In this document: piece after piece, positions 1 through 64,000 of the stretch
How the letters are laid out: each line of letters starts with the position of its first letter
Position numbering within the stretch: position 1 is the stretch's first letter
Assembly (NCBI GenBank): GCA_960531495.1
Contig: OY482849.1
Coordinates: forward strand, 36,722,290-36,786,289
Source: Zeus faber
Taxonomy: Eukaryota > Chordata > Actinopteri > Zeiformes > Zeidae
Length of the DNA: 64,000 nt
Reading direction: 5' to 3'
Program-made: the position numbers and the translations under genes
Notes under the pieces: model-generated
What the model was told of the DNA's origin: nothing
Databases searched by the model: none
What the model saw: the letters and a program-made list of their open reading frames with translations, nothing else

Positions 1-370
1 TATACCTACCTTCATGTACGTCCAAGGTTGTATGTACAAGGTCATACAAGGTATGTTCAAGGTCATACAAGGTCCTTAGCAATAGGTCGTACATAGATGT
101 ATACTTGCTTACAAATGTTCAAGGTCAAACACAGTACAAGGTCAAAACTGTATTCAGTAATTTTCTTACTCTGGTTTACGTACCTACTTAAACTAAACAC
201 AATATGATCTGGTTTAAAATGTTGCACTTTCAAGGTCTTATGTTCAAGGTTGGACATTCAAGGCCACACGTACAAGGTCCTACATTCATTGTACGTTCAT
301 AGTCATGAGTACATCATCATAAGTACAAGGTTGTGTGTCCATGCAAACATACATAGTTTCAAATGTTAAA
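1..370. repeat. TTCAAGGT-rich degenerate minisatellite
   Basis: The motifs TTCAAGGT, CAAGGTCATAC and GTACATTC recur every 10-30 bases with much variation. A similar block lies at 1,185-1,430. No coding signal; short open frames here are interrupted and follow the repeat. Confidence 0.6.
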
Positions 371-1184
371 GGTTATTCAAGGTAATATATAGATTCAGGG
401 TATATATAGGGATATATAGATACTGTCGTGGGAATTTCACTGCATGGTCGGTGAGATAAACCCTTGCTATCAGGAACAAACAGACCCTGTTTTAGAACAA
501 AATGTATTTTGTAAAATAGACATTTGGAGTGATGCACTTTGTAAACAGTGACAGCAGTTTCTCTCCATACCTTTGTCCTAAAACAATTCTTATAATTTCT
601 AGAAGTTGCGCGTCGTCTTGGGACCACACCCTTATTCAAGTCTTGTTCCTCATACAATAATTAGTAGTTTATAGTCCAAGCACTTTCAGACGTGTTCACA
701 GTTCACAACTTATTGTGCAGGTGCAAGATGACTATAGCAGATAAGACGGGTACATCTGGCAAGCAGTTTTCCACTCCCAGGACTTGTCCCCATTGTAGTA
801 GATAATTAGTTTCTGAGAGTGGGAAGGGATTTCCTGGATATCTCCAAACTTAAGCCCCTGGCTTTACTTCAGCACTTACTGGTATGTGCGAACACCATAT
901 TGTCTTATCTCTACACACATCTGAAGGAGGGAGTGTGGTACGGCCTTCACAAGCTTGGAAATAACAAGGTCAATAACTCAAAAGGGTATTGTGACCCTCC
1001 TCTCACCCTGTGCACAGAGGGATCCTTTCTAGTACTGGGTCACTTTGGAAACGGGTATGAACAAAGCATCAATTATTGCATTTTCCTATCAGAATACACA
1101 CTGGTTTTGATTTTACTATTCTCTGGCCTAATTTGGTTCACATACCTACCACAATCTCATTTAATATGATATCCGGTTTACAAG
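371..1184. other. Unrecognised non-repetitive DNA
   Basis: No gene could be supported. A 116-codon open frame at 819-1169 (+) has no recognisable domain. The segment 1,120-1,200 is a diverged copy of 165-245 (shared TTTGGTTCAC/CATACCTAC and AATATGAT-GGTTTA motifs), so the stretch is probably old repeat. Confidence 0.4.
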
Positions 1185-1430
1185 TTTGTATGTTCTAAGT
1201 CAATGTTCAGGGTTGGATGTTCTTTGTACATTCATGGTCTTGTGTTCAAGGATTGTATGCTCGTGGTCATGTATGCATGATCATAAGTACAAGGTTGTAC
1301 ATACATACATAGTTACAAATGTTCAAGGTCAAAATACATTCAAGGTCATACATACATCGTAAGTAAATGGTTGTATGTTCAAGGTCAAATGTTCAAGGTT
1401 ACAAATACAAGGCCATACATATATTGTACA
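1185..1430. repeat. Second TTCAAGGT-rich minisatellite block
   Basis: Same motif family as 1-370: TTCAAGGT, TCATAC and GTACATTCA recur irregularly. Confidence 0.55.
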
Positions 1431-1431
1431 T

Positions 1432-1530
1432 TCCTGACAACACATACTATAATTGAATGAATCTCGGGAATGCAAAAACATACGGAAAATGTATCTTTGG
1501 GATGCAAGAAGGAAAACTGTACATGTCAAT
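1432..1530 (-). repeat. Diverged dispersed repeat, copy 1
   Basis: Read on the minus strand it matches 30,615-30,735 (+). Shared pieces include GCATCCCAAAGAT, TTGCATTCC, GATTCATTCA and GTGTTGTCAG in the same order. Class unknown; AT-rich, no open frame. Confidence 0.5.
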
Positions 1531-1874
1531 CAATCTTTAAAATAAAAGATAAATGTTTATATCCAGGAACCTAAGGAAAAATATAATAGTGGTTACACAT
1601 TAATTGGGACATTTATTTCAGCCAAATGTAAATTTTAGGGAAACAGTTCAGGTCATGTAATTCTTCTGTGCCAAATGGCCAGCAGTTCATTGACCCAGCC
1701 ATTTGTGCTGGCTCCTTGTTGTTCACCACAGGGGGAAGGTCCAAAGACAGAGATTGCTGTGTCTGCTGTTCTAATGAGTCTCAAATGTCAATTGGCTTCA
1801 TCGTCTTACTATGGGTGTCAGGGGGAGGGGAACATAGTCTCAAAGTCCAGAAGGCCTCTCATCATACACACTTG
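1531..1874. other. Unrecognised DNA
   Basis: Overlapping open frames at 1668-2094 show no domain and run into the repeat that follows. Nothing else seen. Confidence 0.35.
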
Positions 1875-2118
1875 GCAGTTTCGCCACCATACACCACCCA
1901 AGTGGCGTTTTCAGGGCCCTCCGGCACAGAGACACAGACGGGGGGGTTGTAAACACCAGTTAATGGTAGAGAGTGGGCTAGCTGGAACAAGCCAGGAGCA
2001 GATAGAACATGTCATGACATGTTCTCCTCTCCCAAGTCAGTGTGTGGATGGGAACCTACCGCTCGTTAGCCCAACCAACGAGCATCAGGTTTAGCTGATC
2101 AACCAACACACACACCAT
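1875..2118 (-). mobile_element. LTR-like repeat, copy 1
   Basis: Matches 2,699-2,965 and 28,695-28,926 along its length: GGCAGTTT-GCCACC start, CCTCCGGCACAGAGACACAG core, AACCAACGAGCATCAGGT near the right end. Copy 3 has 5-bp target duplications and TG...CA ends, so this is probably a small LTR. Its right part forms an inverted repeat: ACGAGCATCAGGT at about 2,080 and its complement at about 2,124. Confidence 0.5.
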
Positions 2119-2136
2119 GGGTTTACCTGATGCTCG

Positions 2137-2142
<6 letters not shown>

Positions 2143-2186
<44 letters not shown>
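2143..2186. repeat. (CA)n microsatellite
   Basis: Uninterrupted CA dinucleotides, about 22 units. Confidence 0.95.
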
Positions 2187-2190
<4 letters not shown>

Positions 2191-2199
2191 ACACTTTTA

Positions 2200-2690
2200 G
2201 GAGTTTGTACAGCAGTTTAATGTGTAGACAGACAGGGAATCCAGAACAGGCAAAGGGAAGGGGAATCAGGAACCAGTAGGGACTCGTGGGTGGGAAGGCA
2301 GGGACTCACAAGCAGGCAGGGACTCAGGAACCTGGGGCCGGCAGTGAATCTGGGCCCAGGGGCAGGCGTGGAATCAGGAGCCAGGAGCAGAGGATCCCGC
2401 GGAGAATCAGGAACCTGGAGTTTGGGGCACACACCCAGGGAAACAAACAGGAACATAAACGTTAAAACATGCGACAATCTGACACTGACAGTGAATGGGA
2501 CCTGGTTAAATGCAAAAGGAGTGACGATTGGTCACAAGTGGTGAGATTACTGATTGGGGACAGGTGTGCAGTGACAGGGATGTGACGCCAGATGGATGGA
2601 GCTAGAGATGGCTAGAGACAGATAGACCTAGAGCAGACAGAGGGAGCCAGAGACAGACAAGTTCAAGTTCAGGCAGGGCAGGATCCTGAC
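2200..2690 (-). mobile_element. Possible second LTR-type repeat
   Basis: On the minus strand the segment starts TGTCAGGATCCTGCC, carries CACACCTGTCCCCAATCAGTAA, then imperfect CCTGATTCC/GAGTCCCTGCC repeats and an ATTAAA near its end. That layout resembles LTRs of fish gypsy elements, but no target duplication was found, so the class is inferred. Confidence 0.35.
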
Positions 2691-2698
2691 ACATACAT

Positions 2699-2965
2699 AC
2701 TGTGGCAGTTTCACCACCAAAGGCCACCCAAGTGATGTTTTTCTAGGGCCCTCCGGCACAGAGACACAGACGACAGGGGTTGTTAACACCAGTTTATTGT
2801 AGAGGAGGCTAGGTGGAATTATCCAGGAGAAGGTGGACCATGTCATGACAGTGCTCCCATCCTGAGTCATTGTGTGGATGGGGTTTTTAAACCTGCCGCT
2901 CCTTAGCCCAACCAACGAGCATCAGGTGTGGCTGCTCAACCCATCCACACACCACACGCCTACTC
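2699..2965 (-). mobile_element. LTR-like repeat, copy 2
   Basis: Best preserved copy of the repeat at 1,875 and 28,695. On the minus strand it has a TTTAAAAA box and, about 80 bases later, AATAAA (plus-strand TTTATT near 2,791), as expected for promoter and poly(A) signal of an LTR. Copies 1 and 2 are in the same orientation about 0.8 kb apart and could be the two LTRs of one degraded element. Confidence 0.5.
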
Positions 2966-3377
2966 CCCCTCCCCCACCCCCCACCCCCACCAAGCAGAGA
3001 ACAAAAACGAAAAAAAATTTTGAAACAGACTCTGGCACAGGGTTGCTATACCTAAAACTACAGACTCTGACCCAGGGTTCCTATACCTCAAATCATAAAG
3101 AACACCGGACTCTGAAACAGGGTTCCCATGCCTTATACAAACAAATGTCCCAAAAAAAATGAATAGGTTCCCTTCCCAGAGGACCTGAGTTCCCCGGACC
3201 AGCACGGTCGACCGGCCTCCTTCCACTGGGGCGCCGACAGACTGCCCCCTCCTCCCTTCCGGAGCGCGGGGCCTCTGGCTGTTGCGTTGACTGGTGATGC
3301 CGTGGCCGGACTTGGCTGCTGTGGGGGCTGCTTGGAGGGAGGCCTGGCTGCTGGGCTGCCCTGTTCCACTCGAGACT

Positions 3378-3625
3378 GAATCAGAATCAGAATCAGAATC
3401 ATCTTTATTGCCAAGTAAGTTTATACGAATAAGGAATTAGTCTTGGTGTTCAGTGCATACATGAAACATAAATGTGAAACAATAAGTAAAATATTAGTGA
3501 AATATATAAGCATATGTAAAATAAGGCTGTTTTTTGTTTTTGTTTGTTTTAATAAAGCTGTACAGTTTGTGGAGGAATGTGCAAATGTTCAGTATAAAGT
3601 ATAAATTGGAGCTGATGAGGGAGGA
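3378..3625 (-). mobile_element. 3' end of a non-LTR element with (CAGAAT)n tail
   Basis: Repeated CAGAAT is followed by CATCTTTATTGCCAAGT and AATAAGGAATTAGTCTTGG. On the minus strand the hexamer repeat is the 3' tail. This ending is widespread in teleost genomes; the exact family was not settled. Confidence 0.4.
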
Positions 3626-3642
3626 AGCTGTCTGGTGGGGGT

Positions 3643-5163
3643 GTGGTTCAGGAGAAACGTCCACTTCATGTTGGAAATGACCTGAAACTGTTGGAGCAGG
3701 TGGCAGAGTCCCCAGACCTTTCTGACAAGGAGCTCACGCTGTCAGTACAATGTGTCCTCACAGGGAAGGAACTGGAGGCCAAAGAACTATCCAGAGTAAT
3801 GATTATGATGTTAAGATTACAGTCTTGCGGGTGTATTAGCTGGTTTCCTATATGCCATGTTTCGGGAATTTGAGGAAGGAGGAACCAGACTCGTGTTGAA
3901 TCTGTGCGTGATTTGGTTACACGGTTTAATAGCTGGTGTTCTGCCTCAGAAGTTCATACTTTTTCAGAGTTGTCTGCTGTAGTAGCACTCAAGCAACTTA
4001 AAAGCTGCATGCCAGATAGTATTGCTACTTACATAAATTGACCTAAAGTTAAAATGGCCCATGAAGCAGCAGTTTTGTCCGATGAGTATGCTCTGACTCA
4101 TAGAAATACATTTGGCGAAGGTGGTGTTAATGCGCAGCAGAATAGTTTTCCAAACCCTAACCTTTTGTGTCACATAGGGAGGGTTCTTCCAGGTTTGAGC
4201 GTAGTACTTGAAAAATGATTCCAGTAGGACTTTATTTATTTAATAACTGCCAGCGTAAGGGCACTAGCAAAAGGAATGTCCTGCTCTTAAAGGTAAAGCA
4301 AAGCTTTCAGGTAGTTTGCAACTTAAACCTAAACTTTTACTGCCGCTGTTGGTTGTTCAGCCCAGCTGGCAAACAACGTGTCATTCCGATGCTCTGTGTC
4401 CCATCCTGTGTGAATCTGAAAGCAAAGGTTCAGCATTTGTTTCAGTTGGTCATGTGTCCCTGCCTGGAAAGAAGGAAGTGGCAGTTAAACTCTTGAGACA
4501 CTGGTGCGTTACATACTTTTGTTCTTCGGAAGTCAAATCTTCCTTTCACCACAGATACAAACTGTAGAGATTTTATTTTGATGCAGGGTCTGGGTATGAT
4601 TATTATTCCAGAACCAGTGCATAATATGGAGCTAGTCCACGGTTTGGTCACTGGAGAAGTTGCAGTTGGGGTGTGCCCGGCATTGCCTGTGGAAGGGGTT
4701 GATATGGTTCTTGGGAAGGACTTGGCGGGAGATAGAGGTTGGGCTGATGCTCCCCACCTCATGTAGACACCCAGGTTCCTGCATCGCTCAGTCAGAGTTG
4801 TAAAAAACAGTCTGAGTCTGAACTTGAGGTGGAGTTCCCAGTTTGTGCAGTAACTTGAGCGAAGGGTCGCGGAAAAGATGAGGCTGCTCAGCAGGAAAAA
4901 GCTGAGGCAAAGGTCGTAGTCAAGCCTCTTCAGTCTATCTCTCATAGTGAGTTAGATCAGGAACTAAAGTCTGATCCATCTGGGACGGCCAATTTTGAGC
5001 TGGTGTCTCCTGCGGGGGACATGGAAATTGCAGCTCAGGGCTATTTTGTACAAAGTAATGTCTTGTTGCATGAACGGTGTGCACAGGGAGACAATATTGT
5101 GGGAAAACCGGTTGTGCAAATGGCGGTGCCTGCTAAATTAAGAGAAACTGTGATATCGTGGCG
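3643..5163 (+). pseudogene. Gypsy-type retrotransposon remnant: gag, protease and integrase start
   Basis: A heavily mutated retrotransposon pol precursor. Reading across frames, 3,960-4,130 gives a gag/SCAN-like stretch ending AAVLSDEYALTHR, typical of fish gypsy gag. Around 4,490 a DTGA aspartic-protease motif appears, followed at 4,578-4,740 by protease tail features (GEVAVGVCPALPVEG, then LGKDLAG). From about 5,035 the GYF...VLLHERC and VPAKLRETV features match the segment before an integrase zinc domain. Stops and frameshifts occur throughout. The protease-to-integrase gap is only about 270 bases, with no reverse transcriptase between them. The LINE at 5,164 breaks it; RT/RNase H remains continue at 8,449. 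Confidence 0.6.
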
Positions 5164-7775
5164 ATAGTGACGCCGTCCCCGGCGGTCGCCTGCGCCGGCG
5201 CTCCGGTCGACTTTTGCACATTTTATTTTTTCCTCAAATGGTGAGGTAACTGCCGAAGCTCATTACCTCACCATATGCACTCGTGGGTGTAAAAACTTCC
5301 CTAAATGAACAATTTTGGGACTTTTCATCCGTGGAAGTAGAGTGGCCGACTGAAATTCTACGCGCGAACATGCTCAACAATAACAACAACAAAAATGGAG
5401 CAGCTGTTCCATGAGCGGGCCCACGGAGGCAGCACCGTGGTAAACGGGCGGCATTCGGGAGACACGAGGAACTGTTGTGTCTTCTGCCTGACGGAGACAT
5501 GGCTGAACCCGCTGGTGCCGGGTGAAGCCATCCGTCCAGCCGAGTCCTTCTCCGTGTTCCGCGGCGACAGATCGGGGGAGTCGGGGAAATCCAAAGGTGG
5601 AGGTGTCTGCCTCATGGTAAACAGCCGCTGGTGTAACCCCAACAACACCAAGACTCTCCCGCTCCTGCTCGCCGAACCTGGAACACCTGATAATCTCATG
5701 CCGTCCATTTTGTCTCCCCCGGGAATTCAGCACGGTCATCATTACAGCTGTTTATATCCCACCGCAAGCGGATACTGACACAGCACTGTCGGACCTGTAT
5801 GATGTGTTGTGCTGATTTAAAAAAAACATCCCCACGCGGCTGTGGTGGTGACTGGGGACTTTAACAGGGCCAACCTTAAAAAAGTTCTCCCTAATATCCG
5901 CCAACACATCCCGTGGTCAAGGGACGTCAGCGAGTTTCGAAGCTCACGAACGTGAGCTTCGTGGCTACGTTAGCGGACAGCATCGTCCCCATGGATATTT
6001 CCAAACCAGAATCCGTGGGTTGATAAATCCATCCGCTGCACTGTGAATGCTCGCACGGCCGCTTACAACGATGGTCTTGTATCCGGTAATATGGACAATT
6101 ACAAAGCAGCATCATACAATCTGCGGAGGGCAGTGAAGGACGCTAAACGGACGTACAGGGAGACTGTGGAGCTACAAATGGAGCGGGACACCAGACGCTT
6201 GTGGCTGGGGCTGCGGAATATAACAAACTACAAGAGCACCTCCTCCCCAGCCACGAGTGTGAACGCCTCCCTTGTCAACAAACTGAACTCCTTTTATGCG
6301 TGGTTTGAGTCTGGCAACAGCACCGCTAGCTCGCCGGCTAATTGGAGTTACACCGCCAGGGATGAGCGCGCACTCTCAGTGTCCGAGCATGATGATGTCA
6401 CCAGGAAAAACACCAGGAAAGCAGCAGGCCCAGATGGCATATCTGGGTGAGTACTGAAGACCTGTGCTAACCAGCTAGCTCCAGCGTTCACTACAATATT
6501 CAACATCTCCCTGGCTGAATCAGTGGTCCCGTCCTGCTTCAAGAGGTCCACCGTCGTTCCTGTCCCCAGGATCGCCTCTCCTGCCTGCCTGAATGACTAC
6601 CGTTCGGTGGCCCTCACCTCGGTGGTCATGAAGTGGTTTCGAGAGGCTGATCAAGGATTATATCTGCGCCTCCCTCCCTTCGCACCTTCGACCCATTGCA
6701 GTTTGCGTACCAGCAGAACAGATCCACGGATGGCGTGGTCTCCCAGGTACTGCACACCACGCTCACGCATCTGGATGGCTAGAAGGGGGCCTATGTGAGA
6801 ATGCTGTTCATGGATTACAGTTCAGCTTTCAACGCCATAATCCCCACCAGACTGGCTGTCAAGCTGAAGGAGCTTGGACGGAATACTCTGCTGTGTGCCT
6901 GGGTCCTGGACTTCCTCACAGCCGGCCCCAGGTGATTAGGGTGGGGAAGCACATGTCCAGCTCCCTCACCCTGAATACAGGATCCCCCCAGGGTTGCGTC
7001 CTCAGCCCCCTACTGTACTCCCTGGCCAGGTCCAGCTCCAACACCATCATCAAGTTTGCTGACGAGACCGTTGTTGTGGGCCTGATCACCGAGGACGATG
7101 AGAAGGCCGACCGCGAGGAGGTGGCTGACCTGTCACTCTGGTACCAGGACAACAGCCTCCACCTGAACGTCAGCAAAACTAAGGAGCTGATTATGGACTT
7201 TAGGAGAGGATTACAACCGAGGACGCACATGCCCTTGGTGATTAATGAGACTTCTGTCGACAGGGTGAGCAGCTTCAAGTACCTGGGAGTCCACATCACA
7301 GAGGACTTAACATGGACTTCACAAAGAGACACTGTGGTGAGGAAGGCGAGGCAGCGTCTTTATCACCTCAGGCAAGTGAGGATATGAGGTTTCTCAAGTC
7401 TTTCTACTCTGGAGCAGTGGAGAGCATCCTGACAGGCAGCATCACTGCCTGGTTTTGGAACTGTATTGCTCAGGACAGGCGGGCCCTGCAGAGGGTGGTG
7501 CATTCAGCTGAACGTACCACTGGAACTACCCTCCCCTCCCTGCAGGACTTATACACCAGGAGGTGTAGTAGCAGAGCTGCAGGATCATGAAGGATCCTCA
7601 TCACCCCAACAACGGACTGTTCCAGCTGCTGCGGTCGGGCAAGCACCTCCGCAGCCACACAGCGAGAACAGAGACTGAGACGGAGTTTTTACTTTACTGT
7701 ACTGTATACATACAGTACAGTAGGTAGTATATTGAACCGCATACTGTGTCACTGTTCTGGGTTGTTCGGTGTTAC
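5164..7775 (+). mobile_element. L2/CR1-group LINE, copy 1 (internally deleted)
   Basis: First of five copies of one LINE family in the window. Order: GC-rich leader, endonuclease part (5,395-5,780), large gap, then reverse transcriptase to about 7,680 and a short 3' UTR ending inside the family motif GGGTTGTTCGGTGTTACC. It lacks the (TTCAAGA)n tail, so its 3' end is truncated. It interrupts the gypsy remnant and is therefore younger than it. The leader holds a 12-bp hairpin at 5,236-5,275. Confidence 0.8.
5395..7680 (+). pseudogene. Broken LINE ORF2 (endonuclease and reverse transcriptase)
   Basis: The endonuclease part shows LTETWL and a GGGVCLMVN stretch, then loses frame near 5,780. The RT part resumes near 6,043 and shifts frame repeatedly at 6,450, 6,800 and 7,390. 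[13 protein letters not shown] is intact near 6,990. The catalytic FADD box reads FADE at 7,055-7,066, so the second metal-binding aspartate is lost. Full ORFs of this family exceed 900 codons; none survives here. Not functional. Confidence 0.8.
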
Positions 7776-8089
7776 CATAAGTGGTCCAGGTGAGCACCAG
7801 GTTCAATCCAAATATCTGTTTTTTGGGCACTTGGTGCACGGACCACTGGCAGTTTTGCAAAGTGGTCGCTAAGAGAAAAATAACAAAACTGTAAGGCAAA
7901 GCAGCAGTTTCAGGACTGGAGATCAGTTCACGTTTCTTCGGCTGGTTGTGGGTTCAGCGTTTCAGGCGTGTTTTTCTGAACCATTCACAGTTTAACAGCA
8001 GATTGGTGGAGGCACGGTGAGCGGTGAATTTGGAAAAGTGTGAGTGAGTGATTTGAGTTTGAGTGTCAGTTTGCCAGAGCTACAGTTAC
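7776..8089. other. Unrecognised DNA between LINE and solo LTR
   Basis: By position it should be RT-region sequence of the gypsy element, but I could not align it to one. No open frame of note. Confidence 0.3.
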
Positions 8090-8093
8090 CTAC

Positions 8094-8447
8094 TGTTGGA
8101 TGTAGTATAGCGCACAAAATGGCGGCTGATAGAAATGACAGGGCATATTACTTAAATTGGTGCCCAACATAGAAAATGTCTTTTTATGACATCTCTCATC
8201 CAAATAACCTTTATGACGACTTGCCTAGGAGGAACTATATAGGAGTGTGTCTAAAAAGACACACACAATCTCGCTCACAATCTCTCTCTCTGACACTCTC
8301 TGGCGCACTCTTGCTTTTGGCTCGTCTCTTGGTCTTTGTCGCTGCACCAATAAAGGATCCATTTTGCATCGCACCCGTCTCCATCTTATTGAGGAAGCTC
8401 CACACATCAACCAACCTGGGAGGGATCCGTTTTTCCAGATCCCAACA
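8094..8447 (+). mobile_element. Solo LTR with 4-bp target duplication
   Basis: Begins TGTTGG and ends CCAACA (inverted ends), flanked by CTAC at 8,090-8,093 and 8,448-8,451. It carries a TATATA box at 8,236-8,241 and AATAAA at 8,349-8,354 in the order expected for an LTR. It sits inside RT sequence of the gypsy remnant, which resumes directly after it. No internal region, so it is a recombination product. Confidence 0.75.
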
Positions 8448-8448
8448 C

Positions 8449-8890
8449 TACTTAGACAAAGTGGTGGGGCAGGGGGAGGTTTGCCCTGTTGTGGCTAAAG
8501 TGATAGTCATCAAGAATTTTCTCCCTCCTGTAACAAAAACAGAATGAATGTGTTTTCTCAGCATGGTGAGGTACTACAGAAGTTTTTGAAAGAACTTCTC
8601 TTCAGATGTGGTGCACAAGACCTTTTGAAATCTAAAGTCAAGTTTGTTTGGTCAACCAAGGCGCAATGTACTGTCAAACATGTTAAAGCTCTCCTATGTT
8701 CCCCTCCTGTGTTGGCAATTTAACAGTCCTTTAACATTGCAGCTTGATGCAAGTCATAGGGGCAGGAGCAGTGCTGCTGCGAGCAGATGATGTGGGTTGG
8801 AGAAGCAGGTCGGGTTCTTTTAAAAGAAGTTCCAGTCTTACCAGTTAAACTATTCTGTTATTGAGAAAGAGGCCCTAGCATTAACAATGT
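8449..8890 (+). pseudogene. Gypsy-type remnant: end of RT and RNase H
   Basis: Starts in the RT connection region (KVVGQGEVCPV, then a PPVTKTE stretch with a stop), continues through a broken KALLCSPPVL segment and an RNase H region with LQLDAS and NYSVIEKEALAL at 8,850-8,885. Frames shift several times. Probably the same element as 3,643-5,163; then the integrase part precedes the RT, as in Gmr1-like elements of fish. Confidence 0.6.
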
Positions 8891-8963
8891 ACTAATCGAG
8901 TATTATCCGGTATAATCCAGTATAATATACACCAGCCGGCATAATCCGGTATTATCCAGTATA
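8891..8963. repeat. TATAATCCGG/TATAATCCAG satellite, block 1
   Basis: First block of a satellite made of 10-bp TATAATCCNG units with interspersed TATACACTATCCGG. The array continues in pieces to 19,115. Confidence 0.85.
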
Positions 8964-9198
8964 ATATGTGACCCACCGCAGCAAAAGCCGCCGTCTCGCG
9001 CTCACGCTGAACAGCGCTGAACAACGACGATCGATGGTTTCCTTTAAAGCGAGCGTCCAGGTGAAGATCATTCCTCCATATTCCATGTGATGTGAAGTCA
9101 CAATGTGAAAAGATTTAAATCGAACTACTTTTACACACACACGGAGACATCATTGTGGAGGGGGCGTGTACCAACGTGTACCATCAAAGAAGAAATGC

Positions 9199-9212
9199 TG
9201 ACGTCACTTCCG
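9199..9212 (+). promoter_or_regulatory. CRE-like TGACGTCA with adjoining ETS-like site
   Basis: A perfect TGACGTCA palindrome runs directly into ACTTCCG, about 60 bases before the ATG at 9,271. This pairing is common in vertebrate promoters; function here is inferred. Confidence 0.4.
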
Positions 9213-9270
9213 TAAACAAGACGAGGATCCGGTTTCACTCGTCTGTGAAAAATTTGCTCTCTGTGTTGTT

Positions 9271-9594
9271 ATGGATGAGGAGAAGTGGGTGGAGGAAGAT
9301 CTAAATCATATCACAGACCTTAATCTGACCAGTGCAATAGATCCAAGTCAGTGTAAGCAGCGCGTACTGGACTTCATTTTCCACGATGATAGTCAGTTCT
9401 TCGACAGGGAGGCTGAATTTGATATGATCCTGGACTTGGAGAACATTTCAAACAACGGATTTCAACCTGAATGTGATGCTGAAACGGATTATTTTCAAGA
9501 ACCACCGGAGGAGACCGACTATACGCCCGTTGTTGTTACAATGGAAGAAGTTGATGACGTGATGAAGTCCGTTGAGGTTGGTGATTTTAAATAA
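9271..9594 (+). CDS. Small acidic protein in the TIR element, function unknown
   Basis: 107 codons, ATG to TAA, followed by an A-rich stretch containing AATAAA-like sequence. The product is strongly acidic (MDEEKWVEEDL start, many D and E) with no cysteines forming a zinc finger, no DDE triad and no membrane segment. It may be the N-terminal exon of a transposase whose catalytic part was deleted, or an accessory protein. The frame is clean through a repeat-poor stretch, unlike neighbouring spurious frames, and lies between matched inverted repeats. I do not recognise the family. Confidence 0.5.
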   Translation: MDEEKWVEEDLNHITDLNLTSAIDPSQCKQRVLDFIFHDDSQFFDREAEFDMILDLENISNNGFQPECDAETDYFQEPPEETDYTPVVVTMEEVDDVMKSVEVGDFK

Positions 9595-9980
9595 AAAAAA
9601 TAATTCCACTTTTATAAAGCATGTATATTCCTACTTTTAAATACAAGCTTTTTTCAAAACAAAAATACGTTCAACGTTACCTCAAAACACAAGAACAGAG
9701 CTGTGATTGGCCCATTCAGCAGTATGTTAAGTAGCCATGTGGCTTTGGCTCCTCGTTTGCATTTTTGGGGCTGAATGAAGACGATTCTCGGCGAAACTTT
9801 GAAGGTGATTATCTCAGAAACACTGTTTGCCACACTCTCTTTGACAAGTCATAGCTTAAAAAATATTTGCTTGATTTGCACAAGTGACACCTTGTTTGGA
9901 AGCTCTGATTCTCCACTCTCAAATGAAGCAAAACGTCAAAAGTCACCAAATGACCCCAAAGTCTGCGGTGGGTCACATAT

Positions 9981-10628
9981 ACACTATCCGGTATAATCCA
10001 GTATAATATATGACCCACCACAGACTTCAGGTATAGTACAGTATAATACAGTATACACTATCCAGTATAATCCGGTAAACCACTTTAATTTACACTATCC
10101 GGTATAATCCTGTATACTATACACTATCCGCTATAATCCAGTATAATATACACTATTTGGTATAATTTGATATAATCCTGTATAATATACACTATCCGGT
10201 ACAATCCGGTATAATCCAGTATAATCAAGTATAATATACACTACCTGGTATAATCTGATATAATCCTGTATATTATAAACTATACGCTATAATCCAGTAT
10301 AATACACACAATGCGGCATAATCCAGAATAATACATTATAAAATACACTATCCGGTTTAATCCGGTATAATCCAGTATAACATAGACTATCAGGTATAAC
10401 CCTGTATACTATACACTATCCGCTATAATCCAGTATAATATACACTATCTGGTATAATTTGATATAATCCTGTATAATAAACACTATCCGGTACAATCCG
10501 GTATAATCCAGTATAATCCAGTATAATATACACTACCCGGTATAATCTGATATAATATAAACTATACGCTACACAATCGGGCATAATATACACAATCCGG
10601 TTTAACATAGACTATCCGGTATACTATC
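9981..10628. repeat. TATAATCCGG satellite, block 2
   Basis: Continues the array of block 1. At 10,006-10,027 it contains an inverted fragment of the TIR element's right end (TATATGACCCACCACAGACT). Confidence 0.85.
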
Positions 10629-10835
10629 ATTACATTTTCATTTTTTTAAGAAGACGCTTTTATCCAAAGCGATTTACAATTATTCAAACAGCGACGGACG
10701 CAGCCATCAGGAGCAATTAGGGGTTAAGTGTCTTGCTCAAGGACACTACAGCATGCTAGCAGGAGGAGCCTGGGATCCAACCAGCAACCTTTACATCACT
10801 AGACCACCAGCTCTACCTCCTGAGCTACCATCCCC
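10629..10835 (-). mobile_element. tRNA-derived SINE, copy 1
   Basis: On the minus strand it starts GGGGATGGTAGCTCAGGAGG (A box), carries GGTTGGATCCC (B box), CTTGAGCAAGACACTTAACC and ends near GATAAAAGCGTCTTCTT with an AAATG tail. About 90% like the copy at 32,938-33,146. Inserted in the satellite. Confidence 0.85.
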
Positions 10836-11066
10836 AGATATCAGATATAATCCAGTACAATATACACTATCTGGTATAATTTGATATAATCCTGTATAAT
10901 AGACACTATCCGGTACAATCCGGTATAACCCAACATAATATACACTACCTGGTAAAATGTGGTATAATCCAGTAAAATATACACTACCCAGTATAATATG
11001 ATATAATCATGGCTAATATACACTATACGCTATAATCCAGTATAAAATACACTATCCAGTATAATC
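10836..11066. repeat. TATAATCCGG satellite, block 3
   Basis: Same array between the SINE and LINE copy 2. Confidence 0.8.
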
Positions 11067-11068
11067 CG

Positions 11069-13526
11069 GTATAATTCAAGATTGTCACCAGACAAAGTTT
11101 CAAGATGCAAGATTCAAGATGTTTATTCGTCACATACAAATACATACTTTCATACATTCTTCCATACATATATGCAGTGAAATGTAATGCAATGCACCCG
11201 GTGATAACACACAATATGTCCTAGGAAAAATTTCTTTCTACTAGACCAACTAACTGATTCCTAAATCGTAATACAGTAAGTCGAATATTTATAGAATAAA
11301 ATAAAAATATATAGAATAAAATAAAAAATAATAAAATAAATTGGAAGATATAAAGGGAATATGCTTATGTATATAGGATAGACTTGTGTATATGGGATAG
11401 ACTTATGTATATGGGATAGGCAATTATGTATATACAGATATGTGCATTAAAGTGGCATGTGAATGAAGTGAGGTAGTGTTTGTGGGATAATACAGCACTG
11501 TATACAACAGTACGGCTCAGCAATACGGTAACACCGAACAACCCAGAACAATGACAGTATGCTGTACAGTATGCTACATACAGTACAGTAGGTAGTGGAG
11601 CCTAGTGCATGGCTCAGTTAGGACCCCTGGTGAGGTCAGCATTGACAGTTCTTATTGCTTGTGGGAAAAAACTCAGTCTCAGTCTCTGTTCTCGCTGTGT
11701 GACTGCGGAGGCTGTTGCTCGACCGCAGCAGCTGAAACAGTCCGTTGTTGGGGTGATGAGGATCCTTCATGATCCTGCAGCTCTGCAACTACACCTCCTG
11801 GTGTATAACTCCTGCAGGGAGGGGAGGGCAGTACAGTTCCCAAACCAGGCAGTGATGTTGCCTGCAATATCTGGTGCTCTCCACCGCTCCAGAGTAAAAG
11901 GACTTGAGGATTCTCACCGAGACCCGGAATTTCCTCAGCTGCCTGAGGTGGTAACGACGCTGCCTCGCCTTCCACACCTGAGTGTCTGTTTGTAAAGTCC
12001 ATGTTAAGTCCTCTGTGATGTGGACTCCAAGGTACTTGAAGCTGCTCACCCTGCCGACAGAAGTCCCATTAATCTCCAAGGGCGTGTGCGTCCTTGGTTG
12101 TAATCCTCTCCTAAAGTCCACAATCAGCTCCTTAGTTTTGCTGACGTTCAGGTGGAGGCTGTTGTCCTGGCACCAGAGTGACAGGTCAGCCACCTCCTCG
12201 CGGTAGGCCTTCTCATCGCAGTCGGTGATCAGGCCCACGACCACGGTGTCATCAGCAAACTTGATGATGGTGTTGGAGCTGGACCTGGCCACACAGTCAT
12301 GTGTGTACAGGGAGTACAGTAGGGGGCTGAGGACGCAGCCCTGGGGGGATCCTGTATTCAGGGTGAGGGAGCTGGACATGTGCTTCCCCATCCTAACCAC
12401 CTGGGGCTGGGTTGTGAGGAAGTCCAGGATCCAGGCACACAGCGGAGTATTCAGTCCGAACTTCTGCAACTTGACAGCCAGTCTGGTGGGAACTATGGTG
12501 TTGAAAGCTGAACTATAATCAATGAACAGCATTCTCACATAGGCCCCCTTCTGGCCATCCAGGTGCGTGAGCGTGGTGTGCAGTACCTGGGAGACCGCGT
12601 CATCCGTGGATCTGTTCTGCCGGTACGCGAACTGCAACGGGTCCAAGGTGCGGGGGAGGGAGGCGCAGATGTAATCCTTAATCAGCCTCTCCAAACACTT
12701 CATGACCACCGAGGTGAGGGCCACCGGACGGTAGTCATTCAGGCAGGTTGGAGAGGCGATCTTCGGGACAGGAACGACGGTGGACCTCTTGAAGCAGGAC
12801 GGGACCACTGATTCAGCCAGGGAGATGTTGAATATTGTGGTGACCACGGGAGCTAGCTTGTTAGCACAGGTCTTCAGTACTCGCCCAGATATGCCATCTG
12901 GACCCGCAGCTTTCCTGGTGTTCACCCGCATCAAAGCCCTCCTGACCTCGTGCACGGACACTGAGAGTGCGCGCTCGTCCCCAGCGGTGTAACTCCAATT
13001 AGCCGGCGAGCTAGCGGTGCTGCTGCCAGACTCGAACCGCGCATAAAAGGAGTTCAGTTGGTTGGCCAGGGAGGCGTCCACACTCGTGGCTGGGGAGGAG
13101 CTGCTCTTGTAGTTAGTCATTGTTCGCAGCCCCTCCCACAAGCGTCTTGTGTCCCCCCGCTCCATCTGCAGCTCCACGGTGTCTCTGTACGTCCGTTTGG
13201 CGTCCCTCACCGCCCTCCGCAGATTGTACGACGCCGCTTTGTAATTGTCCATGTTGCCAGATACAAGTCCGTCGTTGTAAGCGGCCGTGCGAGCATTCAG
13301 AGCGCAGCGGATGGATTTATCAACCCATGGTTTCTGGTTTGGAAATATCCGAACTTTCACCGTGGGAATGACGCAGTCTGCTAACGTAGCCACGAAGCTC
13401 AACGCTACGTCCGTAAACTCGCTGACGTCACTGGAACTTGATTGGAACACATCCCAGTCTACGTCAGCGAGTGCGTCCTGAAGCGCAGCCTCTGATTGGT
13501 TCGTCCACCGCTTCACTTCCTTCCAG
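11069..13526 (-). mobile_element. L2/CR1-group LINE, copy 2 (5'-truncated)
   Basis: 3' tail of TTCAAGAT repeats at 11,069-11,125, 3' UTR to about 11,650, then RT sequence up to 13,526 where it joins satellite DNA. The endonuclease is missing by 5' truncation, the usual outcome of target-primed reverse transcription. Satellite on both sides shows it inserted into the array. Confidence 0.85.
11789..13526 (-). pseudogene. LINE reverse transcriptase, 5'-truncated, late frameshift
   Basis: One open frame covers about 575 codons of LINE sequence; its apparent start lies in satellite, so no real start codon exists. Visible RT features: [57 protein letters not shown], an intact FADD at 12,248-12,259, and [12 protein letters not shown]. 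Near 11,880 the frame shifts compared with copy 3, and the C-terminal [15 protein letters not shown] region falls out of frame. Function is unlikely without endonuclease. Confidence 0.8.
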
Positions 13527-13632
13527 TATAACATACACCATCCAGTATAATCCTGTATACTATACACTATCAACTATAATCCAGTATAAAATACACTACC
13601 CCGCATATTCAGGTTTAATCCAGTAGAACCCA
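13527..13632. repeat. TATAATCCGG satellite, block 4
   Basis: Short satellite piece between LINE copy 2 and the LTR-like insertion. Confidence 0.75.
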
Positions 13633-14073
13633 TGTCGAAGAAATTCTTCAGCAATTATTGATGAGGTTAATCTGCCCGCTACAAGAAAACAAAACTGAGA
13701 ATATTCAAGATTATTTATCTGCAGAATAAAGACAAAGATTCAATGCTGCTCCAAAGCAGCGCTGGGATCAATCTGATATCACAGGAAAAGACAGGAGGCT
13801 TTATACAGGAGAACAGTGTGTGGTTTGGGTCAGAGGTCTCCAACAAGTCTGCGCCCCCTGCTGAGTTTCTTCATCTCCATAGAAGGTAAACAGGGCCAAG
13901 TGTGATGTGATTCTTTCATGTTAAAATGGACATTGTAGGAGCCAAACATTCCTCTTGCCATGAACTCTGGGGGCTTCCTGGGGAGACGGAGACAAATGAA
14001 TTAAAACCCCTTCTGGAGGTAGAGGCCTTTGTCCTCATTCAAAATAGTTAATCATAATCATTTTTCTCTCACA
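13633..14073 (-). mobile_element. Probable solo LTR, 4-bp target duplication
   Basis: 441 bases from TGTCGAAG to CTCTCACA, flanked by CCCA on both sides (13,629-13,632 and 14,074-14,077) and by satellite beyond that. TG...CA ends fit an LTR. On the minus strand a TATAAAG box lies near 13,800. No similarity to the other LTRs here. Confidence 0.5.
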
Positions 14074-14077
14074 CCCA

Positions 14078-14727
14078 ACATAATATACACTATCCGGTAT
14101 AATCCAGTATACTATAAACTAGCCGGTATAATCCAGTATAATATACACTATCCAGTATAATCTAGTATAATATACACTATCCGGTATAATCCAGTATCTG
14201 GTATAATCCGGTAAAATCCTGTATAATACACTACCTGGTATAATCCGGTATAATCCAGTAAAATATACACTATCCAGAATAATCTGGTATAATCCTGTAT
14301 AATATACACTATCCGGTAAAATCTGGTATAACCCAGCATAATATACACTATGCGGTATAATCCAGTATAATCCAGTATCCGGTATTATTTAATATAATCC
14401 TCTATAATACACTACCCGGGAATAATCCAGTATGATCCAGTATAATATACACTATCCGGTATAATCCAGTATAATATACACAATCTGGTATAATCCAGGA
14501 TAATCCTGTATAATACACACTATCCGGTATAATCCGGTGTAAACCAGTATAATATACACTATCCAGTATAATACTGTATAACCCAGCATAAAATACACTA
14601 TCCGGTGTAATCCAGTATAATATACACTATCCGGTATAATCCGGTTAACCATTATAATATACACTTTCCGGTATAATCCGGTATAAACCAGCATAATATA
14701 CACTATCCGGTAGAGTCCAGTCATATA
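14078..14727. repeat. TATAATCCGG satellite, block 5
   Basis: Dense array of 10-bp TATAATCCNG units and TATACACTATCCGG links; spurious YRIVYIIL-type frames arise from it. Confidence 0.85.
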
Positions 14728-16194
14728 CACTACTCACAAAAAGTTCGGGATATTTGGCTTTATGGTGAAAGCATTTTCCATTTATGGAAAATGTAAAAAG
14801 TTGACGCTCCAGTGATATGATATAATGAAAGTAGAGCATTTAAGTAGAAGATACAATGGTGATTTCCTCATCTCAAACTATGTATTGAAACAAAAGCCAA
14901 CAATAGTGGTGGGTTTACCACAACAACAAATGTCAACGTCTCAATAACTTGTCATGTGGCCTTGAGCATCAGTTACAGCTTGACAAGGACGTCTCAAGCT
15001 GTTCACAAGTCGACTTATTGTCTGCTGAGGCCTGGCCCCCCACTCTTCTTGAAGGGGGCCCTCAGGTCATTGAGGTTCTGGGGTACAGAGTAACTCAGCT
15101 GATCCCATAGGTTTTCTATGGGATTCAGGTCTGGAGAAAGTGCAGGCCACTCCATTTGAGGTGCCCCAGTCTCCAGCAGCCGTTCCCTAATGATGCCACC
15201 TCCATGAGCTGGAGCATTGTCGTCCATGAAGATGAAATGAGGCCTGTGTTGTTTATGCAGGGGCACAATGACTGGATGAATGATGTCATTCAGGTAGTAT
15301 GGGTTCTGTATTGACCAGGCACACCTGCCCACACTGTAACACCAACACCACCACCACCACCAAAGGCTGGTCTGGTGACAACAGATGCGTAGCGCTCCCC
15401 TTGACATCTCCATCATTTCGGCTCAATGTGAATGGACTTTCATCAGAGAACAGCACTGAGGCCCCTGGTCCCTCGTCCAGCGTCAACGCTCCCTGGCCCC
15501 TGCAAGACCATGATGCCTGTGCCTGGTGGTGTGGTCAGGTGCCCTTGCAGGTGGTCTAGCACGCAGACCACGCTGATGTCAACGGTTTTGAATGGTCTGA
15601 CGTGACACTTGGTGCCTCTCACCTCCTTTAAATGTGCCTGGAGTTGAGTGGCATCATCATGCGGTTGCGCAGGGCACTGTTCACAATGAAGCGCTCATCA
15701 GTGTGGGATGTGGCCAAAGGACGTCCACTTCTATGCCTTTCTGTGACTCTTCCAGTCTCTGTATCTCTGTTGCAAGCTGCTGATGACGCTCTGTGACACT
15801 CTAAGCTCAGTGGCCACTTCCCTCTGACAACATCCTGTTTGAAGCCTCGCCAGGCGAGGTGCTGTTGATCAGTTGTTGGTGTGGTCTTGGTCTCATGATG
15901 TCAACATGTGAACAGCATGATGAAGAGGACTGTTTAAATACCAATTCTAATTGAACCAGGACATTTATTGGTGGATTCATGGATCAAACACCTGTTGTGA
16001 ATTTTTCCGTTCAGCTCCTTGTTAGAGAACAGCAAGTTGTGCAAAAAGTACTGAGACATTGAACAGTTGGACATGTGCATTCAAAAGTTTAGAGAAGGTC
16101 AAATGAAGTTCACCTGGAAAGGTTATAGTGCATTTTAGCTTCATCCTGTAATTTCACCCGAAAGCACAATATCCCTAACTTTTTGCGAGTATTG
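14728..16194 (-). mobile_element. Tc1-like element, family B, copy 1
   Basis: Left end CACTACTCACAAAAAGTT at 14,728, preceded by TA; right end is the inverted form, mutated, at about 16,194. About 1.47 kb. Nearly the same as 22,685-24,169 except for small indels. The transposase on the minus strand is broken. Confidence 0.85.
15015..15486 (-). pseudogene. Broken Tc1-like transposase (family B, copy 1)
   Basis: Minus-strand pieces in two frames carry the three DDE positions: LFSDES, FIFMDDNAPAH and [14 protein letters not shown], ending at a stop at 15,015. A frame change near 15,350 falls in a run of CCA repeats. The N-terminal DNA-binding half is not readable as one frame. Compared with the 340-residue family length, under half is usable. 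Not functional. Confidence 0.75.
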
Positions 16195-16534
16195 AATACA
16201 CTATCTGGTATAATCCTGTTTACTATACACTATCCGCTAATCCAGTACAATATACACTATCTGTAATTCTGTATAATACACACTATCCATTATAATCCAG
16301 TAAAATCCAGTATAGCATACACTATCCGGTATAATCCAATATCCGGTATAATCCGGTATAATCCTGTATAATACACTACCCTGTATAATCCAGTATAATA
16401 TACACTATCCGCTATAATCCGGTATAATATACACTACCCGGCATAATCCGGTATAATCCAGTATAACTATCCGGTAAAATTTGATATAATCCTGTATAAA
16501 ACATAATACACACTATCCAGTATAATCCAGTATA
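16195..16534. repeat. TATAATCCGG satellite, block 6
   Basis: Satellite between the Tc1-like element and the hAT-type MITE. Confidence 0.8.
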
Positions 16535-16542
16535 ATATACAC

Positions 16543-17009
16543 CAGGGGTCTCAAACTCAATTTACCTGGGGGCCGCTGGAGGTAGAGTCTGGGCCGCATC
16601 AAGTATTCCACAAAGAAAGGGTTTCAAGTACTCCAAAAGAAAGTACAACTTCTTTTCCCTTTCCCGTTGCAACACTCTGCTGTCTTTATGAGGTCACTGA
16701 TTACTCCTGTTGAGTCCGCCCACTTCCTGAGTCCTCTGTGCCTTGCACTGGGTGACAGGACTTCACGTCGTCGCTCCGGAATCACCTTTCAACCAAGTGA
16801 CCAACGCGTCAGATAACTTGTCAACAAACACCCCCGGAAGCTGTGACGAGCCTGAGCTACGTGATAAAAAATATATAAAACATCCAGGGCAACGACTCGG
16901 CAAAAAGGTGCGTGTGAGAACAAGGCGTGGGCCGCACTAACACCTAACTTTAATGTCAAGTAGGGGGCCACAAAATATTGTCCCCCGGGCCGCGAGTTTG
17001 GGGCCCCTG
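16543..17009. mobile_element. hAT-type MITE with 8-bp target duplication
   Basis: Starts CAGGGGTCTCAAACTC and ends GAGTTTGGGGCCCCTG, an imperfect inverted pair, flanked by exact 8-bp duplications ATATACAC at 16,535-16,542 and 17,010-17,017. Length 467 bases. Terminal GGCCGC-rich sequence is typical of vertebrate non-autonomous hAT elements. No transposase; the small frame at 16,743-16,940 is not supported as a gene. Confidence 0.9.
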
Positions 17010-17017
17010 ATATACAC

Positions 17018-19115
17018 TATCCGGTTTAATCCTGGAAAATATACACTCCCCGATATAATCCAGTATAATATACACTATTTAGTATAATCTGCTATAATCC
17101 AGTATAATATATTTTTAAAGAACACTATCCGGTATAATCCAGTATCTGGCATAATCTGGTATAATCCTGTATAAAACACTACCCGTTGAAATCCGGTATA
17201 ATCCAGTATAATATACACTATCCGGTATAATCGGGTATAATCCTGTATAATATACACTATCCAAAAAAATCTGCTATAACTCAGCATAATGTACACTATC
17301 CAGTATAATCAAGTATAATATACACTATATCGGTATAATCCAGTAAATATACACTACCCTATATAATCCAGTATAATATACACTATTTGGTATAATCCGG
17401 TATAATCCTGTATAATACACAACCTGGTATAATCTGGTATAATCCAGTATAGTATACACTATCTGGCATAATCCTGTATAAAATATACTATCTAGTTAAT
17501 CTGCTATAATCCAGTATAATATATAATATCCGGTATAATCCTGTATAATACAGTATAATATACACTATCTGTTATAATCCGGTATACTCCTGTACAATAC
17601 ACAGCCTGGTATAATCCAGTATAATCCAGTACAACATGCACTATCCGGTATAATCCGGTATAATCCTGTATAATACAGCACCCAGTATAATCTGTTATAA
17701 TCTAATAATAATAATAATATACACTAACCGGTATAATCCGGTGTAATATACACTACCTGGTACAATTCAGAATAATCCAGTATAATATACACTACCCGGT
17801 ATAATCTGGTATAATATACACTACCTAGTATAATGCGGTATAATCCAGTATAATATACACTATGCGGTATAATCCGGTATAATCTAGGAAAATATACACT
17901 ACCCGGTATAATCCGGTAATATACAGTATAATTTACACTATCCGATATAATCCGGTATCATCCTGTATAATACAGAAACCAGATTTAATCCTGTATAATA
18001 TACACTATCCGGTATAATCCTGTATAATATAAACTACCCGGTATAATTCGGTATAATCCAGTATAATTTACACTACCCAGTATAATCTGGTATTATCCAG
18101 TAAAATACACACTACCTGGTATAATCCAGTATAATCCTGTATATTACACACTACCCGGTATAATTTGGTATAATATACACTATCTGGTATAATCCTGTAT
18201 AATATATACTATCTGGTATAATCCTGTATAATCCGGTGTAATATACACTATCTGCTATAATCCGGTGTCATCCTGTAAAATACACTACTCTGTATAACCC
18301 AGTATAATCCAGTATAACATACACTATCCGGTATAATCCGTTATAATCCTATATAATACACTACCCAGTATAATCCGCGATAATCCAGTAAAAAATACAC
18401 TATCTGGTAAAATCCGGTATCATCCTGTATAAAACACTACCCGGATTTAATCCAGTATGATATGCACTACCTGGTATAATCCGGTACAATCCAGTATAAT
18501 ATACACTACCCGGTATAATCCTGTATAATATACAATATCCGGTATAATCCGGTATTATCCAGTATAATATCCACTACCCGGTTTAATCCTGTATAATATA
18601 CAATACCCGATATAATCTGGTATTATCCAGTATAATATACACTACCCGGTATAATCCTATATAATATACAATATCCGGTATAATCCGTTATCATTCTGTA
18701 TAATACACTACACGGATTTAATCCTGTATAATATACACTATCCAGTATAATCTGGTGTAATATACACTACCCGGTATAATCCGGTATAATGTACACTACC
18801 CGGTATAATCCAGTATAATATACACTACCCGGTATAATCCGGTATTATGCGGTATAATATACACTACCTGAATAATCCGGTACAATACTACCCGATATAA
18901 TCCAGTATAATACTGTATACACTATTTGCGATAATCCGGTACAATCCTGTATAATACACTCTATCCGGTATAATCCGCTAGAATCCAGTATGATATACAC
19001 TATCCGGTATAATCCAGTATCCGGTATAATTCGGTATAATACACTACCTGTTATAATCTGGTATAATCCTGTATAATATACAATATCCGGCATAATCCCG
19101 TATTATCCAGTATTA
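17018..19115. repeat. TATAATCCGG satellite, main block
   Basis: 2.1 kb of 10-bp TATAATCCGG, TATAATCCAG and TATAATCCTG units joined by TATACACTACCCGG, with frequent single-base changes. It ends about 220 bases beyond the 3' end of stab1. Confidence 0.9.
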
Positions 19116-19353
19116 TATACAGACAGTGATAGTGATATATAGGTGGAATCTGCATAATATGGTAAATTCCGGTGAATCCTGTATAACATAGACATATCGT
19201 TTTTATGTAGTAGAAGTAGTAGTACCAGTGTATATACTATAACATAGACGTATAGTATATACTGTATGTAGTAGTAGTAGGAGGACCGGTGTATATATGT
19301 ATACCATAACATAGTATAACAGCTACAAACAGAGACGTTCAAACCAAAGTCCT

Positions 19354-19359
19354 TTTATT
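19354..19359 (-). promoter_or_regulatory. stab1: Poly(A) signal AATAAA of stab1 (distal)
   Basis: AATAAA on the minus strand 209 bases after the stop, followed by GT-rich GGTTTGAACGTCTCTGTTTG, as expected for a cleavage site near 19,335. Confidence 0.65.
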
Positions 19360-19395
19360 GAACTCAAACAGGATTTCTTCATTTATATCACAATC

Positions 19396-19490
19396 ATTGA
19401 TTTATTTAATATTGATCAGTTTCAAATTGATCAGTATCAAATTGATCAGTTTCAAATTGATTGGTTTCATATTGATTGGTTATATCTGGT
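19396..19490 (-). repeat. 15-bp minisatellite in the stab1 3' UTR
   Basis: About six copies of an AATTGATCAGTTTCA-type unit (plus strand), the last ones changed to ATTGATTGGTTTC. A second AATAAA lies at 19,401-19,406 on the minus strand, inside or next to it. Confidence 0.7.
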
Positions 19491-19567
19491 ACAGTGTATC
19501 ATGTACTTTAATATAGTTGATTGTCCTTTGATGAGAAGTGATCCAGTCGATTCCTTTCAATCTGCTT

Positions 19568-19609
19568 CTACTGCTCCTCAGAGGCGGCACTGACAGCTTC
19601 CACTGCCTC
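19568..19609 (-). CDS. stab1: stab1 last coding exon: tail end and stop
   Basis: Acceptor TTTTCCTCCAG, then 13 codons ([13 protein letters not shown]) and TAG. Joins the previous exon in phase 0. The acidic ending differs from the mammalian STAB1 C terminus as I recall it. Two AATAAA signals follow within 215 bases, which supports it as the terminal exon. Confidence 0.72.
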
Positions 19610-19619
19610 CTGGAGGAAA

Positions 19620-20277
19620 AACACATACATATATACATACATACATACACATACATATATACATATATACATACACATACATATATACATATATACACAT
19701 ACATATATACATATATACACATACATATATACATATATACATACACATACATATATACATATATACACATACATATATACTTATATACATACACATACAT
19801 GTATACATATATACACATACATATTACATACATATATACATATATATACATACATATACATACATATATAAATATATACGTATATACATATATACATACA
19901 CATACATATATACATACATACACATACATACATACATGCATACATAAATACACATACATATATACAGTATATACATACACATATATACATACACATACAC
20001 ATATATACATACATATACATATATACATATACATATATACATACATATTTACATATATACATACATATACAAATATATACATACACATACATATATACAT
20101 ACATACATATATACACATACATACATATACATATATACACATACATATACATATCTACATATACATACATATACACACAAACATACATATACACACATAT
20201 ACATTTATACACATACATACATATACATATATATACATATACACACAAACATACATATACATATATACATATACATA
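19620..20277. repeat. (CATA)n/(TACATA)n microsatellite
   Basis: About 650 bases of ACATACATATATACATA permutations beginning just upstream of the last stab1 exon's acceptor. Long [13 protein letters not shown] frames in both strands are by-products. The Tc1 element splits it. Confidence 0.95.
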
Positions 20278-21871
20278 CAGTGGGGCAAAAAAGTATTTAG
20301 TCAGCCACCAATTGTGCAAGTTCTTCCACTTAAAAAGATGAGAGGCCTGTAATTTTCATCATAGGTTCACTTCGACTATGAGACAGAATGGGGGGAAAGA
20401 ATCCAGGAAATCACATTGTAGGATTTTTAATGAATTAATTGGTAACTTCCTCGGTAAAATAAGTATTTGGTCACCTACAAACAAGCAAGTTTTCTGGCTT
20501 TCACAGACCTGTAACTTTTTCTTTAAGAGGCTCCTCTGTCCTCCACTCGTTACCTGTATTAATGGCACCTGTTTGAACTCCTTATCAGTATAAAAGACAC
20601 CTGTCCACAACCTCAAACAGTCACACTCCAAACTCCACTATGGCCAAGACCAAAGAGCTGTCAAAGGACACCAGAAACAAAATTGTAGACCTGCACCAGG
20701 CTGGGAAGACTGAATCTGCAATAGGTAAGCAGCTTGTTGTGAAGAAATCAACTGTGGGAGCAATTATTAGAAAATGGAAGACATACAAGACCACTGATAA
20801 TCTCCCTCGATCTGGGGCTCCACGCAAGATCTCACCCTGTGGGGTCAAAATGATCACAAGAACGGTGAGCAAACATCCCAGAACCACACGGGGGGACCTA
20901 GTGAATGACCTGCAGAGAGCTGGGACCAAAGTAACAAAGGCTACCATCAGTAACACACTACTCCGCCAGGGACTCAAATCCTGCAGTGCCAGACGTGTCC
21001 CCCTGCTTAAGCCACTACATGTCCAGGCCCGTCTGAAGTTTGCTAGAGAGCATTTGGATGATCCAGAAGAGGATTGGGAGAATGTCATATGGTCAGATGA
21101 AACCAAAATAGAACTTTTTGGTAAAAACTCAACTTGTCGTGTTTGGAGGAGAAAGAAAGCTGAGTTGCATCCAAAGAACACCATACCTACTGTGAAGCAT
21201 GGGGGTGGAAACATCATGCTTTGGGGCTGTTTTTCTGCAAAGGGACCAGGACGACTGATCCGTGTAAAGGAAAGAATGAATGGGGCCATGTATCGTGAGA
21301 TTTTGAGTGAAAACCTCCTTCCATCAGCAAGGGCATTGAAGATGAAACGTGGCTGGGTCTTTCAGCATGACAATGATCCCAAACACACCGCCCGGGCAAC
21401 GAAGGAGTGGCTTCGTAAGAAGCATTTCAAGGTCCTGGAGTGGCCTAGCCAGTCTCCAGATCTCAACCCCATAGAAAATCTTTGGAGGGAGTTGAAAGTC
21501 TGTGTTGCCCAGCGACAGCCCCAAAACATCACTGCTCTAGAGCAGATCTGCATGGAGGAATGGGCCAAAATACCAGCAACAGTGTGTGAAAACCTTGTGA
21601 AGACTTACAGAAAACGTTTGACCTCTGTCATTGCAAACAAAGGGTATATAACAAAGTATTGAGATGAACTTTTGTTATTGACCAAATACTTCTTTTCCAC
21701 CATAATTTGCAAATAAATTCTTTAAAAATCAGACAATGTGATTTTCTGGATTTTTTCCCCCCGTTCTATCTCTCATAGTTGAAGTGAACCTATGATGAAA
21801 ATAACAGGCCTCTCTCATCTTTTTAAGTGGGAGAACTTGCACAATTGGTGGCTGACTAAATACTTTTTGCC
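20278..21871 (+). mobile_element. Tc1/mariner element, family A, with open transposase
   Basis: Left end CAGTGGGGCAAAAAAGTATT preceded by TA at 20,276. Inverted repeats of about 200 bases (20,278-20,490 and 21,663-21,871) each carry an inner and outer AAGTATTTRGTCA site, the IR/DR layout known from Sleeping Beauty-like elements. The right end matches only as far as TTTTTGCC; the last six bases that should mirror CAGTGG are changed to GATATG. Inserted in the CATA microsatellite within the last stab1 intron, opposite to the gene. Confidence 0.92.
20640..21662 (+). CDS. Tc1-family DD34E transposase, full-length
   Basis: 340 codons, the usual length for Tc1 transposases, without stop or frameshift. 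N-terminal helix-turn-helix pair (about 1-110) with a GRPR-like PRSGAPRK linker at 56-63, then the DDE catalytic domain: D153 in WSDETK, D244 in [11 protein letters not shown]279 in [11 protein letters not shown], with 34 residues between the last two. A glycine-rich [14 protein letters not shown] box lies at 187-200. It would bind the element's inverted repeats and excise/insert at TA. The ATG follows a fish-typical ACTCCAAACTCCACT leader. The protein looks complete; whether it is expressed is unknown. Confidence 0.93.
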
Positions 21872-22136
21872 GATATGCATACATATACATATATATACAT
21901 ATTCATACATATACATAGATATACACATACATATATATACATACATATAAACACATACATATACATATATACACATACATACATATACACACATACATTT
22001 ATACACATACATACATACACATACATACATATATATACATATATATACACATACATACATATACATATATACACAAACATACATATACATATATACACAT
22101 ACTGCACATACATATACATATATGGGATCTACACAC
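21872..22136. repeat. (CATA)n microsatellite, second part
   Basis: Same CATACATATATACA sequence as before the Tc1 element, so the element split one array. Confidence 0.9.
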
Positions 22137-22672
22137 ATAGGCTCCACTACCTTCTGTACTGTATGTAGCATACTGTAACGCATACTGTGTCACTGTACTG
22201 GGTTGTTCGGTGTTACTGTATTGCTGTGCCGTACTGTATACTGTGCTATATATCTCACAAACACTACCTCACTTTATTCACATGCCACTTTAATGCACAT
22301 ATCTGTATATACATAATTGCCTATTCCATATACATAAGTCTATTCCATATACATATGTATCCCATATACATGAGCCTATTTCCTTTATCTATTCTATTTT
22401 ATTTTATTTTATTTTATTTTATTTTATTCTATATATTTTTATTTTATTATTTAAGTATTCAAGTTACTGTATTACGTTTTAGGAATCAGTTAGTTGGTCT
22501 AGTAGAAAGAAATTTTCTTCTGTAGCTACTGTGTTCAGTCTAGGACATATTGTGTGTAATCACACAATCAATCTGTTGCATTACATTTCACTACATATAT
22601 GTATGAAAGTATGTCTATGTATGAAAGTATGTATATGTATGTGACGAATAAACCTCTTGAATCTTGAATATA
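22137..22672 (+). mobile_element. L2/CR1-group LINE, copy 3 (3' UTR only)
   Basis: Shares the 3' UTR of copies 2 and 4: GGCTCCACTACCT, GGGTTGTTCGGTGTTAC, TGCCACTTTAATGCACATATC, CATACATATATG region and a GAATCTTGAAT tail. No RT sequence. Strong 5' truncation, inserted in the CATA array. Confidence 0.8.
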
Positions 22673-22684
22673 TACATATACATA

Positions 22685-24169
22685 CACTACTCACAAAAAG
22701 TTTGGGATATTTGTATTTCGGCTGAAATTGATGGAAAATGTAAAAAGTTGACGCTCCAGTGATATGATATAATGAAAGTAGAGCATTTAAGTAGAAGATA
22801 CAATGGTGATTTCCTCATCTCAAACAATGTATTGAAACAAAAGCCAACAACAGTGGTGGGTTTACCACAACAACAAATGTCAACGTCTCAATAACTTGTC
22901 ATGTGGCCTTGAGCATCAGTTACAGCTTGACAAGGACGTCTCAAGCTGTTCACAAGTCGACTTATTGTCTGCTGAGGCCTGGCCCCCCACTCTTCTTGAA
23001 GGGGGCCCTCAGGTCATTGAGGTTCTGGGGTACAGAGTAACTCAGCTGATCCCATAGGTTTTCTATGGGATTCAGGTCTGGAGAAAGTGCAGGCCACTCC
23101 ATTTGAGGTGCCCCAGTCTCCAGCAGCCGTTCCCTAATGATGCCTCCTCCATGAGCTGGAGCGTTGTCGTCCATGAAGATGAAATGAGGCCTGTGTTGTT
23201 CATGCAGGGGCACAATGACTGGATGAATGATGTCATTCAGGTAGTATGGGCTTGTCACTGCACCATTCACAAGGTGTAGGGCAGTTCTGTATTGACCAGA
23301 CACACCTGCCCACACTGTAACACCACCACCACCACAGGCTGGTCTGGTGACAGTGGCTGATGCGTAGCGCTCTCCTTGACGTCTCCATCATTTCTGCTCC
23401 ACGTGAATCCACTTTCATCAGAGAACAGCACTGAGGCCCCTGGTCCCTCGTCCAGCGTCAACGCTCCCTGGCCCCTGCAAGACCATGATGCCTGTGCCTG
23501 GTGGTGTGGTCAGGTGCCCTTGCAGGTGGTCTAGCACGCAGACCACGCTGATGTCAACGGTTTTGAATGGTCTGACATGACACTTGGTGCCTCTCACCTC
23601 CCTTAAATGTGGCTGGAGTTGAGTGGCATCATCATGCGGTTCCTCAGGGCACTGTTCACAATGAAGCGCTCATCAGTGTGGGATGTGGCCAAAGGACGTC
23701 CACTTCTACGTCTTTCTGTGACTCTTCCAGTCTCTGTATCTCTGTTACAAGCTGCTGATGACACTCTGTGACACTCTAAGCTCAGTGGCCACTTCCCTCT
23801 GACAACATCCTGTTTGAGGCCTCGCCAGGCGAGGTGCTGTTGATCAGTTGTAGGTGTGGTCTTGGTCTCATGATGTCAACATGTGAACAGCATGATGAAG
23901 AGGACTGTTTAAATACCAACTCTAATTGAACCAGGACATTTATTGGTGGATTCATGGATCAAACACCTGTTGTGAATTTTTCCGTTCAGCTCCTTGTTAG
24001 AGAACAGCAAGTTGTGCAAAAAGTACTGAAACATTGAACAGTTGGACATGTGCATTCAAAAGTTTAGAGAAGGTCAAATGAAGTTCACCTGTAAAGGTTA
24101 TCGTGCATTTTAGCTTCATCCTGAAATTTCACCCGAAAGCCAAATATCCCAAACATTTTGTGAGTAGTG
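22685..24169 (-). mobile_element. Tc1-like element, family B, copy 2
   Basis: 1,485 bases between CACTACTCACAAAAAGTT and its inverted form ending GAGTAGTG, with TA on each side (22,683-22,684 and 24,170-24,171). Near-identical to 14,728-16,194. In the same intron as the family A element. Confidence 0.88.
22962..23461 (-). pseudogene. Broken Tc1-like transposase (family B, copy 2)
   Basis: Minus-strand pieces show FSDESGFTWSRND, FIFMDDNAPAH and [14 protein letters not shown] in more than one frame; a frame change lies near the CCA repeats at 23,325. It keeps 60 bases around 23,255-23,285 (NGAVTSPYYLND side) that copy 1 lost. Not functional. Confidence 0.75.
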
Positions 24170-24178
24170 TATATATAC

Positions 24179-24213
<35 letters not shown>

Positions 24214-24283
24214 AATACTCCCACTACCTACTACCAGTGTACTAGCAGTACTCCCAGTACTCCCACTGTACTCCCAGTTCTAC

Positions 24284-24376
24284 CTGGAAAGGCTCCTCCA
24301 GCTGCTTTCCATCGTACAAGGGGTTTGTAACGGCCACCAGCGCTGGCCCCGCCCCCCTGCAGGCCCCGCCCTCATT
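24284..24376 (-). CDS. stab1: stab1 exon: cytoplasmic tail with NPLY
   Basis: 31 codons, phase 0 at both ends, acceptor ACAG and donor GTAGAA. Encodes PALVAVTNPLYDGKQLEEPF; NPLY is an NPxY-type endocytosis motif, and ALV-V-NP and EPF positions correspond to the mammalian STAB1 tail as I recall it. Confidence 0.85.
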
Positions 24377-24390
24377 CTGTGGGAAAACAA

Positions 24391-26172
24391 CATGTGTTAC
24401 ACTGTGTGTGTTACACTGTGTGTGTGTTACACTGTGTGTTACACTGTGTGTGTGTGTGTGTTACACTGTGTGTTACCCTGTGTGTGTGTCACACTGTGTG
24501 TGTGTTACACTGTGTGTGTTACACTGTGTGTGTGTTACACTGTGTGTGTTACACTGTGTGTGTGTGTTACACTGCGTGTTACCCTGTGTGTGCGTTACAC
24601 TGTGTGTGTGTGTTACACTGTGTGTGTGTTACACTGCGTGTTACCCTGTGTGTGCGTTACACTGTGTGTGTTACACTGTGTGTGTTACACTGTGTGTGTT
24701 ACACTGTGTGTTACACTGTGTGTGTGTTACCCTGTGTGTGTGTTAGACTGTGTGTTACACTGTGTGTGTTACACTGTGTGTGTTACACTGTGTGTTACAC
24801 TGTGTGTGTGTTACCCTGTGTGTGTGTTAGACTGTGTGTTACACTGTGTGTGTTACACTGTGTTACCCTGTGTGTGTGGTACCCTGTGTGTGTGTTACAC
24901 TGTGTGTGTGTTACACTGTGTGTGTGTGTTACACTGTGTGTTACACTGTGTGTGGTATAGTGTGTGTTATAGTGTGTGTTATAGTGTGTGTAATAATGTG
25001 TGTTACCCTGTGTGTTATAGTGTGTGTTATAATGTGTGTTATAGTGTGTGTTATAGTGTGTGTAATAATGTGTGTTATGTGTGTTACACTGTGTGTGTTA
25101 CAGTGTGTGTTATAATGTGTGTTATAGTGCGTGTTATAGTGTGTGTTAAAATGTGTGTTATAGTGTGTGTTATAGTGTGTGTAATAATGTGTGTTATGTG
25201 TTAAAATGTGTGTTATAGTGTGTGTAATAATGTGTGTTACAGTGTGTGTTATAGTGTGTGTAATAATGTGTGTTATAGTGTATTATAGTGTGTGTTATAA
25301 TGTGTGTTATAGTGTGTGTTATAGTGTGTGTAATAATGTGTGTTATAGTGTGTGTTATTGTGTGTGTTATAGTGTGTGTAATAATTTGTGTTATAGTGTG
25401 TGTTATAGTGTCTGTTATAATGTGTGTTACAGTGTGTGTTATAATGTGTGTTATAGTGTCTGTTATAATGTGTGTTACAGTGTGTGTTCTAGTGTGTGTT
25501 ATAGTGTGTGTTATAGTGTCTGTTATAATGTGTGTTACAGTGTGTGTTATAGTGTGTGTTATAGTGTGTGTTATAATGTGTGTTATAATGTGTGTTATAG
25601 TGTGTGTTATAATGTGTGTTATAATGTGTGTTATAATGTGTGTTATAGTGTGTGTTATAATGTGTGTTATAGTGTGTATTATAGTGTGTGTTATAGTGTG
25701 TGTTATAATGTGTGTTACAGTGTGTGTTATAATGTGTGTTATAGTGTGTGTTATAGTGTCTGTTATAATGTGTGTTACAGTGTGTGTTCTAATGTGTGTT
25801 ATAGTGTGTGTTATAATGTGTGTTATAGTGTCTGTTATAATGTGTGTTACAGCGTGTGTTATAGTGTGTGTTATAGTGTGTGTTATAGTGTCTGTTATAA
25901 TGTGTGTTACAGTGTGTGTTATAGTGTGTGTTATAGTGTGTGTTATAATGTGTGTTATAATGTGTGTTATAATGTGTGTTATAGTGTGTGTTATAATGTG
26001 TGTTATAATGTGTGTTATAATGTGTGTTATAATGTGTGTTATAGTGTGTATTATAGTGTGTGTTATAGTGTGTGTTATAATGTGTGTTATAGTGTGTGTT
26101 ACACTGTGTGTGTTACAGTGTGTGTTATAATGTGTGTTTTACAGTGTGTGTTGCTGTGTGTGTGTGTGTGTG
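24391..26172. repeat. TGTGTTACAC/TGTGTTATAG satellite in stab1 intron
   Basis: 1.8 kb filling nearly the whole intron between the tail and transmembrane exons. Left part is TGTGTTACAC units (10-12 bp); from about 24,950 the unit becomes TGTGTTATAG, TGTGTTATAA and TGTGTTACAG. Open frames of up to 346 codons (CYSVCYNVC type) exist only because 10- and 12-bp units lack stops. Confidence 0.95.
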
Positions 26173-26182
26173 TTTGTCTCAC

Positions 26183-26332
26183 TGTGAAGCGCTGGAACAG
26201 GAAGTCCTTCCTACAGTGTGTGTTTGTGTAGTAACAGGAAGCCAGCAGCAGAACCAGCAGCAGCAACGAAACCAAGATGGCGGACACCACGCCGCTGAAG
26301 GTGGGCGGGGCTAGAGGGGCAGGGCTGTGCAC
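26183..26332 (-). CDS. stab1: stab1 exon: transmembrane segment
   Basis: 50 codons, phase 0 at both ends, acceptor ACCTCCAG preceded by a (TG)n tract, donor GTGAGA. A hydrophobic run rich in L, V and I (SGVVSAILVSLLLLVLLLAS) spans the membrane, followed by a basic/cysteine stretch (HCRK) on the cytoplasmic side. Confidence 0.9.
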
Positions 26333-26339
26333 CTGGAGG

Positions 26340-26340
26340 T

Positions 26341-26388
<48 letters not shown>

Positions 26389-26390
26389 AG
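26340..26390. repeat. (CA)n microsatellite at a splice acceptor
   Basis: On the transcribed strand this is (TG)n directly before the acceptor of the transmembrane exon. Confidence 0.9.
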
Positions 26391-26480
26391 TGTGAGGGGA
26401 CAGGTAGACTGACCGTCCACCATCATTCCTGGCGGCCATATTGGCTCCAGTCCTGCTCTGTGGCAGGACAGATGGTGTTT

Positions 26481-26567
26481 GGATCAACAGTTTTATTTTC
26501 ATCAGAGTGTGTGTCCAACGTTGGACACACACTCTGATGTTTTTAATGAAAATAAAACTGTTGATCC
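26481..26567. repeat. Near-perfect 87-bp palindrome
   Basis: GGATCAACAGTTTTATTTTC at 26,481 is mirrored at 26,548-26,567, and the centre GTGTGTGTCCAACG/TTGGACACACAC pairs too; only a short TTTTTA-side bulge breaks it. In stab1 pre-mRNA it would fold into a hairpin about 150 bases before the transmembrane exon. Confidence 0.8.
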
Positions 26568-26704
26568 TGGTCCTACCCACAATGCTTTGAGGGAGTCTTC
26601 TACCGACACAACAATGTTGATTCATTAAATTAAATATGGGCTACTTTTATCACTGACATAACTCATCACCGATTAATACTTGAATCTTCTAAAGTCAGGG
26701 CAAT

Positions 26705-27888
26705 GTCGTGGTGTTTTGGGGCATGTGGGGGTCTTCCTGGTCTCGTCAGGGCTCTGTGGTTTGGTGGGTGCCCGGCGACTGTGGGGACATCCGTGGCACT
26801 TAGTCCTGATCTGGTTACGCCTCGCCTATCCCTCCCAGTGCTCATACTCAGCAGATATACCACATGATAGGCCTAGAGCTTGCAGGATGGGTGGGGTGAG
26901 AGTTATGTGGGTGGAGATGTGGAGGGTGGCTGCCATCTTGCCCATCACGCTCCTGCCCGATGTGCTTCTCGTCCGTCCTGAAATTTGAATCCCACTCATA
27001 TTAGCTTAGAACACATACACTCGCACACCAATCTTACCCCGAACAACACTCCACCAGACCAGGGTCTGTGGGGCAGGAGGGGTGCGAGTGATTCGGGTTT
27101 GGCTTGCTTGAAGAACTCGCACCCTCACACACTGCAATTTTAACTGCAATTGCCAACAGCACACATTGAGCAGTGGGGCTTCCTGGGTTGGCGAGTCACT
27201 GTTGGGTTGGTGTCGGGCGTGGTTGGCCGGTGGGCCCCCTGCCGGCTAGGCTTGAGTCCGCGCAGCTTCCGCCTGGTGGCTGTGACTTGGCGAGGCTGCA
27301 GAGAACGCCGCCGGGTGCCTTCCGGGGCCCCTGGGGGGCTGCTTGCTGTTGTGGGTGTGGGTTGGGGTGCAGGGGGCGGCTGTGGGCCTTTCTCCTGCTG
27401 CGCGGCTTCTCTGCGGCTTGTACCCAAAGGGAGGTGGAAGGTCCCATATATCTGCCTGCCTGCTGGCGCCGGCGGGGGGCCTAACATTTGGGTGCCCTGT
27501 GCTGAGCACACTCTGGTACGTGGATGGACGCTCAGGGCTTGCGCCGGGTGGGGCGTCTGGTCAGCTGCGGTGGGACGAGCCTCGCCCTTTCGCGAGCCGT
27601 GGGTGGGCATGGGGGTCCCACTAGCTTGTTTGAAGGGCCGACGGTTCGGACGGGGTGTCGGTCTGTCAGCATGGGTTTGGCTCAGGGCCTTCCGGGACTG
27701 AGTTATCCTCCTCGAGGCCGGGCGTGGGGATTTCTCCGTGGTGTCTTCTGTGGCTGGAGGGTGGGGTGCTCGGGGCTTTCCTGCAGCCGTGGGGTGTCTA
27801 TGCAGCTTCCATGCTTCTGGGCCCTTACCAATGCTTGGAGGCGCCACGACATAATACCAGAACCAATTGGGATAAGTCCTGTACACTC
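26705..27888 (+). repeat. GC-rich dispersed repeat, copy A
   Basis: Matches 56,506-58,460 in order and orientation: CATGTGGGGGTC start, ATAGGCCTAG...TTGC and GGGTGGGGTG, CGAACAACACTCCACCAGAC, TTTTAACTGCAATTGCCAAC, CTTTCCTGCAGCCGTGGGG, and a GATAAGTCCTGTACAC end. About 660 bases of copy B are absent here. Multi-frame open reading reflects high GC and few stops. No protein domain, inverted ends or tail recognised. Confidence 0.7.
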
Positions 27889-28254
27889 ACCGGTGAACAC
27901 CTCAGACACCCCCACACACACCACCAACACGCACCCTCCTGGTTGCATTCCTCTACTTTTCTCCCTCACTGCCATAACTAAGACAGGAAGAGGCCACGTG
28001 AACAGTTGCTTTTCTAGTTTTCCTGGACTTAATTGACTTAAATTAACTTAAAACTTAATTAACTTAAGTATTGTGGATACATGTTTCTGTCCAATGTTTA
28101 TGTTTTTGTGTAAACTTTGTTTGGTTGGTGTTTTGGTGTTTAATTCTCTCACCCCCGGTGAATCTCCTCCTCTTGCAGTAGTGATTCGTTGTTTAAAGAC
28201 CCAAACATAATAAATAGTTGTCCAAAGGTTGGTGGTGGTTGTATCATATAAAGC

Positions 28255-28428
28255 TGTGCTCTGCTCCTCACAGGACAGAGTTATTGCAGCAGTTGTTGAT
28301 GATTAAAGATGATTAAAGAGTTTCATTACAGGTTGACAAGTTCAATTCCACTTGCAACTCACTCTGTCTTACATGCAACACAACAAATACTCTGTCTAGA
28401 ATGTCCAGTATGATGACAGCACGGGGCG
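28255..28428 (+). repeat. Dispersed repeat with one 28-mer unit
   Basis: Matches 51,785-52,147: TGCTCTGCTCCTCACAGGAC, GCAGCAGTTGTTGA, AAGAGTTTCATT, TACATGCAACRCARCAA, TCCAGTATGATGACAGC. Here the CTACATGCAACGCAGCAAGT-type unit is present about once; the other copy has it about eight times. Confidence 0.75.
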
Positions 28429-28440
28429 TGGAGCAGTTGT

Positions 28441-28484
28441 AATGGTACCCTCACCTTCCAGGAGGGCACGGCCAGCGGACCCTC
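28441..28484 (-). repeat. Partial duplicate of a stab1 exon's 3' end
   Basis: AATGGTACCCTCACC and GGCCAGCGGACCCTC recur 70 bases further on at 28,511-28,554, where they are the donor end of the stab1 exon at 28,525. The duplicate carries its own donor-like GGAAG|GTGAGG. Confidence 0.7.
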
Positions 28485-28524
28485 CTGGTAATAGCCCTGT
28501 TCACAGTAGTAATGGTACCCTCAC

Positions 28525-28629
28525 CTGCAGGGGGGGTGCGGCCAGCGGACCCTCGATCACGTGGACGATTCCATTCAGAGCCGGAATGTTCCATTCCACC
28601 AAAACCCTGCGGTTCACCAGCTTGGAGCT
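28525..28629 (-). CDS. stab1: stab1 exon: end of the last FAS1 domain
   Basis: 35 codons, phase 0 at both ends, acceptor TTTTCAG, donor GTGAGG. NGIVHVIEGPLAAPP is the FAS1 H-box and the short link to the membrane. The upstream intron is 13.2 kb, the largest in the window. Confidence 0.9.
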
Positions 28630-28694
28630 CTGAAAATATGATGTTTTTATAAAATCATGGTTATGTAAAATACGATGTTAATATGAAATATGAT
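28630..28694. repeat. AT-rich minisatellite, part 1
   Basis: AAATATGATGTTTTTATAA-type units; continues at 28,927 after the solo LTR. Confidence 0.7.
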
Positions 28695-28926
28695 TGTGGC
28701 AGTTTTGCCACCACATGCCATCCAAGTGGCATTTTCAGGGAACTCCGGCACAGAGACACAGACGGGGTTAATTGTATATAGGAGGCTAGCTGGAACAAGC
28801 CAGGAGCAGATGGAAAATGTCATGACACAGGGCTCCCTCCTGACTGAGTGTGTGGGCGGGGTTCTAAACCTGATGCCCAACCAACGAGCATCAGGTGTGG
28901 CTGCTCAAGCCACCCCATCCACTACA
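28695..28926 (-). mobile_element. Solo LTR, copy 3, 5-bp target duplication
   Basis: TGTGGCAG...CACTACA with exact ATGAT duplications at 28,690-28,694 and 28,927-28,931. Same family as 1,875 and 2,699. Inserted in the AT-rich minisatellite of the 13.2-kb stab1 intron. No internal region. Confidence 0.75.
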
Positions 28927-29400
28927 ATGATGTTTATGTAAAATATGATGATAATATAAAATATAATGTTTTTATAAAATATGATGATAATATAAAATGT
29001 TTATGTTTATGCAAGATATGATAATACAAAATAAGATCTTTATAAAATATGTTTATGTAAAATATCTTGATGCAAAATATGATAATATAAAATATGATCT
29101 TTATAAAAGATGTTAATGCAAAACATGATCTTTATAAAATATTATGTTTATGAAAAATATGTTTATGCAAAATATGATGATAATATAAGATATCTTTATA
29201 AAATATGATGTTTATGTAAAATATTATGATAAATAAAATATGATGTTTATGTAAAATATGATAATATAAAATATGTTTAAATAAAAGATGATGATCATAA
29301 ACATGATCTGTCTTTATAAAATATGATGTTTATATAAAATATGATGTTTGTAAAATATGATAATATAAATTATCATGTTTATATAAAATACAATGTTTAT
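28927..29400. repeat. AT-rich minisatellite, part 2
   Basis: Irregular AAAATATGATGTTTATGTA units, 15-25 bp, about 470 bases. Confidence 0.85.
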
Positions 29401-30124
29401 CGAACTCGCAGGAGGCCTTGAAAAACCTTCCAACCTTCCACAAAACAGATCTTGTCAAACTATTCGCTGCTGAGGACTAGAAGGTTCTGGGAGTGAGAGG
29501 TGCTTGAGGTTCAGGATCTTTGGACAGGAAGTGATTTCCTGTGAATTGTGAGCGAGGAGGAGAAAATAAAGATATGAGAGAGAGGACAGACAGACAGGAG
29601 AGAACAGAAAGGGCGACAGTATGTCGCCAAGGTCCCACTTGGAAGGAAGGTGGGTGGAAGGTGGCGTGGGCGTGGACCTGTTCATGTAGTCCAAAGTGAA
29701 ATGGGTGTTAGCTTCCTTACTCGTTAGTTCATTTCTTCACAGAAAATGTTTACATTTGGCTCCTCGCTTAGCTGACCTTTCCTCTAGCGCCACCATCAGG
29801 CCTTTTCATTTCCATTTCCAATTTTACAGCTGCTTCTTTTCTAGTTGGTATGTATGCTTCGTTCAAAAAATCTGGTGCTGATTTTACTATTTTGTTTGTT
29901 TTTTGTTAATGTTTATTTTAATTGAAGAGGTATATTGTGTATTTTTAAGTTATATGTATTTAAAGTTATTCATTAATGTTTCATTAATTTTCCATTCAAG
30001 AATTTTACCATTCAAATTACATTTAGATTGTAAAAGATGGCATTGCACCTGAACTTTTTTTGACTAAAAAGGAGATCAGACTGAAAATGTATCTTAATAA
30101 GTGTGTAACGACTTTAACATTCTT
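29401..30124. other. Unrecognised intronic DNA
   Basis: No exon, repeat family or open frame could be supported. The right half is AT-rich. Confidence 0.4.
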
Positions 30125-30330
30125 CCTTGGGTGATTGTGCAAAGAACAACCCTGCACTGTTGCTTTACAGCAAGAAGGTCCTGGGTTCGATTCCCGCCTG
30201 GCATTGTGCTCCGGCGGGTTATCTCCCGATGAGGGTCCTTTCTGTGTGGAGTTTGCATGTTCTCCCTGTGCTCACATGGGGAAACATGTAGAACAACTCT
30301 GGCAGTGGCTAGTTGGGCAGGAGCCGAACT
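30125..30330 (+). mobile_element. SINE-like repeat with tRNA-type B box
   Basis: Contains GTTGCTTTACAGCAAGAAGG, GGGTTCGATTCCC (B box) and TGTGTGGAGTTTGCATGTTC, a combination common in teleost SINEs. A related fragment is at 55,363-55,420. Confidence 0.6.
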
Positions 30331-30614
30331 AGAATGGAGAAGTAAGACAACTCCTTCCCTCCTCTAGTCTGGGGGTCCACCTTGGGCAAGTGATAGTACT
30401 CCCCCTGCCTTGGGTCTATCCTCGAACTCGACACTAGTCCCGAGTTGGTGTCGGCTAATTCCGCACCCTCTCATCGCATCTGTGTTACCGGAAGTACAGA
30501 TTCATATCGTGAATAAGTATTGTTTATTCGTGTATAAGTAAGATTTATTTTTTGGCTTATCAGTTCATCCTCTTGCATTTCAAAACTTCCTTCTGTGTGC
30601 AGTTAAAAGGCTTA

Positions 30615-30735
30615 TTGACTTGTACGATTTTTCTCCTGGCATCCCAAAGATTTATTTTAAGTATTAGTGTATGTTCTTGCATTCCAAAGATTCATTCACA
30701 TTTGTGTTGTCAGATTCTTGCATTCCCAAAATGGA
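30615..30735 (+). repeat. Diverged dispersed repeat, copy 2
   Basis: Inverted relative to 1,432-1,530; shares GGCATCCCAAAGAT, TTGCATTCC and GATTCATTCA. Confidence 0.5.
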
Positions 30736-30889
30736 TTTACGTGTGTGATTTTGTGTTGTTTAATTTCATGATGTATTTGACAAACACAAACATAATACAG
30801 AGATTGAAAGAGACGGGGTGCAAGATTGCGATTTTAGAATAGGGTTTTGAACGCCTGACAACGAGGAGGAACAAATTAACTAGTCCATT

Positions 30890-32416
30890 GTAAATGTAAA
30901 TGTAAATGTCCATTGAAAATTCCCCAACCAATGGGAAACCACTCATGAACCCTTCGACCAATGGCCGTCAAATGATCTCACTTCCGGTTCCATCCCTTCG
31001 GAGGAAATATAAACCCCGGAAAATGACTGCTTGTCAGTTCCTTTGCTCCCAAGGATCTCTCTCCCGCGGCCATGAAGTTTATCTGAAGGAACTTGATGTT
31101 ACCTGGCGCTGTGGCACGCCGTCTGTCTGTTCCTTGAAACCAAGTTTTCTGAACTGCGACGCAGCCACGTCGCAGAGACCTTCAGGTAAACATCGTATCT
31201 TGCAAGCTTCTCTTCCTTAACCTTCCGTTTGGAAGTTTTGGAACTGAGTAACTTTCCTGCCTTGAACGACACCACGACACGCCAAGCTGGAATAACTCCT
31301 GCAGAGCACACTCGCCACGCCTCGCTGTTCCAGGACCCGACAATACGAAAAGATCCCTGACCGTTCCGGCCAGAGAGTCTGTGGGAACCCCGAGCTGATC
31401 CGGTAAGAAAGGCAGACGACTCATTGGAGTCTAAACGGCGATCCAGACAAAGAGCCGGAACTCCTGAAGAGCTTGGCCAAGGCGTGTTGGTCTGGCACGG
31501 CCATAATGTTGTGGAAAGTTACTGAGTGAATGCGGCCAAAGATGACTGCAGACATATTGATATTGTGAGCGAGGGATCGGAGCGTGACCTGTTATCGCCC
31601 AATACTACTACCTAGAGATAAGTGTCTGGTAAACAGTACTATTAATCAGATGAATTGAAGAACTGAAGAGATGATACAAAGAGCATGAAAGGTTCTTTTT
31701 CTTTCAGTCATGTTCTCTGCAGAGACACACTCAGCTCTTTTTTATAAGAAAGGATCTTGAATTAAAAGACCTCTTCTCCAGGGTGATTTTTTTCCACCAC
31801 AATAACATCTCCAATTTATTCTTCAGTTTAGTACGTAGTTGCGCCTTTGAGTGCATTTACATACAATCTCTCTCTTTCACTCTCTCCCTCGTTCCATAGC
31901 AACCAACATTTCATTTCCCAGATGTGGGTTTGTGTATTAACCTTCTTAAACTTGTTTTTTCGACCTCAACCTTTTTTACCATACTATTGAATTCTGTTAT
32001 AATATATAAACGTTCATTGTTTGATTAAAAACTAGCCGTGTATTTATCCAATATCATGTGAGAATTTCTGAAGGTAAAATAACCTCTTCCCTGAGAGCTG
32101 AGAACCTTTGTTGCCGCCTATGCAACCAGAAACAAAACAACCTTTTTCCAGGGTTTAGCAAAGACCTGGTTCAGCAGCAACAACAACAACAACAAAAACC
32201 TACTGGAGCTGATGTTTGTCATCATCTCTGCCCTGAAGGTCCCTCAGGTGTCAAGCCTGGATTTACCATGGTGTCCTCACAGTGGTGGCCTTTTAGTTTT
32301 TTTAGTGTCACAGAAGCCTGGTATCCAGCCATCATGCTTAGAAGTGGCAGCATCAGGGGCCTGTGTGCTTGTATGAGCCTCAAGGTGACGGAGGTGGTGG
32401 AGTATCGGCGGGCTGT
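30890..32416 (+). other. Unclassified stretch with promoter-like start
   Basis: Two CCAAT boxes (AACCAATGGG near 30,929 and GACCAATGGC near 30,958) are followed by AAATATAAACC near 31,005, an order seen in LTR U3 regions. No LTR ends, target duplications or coding frame were found up to 32,416. It may be an old LTR or an unknown promoter. Confidence 0.3.
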
Positions 32417-32936
32417 TATAGTGTGTGTTGCAATGTGTGTTACAGTGTGTTACAGTGTGTTACAGTGTGTGTTAGTGTGTAACAGTGTGTTACAGTGTGT
32501 GTTCCAGTGTGTTCCAGTGTGCATTACAGTGTGCGTTACAGTGTGTGTTACAGTGTGTTACAGTGTGTGTTACAGTGTGCATTACAGTGTGTGTTACAGT
32601 GTGTTAAAGAGTGCGTTACAGAGTGTGTAACAGTGTGTTACAGTTTGTTACAGCGTGTGTTACAGTGTGTGTACCGGTGTGTGTTACAGTGTGTTACAGT
32701 ATGTTACAGTGTATGTTACAATGTGTGTTACAGTGTGTTACAGTGTGTTACAGTGTGTGTTACAGTGTGTTACAGTTTGTTACAGCGTGTGTTACAGTGT
32801 GTGTTACAGTGTGTTACAGTGTGTTACAGAGTGTGTTACAGTGTGTTACAGTGTGCATTACAGTGTGTGTTACAGTGTGTGTTACAGTTTGTTACAGCGT
32901 GTGTTACAGTGTGTTACAGTGTGTTACAGTGTGTGT
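32417..32936. repeat. TGTGTTACAG satellite, block in 13.2-kb intron
   Basis: 10-bp TGTGTTACAG and 12-bp TGTGTGTTACAG units. The array resumes at 33,147, 36,199, 37,458 and 40,938 after insertions. Confidence 0.95.
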
Positions 32937-32937
32937 T

Positions 32938-33146
32938 GATGGGGATGGTAGCTCAGGAGGTAGAGCTGGTGGTCTAGTCATCTAAAGGTTGCTGGTTGGA
33001 TCCCAGGCTCCTCCTGCTAGCATGCTGTAGTGTCCTTGAGCAAGACACTTAACCCCTAATTGCTCCTGATGGCTGCTTCCGTCGGTGTTTGAACAATTGT
33101 AAGTCGCTTTGGATAAAAGCGTCTGATCAATGACTAAATGTAAATG
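32938..33146 (+). mobile_element. tRNA-derived SINE, copy 2
   Basis: A box GTAGCTCAGGAGGTAGAGC at about 32,949, B box GGTTGGATCCC at about 32,994, SINE body CTTGAGCAAGACACTTAACC, end TAAATGTAAATG. Satellite on both sides; TTACAGTGTG on each side could be the target duplication. Confidence 0.85.
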
Positions 33147-33172
33147 TTACAGTGTGTTACAGTATATGTTAC

Positions 33173-36100
33173 AGATTCAAGATTCAAGATTTTTATTTGT
33201 CACATACATATACATACTTTCATACATATATGCAGTGAAATGTAATGCAACGCACCCGGTGATAGCACACAATATGTCCTAGGAAAAAATAAAAAATAAA
33301 ATAAAATAAAAAGTAGAAAATTCCTTTCTAATAGACCGACTAACTGACTCCTAAAACGTAATACAGTAAGTGGAATACTTATAGAATAAGATAATAATAT
33401 ATAGAATAAAATACAATAAAAATAAATTGAAATAAAATGGAATAGATAGAAGGAATATGGCTATGTATATACAGATATGTGCATTTAAAGTGGCATGTGA
33501 ATTAAAGTGGCGTTTGAATGTGAATAGTGTGAGGTAGTGTTTGCGATAATACAGCACAGTATACAACAGTACGGCGCAGCAATACGGCATCATGAACAAC
33601 CCTGAACAGTGATACAGTATGCGGTACAGTATGCTACATACAGTACAGTAGGTAGTGGAGCCTAGTGCATGGCTCAGTTAGGACCCCTGGTGAGGTCAGC
33701 ATTGACAGTTCTAATGGCTTGAGGGAAGAAACTCCGTCTCAGTCTCTCTGTTCTCGCTGCGTGACTGCGGAGGCGCTTGCCTGACCGCAGCAGCTGAAAC
33801 AGTCCGTTGTTGGGGTGATGAGGATCCTTCATGATCCTACGGGCTCTGCTACTACACCTCCTGGTGTATAACTCCTGCAAGGGGGGGAGGGTAGTTCCAG
33901 TGGTACGTTCAGCTGAACGCACCACCCTCTGCAGGGCCCGCCTGTCCTGGGCAGTACAGTTCCCAAACCAGGCAGTGATGTTGCCTGACAGGATGCTCTC
34001 CACTGCTCCAGAGTAGAAGGACTTGAGGATCCTCACCGAGACCCGGAATTTCCTCAGCTGCCTGAGGTGGTAGAGACGCTGCCTCGCCTTTCTCACCAGA
34101 GTGTCTGTGTGAACAGTCCATGTTAAGTCCTCTGTGATGTGGACTCCCAGATATCTGAAGCTGCTCACCCTATCGACAGAAGTCCCATTAATCCACAACG
34201 GCGCGTGCGTCCTCGATTGTGATCCACGCCTAAAGTCCACAATCAGCTCCTTGGTTTTGCTGACGTTCAGGTGTAGGCTGTTGTCCTGGCACCAGAGTGA
34301 CAGGTCAGCCACCTCCTCGCGGTAGGCCTTCTCATCGCAGTCGGTGATCAGGCCCACGACCACGGTGTCGTCAGCAAACTTGATGATGGTGTTGGAGCTG
34401 GACCTGGCCACACAGTCATGTGTGTACAGGGAGTACAGTAGGGGGCTGAGGACGCAGCCCTGGGGGGATCCTGTATTCAGGGTGAGGGAGCTTGACATGT
34501 ACTTCCCCACCTTGACCACCTGGGGGCGGCCTGTGAGGAAGTCCAGGATCCAGGTGCACAGCGGACCATTCAATCCGAGCTCCATCAGCTTGACAGCCAG
34601 TCTGGTGGGGACTATGGTGTTGAAAGCTGAACTATAATCAATGAACAGCATTCTCACATAGGCCCCCTTCTGGCCATCCAGGTGCGTGAGCGTGGTGTGC
34701 AGTACCTGAGAGACCGCGTCATCCGTGGATCTGTTCTGCCGGTACGCGAACTGCAACGGGTCCAAGGTGCGGGGGAGGGAGGCGCAGATGTAATCCTTAA
34801 TCAGCCTCTCCAAACACTTCATGACCACCGAGGTGAGGGCCACCGGACGGTAGTCATTCAGGCAGGTTGGAGAGGCGATCTTCAGGACAGGAACAACGGT
34901 GGACCTCTTGAAACAGGATGGGACCACTGATTCAGCCAGGGAGATGTTGAATATTGTGGTGAACACCGGAGCTAGCTGGTTAGCACAGGTCTTCAGTACT
35001 CGCCCAGATATGCCGTCTGGGCCGCAGCTTTCCTGGTGTTCACCCGCATCAAAGCCCTCCTGACCTCGTGCACGGACACTGAGAGTGCGCGCTCATCCCC
35101 AGCGGTGTAACTACAATTAGCCGGCGAGCTAGCGGTGTTGCTGCCAGACTCGAACCGCGCATAAAAGGAGTTCAGTTGGTTGGCCAGGAAGGCGTCCACA
35201 CTCGTGGCTGGGGAGGAGCTGCTCTTGTAGTTAGTTATTGTTCGCAGCCCCTCCCACAAGCGTCTTGTGTCCCCCCGCTCCATCTGCAGCTCCACGGTGT
35301 CTCTGTACGTCCGTTTAGCGTCCCTCACCGCCCTCCGCAGATTGTACGACGCCGCTTTGTAATTGTCCATGTTACCAGATACAAGTCCGTCGTTGTAAGC
35401 GGCCGTGCGAGCATTCAGAGCGCAGCGGATGGATTTATCAACCTATGGTTTCTGGTTTGGAAATATCCGAACTTTCACCGTGGGAACGATTTCATCCGCG
35501 AGCGTAGCCACGAAACTTACTACAGCCTCCGTAAACTCGCTGATGTCACTTGAACTTGTTTGGAACATGTCCCAGTCTACGTCAGTCAGAGCGTCCTGAA
35601 GCACAGCCTCTGATTGGTCCGTCCACCGCTTCACCTCCCTCGTCATCACTAGATCCGATCAGAGGCCTGTAAACAGGAAGCAGCGAGATCGCGGCGTGAT
35701 CTGATTTCCCGAAAGCAGGGAGCGACACGGGCTTGTGTCTGTTCTTGTAAGGAGTGTAGCAATGGTCCAGAGTTCTGTCTCCCCTGGTGGCACACGTCAT
35801 GTGTTGGTGGAAATTCGGCAGAACTTTTTTCAGGTTGGCCCTGTTAAAGTCCCCAGTCACCACCACAGCCGCGTCGGGATGTCTGTTCTGAAATCCGCAC
35901 AACACATCGTACAGAACCGACAGAGCTGCGTCGGTGTCCGCTTGCGGTGGGATATAAACGGCTGTAATGATGACCGTGCTGAATTCCCGGGGGAGATAAA
36001 ATGGACGGCATAGGATGGTCAGCTGTTCCAGGTTCGGCGAGCAGGAGTGGGAGAGGAATTTGGTGTTGTTGGCGTTACACCAGCGGTTGTTTACCATTAG

Positions 36101-36199
36101 GCAGACGCCTCCACCTTTGGATTTCCCCCACTCTCCCGTTCTGTCGCCGCGGAACACGGAGAAGGCCTCGGCTGGACGTATGGCTTCATCCGGCACCAG
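33173..36199 (-). mobile_element. L2/CR1-group LINE, copy 4 (longest)
   Basis: 3' tail GATTCAAGATTCAAGA at 33,173, 3' UTR to 33,670, RT to about 35,400, endonuclease to 36,196. Flanked by TGTGTTACAG satellite on both sides, so it inserted into the array. Only the 5' end of the endonuclease and ORF1 are missing. Confidence 0.88.
33674..36196 (-). pseudogene. LINE ORF2 with three lesions
   Basis: Endonuclease part (36,196-35,600) shows SKGGGVCLMVN, TAVYIPPQAD, VVTGDFN and GKSDHAAISL. Lesions: a frame change near 35,620, TGG to TAG at 35,443-35,445 (KPW in copy 2), and a one-base loss near 35,020 inside KAAGPDG. The last 430 codons are open: RT motifs [24 protein letters not shown], intact FADD at 34,367-34,378, and the C-terminal [12 protein letters not shown] region. 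Endonuclease and RT would together have been one polyprotein making cDNA at a nicked target. Confidence 0.85.
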
Positions 36200-37338
36200 A
36201 GTGTGTACCAGTGTGTGTTACAGTGTGTTACAGTGTGTTACAGAGTGTGTTACAGTGTGTGTTACAGTATGTGTTACAGTTTGTTACAGTGTGTGTTACA
36301 GTGTGTTACAGTGTGTGTTACAGCGTGTGTTACAGCGTGTGTTACAGCGTGTTACAGTGTGTGTACCAGTGTATGTTACAGAGTGTGTTACAGTGTGTGT
36401 ACCAGTGTGTACCAGTGTGTTACAGAGTGTGTGTTACAGTGTGTTACAGTGTGTGTTACAGTGTGTGTTACGGTGTGTTACAGTGTAGGTTACAGTGTGT
36501 GTTACAGTGTGTGTTACAGTGTGTGTTACAGTGTGTGTTACAGTGTGTGTTACAGTGTGTTACAGTGTGTGTTACAATGTGTGTAACAGTGTGTTACAGA
36601 GTGTGTTACAGTGTGTGTTACAGTGTGTTACAGTTTGTTACAGCGTGTGTTACAGTGTGTGTACCAGTGTATGTTACAGTGTGTGTTACGGTGTGTTACA
36701 GTGTGTGTTACAATGTGTGTAACTGTGTGTTACAGGGTGTGTTACAGTGTGTGTTACAGTGTGTGTTACAGTGTGTTACAGTTTGTTACAGCGTGTGCTA
36801 CAGTGTATGTTACAGTGTATGTTACAGTGTGTTACTGTGTGTGTTACAGTGTGTTACAGTGTGTGTTATAGTGTGTTACAGTGTATGTTACAGTGTATGT
36901 TACAGTGTGTTACAGTGTGTGTTACAGTGTGTTACAGTGTGTGTTATAGTGTGTTACAGTATATGTTACAGAGTGTGTTACAGTGTGTGTACCAGTGTGT
37001 GTTACAGTGTGTGTACCAGTGTGTGTTACAGTGTGTGTTACAGTGTGTGTTACAGTGTGTGTTACAGTGTGTTACAGCGTGTTACAGTGTGTATTACAGT
37101 GTGTTACAGTGTGTGTTACAGTGTGTTCTACAGTGTGTATTACAGTGTGTTACAGTGTGTTACAGTGTGTGTTACAGTGTGTTACAGTGTTTTACAGTGT
37201 GTTACAGTGTGTGTTACAGTGTGTTACAGTGTGTGTTACAGTGTGTGTTACAGTGTGTGTTACAGTGTGTTACAGTGTGTGTTACAGTGTGTGTTACAGT
37301 GTGTGTTACAGTGTGTTAGAGTGTGCGTTACAGTGTGT
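36199..37338. repeat. TGTGTTACAG satellite, block
   Basis: 10/12-bp units as at 32,417. A 476-codon frame (36,001-37,431) joins LINE antisense sequence to this repeat and is not a gene. Confidence 0.95.
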
Positions 37339-37445
37339 GGGCTGCTAATACAGAAACCCCCCCCATGGTGCAGCCTGGGAAACGCTAACTGGTACAATCT
37401 GATATCATTATCTGATCATTATTACCAGTAGGCCAATATCTGTAT
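37339..37445. repeat. Interrupting unique segment, first of two copies
   Basis: About 107 bases (GGGCTGCTAATACAG ... AATATCTGTATACT) recur at 37,790-37,897, offset about 451. The satellite between them was duplicated with it. Confidence 0.8.
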
Positions 37446-37457
37446 ACTCTATATGTG

Positions 37458-37789
37458 TACCAGTGTGTGTTACAGTGTGTTACAGTGTGTGTTACAGTGT
37501 GTTACAGTGTGTGTTACAGTGTGTGTTACAGTGTGTTACAGTGTGTGTTACAGTGTGTATTACAGTGTGTTACAGTGTGTTATAGTGTGTGTTGCAGTGT
37601 GTGTTACAGTGTGTTACAGTGTGTTACAGTGTGTATTACAGTGTGTTACAGTGTGTGTTACAGTGTGTGTTACAGTGTGTTACAGTGTTTTACAGTGTGT
37701 TACAGTGTGTTACAGTCTGTGTTACAGTTTGTTACAGTGTGTTACAGTGTGCGTTACAGTGTGTGTTACAGTGTGTGTTACAGTGTGTG
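37458..37789. repeat. TGTGTTACAG satellite, block
   Basis: Same satellite between the two copies of the unique segment. Confidence 0.95.
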
Positions 37790-37899
37790 GGCTGGTAATA
37801 CAGAAACCTCCCCGTGGTGCAGCCTGGGAAACGCTAACTGGTACAATCTGATATCATTATCTGATCATTATCACCAGTAGGCCAATATCTGTATACTTA

Positions 37900-40800
37900 C
37901 CCGACCAATCTATTGCATGACGACGCCAAAGATGCCGCAGAGACACTTACGCCCCTCGGGGCCTGCGCTGTCAATCGCTTCAATCAACATTGAAGGCTTC
38001 TCCAGATGCAAGGCAGACATACTAGTGACAGTGATGAAACGCTTCGACATAGTTTACATGCAGGAAACCCACATCGGCCCTGCTCAACAGAGACCCGCCC
38101 TGCCTGGAATGAAGCTGGTGGCAGAGATCCGTCACACACAGTACGGATCAGCCGTATTCAACTGACCAAACCTCACGATTGAAGAGGTCTGCACCGACAC
38201 CACCGAAGGGCAAATGGAAACCATCACAGTTGCCCTCCCAAATGTCTCTGTCACATCAGTGTACAAACCCCCCAAAAGCCCATTCTCCCATACCGAACTG
38301 CTAGATAGATGCAAGAGGAAATTCCAGATCAGCATTGGAGACTTCAATGCCCATAGCACATCGTGGGGCTATAAAGAGAACAACCAAGATGGAGATGCAG
38401 TCGAAACCTGGCTTGAGTCGAAACACCTGACCCTGATCCATGACGCCAAACTGCCAAAATCCTTCCATAGCGCCAGATGGAAACAAGGATAAAACCCAGA
38501 CCTTGTCTGTGTGAGCAGCGAGCTAGCATCCAGAGCAGTGAAAGAGGTCCTGGACCCCATCCCCCACTCACAACACCGACCTATCACTATAACCATCCGA
38601 TCCATTCTCAAAGCAACAACCATCCCCTTCCGTAGAAGTTTCAACCTGCGGAAAGCCGACTGGCTGTCGTACCAACAGGAGATCGAAGACTCAATCCCCA
38701 GCATACCACCACACCCCAACAGCTATACCACGTTTACAGACCTGCTGAAAAGGTCAGCCAGACAACATATTCCAAGAGGATGCCAGACCGAGTACATCCC
38801 CAGGTTGTCAGAAACATCTAGTGACCTACTCCAGGCCTACCATACGGCATACCGCGAAGACCCTTTCTCCTCCACCACCACGGCACTCGGAGAGATCCTA
38901 CTAAACAACGTCGGGGAAGATCGCAAGCAAGTCTGGTCGGAGCTGAAACACCAACATGACCAACAACAGCAGGAAGGCGTGGGCCACGATTCGCCGCCTT
39001 GGTGCAGACCATACCACACCACCCACACTTACAACAGTCACAGCAAACTCAGTCGCAGCACAGCTGGTGTTAAACGGGTGCAGCCAAACTCGCCGCAGAC
39101 CCACAGGAGAATACCGCCGGACAGCTGTACCAGACCACCCACAACCAGCAAGTGCCCTTACCAAGCCCTTCGATCCAGAAGAACTTGAAGCAGCACTGTG
39201 CTCGCTGAAACCCGGGAAAGCAGCAGGAATCGATGATGTACTGGCGGAAATGATACAGCACCTGGGACCTAAAGCAAAGACCTGGCTCCTACAAATGCTG
39301 AACTCATGCATGGCTAAGAAAACCATCCCACCCGTATGGAGAAAAGCCAAGACTGTCGCTATCCCCAAACCTGGAAAGGACCCATCATCACCAAAGAGCT
39401 ACAGACCGATTTCCCTCCTCTGCATAACCTACAAGCTCTATGAGAGGCTATTACTCCAACGCCTAACACCACTTATAGACTCCAAGCTCACTAAAGATCA
39501 AGCCGGTTTCCGTCCTGGCCGCTCCTGTGCTGGGCAGCTACTGAACCTCACCCAACACATTGAGGATGGTTTTGAGTGCAAACTCATCACCGGAGCAGCT
39601 TTCATAGACCTCACCGCTGCCTATGACATTGTCCAGCACCGTGCCATGATCAGGAAACTTTTGGACATGACTGGCGACCTCGACCTCGACCTCTGCCAAG
39701 TCATAAAAAGTCTTCTCAACAACCGGCGCTTCTTCGTTCCACTAAACGACAAGAAGAGCAAATGGAATGCCCAAAAGAATGGCCTAACACAAGGCAGTGT
39801 ACTGGTCCCTCTCCTCTTAAACATCTACACCAACGACCAACCACTCCCCCCACAATGCCGCCGCTTCATCTAAGCTGATGACCTCTGCATCACCACCCAA
39901 CAAGAGAGCTTCCATAAAATCGAACCCGTCCTGGAAAGTGCCCTCCAAGAGATGTCCACCTACTACAATAACAACCACTTGAAACCCAACCCATCAAAAA
40001 CCCAGCTATGCAGTTTCCATCTAAAAAACCGAGATACAGGAAAAGAACTGAGCATCTCATGGGATGGCCACAAACTCTTGAACCATCCCCATCCTGTCTA
40101 CCTTGAAGTCACACTCGACAGGACACTCTCTTTCAAAACCCACCTGCAGAACACCAAAGCCAAGGTCAACACCCGCAATAACATCCTGCGCAAACTAGTC
40201 AACTCAAAGTGGGGCGCTGATCCACCAACCATCCGCGCTACGGCCCTAGCCCTGTGCCTCTCCACAGCTGAGTATGCATGTTCAAGCTGGAGCCGCTCCA
40301 ACCGCACCAAACTGGTGGACACGGCCCTCAACGACACCTGCCGCATCATCACGGGCTGCATAAAGACAACGCCAGCCCCGTGCCTCTATGCACTAGCCGG
40401 CATTGCCCCCCCTCACATCAGACGGTCCATCGTCGCCCAAGATGAGCGGAAAGCACAGGAGTCTGACATGAGGCGCCCCTGTACGGACACACAGCACCCC
40501 CATCCAGACTGAAATCCAGAGCCAGCTTCCTGCATACAGTCCCCCCTCTCCAGCCCACCAAAGAAACGCCACGGAACAACATCTGGAGCGTTGAATGGCA
40601 CCAACTCAACACCCCAGCCCAAGAATGGATGGAGAGAGGAATAACACCAACCAAATGCCTCGCCAGCGGACACGACCTCCCATGGCCGACCTGGAAGACC
40701 CTCAACAGACTGCGGGTGGAGCAGAGGAGGCGCAAAGCACTGTTGAAGACATGGAACTACCACACAGAGGACACGTGTGGCTGTGGAGCAGTACAGACAA

Positions 40801-40937
40801 TGTCCCACCTGCTGGACGTGACGACGCCCCCCCAGTGCAGCCCCCAGGACCTGGCTGAACCGACCCCACCAGCTGTGCCCTGCGCTAGATACTGGCAGAA
40901 TGACATCGAAGATTGCAAAGGACTCGAAGAAGAAGAC
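37900..40937 (+). mobile_element. Jockey/I-group LINE, single copy
   Basis: A LINE unrelated to the other family: endonuclease, RT, and a C-terminal region with a cysteine/histidine cluster (EDTCGCGAVQTMSHLL). It ends GAAGAAGAAG, a tail common to this type, directly joined to TGTGTTACAG satellite at 40,938. Clade inferred from RT style only. Confidence 0.8.
37917..40920 (+). pseudogene. Broken LINE ORF2 (endonuclease, RT)
   Basis: Endonuclease pieces: SIASINIEGFSRCKADIL, DIVYMQETH, ISIGDFNAHS, with stops at about 38,163 and 38,490. RT from about 38,956: LKPGKAAGIDDV, KSYRPISLLC, DQAGFRPGRSC, AAFIDLTAAYD, LTQGSVLVPLLLN. The catalytic YADD box reads stop-ADD: TAC/TAT became TAA at 39,871-39,873. 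The frame reopens at 39,952-40,512 and, shifted, at 40,629-40,930. Not functional. Confidence 0.85.
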
Positions 40938-41698
40938 AGTGTGTGTTACAGTGTGTTACAGTGTGTGTTACAGTGTGTGTTACAGTGTGTGTTACTTTGT
41001 GTTAAAGTGTGTGTTACAGTATGTGTTACAGTGTGTTACAGTGTGTGTTGCAGTGTGTTACAGTGTGTGTTACAGTGTGTTACAGTGTGTTACAGTGTGT
41101 GTTATAGTGTGTGTTACAGTGTGTTACAGTGTGTGTTACAATGTGTTACAGTGTGTTACAGTGTGTGTTACAGTGTGTTACAGTGTGTGTTATAGTGTGT
41201 GTTACAGTGTGTTACAGTGTGTGTTGCAGTGTGTTACAGTGTGTGTTACAGTGTGTTACAGTGTGTTACAGTGTGTGTTATAGTGTGTGTTACAGTGTGT
41301 TACAGTGTGTGTTACAATGTGTTACAGTGTGTTACAGTGTGTGTTACAGTGTGTTACAGTGTGTGTTATAGTGTGTGTTACAGTGTGTTACAGTGTGTGT
41401 TGCAGTGTGTTACAGTGTGTGTTACAGTGTGTGTTACAGTGTGTTACAGTGTGTGTTACAGTGTGTGTTACAGTGTGTGTTACTTTGTGTTAAACTGTGT
41501 GTTACAGTATGTGTTACAGTATGTGTTACAGTGTGTTACAGTGTGTGTTACAGTGTGTGTTACAGTGTGTGTTATAGTGTGTGTTACAGTGTGTGTTACA
41601 ATGTGTTACAGTGTGTGTTACAGTGTGTTACAGTATATGTTACAGAGTGTGTTACAGTGTGTGTTACAGTGTGTTATAGTGTGTTACAGTGTGTGTTA

Positions 41699-41701
<3 letters not shown>
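40938..41701. repeat. TGTGTTACAG satellite, block
   Basis: Contains an internal direct duplication: 41,040-41,210 and 41,215-41,385 are almost the same. Confidence 0.95.

Positions 41702-41780
<79 letters not shown>
41702..41780. repeat. (GT)n microsatellite beside a stab1 donor
   Basis: About 39 GT units. On the transcribed strand it is (CA)n beginning some 10 bases after the donor of the exon at 41,789. Confidence 0.95.
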
Positions 41781-41785
<5 letters not shown>

Positions 41786-41788
41786 CAC

Positions 41789-41917
41789 CTGGTTGTGTGT
41801 GACTGTCAGCTCGGCTCCCAACCAGCTGGTGATTACTTCCTCTTGCTCCCGTTCTTCGTCGAGACGGAGGCTGTGATTGGCCGAAACGTGGAGCTCCACC
41901 TCCCTCCCAGAGAGAGT
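41789..41917 (-). CDS. stab1: stab1 exon: middle of the last FAS1 domain
   Basis: 43 codons, phase 0 at both ends, acceptor GTGTTAG, donor GTGCAC. Begins TLSGREVELHVSANHS, matching the STAB1 motif TLSG-x-x-LELH; ends at GAELTVTHNQ. Confidence 0.9.
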
Positions 41918-42296
41918 CTAACACACACACACATATACACACACATATAAGAATGACTGAACCCGCATGACTTCCTGCACAGCAGTATGACTTCCTGTCA
42001 GTGTACTATCCAGTACATACTGCTGCAGATTGTTTTATGATTTGAAATTTGCTTTGATATTCAGAAATATTGTTTTATGAAATAAATATTCTTCAGGGAC
42101 GGTATTTACTACGGGGTGAGGTACCCCCCCCCAAGACTACAGTGGACGATTCCATTGCACAGAGGTGGAGGTGGAGGTGTGTGGACACATGCTGCTCCCC
42201 AGTGGCACTGGGGAGGCCTTAGACCACGCCCCCTTTTTGGTGACTTCAATGATTAAAATATTCTGTTTCCTGGGAAATAACCCTGGAGCAAGGTTG
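41918..42296. other. Intron start region without feature
   Basis: Non-repetitive intronic sequence 5' of the exon at 41,789 on the transcribed strand. Nothing recognised. Confidence 0.4.
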
Positions 42297-45200
42297 TAAC
42301 AGTGTGTTACAGTGTGTTACAGCGTGTGTTACAGTGTGTTACAGTGTGTGTTACAGCGTGTGTTACAGCGTGTGTTACAGTGTGTTACAGCGTGTGTTAC
42401 AGTGTGTGTTACAGGGTGTGTTACCAGTGTGTGTTACCAGCGTGTGTTACAGTGTGTTACAGTGTGTGTTACAGTGTGTGTTACAGTGTGTTACAGCGTG
42501 TGTTACAGTGTGTTACAGTGTGTGTTACAGTGTGTTACAGCGTGTGTTACAGTGTGTTACAGCGTGTGTTACAGTGTGTGTTACAGGGTGTGTTACCAGC
42601 GTGTGTTACCAGCGTGTGTTACAGTGTGTGTTACAGTGTGTTACAGCGTGTGTTACAGTGTGTTACAGCGTGTGTTACAGTGTGTGTTACAGGGTGTGTT
42701 ACCAGCGTGTGTTACCAGCGTGTGTTACAGTGTGTGTTACAGTGTGTTAGTGTGTGTTACAGTGTGTGTTACAGTGTGTTACAGCGTGTGTTACAGTGTG
42801 TTACAGTGTGTTACAGTGTGTTAGTGTGTGTTACAGTGTGTGTTACAGTGTGTGTTACAGTGTGTTACAGTGTGTGCTACAGTGTGTTACAGTGTGTGTT
42901 ACAGTGTGTTACAGTGTGTTACAGCGTGTGTTACAGTGTGTTACAGCGTGTGTTACAGTGTGTTACAGTGTGTGTTACAGTGTGTTACAGCGTGTGTTAC
43001 AGTGTGTTACAGCGTGTGTTACAGTGTGTTACAGTGTGTTAGTGTGTGTTACAGTGTGTGTTACAGTGTGTGTTACAGTGTGTTACAGTGTGTGTTACAG
43101 TGTGTTACAGTGTGTTATAGTGTGTGTTACAGGGTGTGTTACAACGTGTTACAGTGTGTGTTACAGTGTGTTACAGTGTGTGTAACAGTGTGTTAGTGTG
43201 TGTTACAGTGTGTGTTACAGTGTGTTACAGCGTGTGTTACAGTGTGTTACAGTGTGTTACAGTGTGTTAGTGTGTGTTACAGTGTGTGTTACAGTGTGTG
43301 TTACAGTGTGTTACAGTGTGTGCTACAGTGTGTTACAGTGTGTGTTACAGTGTGTTACAGTGTGTTACAGCGTGTGTTACAGTGTGTTACAGCGTGTGTT
43401 ACAGTGTGTTACAGTGTGTGTTACAGTGTGTTACAGCGTGTGTTACAGTGTGTTACAGCGTGTGTTACAGTGTGTTACAGTGTGTTAGTGTGTGTTACAG
43501 TGTGTGTTACAGTGTGTGTTACAGTGTGTTACAGTGTGTGTTACAGTGTGTGTTACAGTGTGTGTTACAGTGTGTTACAGTGTGTTATAGTGTGTGTTAC
43601 AGGGTGTGTTACAACGTGTTACAGTGTGTGTTACAGTGTGTTACAGCGTGTGTTACAGCGTGTGTTACAGTGTGTTATAGTGTGTGTTACAGTGTGTGTT
43701 ACAGTGTGTTACAGTGTGTCACAGTGTGTGTTACAGTGTGTTACAGTGTGCCACAGTGTGTGTTGCAGTGTGTGTTACAGTGTGTGTTACATTGTGTTAC
43801 AGTGTGTGTTACAGTGTGTTAGTGTGTGTTACAGTGTGTGTTACAGTGTGTTACAGCGTGTGTTACAGTGTGTGCTACAGTGTGTGTTATAGTGTGTGTT
43901 ACAACGTGTTACAGTGTGTGTTACAGTGTGTCACAGCGTGTGTTACAGTGTATGTTACAGGGTGTGTTACAACGTGTTACAGTGTGTGTTACAGTGTGTT
44001 ACAGTGTGTGTTACAGCGTGTGTTACAGTGTGTTACAGTGTGTGTTACAGTGTGTTACAGTGTGTTACAGTGTGTGCTACAGTGTGTTACAGTGTGTGTT
44101 ACAGTGTGTGTTACAGTGTGTTACAATGTGTGTTACAGTGTGTTACAGTGTATTACAGTGTGTGTTACAGTGTATTACAGTGTGTGTTACAGTGTGTTAC
44201 AGTGTGTTACAGTGTGTGTTACAGGGTGTGTTACAATGTGTTACAGTGTGTGTTACAGCGTGTGTTACAGCGTGTGTTACAGTGTGTTACAGTGTGTGTT
44301 ACAGTGTGTTACAGTGTGTCACAGTGTGTGTTACAGTGTGTTACAGTGTGTGTTACAGTGTGTTACAGTGTGTTACAGCGTGTGTTACAGTGTGTTACAG
44401 CGTGTGTTACAGTGTGTTACAGTGTGTGTTACAGTGTGTTACAGCGTGTGTTACAGTGTGTTACAGCGTGTGTTACAGTGTGTTACAGTGTGTTAGTGTG
44501 TGTTACAGTGTGTGTTACAGTGTGTGTTACAGTGTGTTACAGTGTGTGTTACAGTGTGTTACAGTGTGTTATAGTGTGTGTTACAGGGTGTGTTACAACG
44601 TGTTACAGTGTGTGTTACAGTGTGTTACAGTGTGTGTAACAGTGTGTTAGTGTGTGTTACAGTGTGTGTTACAGTGTGTTACAGCGTGTGTTACAGTGTG
44701 TTACAGTGTGTTACAGTGTGTTAGTGTGTGTTACAGTGTGTGTTACAGTGTGTTACAGTGTGTGCTACAGTGTGTTACAGTGTGTGTTACAGTGTGTTAC
44801 AGTGTGTTACAGCGTGTGTTACAGTGTGTTACAGTGTGTGTTACAGTGTGTTACAGCGTGTGTTACAGTGTGTTACAGCGTGTGTTACAGTGTGTTACAG
44901 TGTGTTAGTGTGTGTTACAGTGTGTGTTACAGTGTGTGTTACAGTGTGTTACAGTGTGTGTTACAGTGTGTGTTACAGTGTGTGTTACAGTGTGTTACAG
45001 TGTGTTATAGTGTGTGTTACAGGGTGTGTTACAACGTGTTACAGTGTGTGTTACAGTGTGTTACAGCGTGTGTTACAGCGTGTGTTACAGTGTGTTATAG
45101 TGTGTGTTACAGTGTGTGTTACAGTGTGTTACAGTGTGTCACAGTGTGTGTTACAGTGTGTTACAGTGTGCCACAGTGTGTGTTGCAGTGTGTGTTACAG

Positions 45201-48200
45201 TGTGTGTTACATTGTGTTACAGTGTGTGTTACAGTGTGTTAGTGTGTGTTACAGTGTGTTACAGCGTGTGTTACAGTGTGTGCTACAGTGTGTGTTATAG
45301 TGTGTGTTACAACGTGTTACAGTGTGTGTTACAGTGTGTCACAGCGTGTGTTACAGTGTATGTTACAGGGTGTGTTACAACGTGTTACAGTGTGTGTTAC
45401 AGTGTGTTACAGTGTGTGTTACAACGTGTTACAGTGTGTGTTACAGCGTGTGTTACAGTGTGTTACAGTGTGTGTTACAGTGTGTTACAGTGTGTTACAG
45501 TGTGTGCTACAGTGTGTTACAGTGTGTGTTACAGTGTGTTACAGTGTGTTACAGTGTGTTGCAGCGTGTGTTACAGTGTGCGTTACAGTGTGTTAGTGTG
45601 TGTTACAGTGTGTGTTACAGTGTGTGTTACAGTGTGTTACAGCGTGTGTTACAGTGTGTGTTACAGTGTGTTACAGTGTGTTATAGTGTGTGTTACAGGG
45701 TGTGTTACAACGTGTTACAGTGTGTGTTACAGTGTGTTACAGTGTGTGTTACAGCGTGTGTTACAGTGTGTTACAGTGTGTGTTACAGTGTGTTACAGTG
45801 TGTCACAGTGTGTGTTACAGTGTGTTACAGTGTGTCACAGTGTGTGTTGCAGTGTGTGTTACAGTGTGTGCTACAGTGTGTTACAGTGTGTGTTACAGTG
45901 TGTGTTACAGTGTGTTACAGTGTGTGTTACAGTGTGTTACAGCGTGTGTTACAGTGTGTGTTACAGTGTGTTATAGCGTGTGTTACAGTGTGTGCTACAG
46001 TGTGTGTTATAGTGTGTGTTACAACGTGTTACAGTGTGTGTTACAGTGTGTCACAGCGTGTGTTACAGTGTATGTTACAGTGTGTGTTACAACGTGTTAC
46101 AGTGTGTGTTACAGTGTGTTACAGTGTGTGTTACAGCGTGTGTTACAGTGTGTTACAGTGTGTGTTACAGTGTGTGTTACAGTGTGTCACAGTGTGTGCT
46201 ACAGTGTGTTACAGTGTGTTACAGTGTGTGTTACAGTGTGTTAGTGTGTGTTACAGTGTGTGTTACAGTGTGTGTTACAGTGTGTTACAGTGTGTGTTAC
46301 AGTCTGTGTTACAGTGTGTTACAGCGTGTGTTACAGTGTGTGTTACAGTGTGTGTTACAACGTGTTACTGTGTGTTACAGTGTGTGTGACAGTGTGTGTT
46401 ACAGTGTGTGTGACAGTGCGTTACAGTGTGCGTTACAATGTGTGTTACAGTGTGTTACAGTGTGTTACAATGTGTGTTACAGTGTGTGTTACAGTGTGTT
46501 ACAGTGTGTGTTACAGTGTGTTACAGTGTGGTACCGTGTGTGTTACAGTGTGTTACAGTGTGTTACAGTGTATGTTACAGTGTGTGTTACAGTGTGTGTT
46601 ACAGTGTGGTACCATGTGTTACAGTGTGTGTTACAGTGTGGTACCGTGTGTGTTACACTGTGTTATAGTGTGTGTTACAGTGTGGTACTGTGTGTGTTAG
46701 TGTGTTACAGTGTGTTACAGTGCATTACAGTGTGCGTTACAGTGTGTGTTACAGTGTGTTACAGTGTGTGCTAGAGTGTGTTACAGTGTGTTACAGTGTG
46801 TGTTACAGTGTGTTACAATGTGTGTTACAGTGTGTTACAGTGTATTACAGTGTGTGTTACAGTGTATTACAGTGTGTGTTACAGTGTGTTACAGTGTGTT
46901 ACAGTGTGTGTTACAGGGTGTGTTACAATGTGTTACAGTGTGTGTTACAGCGTGTGTTACAGCGTGTGTTACAGTGTGTTACAGTGTGTGTTACAGTGTG
47001 TTACAGTGTGTCACAGTGTGTGTTACAGTGTGTTACAGTGTGTGTTACAGTGTGGTACCGTGTGTTACAGTGTGTTACAGTGTTTTACAGTGTATGTTAC
47101 AGTGTGTGTTACAGTGTGTGTTACAGTGTGGTACTGTGTGTTACAGTGTGTGTTAGAGTGTGTTACAGTGTGTTACAGTGTGCTACAGTGTGCGTTACAA
47201 TGTGTGTTACAGTGTGTTACAGTGTGTTACAATGTGTGTTACAGTGTGTGTTACATTGTGTTACAGTGTGTGTTACAGTGTGTTACAGTGTGTTACAATG
47301 TGTGTTACAGTGTGTGTTACAGTGTGTTACAGTGTGTGTTACAGTGTGGTACCGTGTGTTACAGTGTGTGTTCCAGTGTGTTCCAGTTTGTTACAGTGTA
47401 TGTTACAGTGTGTGTTACAGTGTGTGTTACAGTGTCTGTTACAGTGTTTGTTACAGAGTGTTACAATGTGTGTTACAGTGTGTTACAGTGTGTGTTTCAG
47501 TGTGTTAAAGCGTGTGTTACAGTGTGTGTTACAGTGTGTGTTACAGTGTGTTACAGTGTGTGTTACAGTGTGTGTTACAGTGTGTGTTACAACGTGTTAC
47601 TGTGTGTTACAGTGTGTGTTACAGTGTGTTACAGTGTGTGTTACAGTGTGTTACAGTGTGTTACAGTGTGTGTTACAGTGTGTTACAGTGTGCGTTACAA
47701 TGTGTGTTACAGTGTGTTACAGTGTGTTACAATGCTTGTTACAGTGTGTGTTACATTGTGTTACAGTGTGTGTTAGTGTGTTACAGTGTGTTACAATGTG
47801 TGTTACAGTGTGTGTTACAGTGTGTTACAGTGTGTGTTACATTGTGTTACAGTGTGTGTTACAGTGTGTTACAGTGTGTGTTCCAGTGTGTGTTACAGTG
47901 TGTTCCAGTGTGTGTTACAGTGTGTTACAGTGTGTTACAATGTGTGTTACAGTGTGGTACCGTGTGTGTTACAGTGTGTTACAGCGTGTGTTACAGTGTG
48001 TGTTACAGTGTGTTTTACAGTGTGTTACAGTGTGTGTTACAGTGTATTACAGTGTGTGTTACAGTGTATTACAGTGTGTGTTACAGTGTGTTACAGTGTG
48101 GTACCATGTGTTACAGTGTGTGTTACAGTGTGTGTTACAGTGTGTGTTACAGTGTGTTACAGTGTGTGTTACAGTGTGTGTTACAGTGTTGTACCGTGTG

Positions 48201-48599
48201 TTACAGTGTGTGTTACAGTGTGTTACAGTGTGTTACAGTGTGTGTTACAGTGTGCGTTACAATGTGTGTTACAGTGTGTTACAGTGTGTTACAATGTGTG
48301 TTACAGTGTGTTACAGCGTGTGTTACAGTGTGTGTTACAGTGTGTTACAGTGTGTGTTACAATGTGTGTTACAGTGTGTGTTACAATGTGTGTTACAGTG
48401 TGTGTTACTATGTGTGTTACAGTGTGTTACAGTGTGCTACAGTGTGTGTTACAGTTTGTGTTACAATGTGTGTTAAAGTGTGTTACAGTGTGTTACAGTG
48501 TGCTACAGTGTGTGTTACAGTTTGTGTTACAATGTGTGTTAAAGTGTGTTACAGTGTGTTACAGTGTGTGTTACAGTGTGTGTTACAATGTGTGTGTGT

Positions 48600-48600
<1 letters not shown>
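42297..48600. repeat. 6.3-kb TGTGTTACAG satellite filling a stab1 intron
   Basis: The largest array: 10-bp TGTGTTACAG and 12-bp TGTGTGTTACAG units with recurrent variants (CGTG, TAGTG, GGTACCGTG, TGTTACAATG). Variant strings recur at fixed offsets, about 446 and about 1,420 bases, so larger blocks were duplicated. Open frames up to 438 codons (LQCV, CYSV, VTVC repeats) appear in all three plus frames at once and are artefacts. Confidence 0.97.

Positions 48601-48605
<5 letters not shown>

Positions 48606-48694
<89 letters not shown>
48606..48694. repeat. (GT)n microsatellite beside a stab1 donor
   Basis: About 44 GT units; on the transcribed strand (CA)n starting within 7 bases of the donor of the exon at 48,701. 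Confidence 0.95.
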
Positions 48695-48698
<4 letters not shown>

Positions 48699-48700
48699 AC

Positions 48701-48820
48701 CTGGTTGGGGCTGAAGCCGTCGTTGAGGGGGATGAATAGTGTGACATCTGACTTCCTGTTGGACAGGAAGTCCATCAAGCGTCTTCCCTCCACTGAGGAG
48801 CCACTGTAGAGCAGCAGAGC
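48701..48820 (-). CDS. stab1: stab1 exon: first part of the last FAS1 domain
   Basis: 40 codons, phase 0 at both ends, acceptor CTGTCTCAG, donor GTCAAA. Encodes the FAS1 strand TLFIPLNDGF and an RRLMDFLSN helix. Confidence 0.9.
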
Positions 48821-48893
48821 CTGAGACAGATGATCATGTTTTCAGTGACATCATCTGTTTACATCATGGTCATCATAAGCTCCGCCCACTCAC

Positions 48894-49000
48894 CTTGTAA
48901 AAGAGGGAGTAGTTTCTCTGCGTTGCCAAGATGTTCGTGACGTCTCCGTTGCAGAACAATCCGTCTCCGACATAACCATGGTTACACATACAGGACACAT
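48894..49000 (-). CDS. stab1: stab1 exon: EGF end and FAS1 start
   Basis: Two bases plus 35 codons; the split codon with the Link exon gives D. VSCMCNHGYVGDGLFCNG closes an EGF-like module, then VTNILATQRNYSLFYK opens the FAS1 domain. Donor GTGAGT; the next intron is only 73 bases. Confidence 0.9.
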
Positions 49001-49009
49001 CTACACACA

Positions 49010-49025
49010 CAACAACAACAACAAC

Positions 49026-49076
<51 letters not shown>

Positions 49077-49220
49077 AATAATAATAATCATCATTACAAC
49101 ATTAATAACAAGAACAATAATAATAACAATATGAATAATAATAATAAAATATTATTAACAATAATAATAATAATTTATAATTAATAATAATAATGATAAT
49201 AATTATTATTATTATTATTA
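49010..49220. repeat. (AAT)n-rich microsatellite
   Basis: ACA and ATA/AAT trinucleotides, partly imperfect, right after the acceptor side of the exon at 48,894. Confidence 0.9.
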
Positions 49221-49394
49221 TAACACTAATCATATGAAGGGTCTGACGCCCTCTGCTGGATGGTCTTAGGGTGACGGGGTTTAACCGCATGACCATGTTT
49301 GATGCTGGATGTGACCATGGGACGTCCAGTCATCCTGTCATGTGATAGAAAGTCCAGATGGTCCTCAAAGTCTAAGTCTTCCATGGACCACCCA

Positions 49395-49480
49395 GTATTC
49401 ACCACCCAGCATTGACCACCCAGCATTGAACACCCAGCATTGACCACTCAGCAGGGACCACCCAGCAGGGACCACCCTGT
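49395..49480. repeat. Short ACCACCCAGCATTG minisatellite
   Basis: About six degenerate units of 13-15 bases in the intron. Confidence 0.7.
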
Positions 49481-49491
49481 GTATTATTTAC

Positions 49492-49657
49492 CTGCTAGCC
49501 TGTAGCAGTAAGCGTCGTACTTGCTACTGCGCTCCACTGGCTCTTTGTACAGCACCACTCCAACATGGCCGTCTCCACACTTGGCGGAGGGGAAGTTGAT
49601 GGGGTAGCCCACCTGTGCCCCCTGCAGCCAGCCTGCGACGCAGAGGTGCATCCCGAG
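49492..49657 (-). CDS. stab1: stab1 exon: second half of the Link domain
   Basis: 55 codons plus one base. Holds three of the four Link cysteines: HLCVAGW (residue 486), SAKCGDG (507) and DAYCYR (531). Link modules bind hyaluronan in the related CD44/TSG-6 proteins; STAB1 itself is reported as a weak or non-binder, so the ligand is not inferred. Acceptor CGTGCAG, donor GTAAAT. Confidence 0.92.
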
Positions 49658-49878
49658 CTGCACGGACACAGTGATACATCAGTCAGAAATACTCACCCTC
49701 CAAGTCCATACTGCTATGAAGCTACATGTACATCCAGTAGATGCACCTTAAGAAGTACATGTCCACCTACCAGAAGTACTGCTTAATGCCCAAGCGGAGA
49801 AGTGTATAAACGAAGGTTGCTAAGCAACAAACAAGTCCCTGTACCATATGATGCAAGCCAGAGTTAGGCCACACCCAC

Positions 49879-50012
49879 CTGCTGAGCGTCCGCCAGCTGC
49901 TTGAAGTTAGCTAGTGTAGCGTCCTGCGCTGTGCAGGCCTCCTCCGCTTCGTTGAAGTTCATCTGATATTTCCCTGCAGCCGCTCTCAGGTGGAACACTC
50001 CAGCCGTGTTCG
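49879..50012 (-). CDS. stab1: stab1 exon: first half of the Link domain
   Basis: Two bases plus 44 codons; the split codon gives A. GVFHLRAAAGKYQMNFNEAE and the first Link cysteine (EEACTAQ, residue 462), ending ADAQQ. Donor GTGGGT; acceptor GCGCTAG has a weak pyrimidine tract. Confidence 0.88.
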
Positions 50013-50054
50013 CTAGCGCAGACAAGTTGTCAAGACAGACAGAATCAGCATGTG

Positions 50055-50315
50055 TCATCACTGTGGTCATTTGTTACCATGGTGATTTGTTAATGTGGTG
50101 ATTTGTTGCCATGGTGATTTGTTCCTGCTGGGATTTGTTACCATGGTAACGCATTTTGTGCAGATGCGTTATGTGGTGATTTGTTACTGTGGTGATTTGT
50201 TACTGTGGTGATTTGTTGCCGTGATGATTTATTACTGTGGTCATTTGTTACTGTGGTCATTTGTTGGCGTGGTCATTTGTTAATGTGGTGATTTGTTGGC
50301 GTGGTGATTTGTTAC
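50055..50315. repeat. GTGGTGATTTGTTAC minisatellite
   Basis: About 14 units of 15-18 bases, adjoining the donor of the exon at 50,316 on the transcribed strand. Confidence 0.85.
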
Positions 50316-50460
50316 CGTGGTAATGCTGGTCCTTGCAGGACGCCTCAGGATCACAGCCTCCATTGTCCTCCAGGCAGCGGTCCACTGGGGTGACCACCTG
50401 CTCCAGACACTGGACACCGTTACCCACAAAGCCCTGCTGGCACTCACACTTACGCTCATT
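50316..50460 (-). CDS. stab1: stab1 exon: EGF-like modules before the Link domain
   Basis: 48 codons plus one base. CECQQGFVGNGVQCLE ends one EGF-like module; VDRCLEDNGGCDPEASC opens a second. Acceptor CCCTCCAG, donor GTAACA. The donor hexamer equals the core of the nearby satellites. Confidence 0.9.
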
Positions 50461-50514
50461 CTGGAGGGAGAGAGTGGATCAGACAGACAGGTAGACAGAA
50501 AGGCAGGCAAAGGG

Positions 50515-50516
50515 GC

Positions 50517-50577
<61 letters not shown>

Positions 50578-50580
50578 AAC
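50515..50580. repeat. (ACAG)n microsatellite
   Basis: About 16 ACAG units inside a 124-base stab1 intron, reaching to within 5 bases of the donor at 50,584. Confidence 0.95.
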
Positions 50581-50584
50581 AGAC

Positions 50585-50645
50585 CGGTCCAATGAATTTG
50601 CAGGTGGCAAAGTCGCTGCAGCCTCCATTCACCTCCTCTATGCAC
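50585..50645 (-). CDS. stab1: stab1 exon: EGF-like module start (short)
   Basis: One base plus 20 codons: CIEEVNGGCSDFATCKFIGP. The split codon gives R. Donor GTCTGT is non-consensus after GT and lies in ACAG repeats. Confidence 0.85.
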
Positions 50646-50794
50646 CTGGTTTGCAGACAGACAGGAAGGAAGACAGACAGTTAAACTTCAACATGTTAAT
50701 CTGGGAATTCAGACAATAGAAACATTAAGAACAGGGATGCGCTACAGTCACGTCATCAAGTTCAGCAAAAGAAGCAAAAAAACAAAACATTCCA

Positions 50795-51440
50795 GGCTTC
50801 AGTAACATCCAGTAACATCCAGTAACATCCAGTAACCTCCAGTAACCTCCAGTAACGTTCAGTAACATTCAGTAACATCCATTAACATCCAGTAACATCC
50901 AGTAACATCCAGTAACATTCAGTAACATCCAGTAACGTTCAGTAACGTTCAGTAACGTTCAGTAACGTCCAGTAACGTTCAGTAACATCCAGTAACATTC
51001 AGTGACATCCAGTAACGTCCAGTAACGTTCAGTAACATCCAGTAACATCCAGTAACATCCAGTAACGTTCAGTAACGTTCAGTAACGTTCAGTAACGTTC
51101 AGTAACGTTCAGTAACGTTCAGTAACATCCAGTAACATTCAGTAACATCCAGTACCATTCAATAACATTCAATAACATCCAGTATAATTCAGTAACATTC
51201 AATAACATTCAGTAACATCCAGTAACATTCAGTGACATCCAGTAACGTCCAGTAACGTTCAGTAACGTTCAGTAACATCCAGTAACATTCAGTAACATCC
51301 AGTACCATTCAATAACATTCAATAACATCCAGTATAATTCAGTAACATTCAATAACATTCAATAACATTCAGTAACATCCAGTAACATCCAGTAACATTC
51401 AGTAACATTCAATAACATCCAGTAATCTTTAATAATCCTT
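50795..51440. repeat. 10-bp AGTAACATCC/AGTAACATTC minisatellite
   Basis: About 64 units with AGTAACGTTC and AATAACATTC variants. The unit length equals that of the TATAATCCNG and TGTGTTACAG satellites. Confidence 0.95.
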
Positions 51441-51629
51441 AATACTCTTTAATAATCTAAGAGGAAGAACTTCCTGTCCATGCAGTAAGTGATCAGACTG
51501 TGTCGGCCAACAGAGAGGATCTGTTTTGGAAGAACCACTTTCTCCTTCGTTCAGCTCTCCTCTCTCTTTCTCGCCGGGTTTGGTTTTCAAAAGTGATACA
51601 AATTGACACGTTTCTGGCTTCCTGTGACC

Positions 51630-51750
51630 GGGCGGGGCAGCTGGGTGGGGCAGCTGGGTGGGGCAGCTGGGCGGGGCAGCTGGGTGGGGCAGCTGGGTGG
51701 GGCAGCTGGGTGGGGCAGCTGGGTGGGGCAGCTGGGTGGGGCAGCTGGGT
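51630..51750. repeat. GC-rich GGGTGGGGCAGCT minisatellite
   Basis: About nine 13-bp units. Frames such as LGGAAGWGSWVGQ and its antisense derive from it. Confidence 0.9.
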
Positions 51751-51784
51751 GGCCGCTTGCTGTGGTGGGTGTGGTCGGTGAGGG

Positions 51785-52147
51785 GCTGCTGCTGCTTGTG
51801 TGCTCTGCTCCTCACAGGACACAGTTGTTGCAGCAGTTGTTGACAATTAAAGATGAATAAAGAGTTTCATTGTAGCTTGACAAGTTCAACTCACTCTGTT
51901 CTACATGCAACGCAACAAGTACTCTGTCCTACATGCAACGCAGCAAGTACTCTGTCCTACATGCAACGCAGCAAGTACTCTGTCCTACATGCAACGCAGC
52001 AAGTACTCTGTCCTACATGCAACGCAGCAAGTACTCTGTCCTACATGCAACGCAGCAAGTACTCTGTCCTACATGCAACGCAGCAAGTACTCTGTCCTAC
52101 ATGCAACGCAGCAAGTACTCCGTGTAGTACGTCCAGTATGATGACAG
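51785..52147 (+). repeat. Dispersed repeat with the 28-mer expanded
   Basis: Same unit order as 28,255-28,428, but the TCCTACATGCAACGCAGCAA-containing 28-mer occurs about eight times in tandem. Confidence 0.85.
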
Positions 52148-52210
52148 CGGGGGGGGATGATACAAAGAGGTAGGTTGTGAGAGGCGGAGTCAGAGTGTGG
52201 CCACGCCCAC

Positions 52211-52343
52211 CTGTTGATGGCTTGGCAGGAGAAGCCGTCGCCTTGGTAACCGCCATGACAGGAGCAGTTGACGAGCGAGCCGCTCTGGGTGCAGTTGGCG
52301 TCCTGGTGGCAGCCTCCGTGGTACTCTGCACACAGGTCTGGAG
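52211..52343 (-). CDS. stab1: stab1 exon: EGF-like module
   Basis: Two bases, 43 codons, two bases. PDLCAEYHGGCHQDANC and CSCHGGYQGDGFSC form a six-cysteine EGF module. Acceptor TTGGTGCAG, donor GTGGGC; split codons give P and R. Confidence 0.92.
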
Positions 52344-52404
52344 CTGCACCAACATAATTATACACATTACTTTGTTATATCGGATATTTATATCATATAT
52401 ATGC

Positions 52405-55355
52405 AGTGGTGGAAAAAGTAGTTGGAAACAACACTGTAAAAGTAGAGATATGTAACTAAAAAACAACTGTGGTAAAAGTGAAAGTTACTCATCAGATACT
52501 ACTTGAGTCAAAGTAGAGATATGTTACTAAAATACTACTCTGGTAAAAGTGAAAGTTACTCATCAGATACTACTTGAGTAAAAGTAGAGATATGTTACTA
52601 AAATACTACTCTGGTAAAAGTGAAAGTTACTCATCAGATACTACTTGAGTAAAAGTAGAGATATGTTACAAAAATACTACTCTGGTAAAAGTGAAATTTA
52701 CTTTTCAGATACTACTTGAGTAAAAGTAGAGATGTTACTCAAAAACTACTGTGGTAAAAAGTAGAGTTATGTTACTAAAATACTACTCTGATAAAAGTGA
52801 GAGTTACTCATCAGATACTACTTGAGTAAAAGTAGAGATACGTTACTAAAGAACTACTGTGGTAAAAGTGAAAGTTACTCTTCAGATACTACTTGAGTAA
52901 AAGTAGAGATACGTTACTAAAGAACTACTGTGGTAAAAGTGAAAGTTACTCTTCAGATACTACTTGAGTAAAAGCAGGGATATGTTACTAAAATACTACT
53001 CTGGTAAAAGTGAAAGTTACTCATCAGATACTACTTGAGTAAAAGTAGAGATATCTTAGTAAAATACGACTGTGGTAAAAGTGAAAGTTACTCATCAGAT
53101 ACTACTTGAGTCAAAGTAGAGATATGTTACGAAAATACTACTCTGGTAAAAGTGAAAGTTACTCATCAGATACTACTTGAGTAAAAGTAGAGAAATGTTA
53201 CAAAAATACTACTCTGGTAAAAGTGAAGGTTACTCATCAGATACTACTTGAGTAAAAGTAGAGATGTTACTCAAAAACTACTGTGGTAAAAGTGAAAGTT
53301 ACCCATCAGATACTACTTGAGTAAAAGTAGAGATGTTACTAAAAAACTACTGTAGTAAAAGTGAAGGTTACTCATCAGATACTACTTGAGTCAAAGTAGA
53401 GACATGTTACTAAAAAACTGCTGTGGTAAAAGTGAAAGTTACTCATCAAGTACTACTTGAGTATAAGTAGAGATATGTTACTAAAATACTACTCTGGTAA
53501 AAGTGAAAGTTACTCATCAGATACTACTTCAGTAAAAGTAGAGAGATGTTACTAAAAAACTACTGTGGTAAAAGTGAAAGTTACTCATCAGATACTACTT
53601 GAGTAAAAGTAGAGATATGTTACTAAAATACTACTGTGGTAAAAGTGAAAGTTACTCATCAGATACTACTTGAGTAACAGTAGAGATATGTTACAAAAAT
53701 ACTACTCTGGTAAAAGTGAAAGTTACTCATCAGATACTACTTGAGTAAAAGTAGAGATGTTACTAAAAAACTACTGTGGTAAAAGTGAAAGTTACTCATC
53801 AGATACTACTTGAGTAAAAGTAGAGATATGTTACAAAAATACTACTCTGGTAAAAGTGAAAGTTACTCATCAGATACTACTTGAGTAAAAGTAGAGATGT
53901 TACTCAAAAACTACTGTGGTAAAAAGTAGAGTTATGTTACAAAAATACTACTCTGGTAAAAGTGAAAGTTACTCATCAGATACTACTTGAGTAAAAGTAG
54001 AGATGTTACTCAAAAACTACTGTGGTAAAAGTGAAAGTTACTCATCAGATACTACTTGAGTAAAAGTAGACACGTTACTAAAAAACTACTGTGGTAAAAG
54101 TGAAGGTTACTCATCAGATACTACTTGAGTTTTTAAAAGTAGAGATATCTTACTAAAATACTACTGTGGTAAAAGTGAAAGTTACTCATCAGATACTACT
54201 TGAGTAAAAGTAGAGATATCTAACTAAAAAACTACTGTGGTAAAAGGGAAAGTTACTTATCAGATACTACTTGAGTAAAAGTAGAGATATCTTACTAAAA
54301 TACTACTGTGGTAAAAGTGAAAGTTACTCATCAGATACTACTTGAGTAAAAGTAGCGACGTTACTCAAAAACTACTGTGGTAAAAGTGAAGATTACTAAT
54401 CAGATACTACTTGAGTAAAAGTAGAGATATGTTACAAAAATACTACTCTGGTAAAAGTGAAAGTTACTCATCAGATACTACTTGAGTAAAAGTAGAGAGA
54501 TGTTACTAAAAAACTACTGTGGTAAAAGTGAAAGTTTCTCATCAGATACTACTTGAGTAAAAGTAGAGATATGTTACTAAAATACGACTGTGGTAAAAGG
54601 GAAAGTTACTCATCAGATACTACTTGAGTAAAAGTAGAGATATGTTACTTCAATACTACTCTGGTAAAAGTGAAAGTTACTCATCAGATACTACTTGAGT
54701 AAAAGTAGAGATATGTTACAAAAATACTACTCTGGTAAAAGTGAAAGTTACTCATCAGATACTACTTGAGTAAAAGTAGAGATGTTACTCAAAAACTACT
54801 GTGGTAAAAAGTAGAGTTATGTTTCTAAAATACTACTCTGGTAAAAGTGAAAGTTACTCATCAGATACCACTTGAGTAAAAGTAGAGATGTTACTCAAAA
54901 ACTACTGTGGTAAAAGTGAAAGTTACTCATCAGATACTACTTGAGTAAAAGTAGAGATGTTACTAAAAAACTACTGTGGTAAAAGTGAAGGTTACTCATC
55001 AGATACTACTTGAGTAAAAGTAGAGATACGTTGCTAAAGAACTACTGTGGTAAAAGTGAAAGTTACTCATCAGATACTACTTGAGTAAAAGTAGAGATGT
55101 TACTAAAAAACTACTGTGGTAAAAGTGAAGGTTACTCATCAGATACTACTTGAGTAAAAGTAGAGATACGTTGCTAAAGAACTACTGTGGTAAAAGTGAA
55201 AGTTACTCTTCAGATACTACTTGAGGAAAAGCAGGGATATGTTACTAAAATACTACTCTGGTAAAAGTGAAAGTTACTCATCAGATACTACTTGAGTAAA
55301 AGTAGAGATACTTTACTAAAAAACTACTGTGGTAAAGGTGAAAGTTACTCATAAA
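52405..55355. repeat. 71-bp satellite, about 41 copies
   Basis: Unit: GTAAAAGTGAAAGTTACTCA, TCAGATACTACTTGAGTAAA, AGTAGAGATATGTTACTAAA, ATACTACTCTG, with indels (for example a GAGATGTTACTCAAAAAC variant). It starts at AGTGGTGGAAAAAGTAGT, the known start of a common teleost repeat, so it looks like an amplification of part of that repeat. Confidence 0.95.
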
Positions 55356-55362
55356 ATGGAGC

Positions 55363-55620
55363 CTTTCTGGGTGGAGTTTGCATGTTCTCCCCGTGTTCAC
55401 GTGGGGTTTCCTCCACCTAACGTCAGTAAGGACCTCCACCCTATACATGCACACATCATGGTGTGACCAGCGATGGACACCTGGTACCAGGTGCCCGGGC
55501 GTCGACCAACGCTGCCCCCTGCTCCTGGCTGCCCCCCCAGAGGAAGCACAAGCCAGGATGGTTCAATGCAGAGGAAGCGTTTCACCAGCACCACCCAAAA
55601 ACAAGCGTGGGTGTTGTAGT
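55363..55620 (+). mobile_element. SINE-like fragment
   Basis: TGGAGTTTGCATGTTCTCCC and GTGGGGTTTCCTCC match the SINE-like repeat at 30,125. The 3' part (CACCTGGTACCAGG onward) is not in that copy. Confidence 0.5.
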
Positions 55621-55621
55621 G

Positions 55622-55626
55622 TGTGT

Positions 55627-55681
<55 letters not shown>
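55622..55681. repeat. (GT)n microsatellite
   Basis: About 28 GT units. Confidence 0.95.
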
Positions 55682-55683
<2 letters not shown>

Positions 55684-56074
55684 GTAACGTGGTGTGCTGT
55701 GTGACAATTGAAGATTCTTCTCTTCTTAACACCACCCGCTTCAGCACCTAAAAAGTCGTCCAATAACAGGGGGAAGCGCAGACCTGGCAACTGTGAACAG
55801 GGCTGCAGAGTGTTTGGCTGCTGACAGGACCCTCCATCCCAACAGGAACCTGCTGAGAACTGGCTTCACTCACTTCACTGGCAACAAGTTTTCCTCCATT
55901 TCATTTAGTAGCGAGTAACAAAGGTGTTCAGGAGCTAAAAGTATCAATGTAGAAATATAAAAACTCAAGTAAAGTAGAGATACTCCCAGAAAGGCTAAAG
56001 TAGAGTCACAAAGTGTGTATACTGGACTGTACACCAGTGTGCTTTTGGACAGTACAGCAGTGTGTGTACTGGAC

Positions 56075-56212
56075 AGACAGACAGGCAGACAGACCAGGAT
56101 GTGTACTGGACAGACAGACAAGCAGACAGACCAGTGTGTGTACTGGACAGACAGACAAGCAGACAGACCAGTGTGTGTACTCAACAGACAGACAGGCAGA
56201 CAGACAGGTGGA
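56075..56212. repeat. (ACAG)n-rich repeat with 40-bp higher unit
   Basis: GTGTGTACTGGACAGACAGA recurs three to four times, each with ACAG tetranucleotides; it reaches the donor of the exon at 56,218. Confidence 0.85.
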
Positions 56213-56217
56213 CGTAC

Positions 56218-56334
56218 GTGGCAGTGCGCTGCACATCTTCCCATCTCCAACAAACTGCTCTTTGCAGCGACATCCAACACCTGGTTCACACTCTGCATCA
56301 GCATGACACTGCAGGCACTCGGATGGAACCTGGT
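56218..56334 (-). CDS. stab1: stab1 exon: EGF-like module
   Basis: Two bases, 38 codons, one base. CLQCHADAECEPGVGCRCKE and FVGDGKMC give an EGF-like module that fills the place of the CAPGAVC...CECSLGYEGDG module in mammalian STAB1. Acceptor TATTCCAG, donor GTACGT. Not obvious from open frames because of its short length; phases on both sides fit. Confidence 0.87.
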
Positions 56335-56359
56335 CTGGAATACACAGTACTTTACATCA

Positions 56360-56363
56360 GACC

Positions 56364-56397
<34 letters not shown>

Positions 56398-56398
56398 C

Positions 56399-56437
<39 letters not shown>

Positions 56438-56505
56438 ACACAGATGTGCAGACGGACAGGCAGACAGAAAGACAGCAGGACAGACGGACAGACAGACAGA
56501 CAGCA
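56360..56505. repeat. (ACAG)n microsatellite, left of repeat copy B
   Basis: ACAG tetranucleotides interrupted once; a matching tract lies at 58,461-58,660, right of copy B. Confidence 0.9.
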
Positions 56506-58460
56506 TGTGGGGGTCCTTCTGGTCACGCCGGGGCTCTGCGGTTGGGTGGGTACTCGGACGGCTCATGGGACGTCTGTGGCGTGTAGGCCTGTGGTGGTGG
56601 GGGGGTCCCGGAGCCCCACGGGGGTGCAAGAGGGGCCGGGTGGTGGCGCCCGCTCCTTTTCCTGAGTTGGGCTGGCCTGTCTCCAAGGGTCGGGGCGGGG
56701 GGGGCGCGGTGCTCCTGGGGAGTACCTGCAGCTGGCATCTGTGTTTTGTTTTGGGGTGTGGTTGCAGGCTTGAGGCTCAGGTTGGGGGCAGGGGGTGCGG
56801 GTAATGGGTGAGGGTCTTGGCCCAGTGGTCGGGGGGGGTCGGCGGACCGCTGGGGTCACCCACCCCAGGTGACGAGGCTTGCATGTCCTGGGGTTAAGCG
56901 TTCCGTCTGGTCCTGTGACCCTCACCATGTGGCCTCCTCCAGTGGGGGGCGGACTCCTGTCGTCACACCGTGCTGCCGGGGTACTGTCCTCTGGCGCTCT
57001 TGGTGCACAGGGCGCTCGTCGCTGGGGGGTTCGGGCAGTGGGTTGTGGGGCCGTCTTCCGCCCTCTGTTCTGTGGTCCGTATGCCCGGCGGCTGGGGGCT
57101 GACCAGGGGCCTGATGGGGGTGCGGGCCACTCTGCACCTGTGGCTGTTCACTGTATATTGGGTGCAACCAGGTACAGGAGGTGGGCGTGCAAGGGCATGG
57201 TTGGGTCCGGGTTGGGGTCCGCGTGGTCGCTCCCCGGCCTGATGCGCCCCTGCATCGATTTGGTTGCTCTTCGCCTGTCTCTCCCAGTGCCAAAACTGAT
57301 ACTGACAGTACAGTACACAATAGGCCTAGGGCTTGCGATGGGTGGGGTGCAAGCTATGTGGGTGGGGATGCGGTGGGTGGCTGCCATTTTGCCTGTCACA
57401 CTCCTGCCCCAGCATGCTTGTCATCTGTCACAAAATTTTAATCCCATTCATATTAGTTTACACATACACTTGTACACCAATACTACGCCGAACAACACTC
57501 CACCAGACGAGGGTGTGCGGGGGAGAAGGGGTGCGAATGATTTGGCTTCCACTTGCCTGAAGGACTGGTACCCCCACACCCCACAATTTTAACTGCAATT
57601 GCCAACAGCACACGATCCAACAGTGGGTCACTGGCGGGTCGGTGTGGGGGCATGGTTGACAGCCAGGTGGGCCCAACCGTCGGCTGGGCTGGAGTTCTGG
57701 TGGCTTGCGCCTGATGGCTTAAGGTGTGCTGCGACCTGGCGGGGCTGCGGAGAGCGCTGCAGGGTGCTGTGGGAGCCGCTTGCTGTCCTGGGCGTGGGTT
57801 GAGATGCGTGGTGCGGCTGTCGGCTTTTCCTCCCGCTGCGCGGCTTCTCTACCGGGGTCATTGGAGGGCCCATATATGTGGCGGCCTGCTGACGTCAGCA
57901 GGGGGAGCAGGCTAACATCCGGGTGCCCCATATCTGGGTGTCCGAGTGCTCGCGACCGGGCGGGGCGTCTGGTCGGCTGTGGTGGGGTGGGCCTCACCCT
58001 TGCACGGAGCATGGTTGGGCATTGGGGTTCAGCCGGCTCGCCTGTGGGGCGAGCGGTTCGGGTGGGGTGTCAGCCTGTCGGCGCCAGGTCTGGATGTGGG
58101 CCTCTGCTCGGTGCCTGGTGCCTGCGGCCCGGTTTCTGTGCCTGCGGCTGCGTCTTGTGCCTGCACTTGGGCGTGGGTCGTATGTGTGCGCACCTGGGGC
58201 GCCGGGTCTCCTCATGCTGCCTGGGACTGGGTTATGCTCCTCGGAGCTAGGCGTGGGGGTTGTCCTGCGGGCTTATGGCTTCTCTCGGGGCCCGGGGGTC
58301 TTCTGTGGCTGCGGGGCGGGACGCTCGGGGCTTTCCTGCAGCCGTGGGGTGTCTACGCTGCTGCGGAGTTTAGGGGGGGCTTCAGTTGCTGCTTTGAGGC
58401 GCCATGAGATCATACCAACCTTCTACACTAGAACCAACTGGGATAAGTCCTGTACACACA
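56506..58460 (+). repeat. GC-rich dispersed repeat, copy B (long form)
   Basis: 1.95 kb, same order and orientation as copy A at 26,705 but with about 660 extra bases (about 56,570-57,230). It lies within an (ACAG)n tract, which suggests insertion. Open frames of 170-300 codons in several frames have no domain and differ between copies. No inverted ends, poly(A) tail, tRNA boxes or RT. Confidence 0.7.
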
Positions 58461-58660
58461 CCAGACAGACAGATGTCAGACAGGCAGATGGACAGGCAGA
58501 CAGGCAGACAGACAGACAGACAGGGAGACAGACATGCAGACAGACAGGCAGACAGACAGATAGACAGGCAGACAGACAGACAGACAGACATACAGACAGA
58601 CAGACAGAAAAGCAGATAGACAGACAGACAGATAGACAGAAAGGCAGAGAGACAGACAGA
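58461..58660. repeat. (ACAG)n microsatellite, right of copy B
   Basis: ACAG units with GGCAG and ATAG variants, reaching within 10 bases of the exon at 58,670. Confidence 0.92.
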
Positions 58661-58669
58661 CAGGTTTAC

Positions 58670-58774
58670 CCAGCTTGTTGGAGCACTGCTGTCCAATCCA
58701 TCCTGGTTGACAGACACAGTGTCCAGATCCGTCCAGTCCGTCCTCACAGCGTCCATGAGACGAGCACAGACACG
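58670..58774 (-). CDS. stab1: stab1 exon: laminin/EGF-like module
   Basis: Two bases, 34 codons, one base. CLCSSHGRCEDGLDGSGHC and CVCQPGWIGQQC correspond to the CTVHGRCDEGLGGSGSC module of mammalian STAB1. Acceptor TACCCCAG, donor GTAAAC. Confidence 0.92.
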
Positions 58775-58884
58775 CTGGGGTACAGGAAGTACAAAGTACT
58801 CATTACCCTGTATACTGTGTGTACTGTGTAAACACAGATAAACTGTATGACGTATATTGTGTGTACTGTACTGTCTGATGTTGT

Positions 58885-59215
58885 ACTGGTCTTAATGGTG
58901 TAGTACTGGTGGTCCTGGGGTAGTACTGGTGTGTTACTGGTGGTACTGGGCTGGTACTGGTGGTACTGGTGTGGCACTGGTACTGGTGTGGTACTGGTGG
59001 TACTGGTGTGGTACTGGTACTGGTGGTTCTGGTGTGGTACCAGTGGTACAGGTGTAGTACTGGTGGTACAGTTGTAGTACTGGTGGTACTGGAGTGGTAG
59101 AGGTGTGGTTATGGTGGTACAGGTGTGGTACTGGAACTGGTGGAATTGGTACTGGTGGTACAGGTGTGGTACTGATACTGGTTGCACTGGTGTGGTACTG
59201 GTGGTACTGGGGTGG
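58885..59215. repeat. TGGTACTGGTGTGGTAC minisatellite
   Basis: Degenerate 9-18 bp units of TGGTACTGG over 330 bases, reaching the donor of the exon at 59,219. A TTSTTPVP-type antisense frame is an artefact. Confidence 0.9.
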
Positions 59216-59218
59216 TAC

Positions 59219-59368
59219 CAGTGCAGTTGGGACCGTAGTGCTGTGTCTCGCAGCGATCGCAGGCATCTCCTGTGAAGCCAGAGTTGCAGCGGCAGCGCCC
59301 AGTGCCGGCGGTGCCGTCATCGCAGTCCCCGTTGTCACCACAAGGGTCCTCCAGCCCGCCGGGGCACG
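59219..59368 (-). CDS. stab1: stab1 exon: EGF-like module
   Basis: Two bases, 49 codons, one base. CPGGLEDPCGDNGDCDDG, CRCNSGFTGDAC and CETQHYGPNC. Acceptor GTGCTGCAG, donor GTACCA, identical to the minisatellite that follows; phases fit both neighbours. Confidence 0.92.
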
Positions 59369-59667
59369 CTGCAGCACAGGAGCCAGAGTGAGCTACCACT
59401 GTTACCGTGGGGCCCGCGCAAACAACAACAGCAGCAGCATTCAAAATGGCTTCCAACTGGAGCAGCGCCCTCTGACTGCAGAGTGAATGTTATGGGGCCA
59501 TATTTTAAATCAGATGAAATAAAAGAATAATCAGAATCATACATTGATCATAAAAGATGCAAAGCTACAGTATATCTCTCCATGCCTCAAACACACAACA
59601 GGTTCCTCAGTCCAGATGATCTACATCCATAAATACAGAAATAGTTCAATGATGCACTATTATTATA

Positions 59668-60285
59668 GATTCAAGATTCAAGAGGTTTATTCGTCACATA
59701 CATAGACATACTTTCATACATAGACATACTTTCATTCATAGACATACTTTCATACATAGACATACTTTCATACATGTACATACTTTCATACATGTACATA
59801 CTTTCATACATATATGCAGTGAAATGTAATGCAACGCACTAAATAAGAGGTGATTACACACAATATGTCTGATTACACACAATATGTCCTAGGGACATTT
59901 CTTTCTACTAGACCAACTAACTGACTCCTAAAACCTAATACAGTAAGTCGAATACTCATAGAATAGAATAAAAATACAGTATATAGGATAAAATTAAATA
60001 AAATGGAATAGATAAAGGGAATAGACTTATGTTTATGGGATAGACTTATGTATATGGAGTAGGCAATTATGTATATACAGATATGTGCATTAAAGTGGCA
60101 TGTGAATAAAGTGAGGTAGTGTACAACAGTACGGCGCAGCAATACATCACCGAACAAACCAGAACAGTGACACAGTATGCGGTAGAGTATGCTACATACA
60201 ATACAGAAGGTAGTGGAGCCTATGTGTGTGGCTCAGTGAGGACCCCTGGTGAGGTCAGCATTGACTGTTTTTATGGCTTATAGTA
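59668..60285 (-). mobile_element. L2/CR1-group LINE, copy 5 (3' UTR only)
   Basis: GATTCAAGATTCAAGAGG tail at 59,668, expanded CATAGACATACTTT units, and the family 3' UTR up to GACCCCTGGTGAGGTCAGCA. Severely 5'-truncated, in the intron before the exon at 59,219. Confidence 0.85.
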
Positions 60286-60343
60286 CTTATAATAGTGATA
60301 CTACCAATAATAACAAAAGGGATAAAGTCTGGGCTGGACTGAC

Positions 60344-60482
60344 CCTGGCAGTCCGGTCCGTAGTGGTTCCTGCAGCACTTCCTGCTCCACAGTTCGGTCA
60401 TGCAGATACGCCTGCATGAGGACCGATGGGGAGTCCATTGGAACCTGGAGAGTGTAGGACGATGGCAGCTCTCCACCACCCC
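60344..60482 (-). CDS. stab1: stab1 exon: cysteine-rich linker after FAS1
   Basis: 46 codons plus one base. SCHRPTLSRFQWTP, then CRRICMTELWSRKCCRNHYG and GPDCQ lead into the next EGF module, as in the HRNCVTTTWKPSCCPGHYG region of mammalian STAB1. Acceptor TACCTCCAG, donor GTCAGT. Confidence 0.9.
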
Positions 60483-60594
60483 CTGGAGGTAGAGACAGAG
60501 ACAGGTAGGAAAAGAGATACGCAGAGAGAGACAGGCAGAGAGAGAGAGAGACAGGTAGAAAGAGAGATGAAGAGAAGAGGAAGATGGTGTTGTG

Positions 60595-60905
60595 TCTAGA
60601 CAGGAAGTTGTGTCTGAACAGGACAGGATGTTGTGTCTGAACAGGATGTTGTGTCTGGACAGGATGTTGTGCCTGGACAGGATGTTGTGTCTGGACAGGA
60701 AGTTGTGTCTGGACAGGAAGTTGTGTCTCGACAGGATGTTGTGTCTGGACAGGAAGTTGTGTCTGGACAGGATGTTGTCTCTGAACAGGATGTTGTGTCT
60801 GGACAGGATGTTGTGTCTGGACAGGAAGTTGTGTCTGGACAGGAAGTTGTGTCTGGACAGGAGGTTGTGTCTGGACAGGATGTTGTGTCTGAACAGGATG
60901 TTATG
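60595..60905. repeat. 18-bp GTCTGGACAGGATGTTGT minisatellite
   Basis: About 17 units with GAACAG and GGAAGTTGT variants. In frame on either strand it reads as peptide repeats (DTTSCP, SGQDVV) without other support for coding. Confidence 0.93.
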
Positions 60906-61220
60906 TTGCTGCCGAGATCCTGGAAGAACAAGTAAAATTCCTTAACGCTCAGGGCTGGGACCGCTGGGATCCCATGTTTCCAGTCGGTACTCGTGTACAT
61001 GTGTCGTACTAACAGGGCCCCGCCCCCAGAGCCCCACCCCAAGCAACGTGATTGGTTGAAACACAGGAAGTCAAAGAAAGTGAAACACCCATTTGAACTC
61101 ATTTTAATGCCACTTCCATCAGACTTTTCAAAAAGTCTTGCTGTGTGAGACAGGTAGACAGGGAAAAAGAAAGCGAGGCAGAGAGACAGGCAGAGAGAGA
61201 GACAGACAGACAGATCTTAC
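60906..61220. other. Intronic DNA without feature
   Basis: Nothing recognised apart from short GACAG runs near 61,150-61,215. Confidence 0.4.
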
Positions 61221-61274
61221 TGTGTCCTGAAGAAGGCGACATGGTGGAGGGTACAGGCAATGTCCACAGCGGCC
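61221..61274 (-). CDS. stab1: stab1 micro-exon in the post-FAS1 linker
   Basis: 18 codons, phase 0 at both ends: GRCGHCLYPPPCRLLQDT. Acceptor TCTCTTCAG, donor GTAAGA (near-consensus). It fills the CSICGLEPPCPEG segment of mammalian STAB1. Found from splice sites and homology; too short to appear as an open frame. Confidence 0.8.
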
Positions 61275-61289
61275 CTGAAGAGACATTAT

Positions 61290-61825
61290 ACTGTTGTTTT
61301 ACTGGTATTCTACTGGTATTCTACTCATTCTGCTGAGGTTTAACTGGTATTTTACTTGTTCTACTGAGGTTTTACTGGGATTCTACTTGTATTGTCCTGG
61401 TATTCTAGTGGTTCTACTGAGGTTTTACCTGTATTCTACTTGTATTGTATTGGTTCTACTGAGGTTTTACCGGTATTTTACTTGTTCTACTGAAGTTTTA
61501 CTGGTATTCTACTGAGGTTTTACTGGTATTCTACTTGTATTGTACTGGTTCTACTGAGGTTCTACTGGTATTCTACTGTAATGTCCTGGTATTCTAGTGG
61601 TTCTACTGAGGTTTTACTGGCATTCTACTTGTATTGTACTGGTTCTACTGAGGTTCTACTGCTATTCTACTGGTATTGTCCTGGTATTGCAGTGGTTCTA
61701 CTGAGGTTGTACTGGTATTTTACTTGTTCTACTGAGGTTTTACTGGTACTGTACTGGTATTGTCCTGGTATTCTACTGGTTCTGCTGAGGTTTTACTGGT
61801 ATTGTACTGGTTCTACTGACTGGTA
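61290..61825. repeat. TTCTACTGAGGTTTTACTGG minisatellite
   Basis: Degenerate units of 15-45 bases built from TTCTACTGAGGTTTTAC, TGGTATTCTACTTG and TGTCCTGGTATTC. The donor GTCAGT of the next exon lies at its right edge. Confidence 0.9.
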
Positions 61826-61961
61826 CAGTCTTATTCTTCATGCCGTCGCAGTGGGCTCCCAGTCCCGCTGGCTCCAGTAACTGGTCGATTCCGTGGGCGA
61901 TGCCCTCCTCAAAGTACAGGAAGCGCTCCACCACCCGCACACTGTTGATCAAGACACCACC
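61821..61961 (-). CDS. stab1: stab1 exon: end of the upstream FAS1 domain
   Basis: 47 codons, phase 0. GGVLINSVRVVERFLYFEEG and AHGIDQLLEP are the FAS1 H-box side; GLGAHCDG follows. Donor could be GTCAGT (used here) or GTACCA six bases earlier, both in frame. Acceptor GTGCAG follows a TG-rich tract. Confidence 0.9.
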
Positions 61962-62115
61962 CTGCACACAAACACACAAACACACACAAACACACACACA
62001 AACACACACACAAACACATACACACACACGGAGGGAAGGCAGGTGACCTCCAGGATGTCCTACATCCATATCCTACACCCTAAGTGTGTGTGTGTGTGTG
62101 TGTGTGTGTTCTCAC

Positions 62116-62199
62116 CACTTGGTTCATGTCGCAGTTCACACTGAGTTCAGATCCATGAAGAGAGCGATACTTAGCAAACTGAGCCCTGTTCTCCAATAT
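62116..62199 (-). CDS. stab1: stab1 exon: middle of the upstream FAS1 domain
   Basis: 28 codons, phase 0: ILENRAQFAKYRSLHGSELS then VNCDMNQV. Acceptor GTCTTCCAG, donor GTGAGA followed by (CA)n. Confidence 0.9.
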
Positions 62200-62204
62200 C
62201 TGGA

Positions 62205-62345
62205 AGACAGACAGTCAGACAGACAGGTGGACAGTGAGTCAGACAGACAGACAGACAGACAGACGAACAGTCCGTCGGACGGCCGGCCAGAAGACAAACG
62301 GACCGAAAGAAAGGGGGACAGACAGACGGACGGACGGGCAGACGG
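62205..62345. repeat. (ACAG)n-derived repeat filling a 150-base intron
   Basis: ACAG and GGACG units fill almost the entire intron between the exons at 62,116 and 62,350. Confidence 0.85.
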
Positions 62346-62349
62346 GTAC

Positions 62350-62526
62350 CCTGATGTTGGGGACGATGTGAGCCTTCAGGGTGTCCCTGAGCTGCTCCCG
62401 GTGCTGAGGACTGCTGAGCCAGCGCTGCCGCTCCACAGGGAGGCTCCGCAGCGCCTGGTCCGTGGCCCACAGCACGGTGAAGGGCTGCGAGCCAGACATG
62501 AGGAGAAGAGACAGCAGGCCGGCCTC
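62350..62526 (-). CDS. stab1: stab1 exon: start of the upstream FAS1 domain
   Basis: 59 codons, phase 0; first stab1 exon inside the window. EAGLLSLLLMSGSQPFTVLW and DQALRSLP are FAS1 helix and strand features; it ends AHIVPNIR. Acceptor GTGTGCAG after a TG-rich tract, donor GTACCC. Confidence 0.9.
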
Positions 62527-62529
62527 CTG

Positions 62530-62990
62530 CACACAAACACACACTGTTACACACACTGCTACACTGCTACACACACTGTTACACACGCTGCTACACACAC
62601 ACACACACACACACACACTGCTACACACACACACACACACACACACTGCTACACACACTGTTACACACACTGCTACACACACACACACACACACTGCTAC
62701 ACACACTGCTACACACACACACACTGCTACACACACTGTTACACACGCTGCTACACACACACACACACACACACACACTGCTACACACACTGCTACACAC
62801 ACACACACACTGTTACACACGCTGCTACACTGCTACACACACTGTTACACACGCTGCTACACACACACACACACACACACACTGCTACACACACTGCTAC
62901 ACACACACACACTGTTACACACGCTGCTACACTGCTACACACACTGTAACACACGCTGCTACACTGCTACACACACTGTAACACACGCTG

Positions 62991-63025
<35 letters not shown>

Positions 63026-64000
63026 TACACACACTGCTACACACACACACACTGTTACACACGCTGCTACACTGCTACACACACTGTAACACACGCTGCT
63101 ACACTGCTACACACACTGTAACACACGCTGCTACACTGCTACACACACTGTTACACACGCTGCTACACACACACACACACACACACACTGCTACACACAC
63201 TGCTACACACACACACACTGCTACACACACTGTTACACACGCTGCTACACACACACACACACTGTTACACACACTGCTACACTGCTACACACACTGTAAC
63301 ACACGCTGCTACACTGCTACACACACTGTTACACACGCTGCTACACACACACACACTGTTACACACACTGCTACACTGCTACACACACTGTTACACACGC
63401 TGCTACACACACACACACTGTTACACACACTGCTACACTGCTACACACACTGTAACACACGCTGCTACACACACTGTAACACACGCTGCTACACACACTG
63501 TTACACACGCTGCTACACACACACACACACACACACTGCTAAACACTGCTACACACACACACACTGTTACACACGCTGCTACACTGCTACACACACTGTA
63601 ACACACGCTGCTACACACACACACACACACACACACTGCTACACACACACACACTGTTACACACACTGCTACACTGCTACACACACTGTAACACACGCTG
63701 CTACACACACTGTTACACACGCGGCTTCACACACACACACAGTAACACACGCTTCTACACACACACACACTGTTACACACGCTGCTACACACACACACAC
63801 ACACACTGCTACACACACTGCTACACACACACCCACTGTTACACACGCTGCTACACACACACACACACACACTGCTACACACACACACACTGTTACACAC
63901 GCTGCTACACACACTGTTACACACGCTGCTACACTGCTACACACACTGTTGCACACGCTGCTACACACACACACACTGTTACACACACTGCTACACACAC
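62530..64000. repeat. ACACACTGTTACACACGCTG minisatellite to window edge
   Basis: Units of ACACTGCTAC, ACACACTGTTACACACGCTG and (AC)n spacers repeat to position 64,000. Its GTTACAC core is related to the intron satellites at 24,391 and 42,297 but on the opposite strand pattern. Lies in the stab1 intron before the exon at 62,350. Confidence 0.95.

Follow-up and report, generated by a model that had tools for sequence, protein, structure and literature searches.

The stab1 gene and its repeat arrays

The window (the whole stretch of Zeus faber DNA that was analysed, 64,000 nucleotides in length) carries a stabilin-like gene, stab1, on the minus strand. Each of the 18 modelled introns starts with GT and ends with AG, and open frames were found in the modelled exons either side of the arrays, in agreement with the initial annotation, which had described short exons with intact splice sites between blocks of a 10/12-bp satellite. 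The exons concerned, all on the minus strand and identified by frame and joined-exon domain match, are Ep (48,701-48,820), before intron I3, the 129-bp Eq (41,789-41,917), between the I2 and I3 arrays, and Er (28,525-28,629), after I2. A Fasciclin domain was recovered from exons joined across the I3 and I2 arrays (E 5.6e-7), which makes the arrays intronic and part of the same gene; that they are spliced through, as had been supposed, is implied by the intact exons on both sides. Tandem repeats are present in 16 of the 18 modelled introns and make up at least half of 12 of them, stab1 being repeat-loaded in any case, beyond the unit described below. An Rfam scan of 24,200-50,000 gave no matches at gathering scores.

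The unit occurs as TGTGTTACAG and TGTGTGTTACAG, 10 and 12 bp long and arranged head-to-tail, which identifies the arrays as intronic minisatellites (units of ~7-100 bp). In I3 (41,918-48,700) exact units cover 4,398 of 6,783 bases, compared to 22-122 bases in dinucleotide shuffles (n=10) of the array, and TRF, which was used for the array calls, placed a plus-strand array of ~6.3 kb with large block duplications at 42,302-48,595 (~568 copies of the 12-mer). In I2 (28,630-41,788) exact units cover 1,808 of 13,159 bases, with TRF calls at 32,414-32,937, 36,197-37,789 and 40,936-41,708; the array segments sum to 2,805 bases, and the original estimates for both introns (nearly all of I3, about 3 kb of I2) therefore held. 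The estimate for I1 (24,377-26,182) did not, as only 120 of its 1,806 bases lie in exact units (930 with one mismatch allowed). This intron is 99% tandem repeat, on the plus strand and CA-rich in the RNA, and consists mainly of cousin units, namely TGTGTTACACTG at 24,393-24,945 and TGTGTGTTATAG/TTATAA at 24,946-26,163 (both plus strand; TRF and unit comparison), which leave a gap of just 16 nt to the acceptor.

The I2 repeats are a single array, interrupted by a SINE, an L2-like element, a duplicated 105-bp spacer and a non-LTR retrotransposon. Its first segment (32,414-32,937, plus strand, TRF) is followed by the SINE (32,938-33,146, plus strand), a second copy of which lies at 10,652-10,836 (96.8%), and by the L2-like non-LTR element (33,173-36,199, minus strand; copy at 11,826-13,520, 94%). 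The second segment (36,199-37,337, plus strand, TRF) is separated from the third (37,449-37,789, plus strand, TRF) by the first copy of the spacer (37,338-37,448), while the retrotransposon, which has interrupted frames and an RVT_1 domain match, lies after the second spacer copy (37,897-40,935, plus strand) and is followed by the final segment (40,936-41,708, plus strand, TRF). I2 and I3 are neighbouring introns flanking exon Eq, their arrays ~590 bp apart, and the idea of a satellite in several separate introns of the gene is weakened to that extent.

The exact unit is absent from 1-24,283, 26,333-28,524 and 48,821-62,349 of the window. A related array at 62,527-64,000, identified by unit counts, adjoins an acceptor and continues past the window end. 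It is inverted: the plus strand has no unit bases, whereas the minus strand has 90 exact ones and 372 when one mismatch is allowed, so that the common orientation originally reported is found in I1-I3 and not in this array.

Block growth and relatedness of the arrays

The longest exact self-match in I3 is 468 bp, compared to a maximum of 133 over 200 shuffles, and exact self-matches of 622 bp and 456 bp were found in arrays on C1 and C9, respectively. The long arrays each grew locally by block duplication, and the initial claim of seeding "rather than one locus growing" is for this reason too strong, although spread did occur.

I2 and I3 have non-consensus monomers in common. Monomer runs common to the two introns were within the range of 40 shuffles for all four pairs tested, and with other weights and 15 shuffles one of the four pairs exceeded it. 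By variant spectra the stab1 arrays are somewhat more similar than random array sets (P =0.023, a value inflated because the six segments include four that belong to a single array), and the three segments of a SLMAP-like gene group together (0.73-0.93). Segment I2b is about equally close to arrays at C5 36.591 Mb (0.39) and C9 0.77 Mb (0.38) and to I3 (0.35).

Occurrence in the genome and in neighbouring genes

The exact 30-mer (TGTGTTACAG)x3 had at least 65 matches in 803 Mb, grouped into at least 12 places; pure runs of the 10-mer only were counted, and these figures are lower bounds. Thirty-five of the 65 lie at C5:36.217-36.956 Mb, five of the 12 places fall inside 740 kb of the window's own chromosome, and nine are less than 2 Mb from a contig end (a limit picked after the data were seen). 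The repeat is thus dispersed over several separate places but not evenly spread, and equal density in random DNA, which would have refuted the initial interpretation, was not seen. The 30-mer had no matches in viral contigs. A 31-mer of the 62.5-kb array type had no matches genome-wide, which excludes that exact arrangement only, as the window itself holds the type.

The introns of no fewer than three further genes, all inside roughly half a megabase, also contain the unit: a SLMAP-like gene (PDB 6akm, E 6e-11; FHA domain), a filamin-like gene (2j3s, E 1.4e-12; Filamin domain) and a LIM-domain gene (E 0.0027, under the curated cut-off). All three are on the plus strand and the array is reversed there, while stab1 is on the minus strand. 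As nearby genes have the unit in their introns and the majority of stab1 introns lack it, the spread of the unit is regional and the "gene-wide" seeding first proposed for stab1 is not upheld.

Position relative to splice sites

Introns in this region often start with a (CA)n tract directly after the donor. In stab1 the donor-to-repeat distance is 8 nt for I1, 3 nt for I2 and 5 nt for I3, and an uninterrupted (TG)n tract, 18 bp or longer, is found at the donor end of all three arrays and at the distal end of none. The tracts at the I2 donor ((GT)n, 41,701-41,785) and the I3 donor ((TG)n, 48,589-48,695), both on the plus strand by TRF and unit counts, read as (CA)n in the RNA. The array lies 22 nt from the donor in the SLMAP-like gene, with CA in between, 17 nt in the LIM-domain gene and 34 nt past an exon on C9; the filamin-like gene has a CA variant running from the donor on, with the unit following ~380 nt further. 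The RNA has the CA-rich strand in seven of eight introns with a recognised donor, the spread between introns in mostly one orientation relative to transcription agreeing here with the initial annotation; on C15 an array lies 3' of a donor but in the GT sense. No recognised donor was found beside the array, within the 110 nt inspected, at six of 12 places (C5 36.956 Mb, C9 0.91 Mb, C10, C14, C21 and C1), and donors are therefore not required.

A general tendency of tandem repeats to sit at donors was rejected for stab1, where repeats lie within 14 nt of the donor in 13 of 18 introns against a coverage null of 10.8 (P =0.11). Repeats reach the last 8 nt before the acceptor in four of 18 introns, compared to 10.6 expected. 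A CA tract is present at the donor in four of 18 introns and a GT tract at the acceptor in three; I3 and EbEc have both, I1 and I2 do not. Bridging of intron ends by RNA pairing was likewise rejected. Duplex z-scores in seven introns ranged from -1.5 to 1.1, in a test that is weak because dinucleotide shuffles preserve CA and GT runs, and own donor-acceptor pairs were no better than swapped pairs over 16 introns (P =0.68); the ends of I3 and EbEc pair strongly, yet rank 3 or 4 of 16.

Discussion

A repeat common to the introns of stab1 and at least three nearby genes, mostly in one gene-relative direction, suggests regional spread followed by growth in place. The reading preferred here, to which we give a probability of roughly 55%, takes the repeat for a dispersed GT/CA minisatellite whose spread was regional, between donor-side CA tracts, and was followed by local growth. 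A mutated unit, CTGTAACACA(CA) in the RNA sense, would have arisen in one donor-side (CA)n tract and passed from there into those of nearby introns and genes, for which ectopic exchange with CA tracts as the homology is the most probable route. Its copies would then have been enlarged in place through block duplication, in several cases until the intron, presumably once short, was filled up to the space required by donor, branch point and acceptor; transposons would later have broken some arrays, and no function would be needed. A direct trace of exchange between arrays was not seen.

Less probably, a CA-rich genome made similar CA-derived minisatellites repeatedly, intron by intron and with no exchange between genes. 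The overall repeat load of the stab1 introns, the cousin units of I1 and the 62.5-kb array, and monomer runs that mostly do not exceed shuffles are all compatible with this, but two findings speak against it: one 10/12-bp unit, several positions removed from (TG)n, at five of 12 places within 740 kb, and the non-consensus monomers that I2 and I3 share. Rather more doubtful is that units landed anywhere and that the common direction reflects survival of only those arrays that leave splice signals untouched and keep decoy acceptors out. None of 23 AG sites in the I3 array as found scores as a real acceptor (lower quartile), compared to 276 of 516 when it is flipped, and the scarcity of repeats in the last 8 nt before acceptors points the same way. 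Against this, the array as found has 412 donor-like sites of 540 (18 of 1,860 when flipped), the 62.5-kb array has 96 acceptor-like sites of 169, and AG avoidance, which is weak when intronic repeats are taken together (seen in 10 of 16 introns and in 8 of 24 left-flank arrays), was rejected as a general pattern.

Regional spread between donor-side tracts can be extended to a bolder form, which we regard as a long shot: donor-side CA tracts would be landing pads by way of which the unit moves from one gene's introns to those of its neighbours within a subterminal region. It would almost always arrive in the sense of transcription, and unrelated genes would thereby come to have one CA-rich array in their RNA beside the 5' splice site. 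The last unit of I1 would then supply the branch point, because the gap from array to acceptor is so small. That a SINE tail (..AAATGTAAATG) followed by TTACAG generated or carried the unit is very unlikely: within the window SINE 3' ends do continue into TTACAG, and at loci L010 and L016 they do so closely, but a SINE inserted into a TTACAG array would look identical and most arrays have no SINE at their edge. Inflation or misplacement of the arrays by the assembler is hardly credible: N gaps do lie in or beside arrays at several other places (L012, L015, L016, L019, L020), but the window is without any N, its units are diverse and transposons are located inside the array.

A literature search returned no report of the TGTGTTACAG/TGTGTGTTACAG unit or of stabilin intron satellites among the matches listed. 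Croisetiere and others are said to have described in 2010 a cis-acting minisatellite in the MH class II beta gene of brook charr; this is also a fish gene, but unit and gene differ from the stab1 case. AC-GT introns of fish and lamprey were reportedly treated by Lin and others in Genome Research in 2016. According to a review, such introns are known in fish and lamprey (PMC7404189); donor CA and acceptor GT are also combined in stab1 EbEc and I3, unlike I1 and I2, which are without a GT acceptor, and the stab1 ends pair no better with their own partners than with swapped ones. Sparus aurata has minisatellites in introns 1 and 3 of its growth hormone gene (PMC3045353), another case of a fish gene with tandem repeats in two of its introns, although the stab1 unit is also found in introns of neighbouring genes. 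Codfish genomes have a very high tandem-repeat density in and outside genes (PMC5894186), a density comparable in kind, but the repeats there are mostly di- and trinucleotide, unlike the 10/12-bp unit.

In this region a single tandem repeat can be traced across the introns of neighbouring genes, and the DNA itself records how the repeat is oriented, what was inserted into it and how it grew locally. This makes testable both the movement of repeats between introns via microsatellite tracts beside splice sites and the manner in which introns made up almost entirely of repeat are spliced.

Repeat arrays in the stabilin-like gene

The window contains no N bases and corresponds to C5:36,722,290-36,786,289, in an assembly of 803 Mb and 153 contigs; C5 is 37,983,157 bp long and the arrays lie approximately 1.2 Mb from its end. 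A minus-strand gene with Fasciclin, EGF and Xlink domains was found across 24.3-64 kb, and we take it to be stab1 rather than stab2. The gene model (19 exons and 18 introns) was built by hand from reading frames and splice sites; a GT start and an AG end were present in all 18 modelled introns, the short exons Ed and Ee are uncertain, the introns of 2.3 and 3.9 kb may hold further exons, and the final coding exon could not be located.

The 10/12-bp GT/CA minisatellite described in the initial annotation is real, and its unit dominates both intron I3 (41,918-48,700; 95% tandem repeat) and the array of intron I2 (28,630-41,788; 28% tandem repeat). Its extension to intron I1 (24,377-26,182; 99% tandem repeat) was wrong, as I1 is made up of cousin units, which are related but different; a further cousin array, inverted, adjoins an acceptor at 62,527-64,000. 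The 2,805 bases of the I2 array represent a single array in pieces, interrupted by a SINE, an L2-like element, two copies of a 105-bp spacer and a non-LTR retrotransposon. The spacer (approximately 105 bp, non-satellite) is duplicated at 37,338-37,448 and 37,790-37,896, with the retrotransposon following the second copy.

Repeats detected with TRF were present in 16/18 introns and made up at least half of the intron in 12/18, accounting for 18,910 of 35,939 intron bases (7,055 of 14,191 with I1-I3 excluded); the left flank (1-24,286) is 23% repeat. Several introns carry private units, and (TCTG)n occurs near the donor in five introns, in one sense throughout, with CAGA near none. As (TCTG)n is likewise found in several introns in one orientation, the 10/12-bp unit is not special in motif sharing within stab1. 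Private minisatellites starting at or near the donor make up most of the introns at 61,285-61,811, 58,883-59,218 and 50,060-50,321, and the 154-bp intron at 61,962-62,115 has (CA)n at its donor and a GT-rich acceptor, an AC-GT layout. A 28-bp unit at 51,893-52,120 (approximately 8 copies, 99% identity) looks recent, and a 71-bp unit is repeated approximately 37 times at 52,436-55,352. In the left flank, 14,725-16,198 and 22,682-24,173 form a 1.5-kb direct repeat pair (93.7% identity), transposon-like by its open frames and presumably resembling Tc1.

Distribution in the genome and in neighbouring genes

An exact 30-mer (the 10-mer in triplicate) was searched against the assembly, giving at least 65 matches (35 plus, 30 minus), while its reversed control gave none genome-wide. 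These counts are lower bounds, and arrays composed mostly of the 12-mer would escape the query. At least 23 matches lie in the window, 12 more on C5 at 36.217-36.956 Mb, and 30 are spread over C1, C9, C10, C14, C15 and C21. They group into at least 12 places, of which 9 have a contig end no more than 2 Mb away; this limit was picked after the data were seen, the five places on C5 cannot count as independent, and by chromosome the count is 4/7. Around one C9 array of this unit (stretch L016), two SINEs of opposite direction lie on either side, at 4,147-4,348 and 5,577-5,782.

Three further C5 arrays lie in other genes. The first, at 36.215-36.222 Mb, is flanked by SLMAP-like exons (PDB 6akm, E = 6e-11; FHA upstream, E = 6.7e-9). 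The second, at 36.307 Mb, has a filamin exon before it (2j3s, E = 1.4e-12; Filamin in neighbouring exons, E = 2e-11 and 4.6e-10). The third, at 36.591 Mb, takes up a 4-kb intron, with located splice sites, which splits a LIM motif in two (E = 0.0027, below the Pfam cut-off). All three genes are on the plus strand and their arrays are turned, so their transcripts are CA-rich like that of stab1. A candidate exon precedes the C9 array at 0.77 Mb in the same layout. C15 has a GT-sense array preceded by a donor, with an ion-channel exon (Ion_trans, E = 6.4e-7) close by. No recognised donor was found within 110 nt of either array edge in the other six places.

Growth and kinship of the arrays

Exact self-matches of 468, 422 and 367 bp were found in I3 (offsets 1,420, 1,454 and 446), compared to at most 133 bp in 200 shufflings of its monomers. 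Long self-matches were also found on C1 (622 bp), C9 (456), C5 at 36.591 Mb (278) and 36.216 Mb (275), and in segment I2d (235); in 12/18 segments they were below 140 bp. Judging from these lengths, long arrays grow mainly by block duplication. In stretch L013 (7,881-8,240), a 46-48-bp 5' SINE piece occurs three times within an array, as though it had been copied together with the units during block duplication.

I2 and I3, with 50 and 52 distinct monomer types, have 14 non-consensus monomers in common. Their best shared runs fell within 40 shuffles for all four I2 segments (I2a equalled the shuffle maximum), and inside I2 the I2b-I2d run exceeded its shuffles. In a second test, which took monomer frequencies from the full set of arrays and used 15 shuffles, most array pairs did not exceed the shuffle maximum; those above it were I2a-I3 (20.7 vs 16.8 bits), I2b with C5 36.591 (20.4 vs 18.0), C9 0.77 Mb (18.0 vs 16.9) and C5 36.218 (11.5 vs 9.3), and I3-C5 36.219 (16.2 vs 14.8). 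By variant spectra, the stab1 segments (six of 18) are more alike than randomly drawn sets of six (P = 0.023; P = 0.025 with I1 left out), a weak kinship, with four of them being pieces of one array. The spreading proposed in the initial annotation was rightly suspected, but its scale is regional rather than gene-wide, and local growth is strong.

Orientation and splicing

Among the eight introns with a recognised donor (stab1 I1-I3, SLMAP-like, filamin-like, LIM, the C9 candidate and C15), the RNA sense was CA in seven and GT in one; the 62.5-kb cousin array, at an acceptor, is GT-sense. Within stab1, CA tracts follow 4/18 donors (GT 0/18), and GT tracts precede 3/18 acceptors (CA 1/18). Together, RNA sense and tract placement suggest that the seed tract sets array direction. 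Direction could otherwise reflect avoidance of decoy acceptors: under a splice-site model derived from no more than 19 donors and 19 acceptors, I3 in its actual orientation has no acceptor-like sites, and flipping it gives 276. In that same actual orientation, however, it carries 412 donor-like sites, and 96 acceptor-like sites occur in the 62.5-kb array. Selection alone therefore does not account for direction.

Only 16 nt separate the I1 array from its acceptor, so the branch point is probably inside the last repeat unit. As hnRNP L is described as binding CA repeats (PMC3823766), hundreds of CA-rich units could bind this protein. The minisatellite itself is of a known kind; the notable part is its sharing among neighbouring genes.
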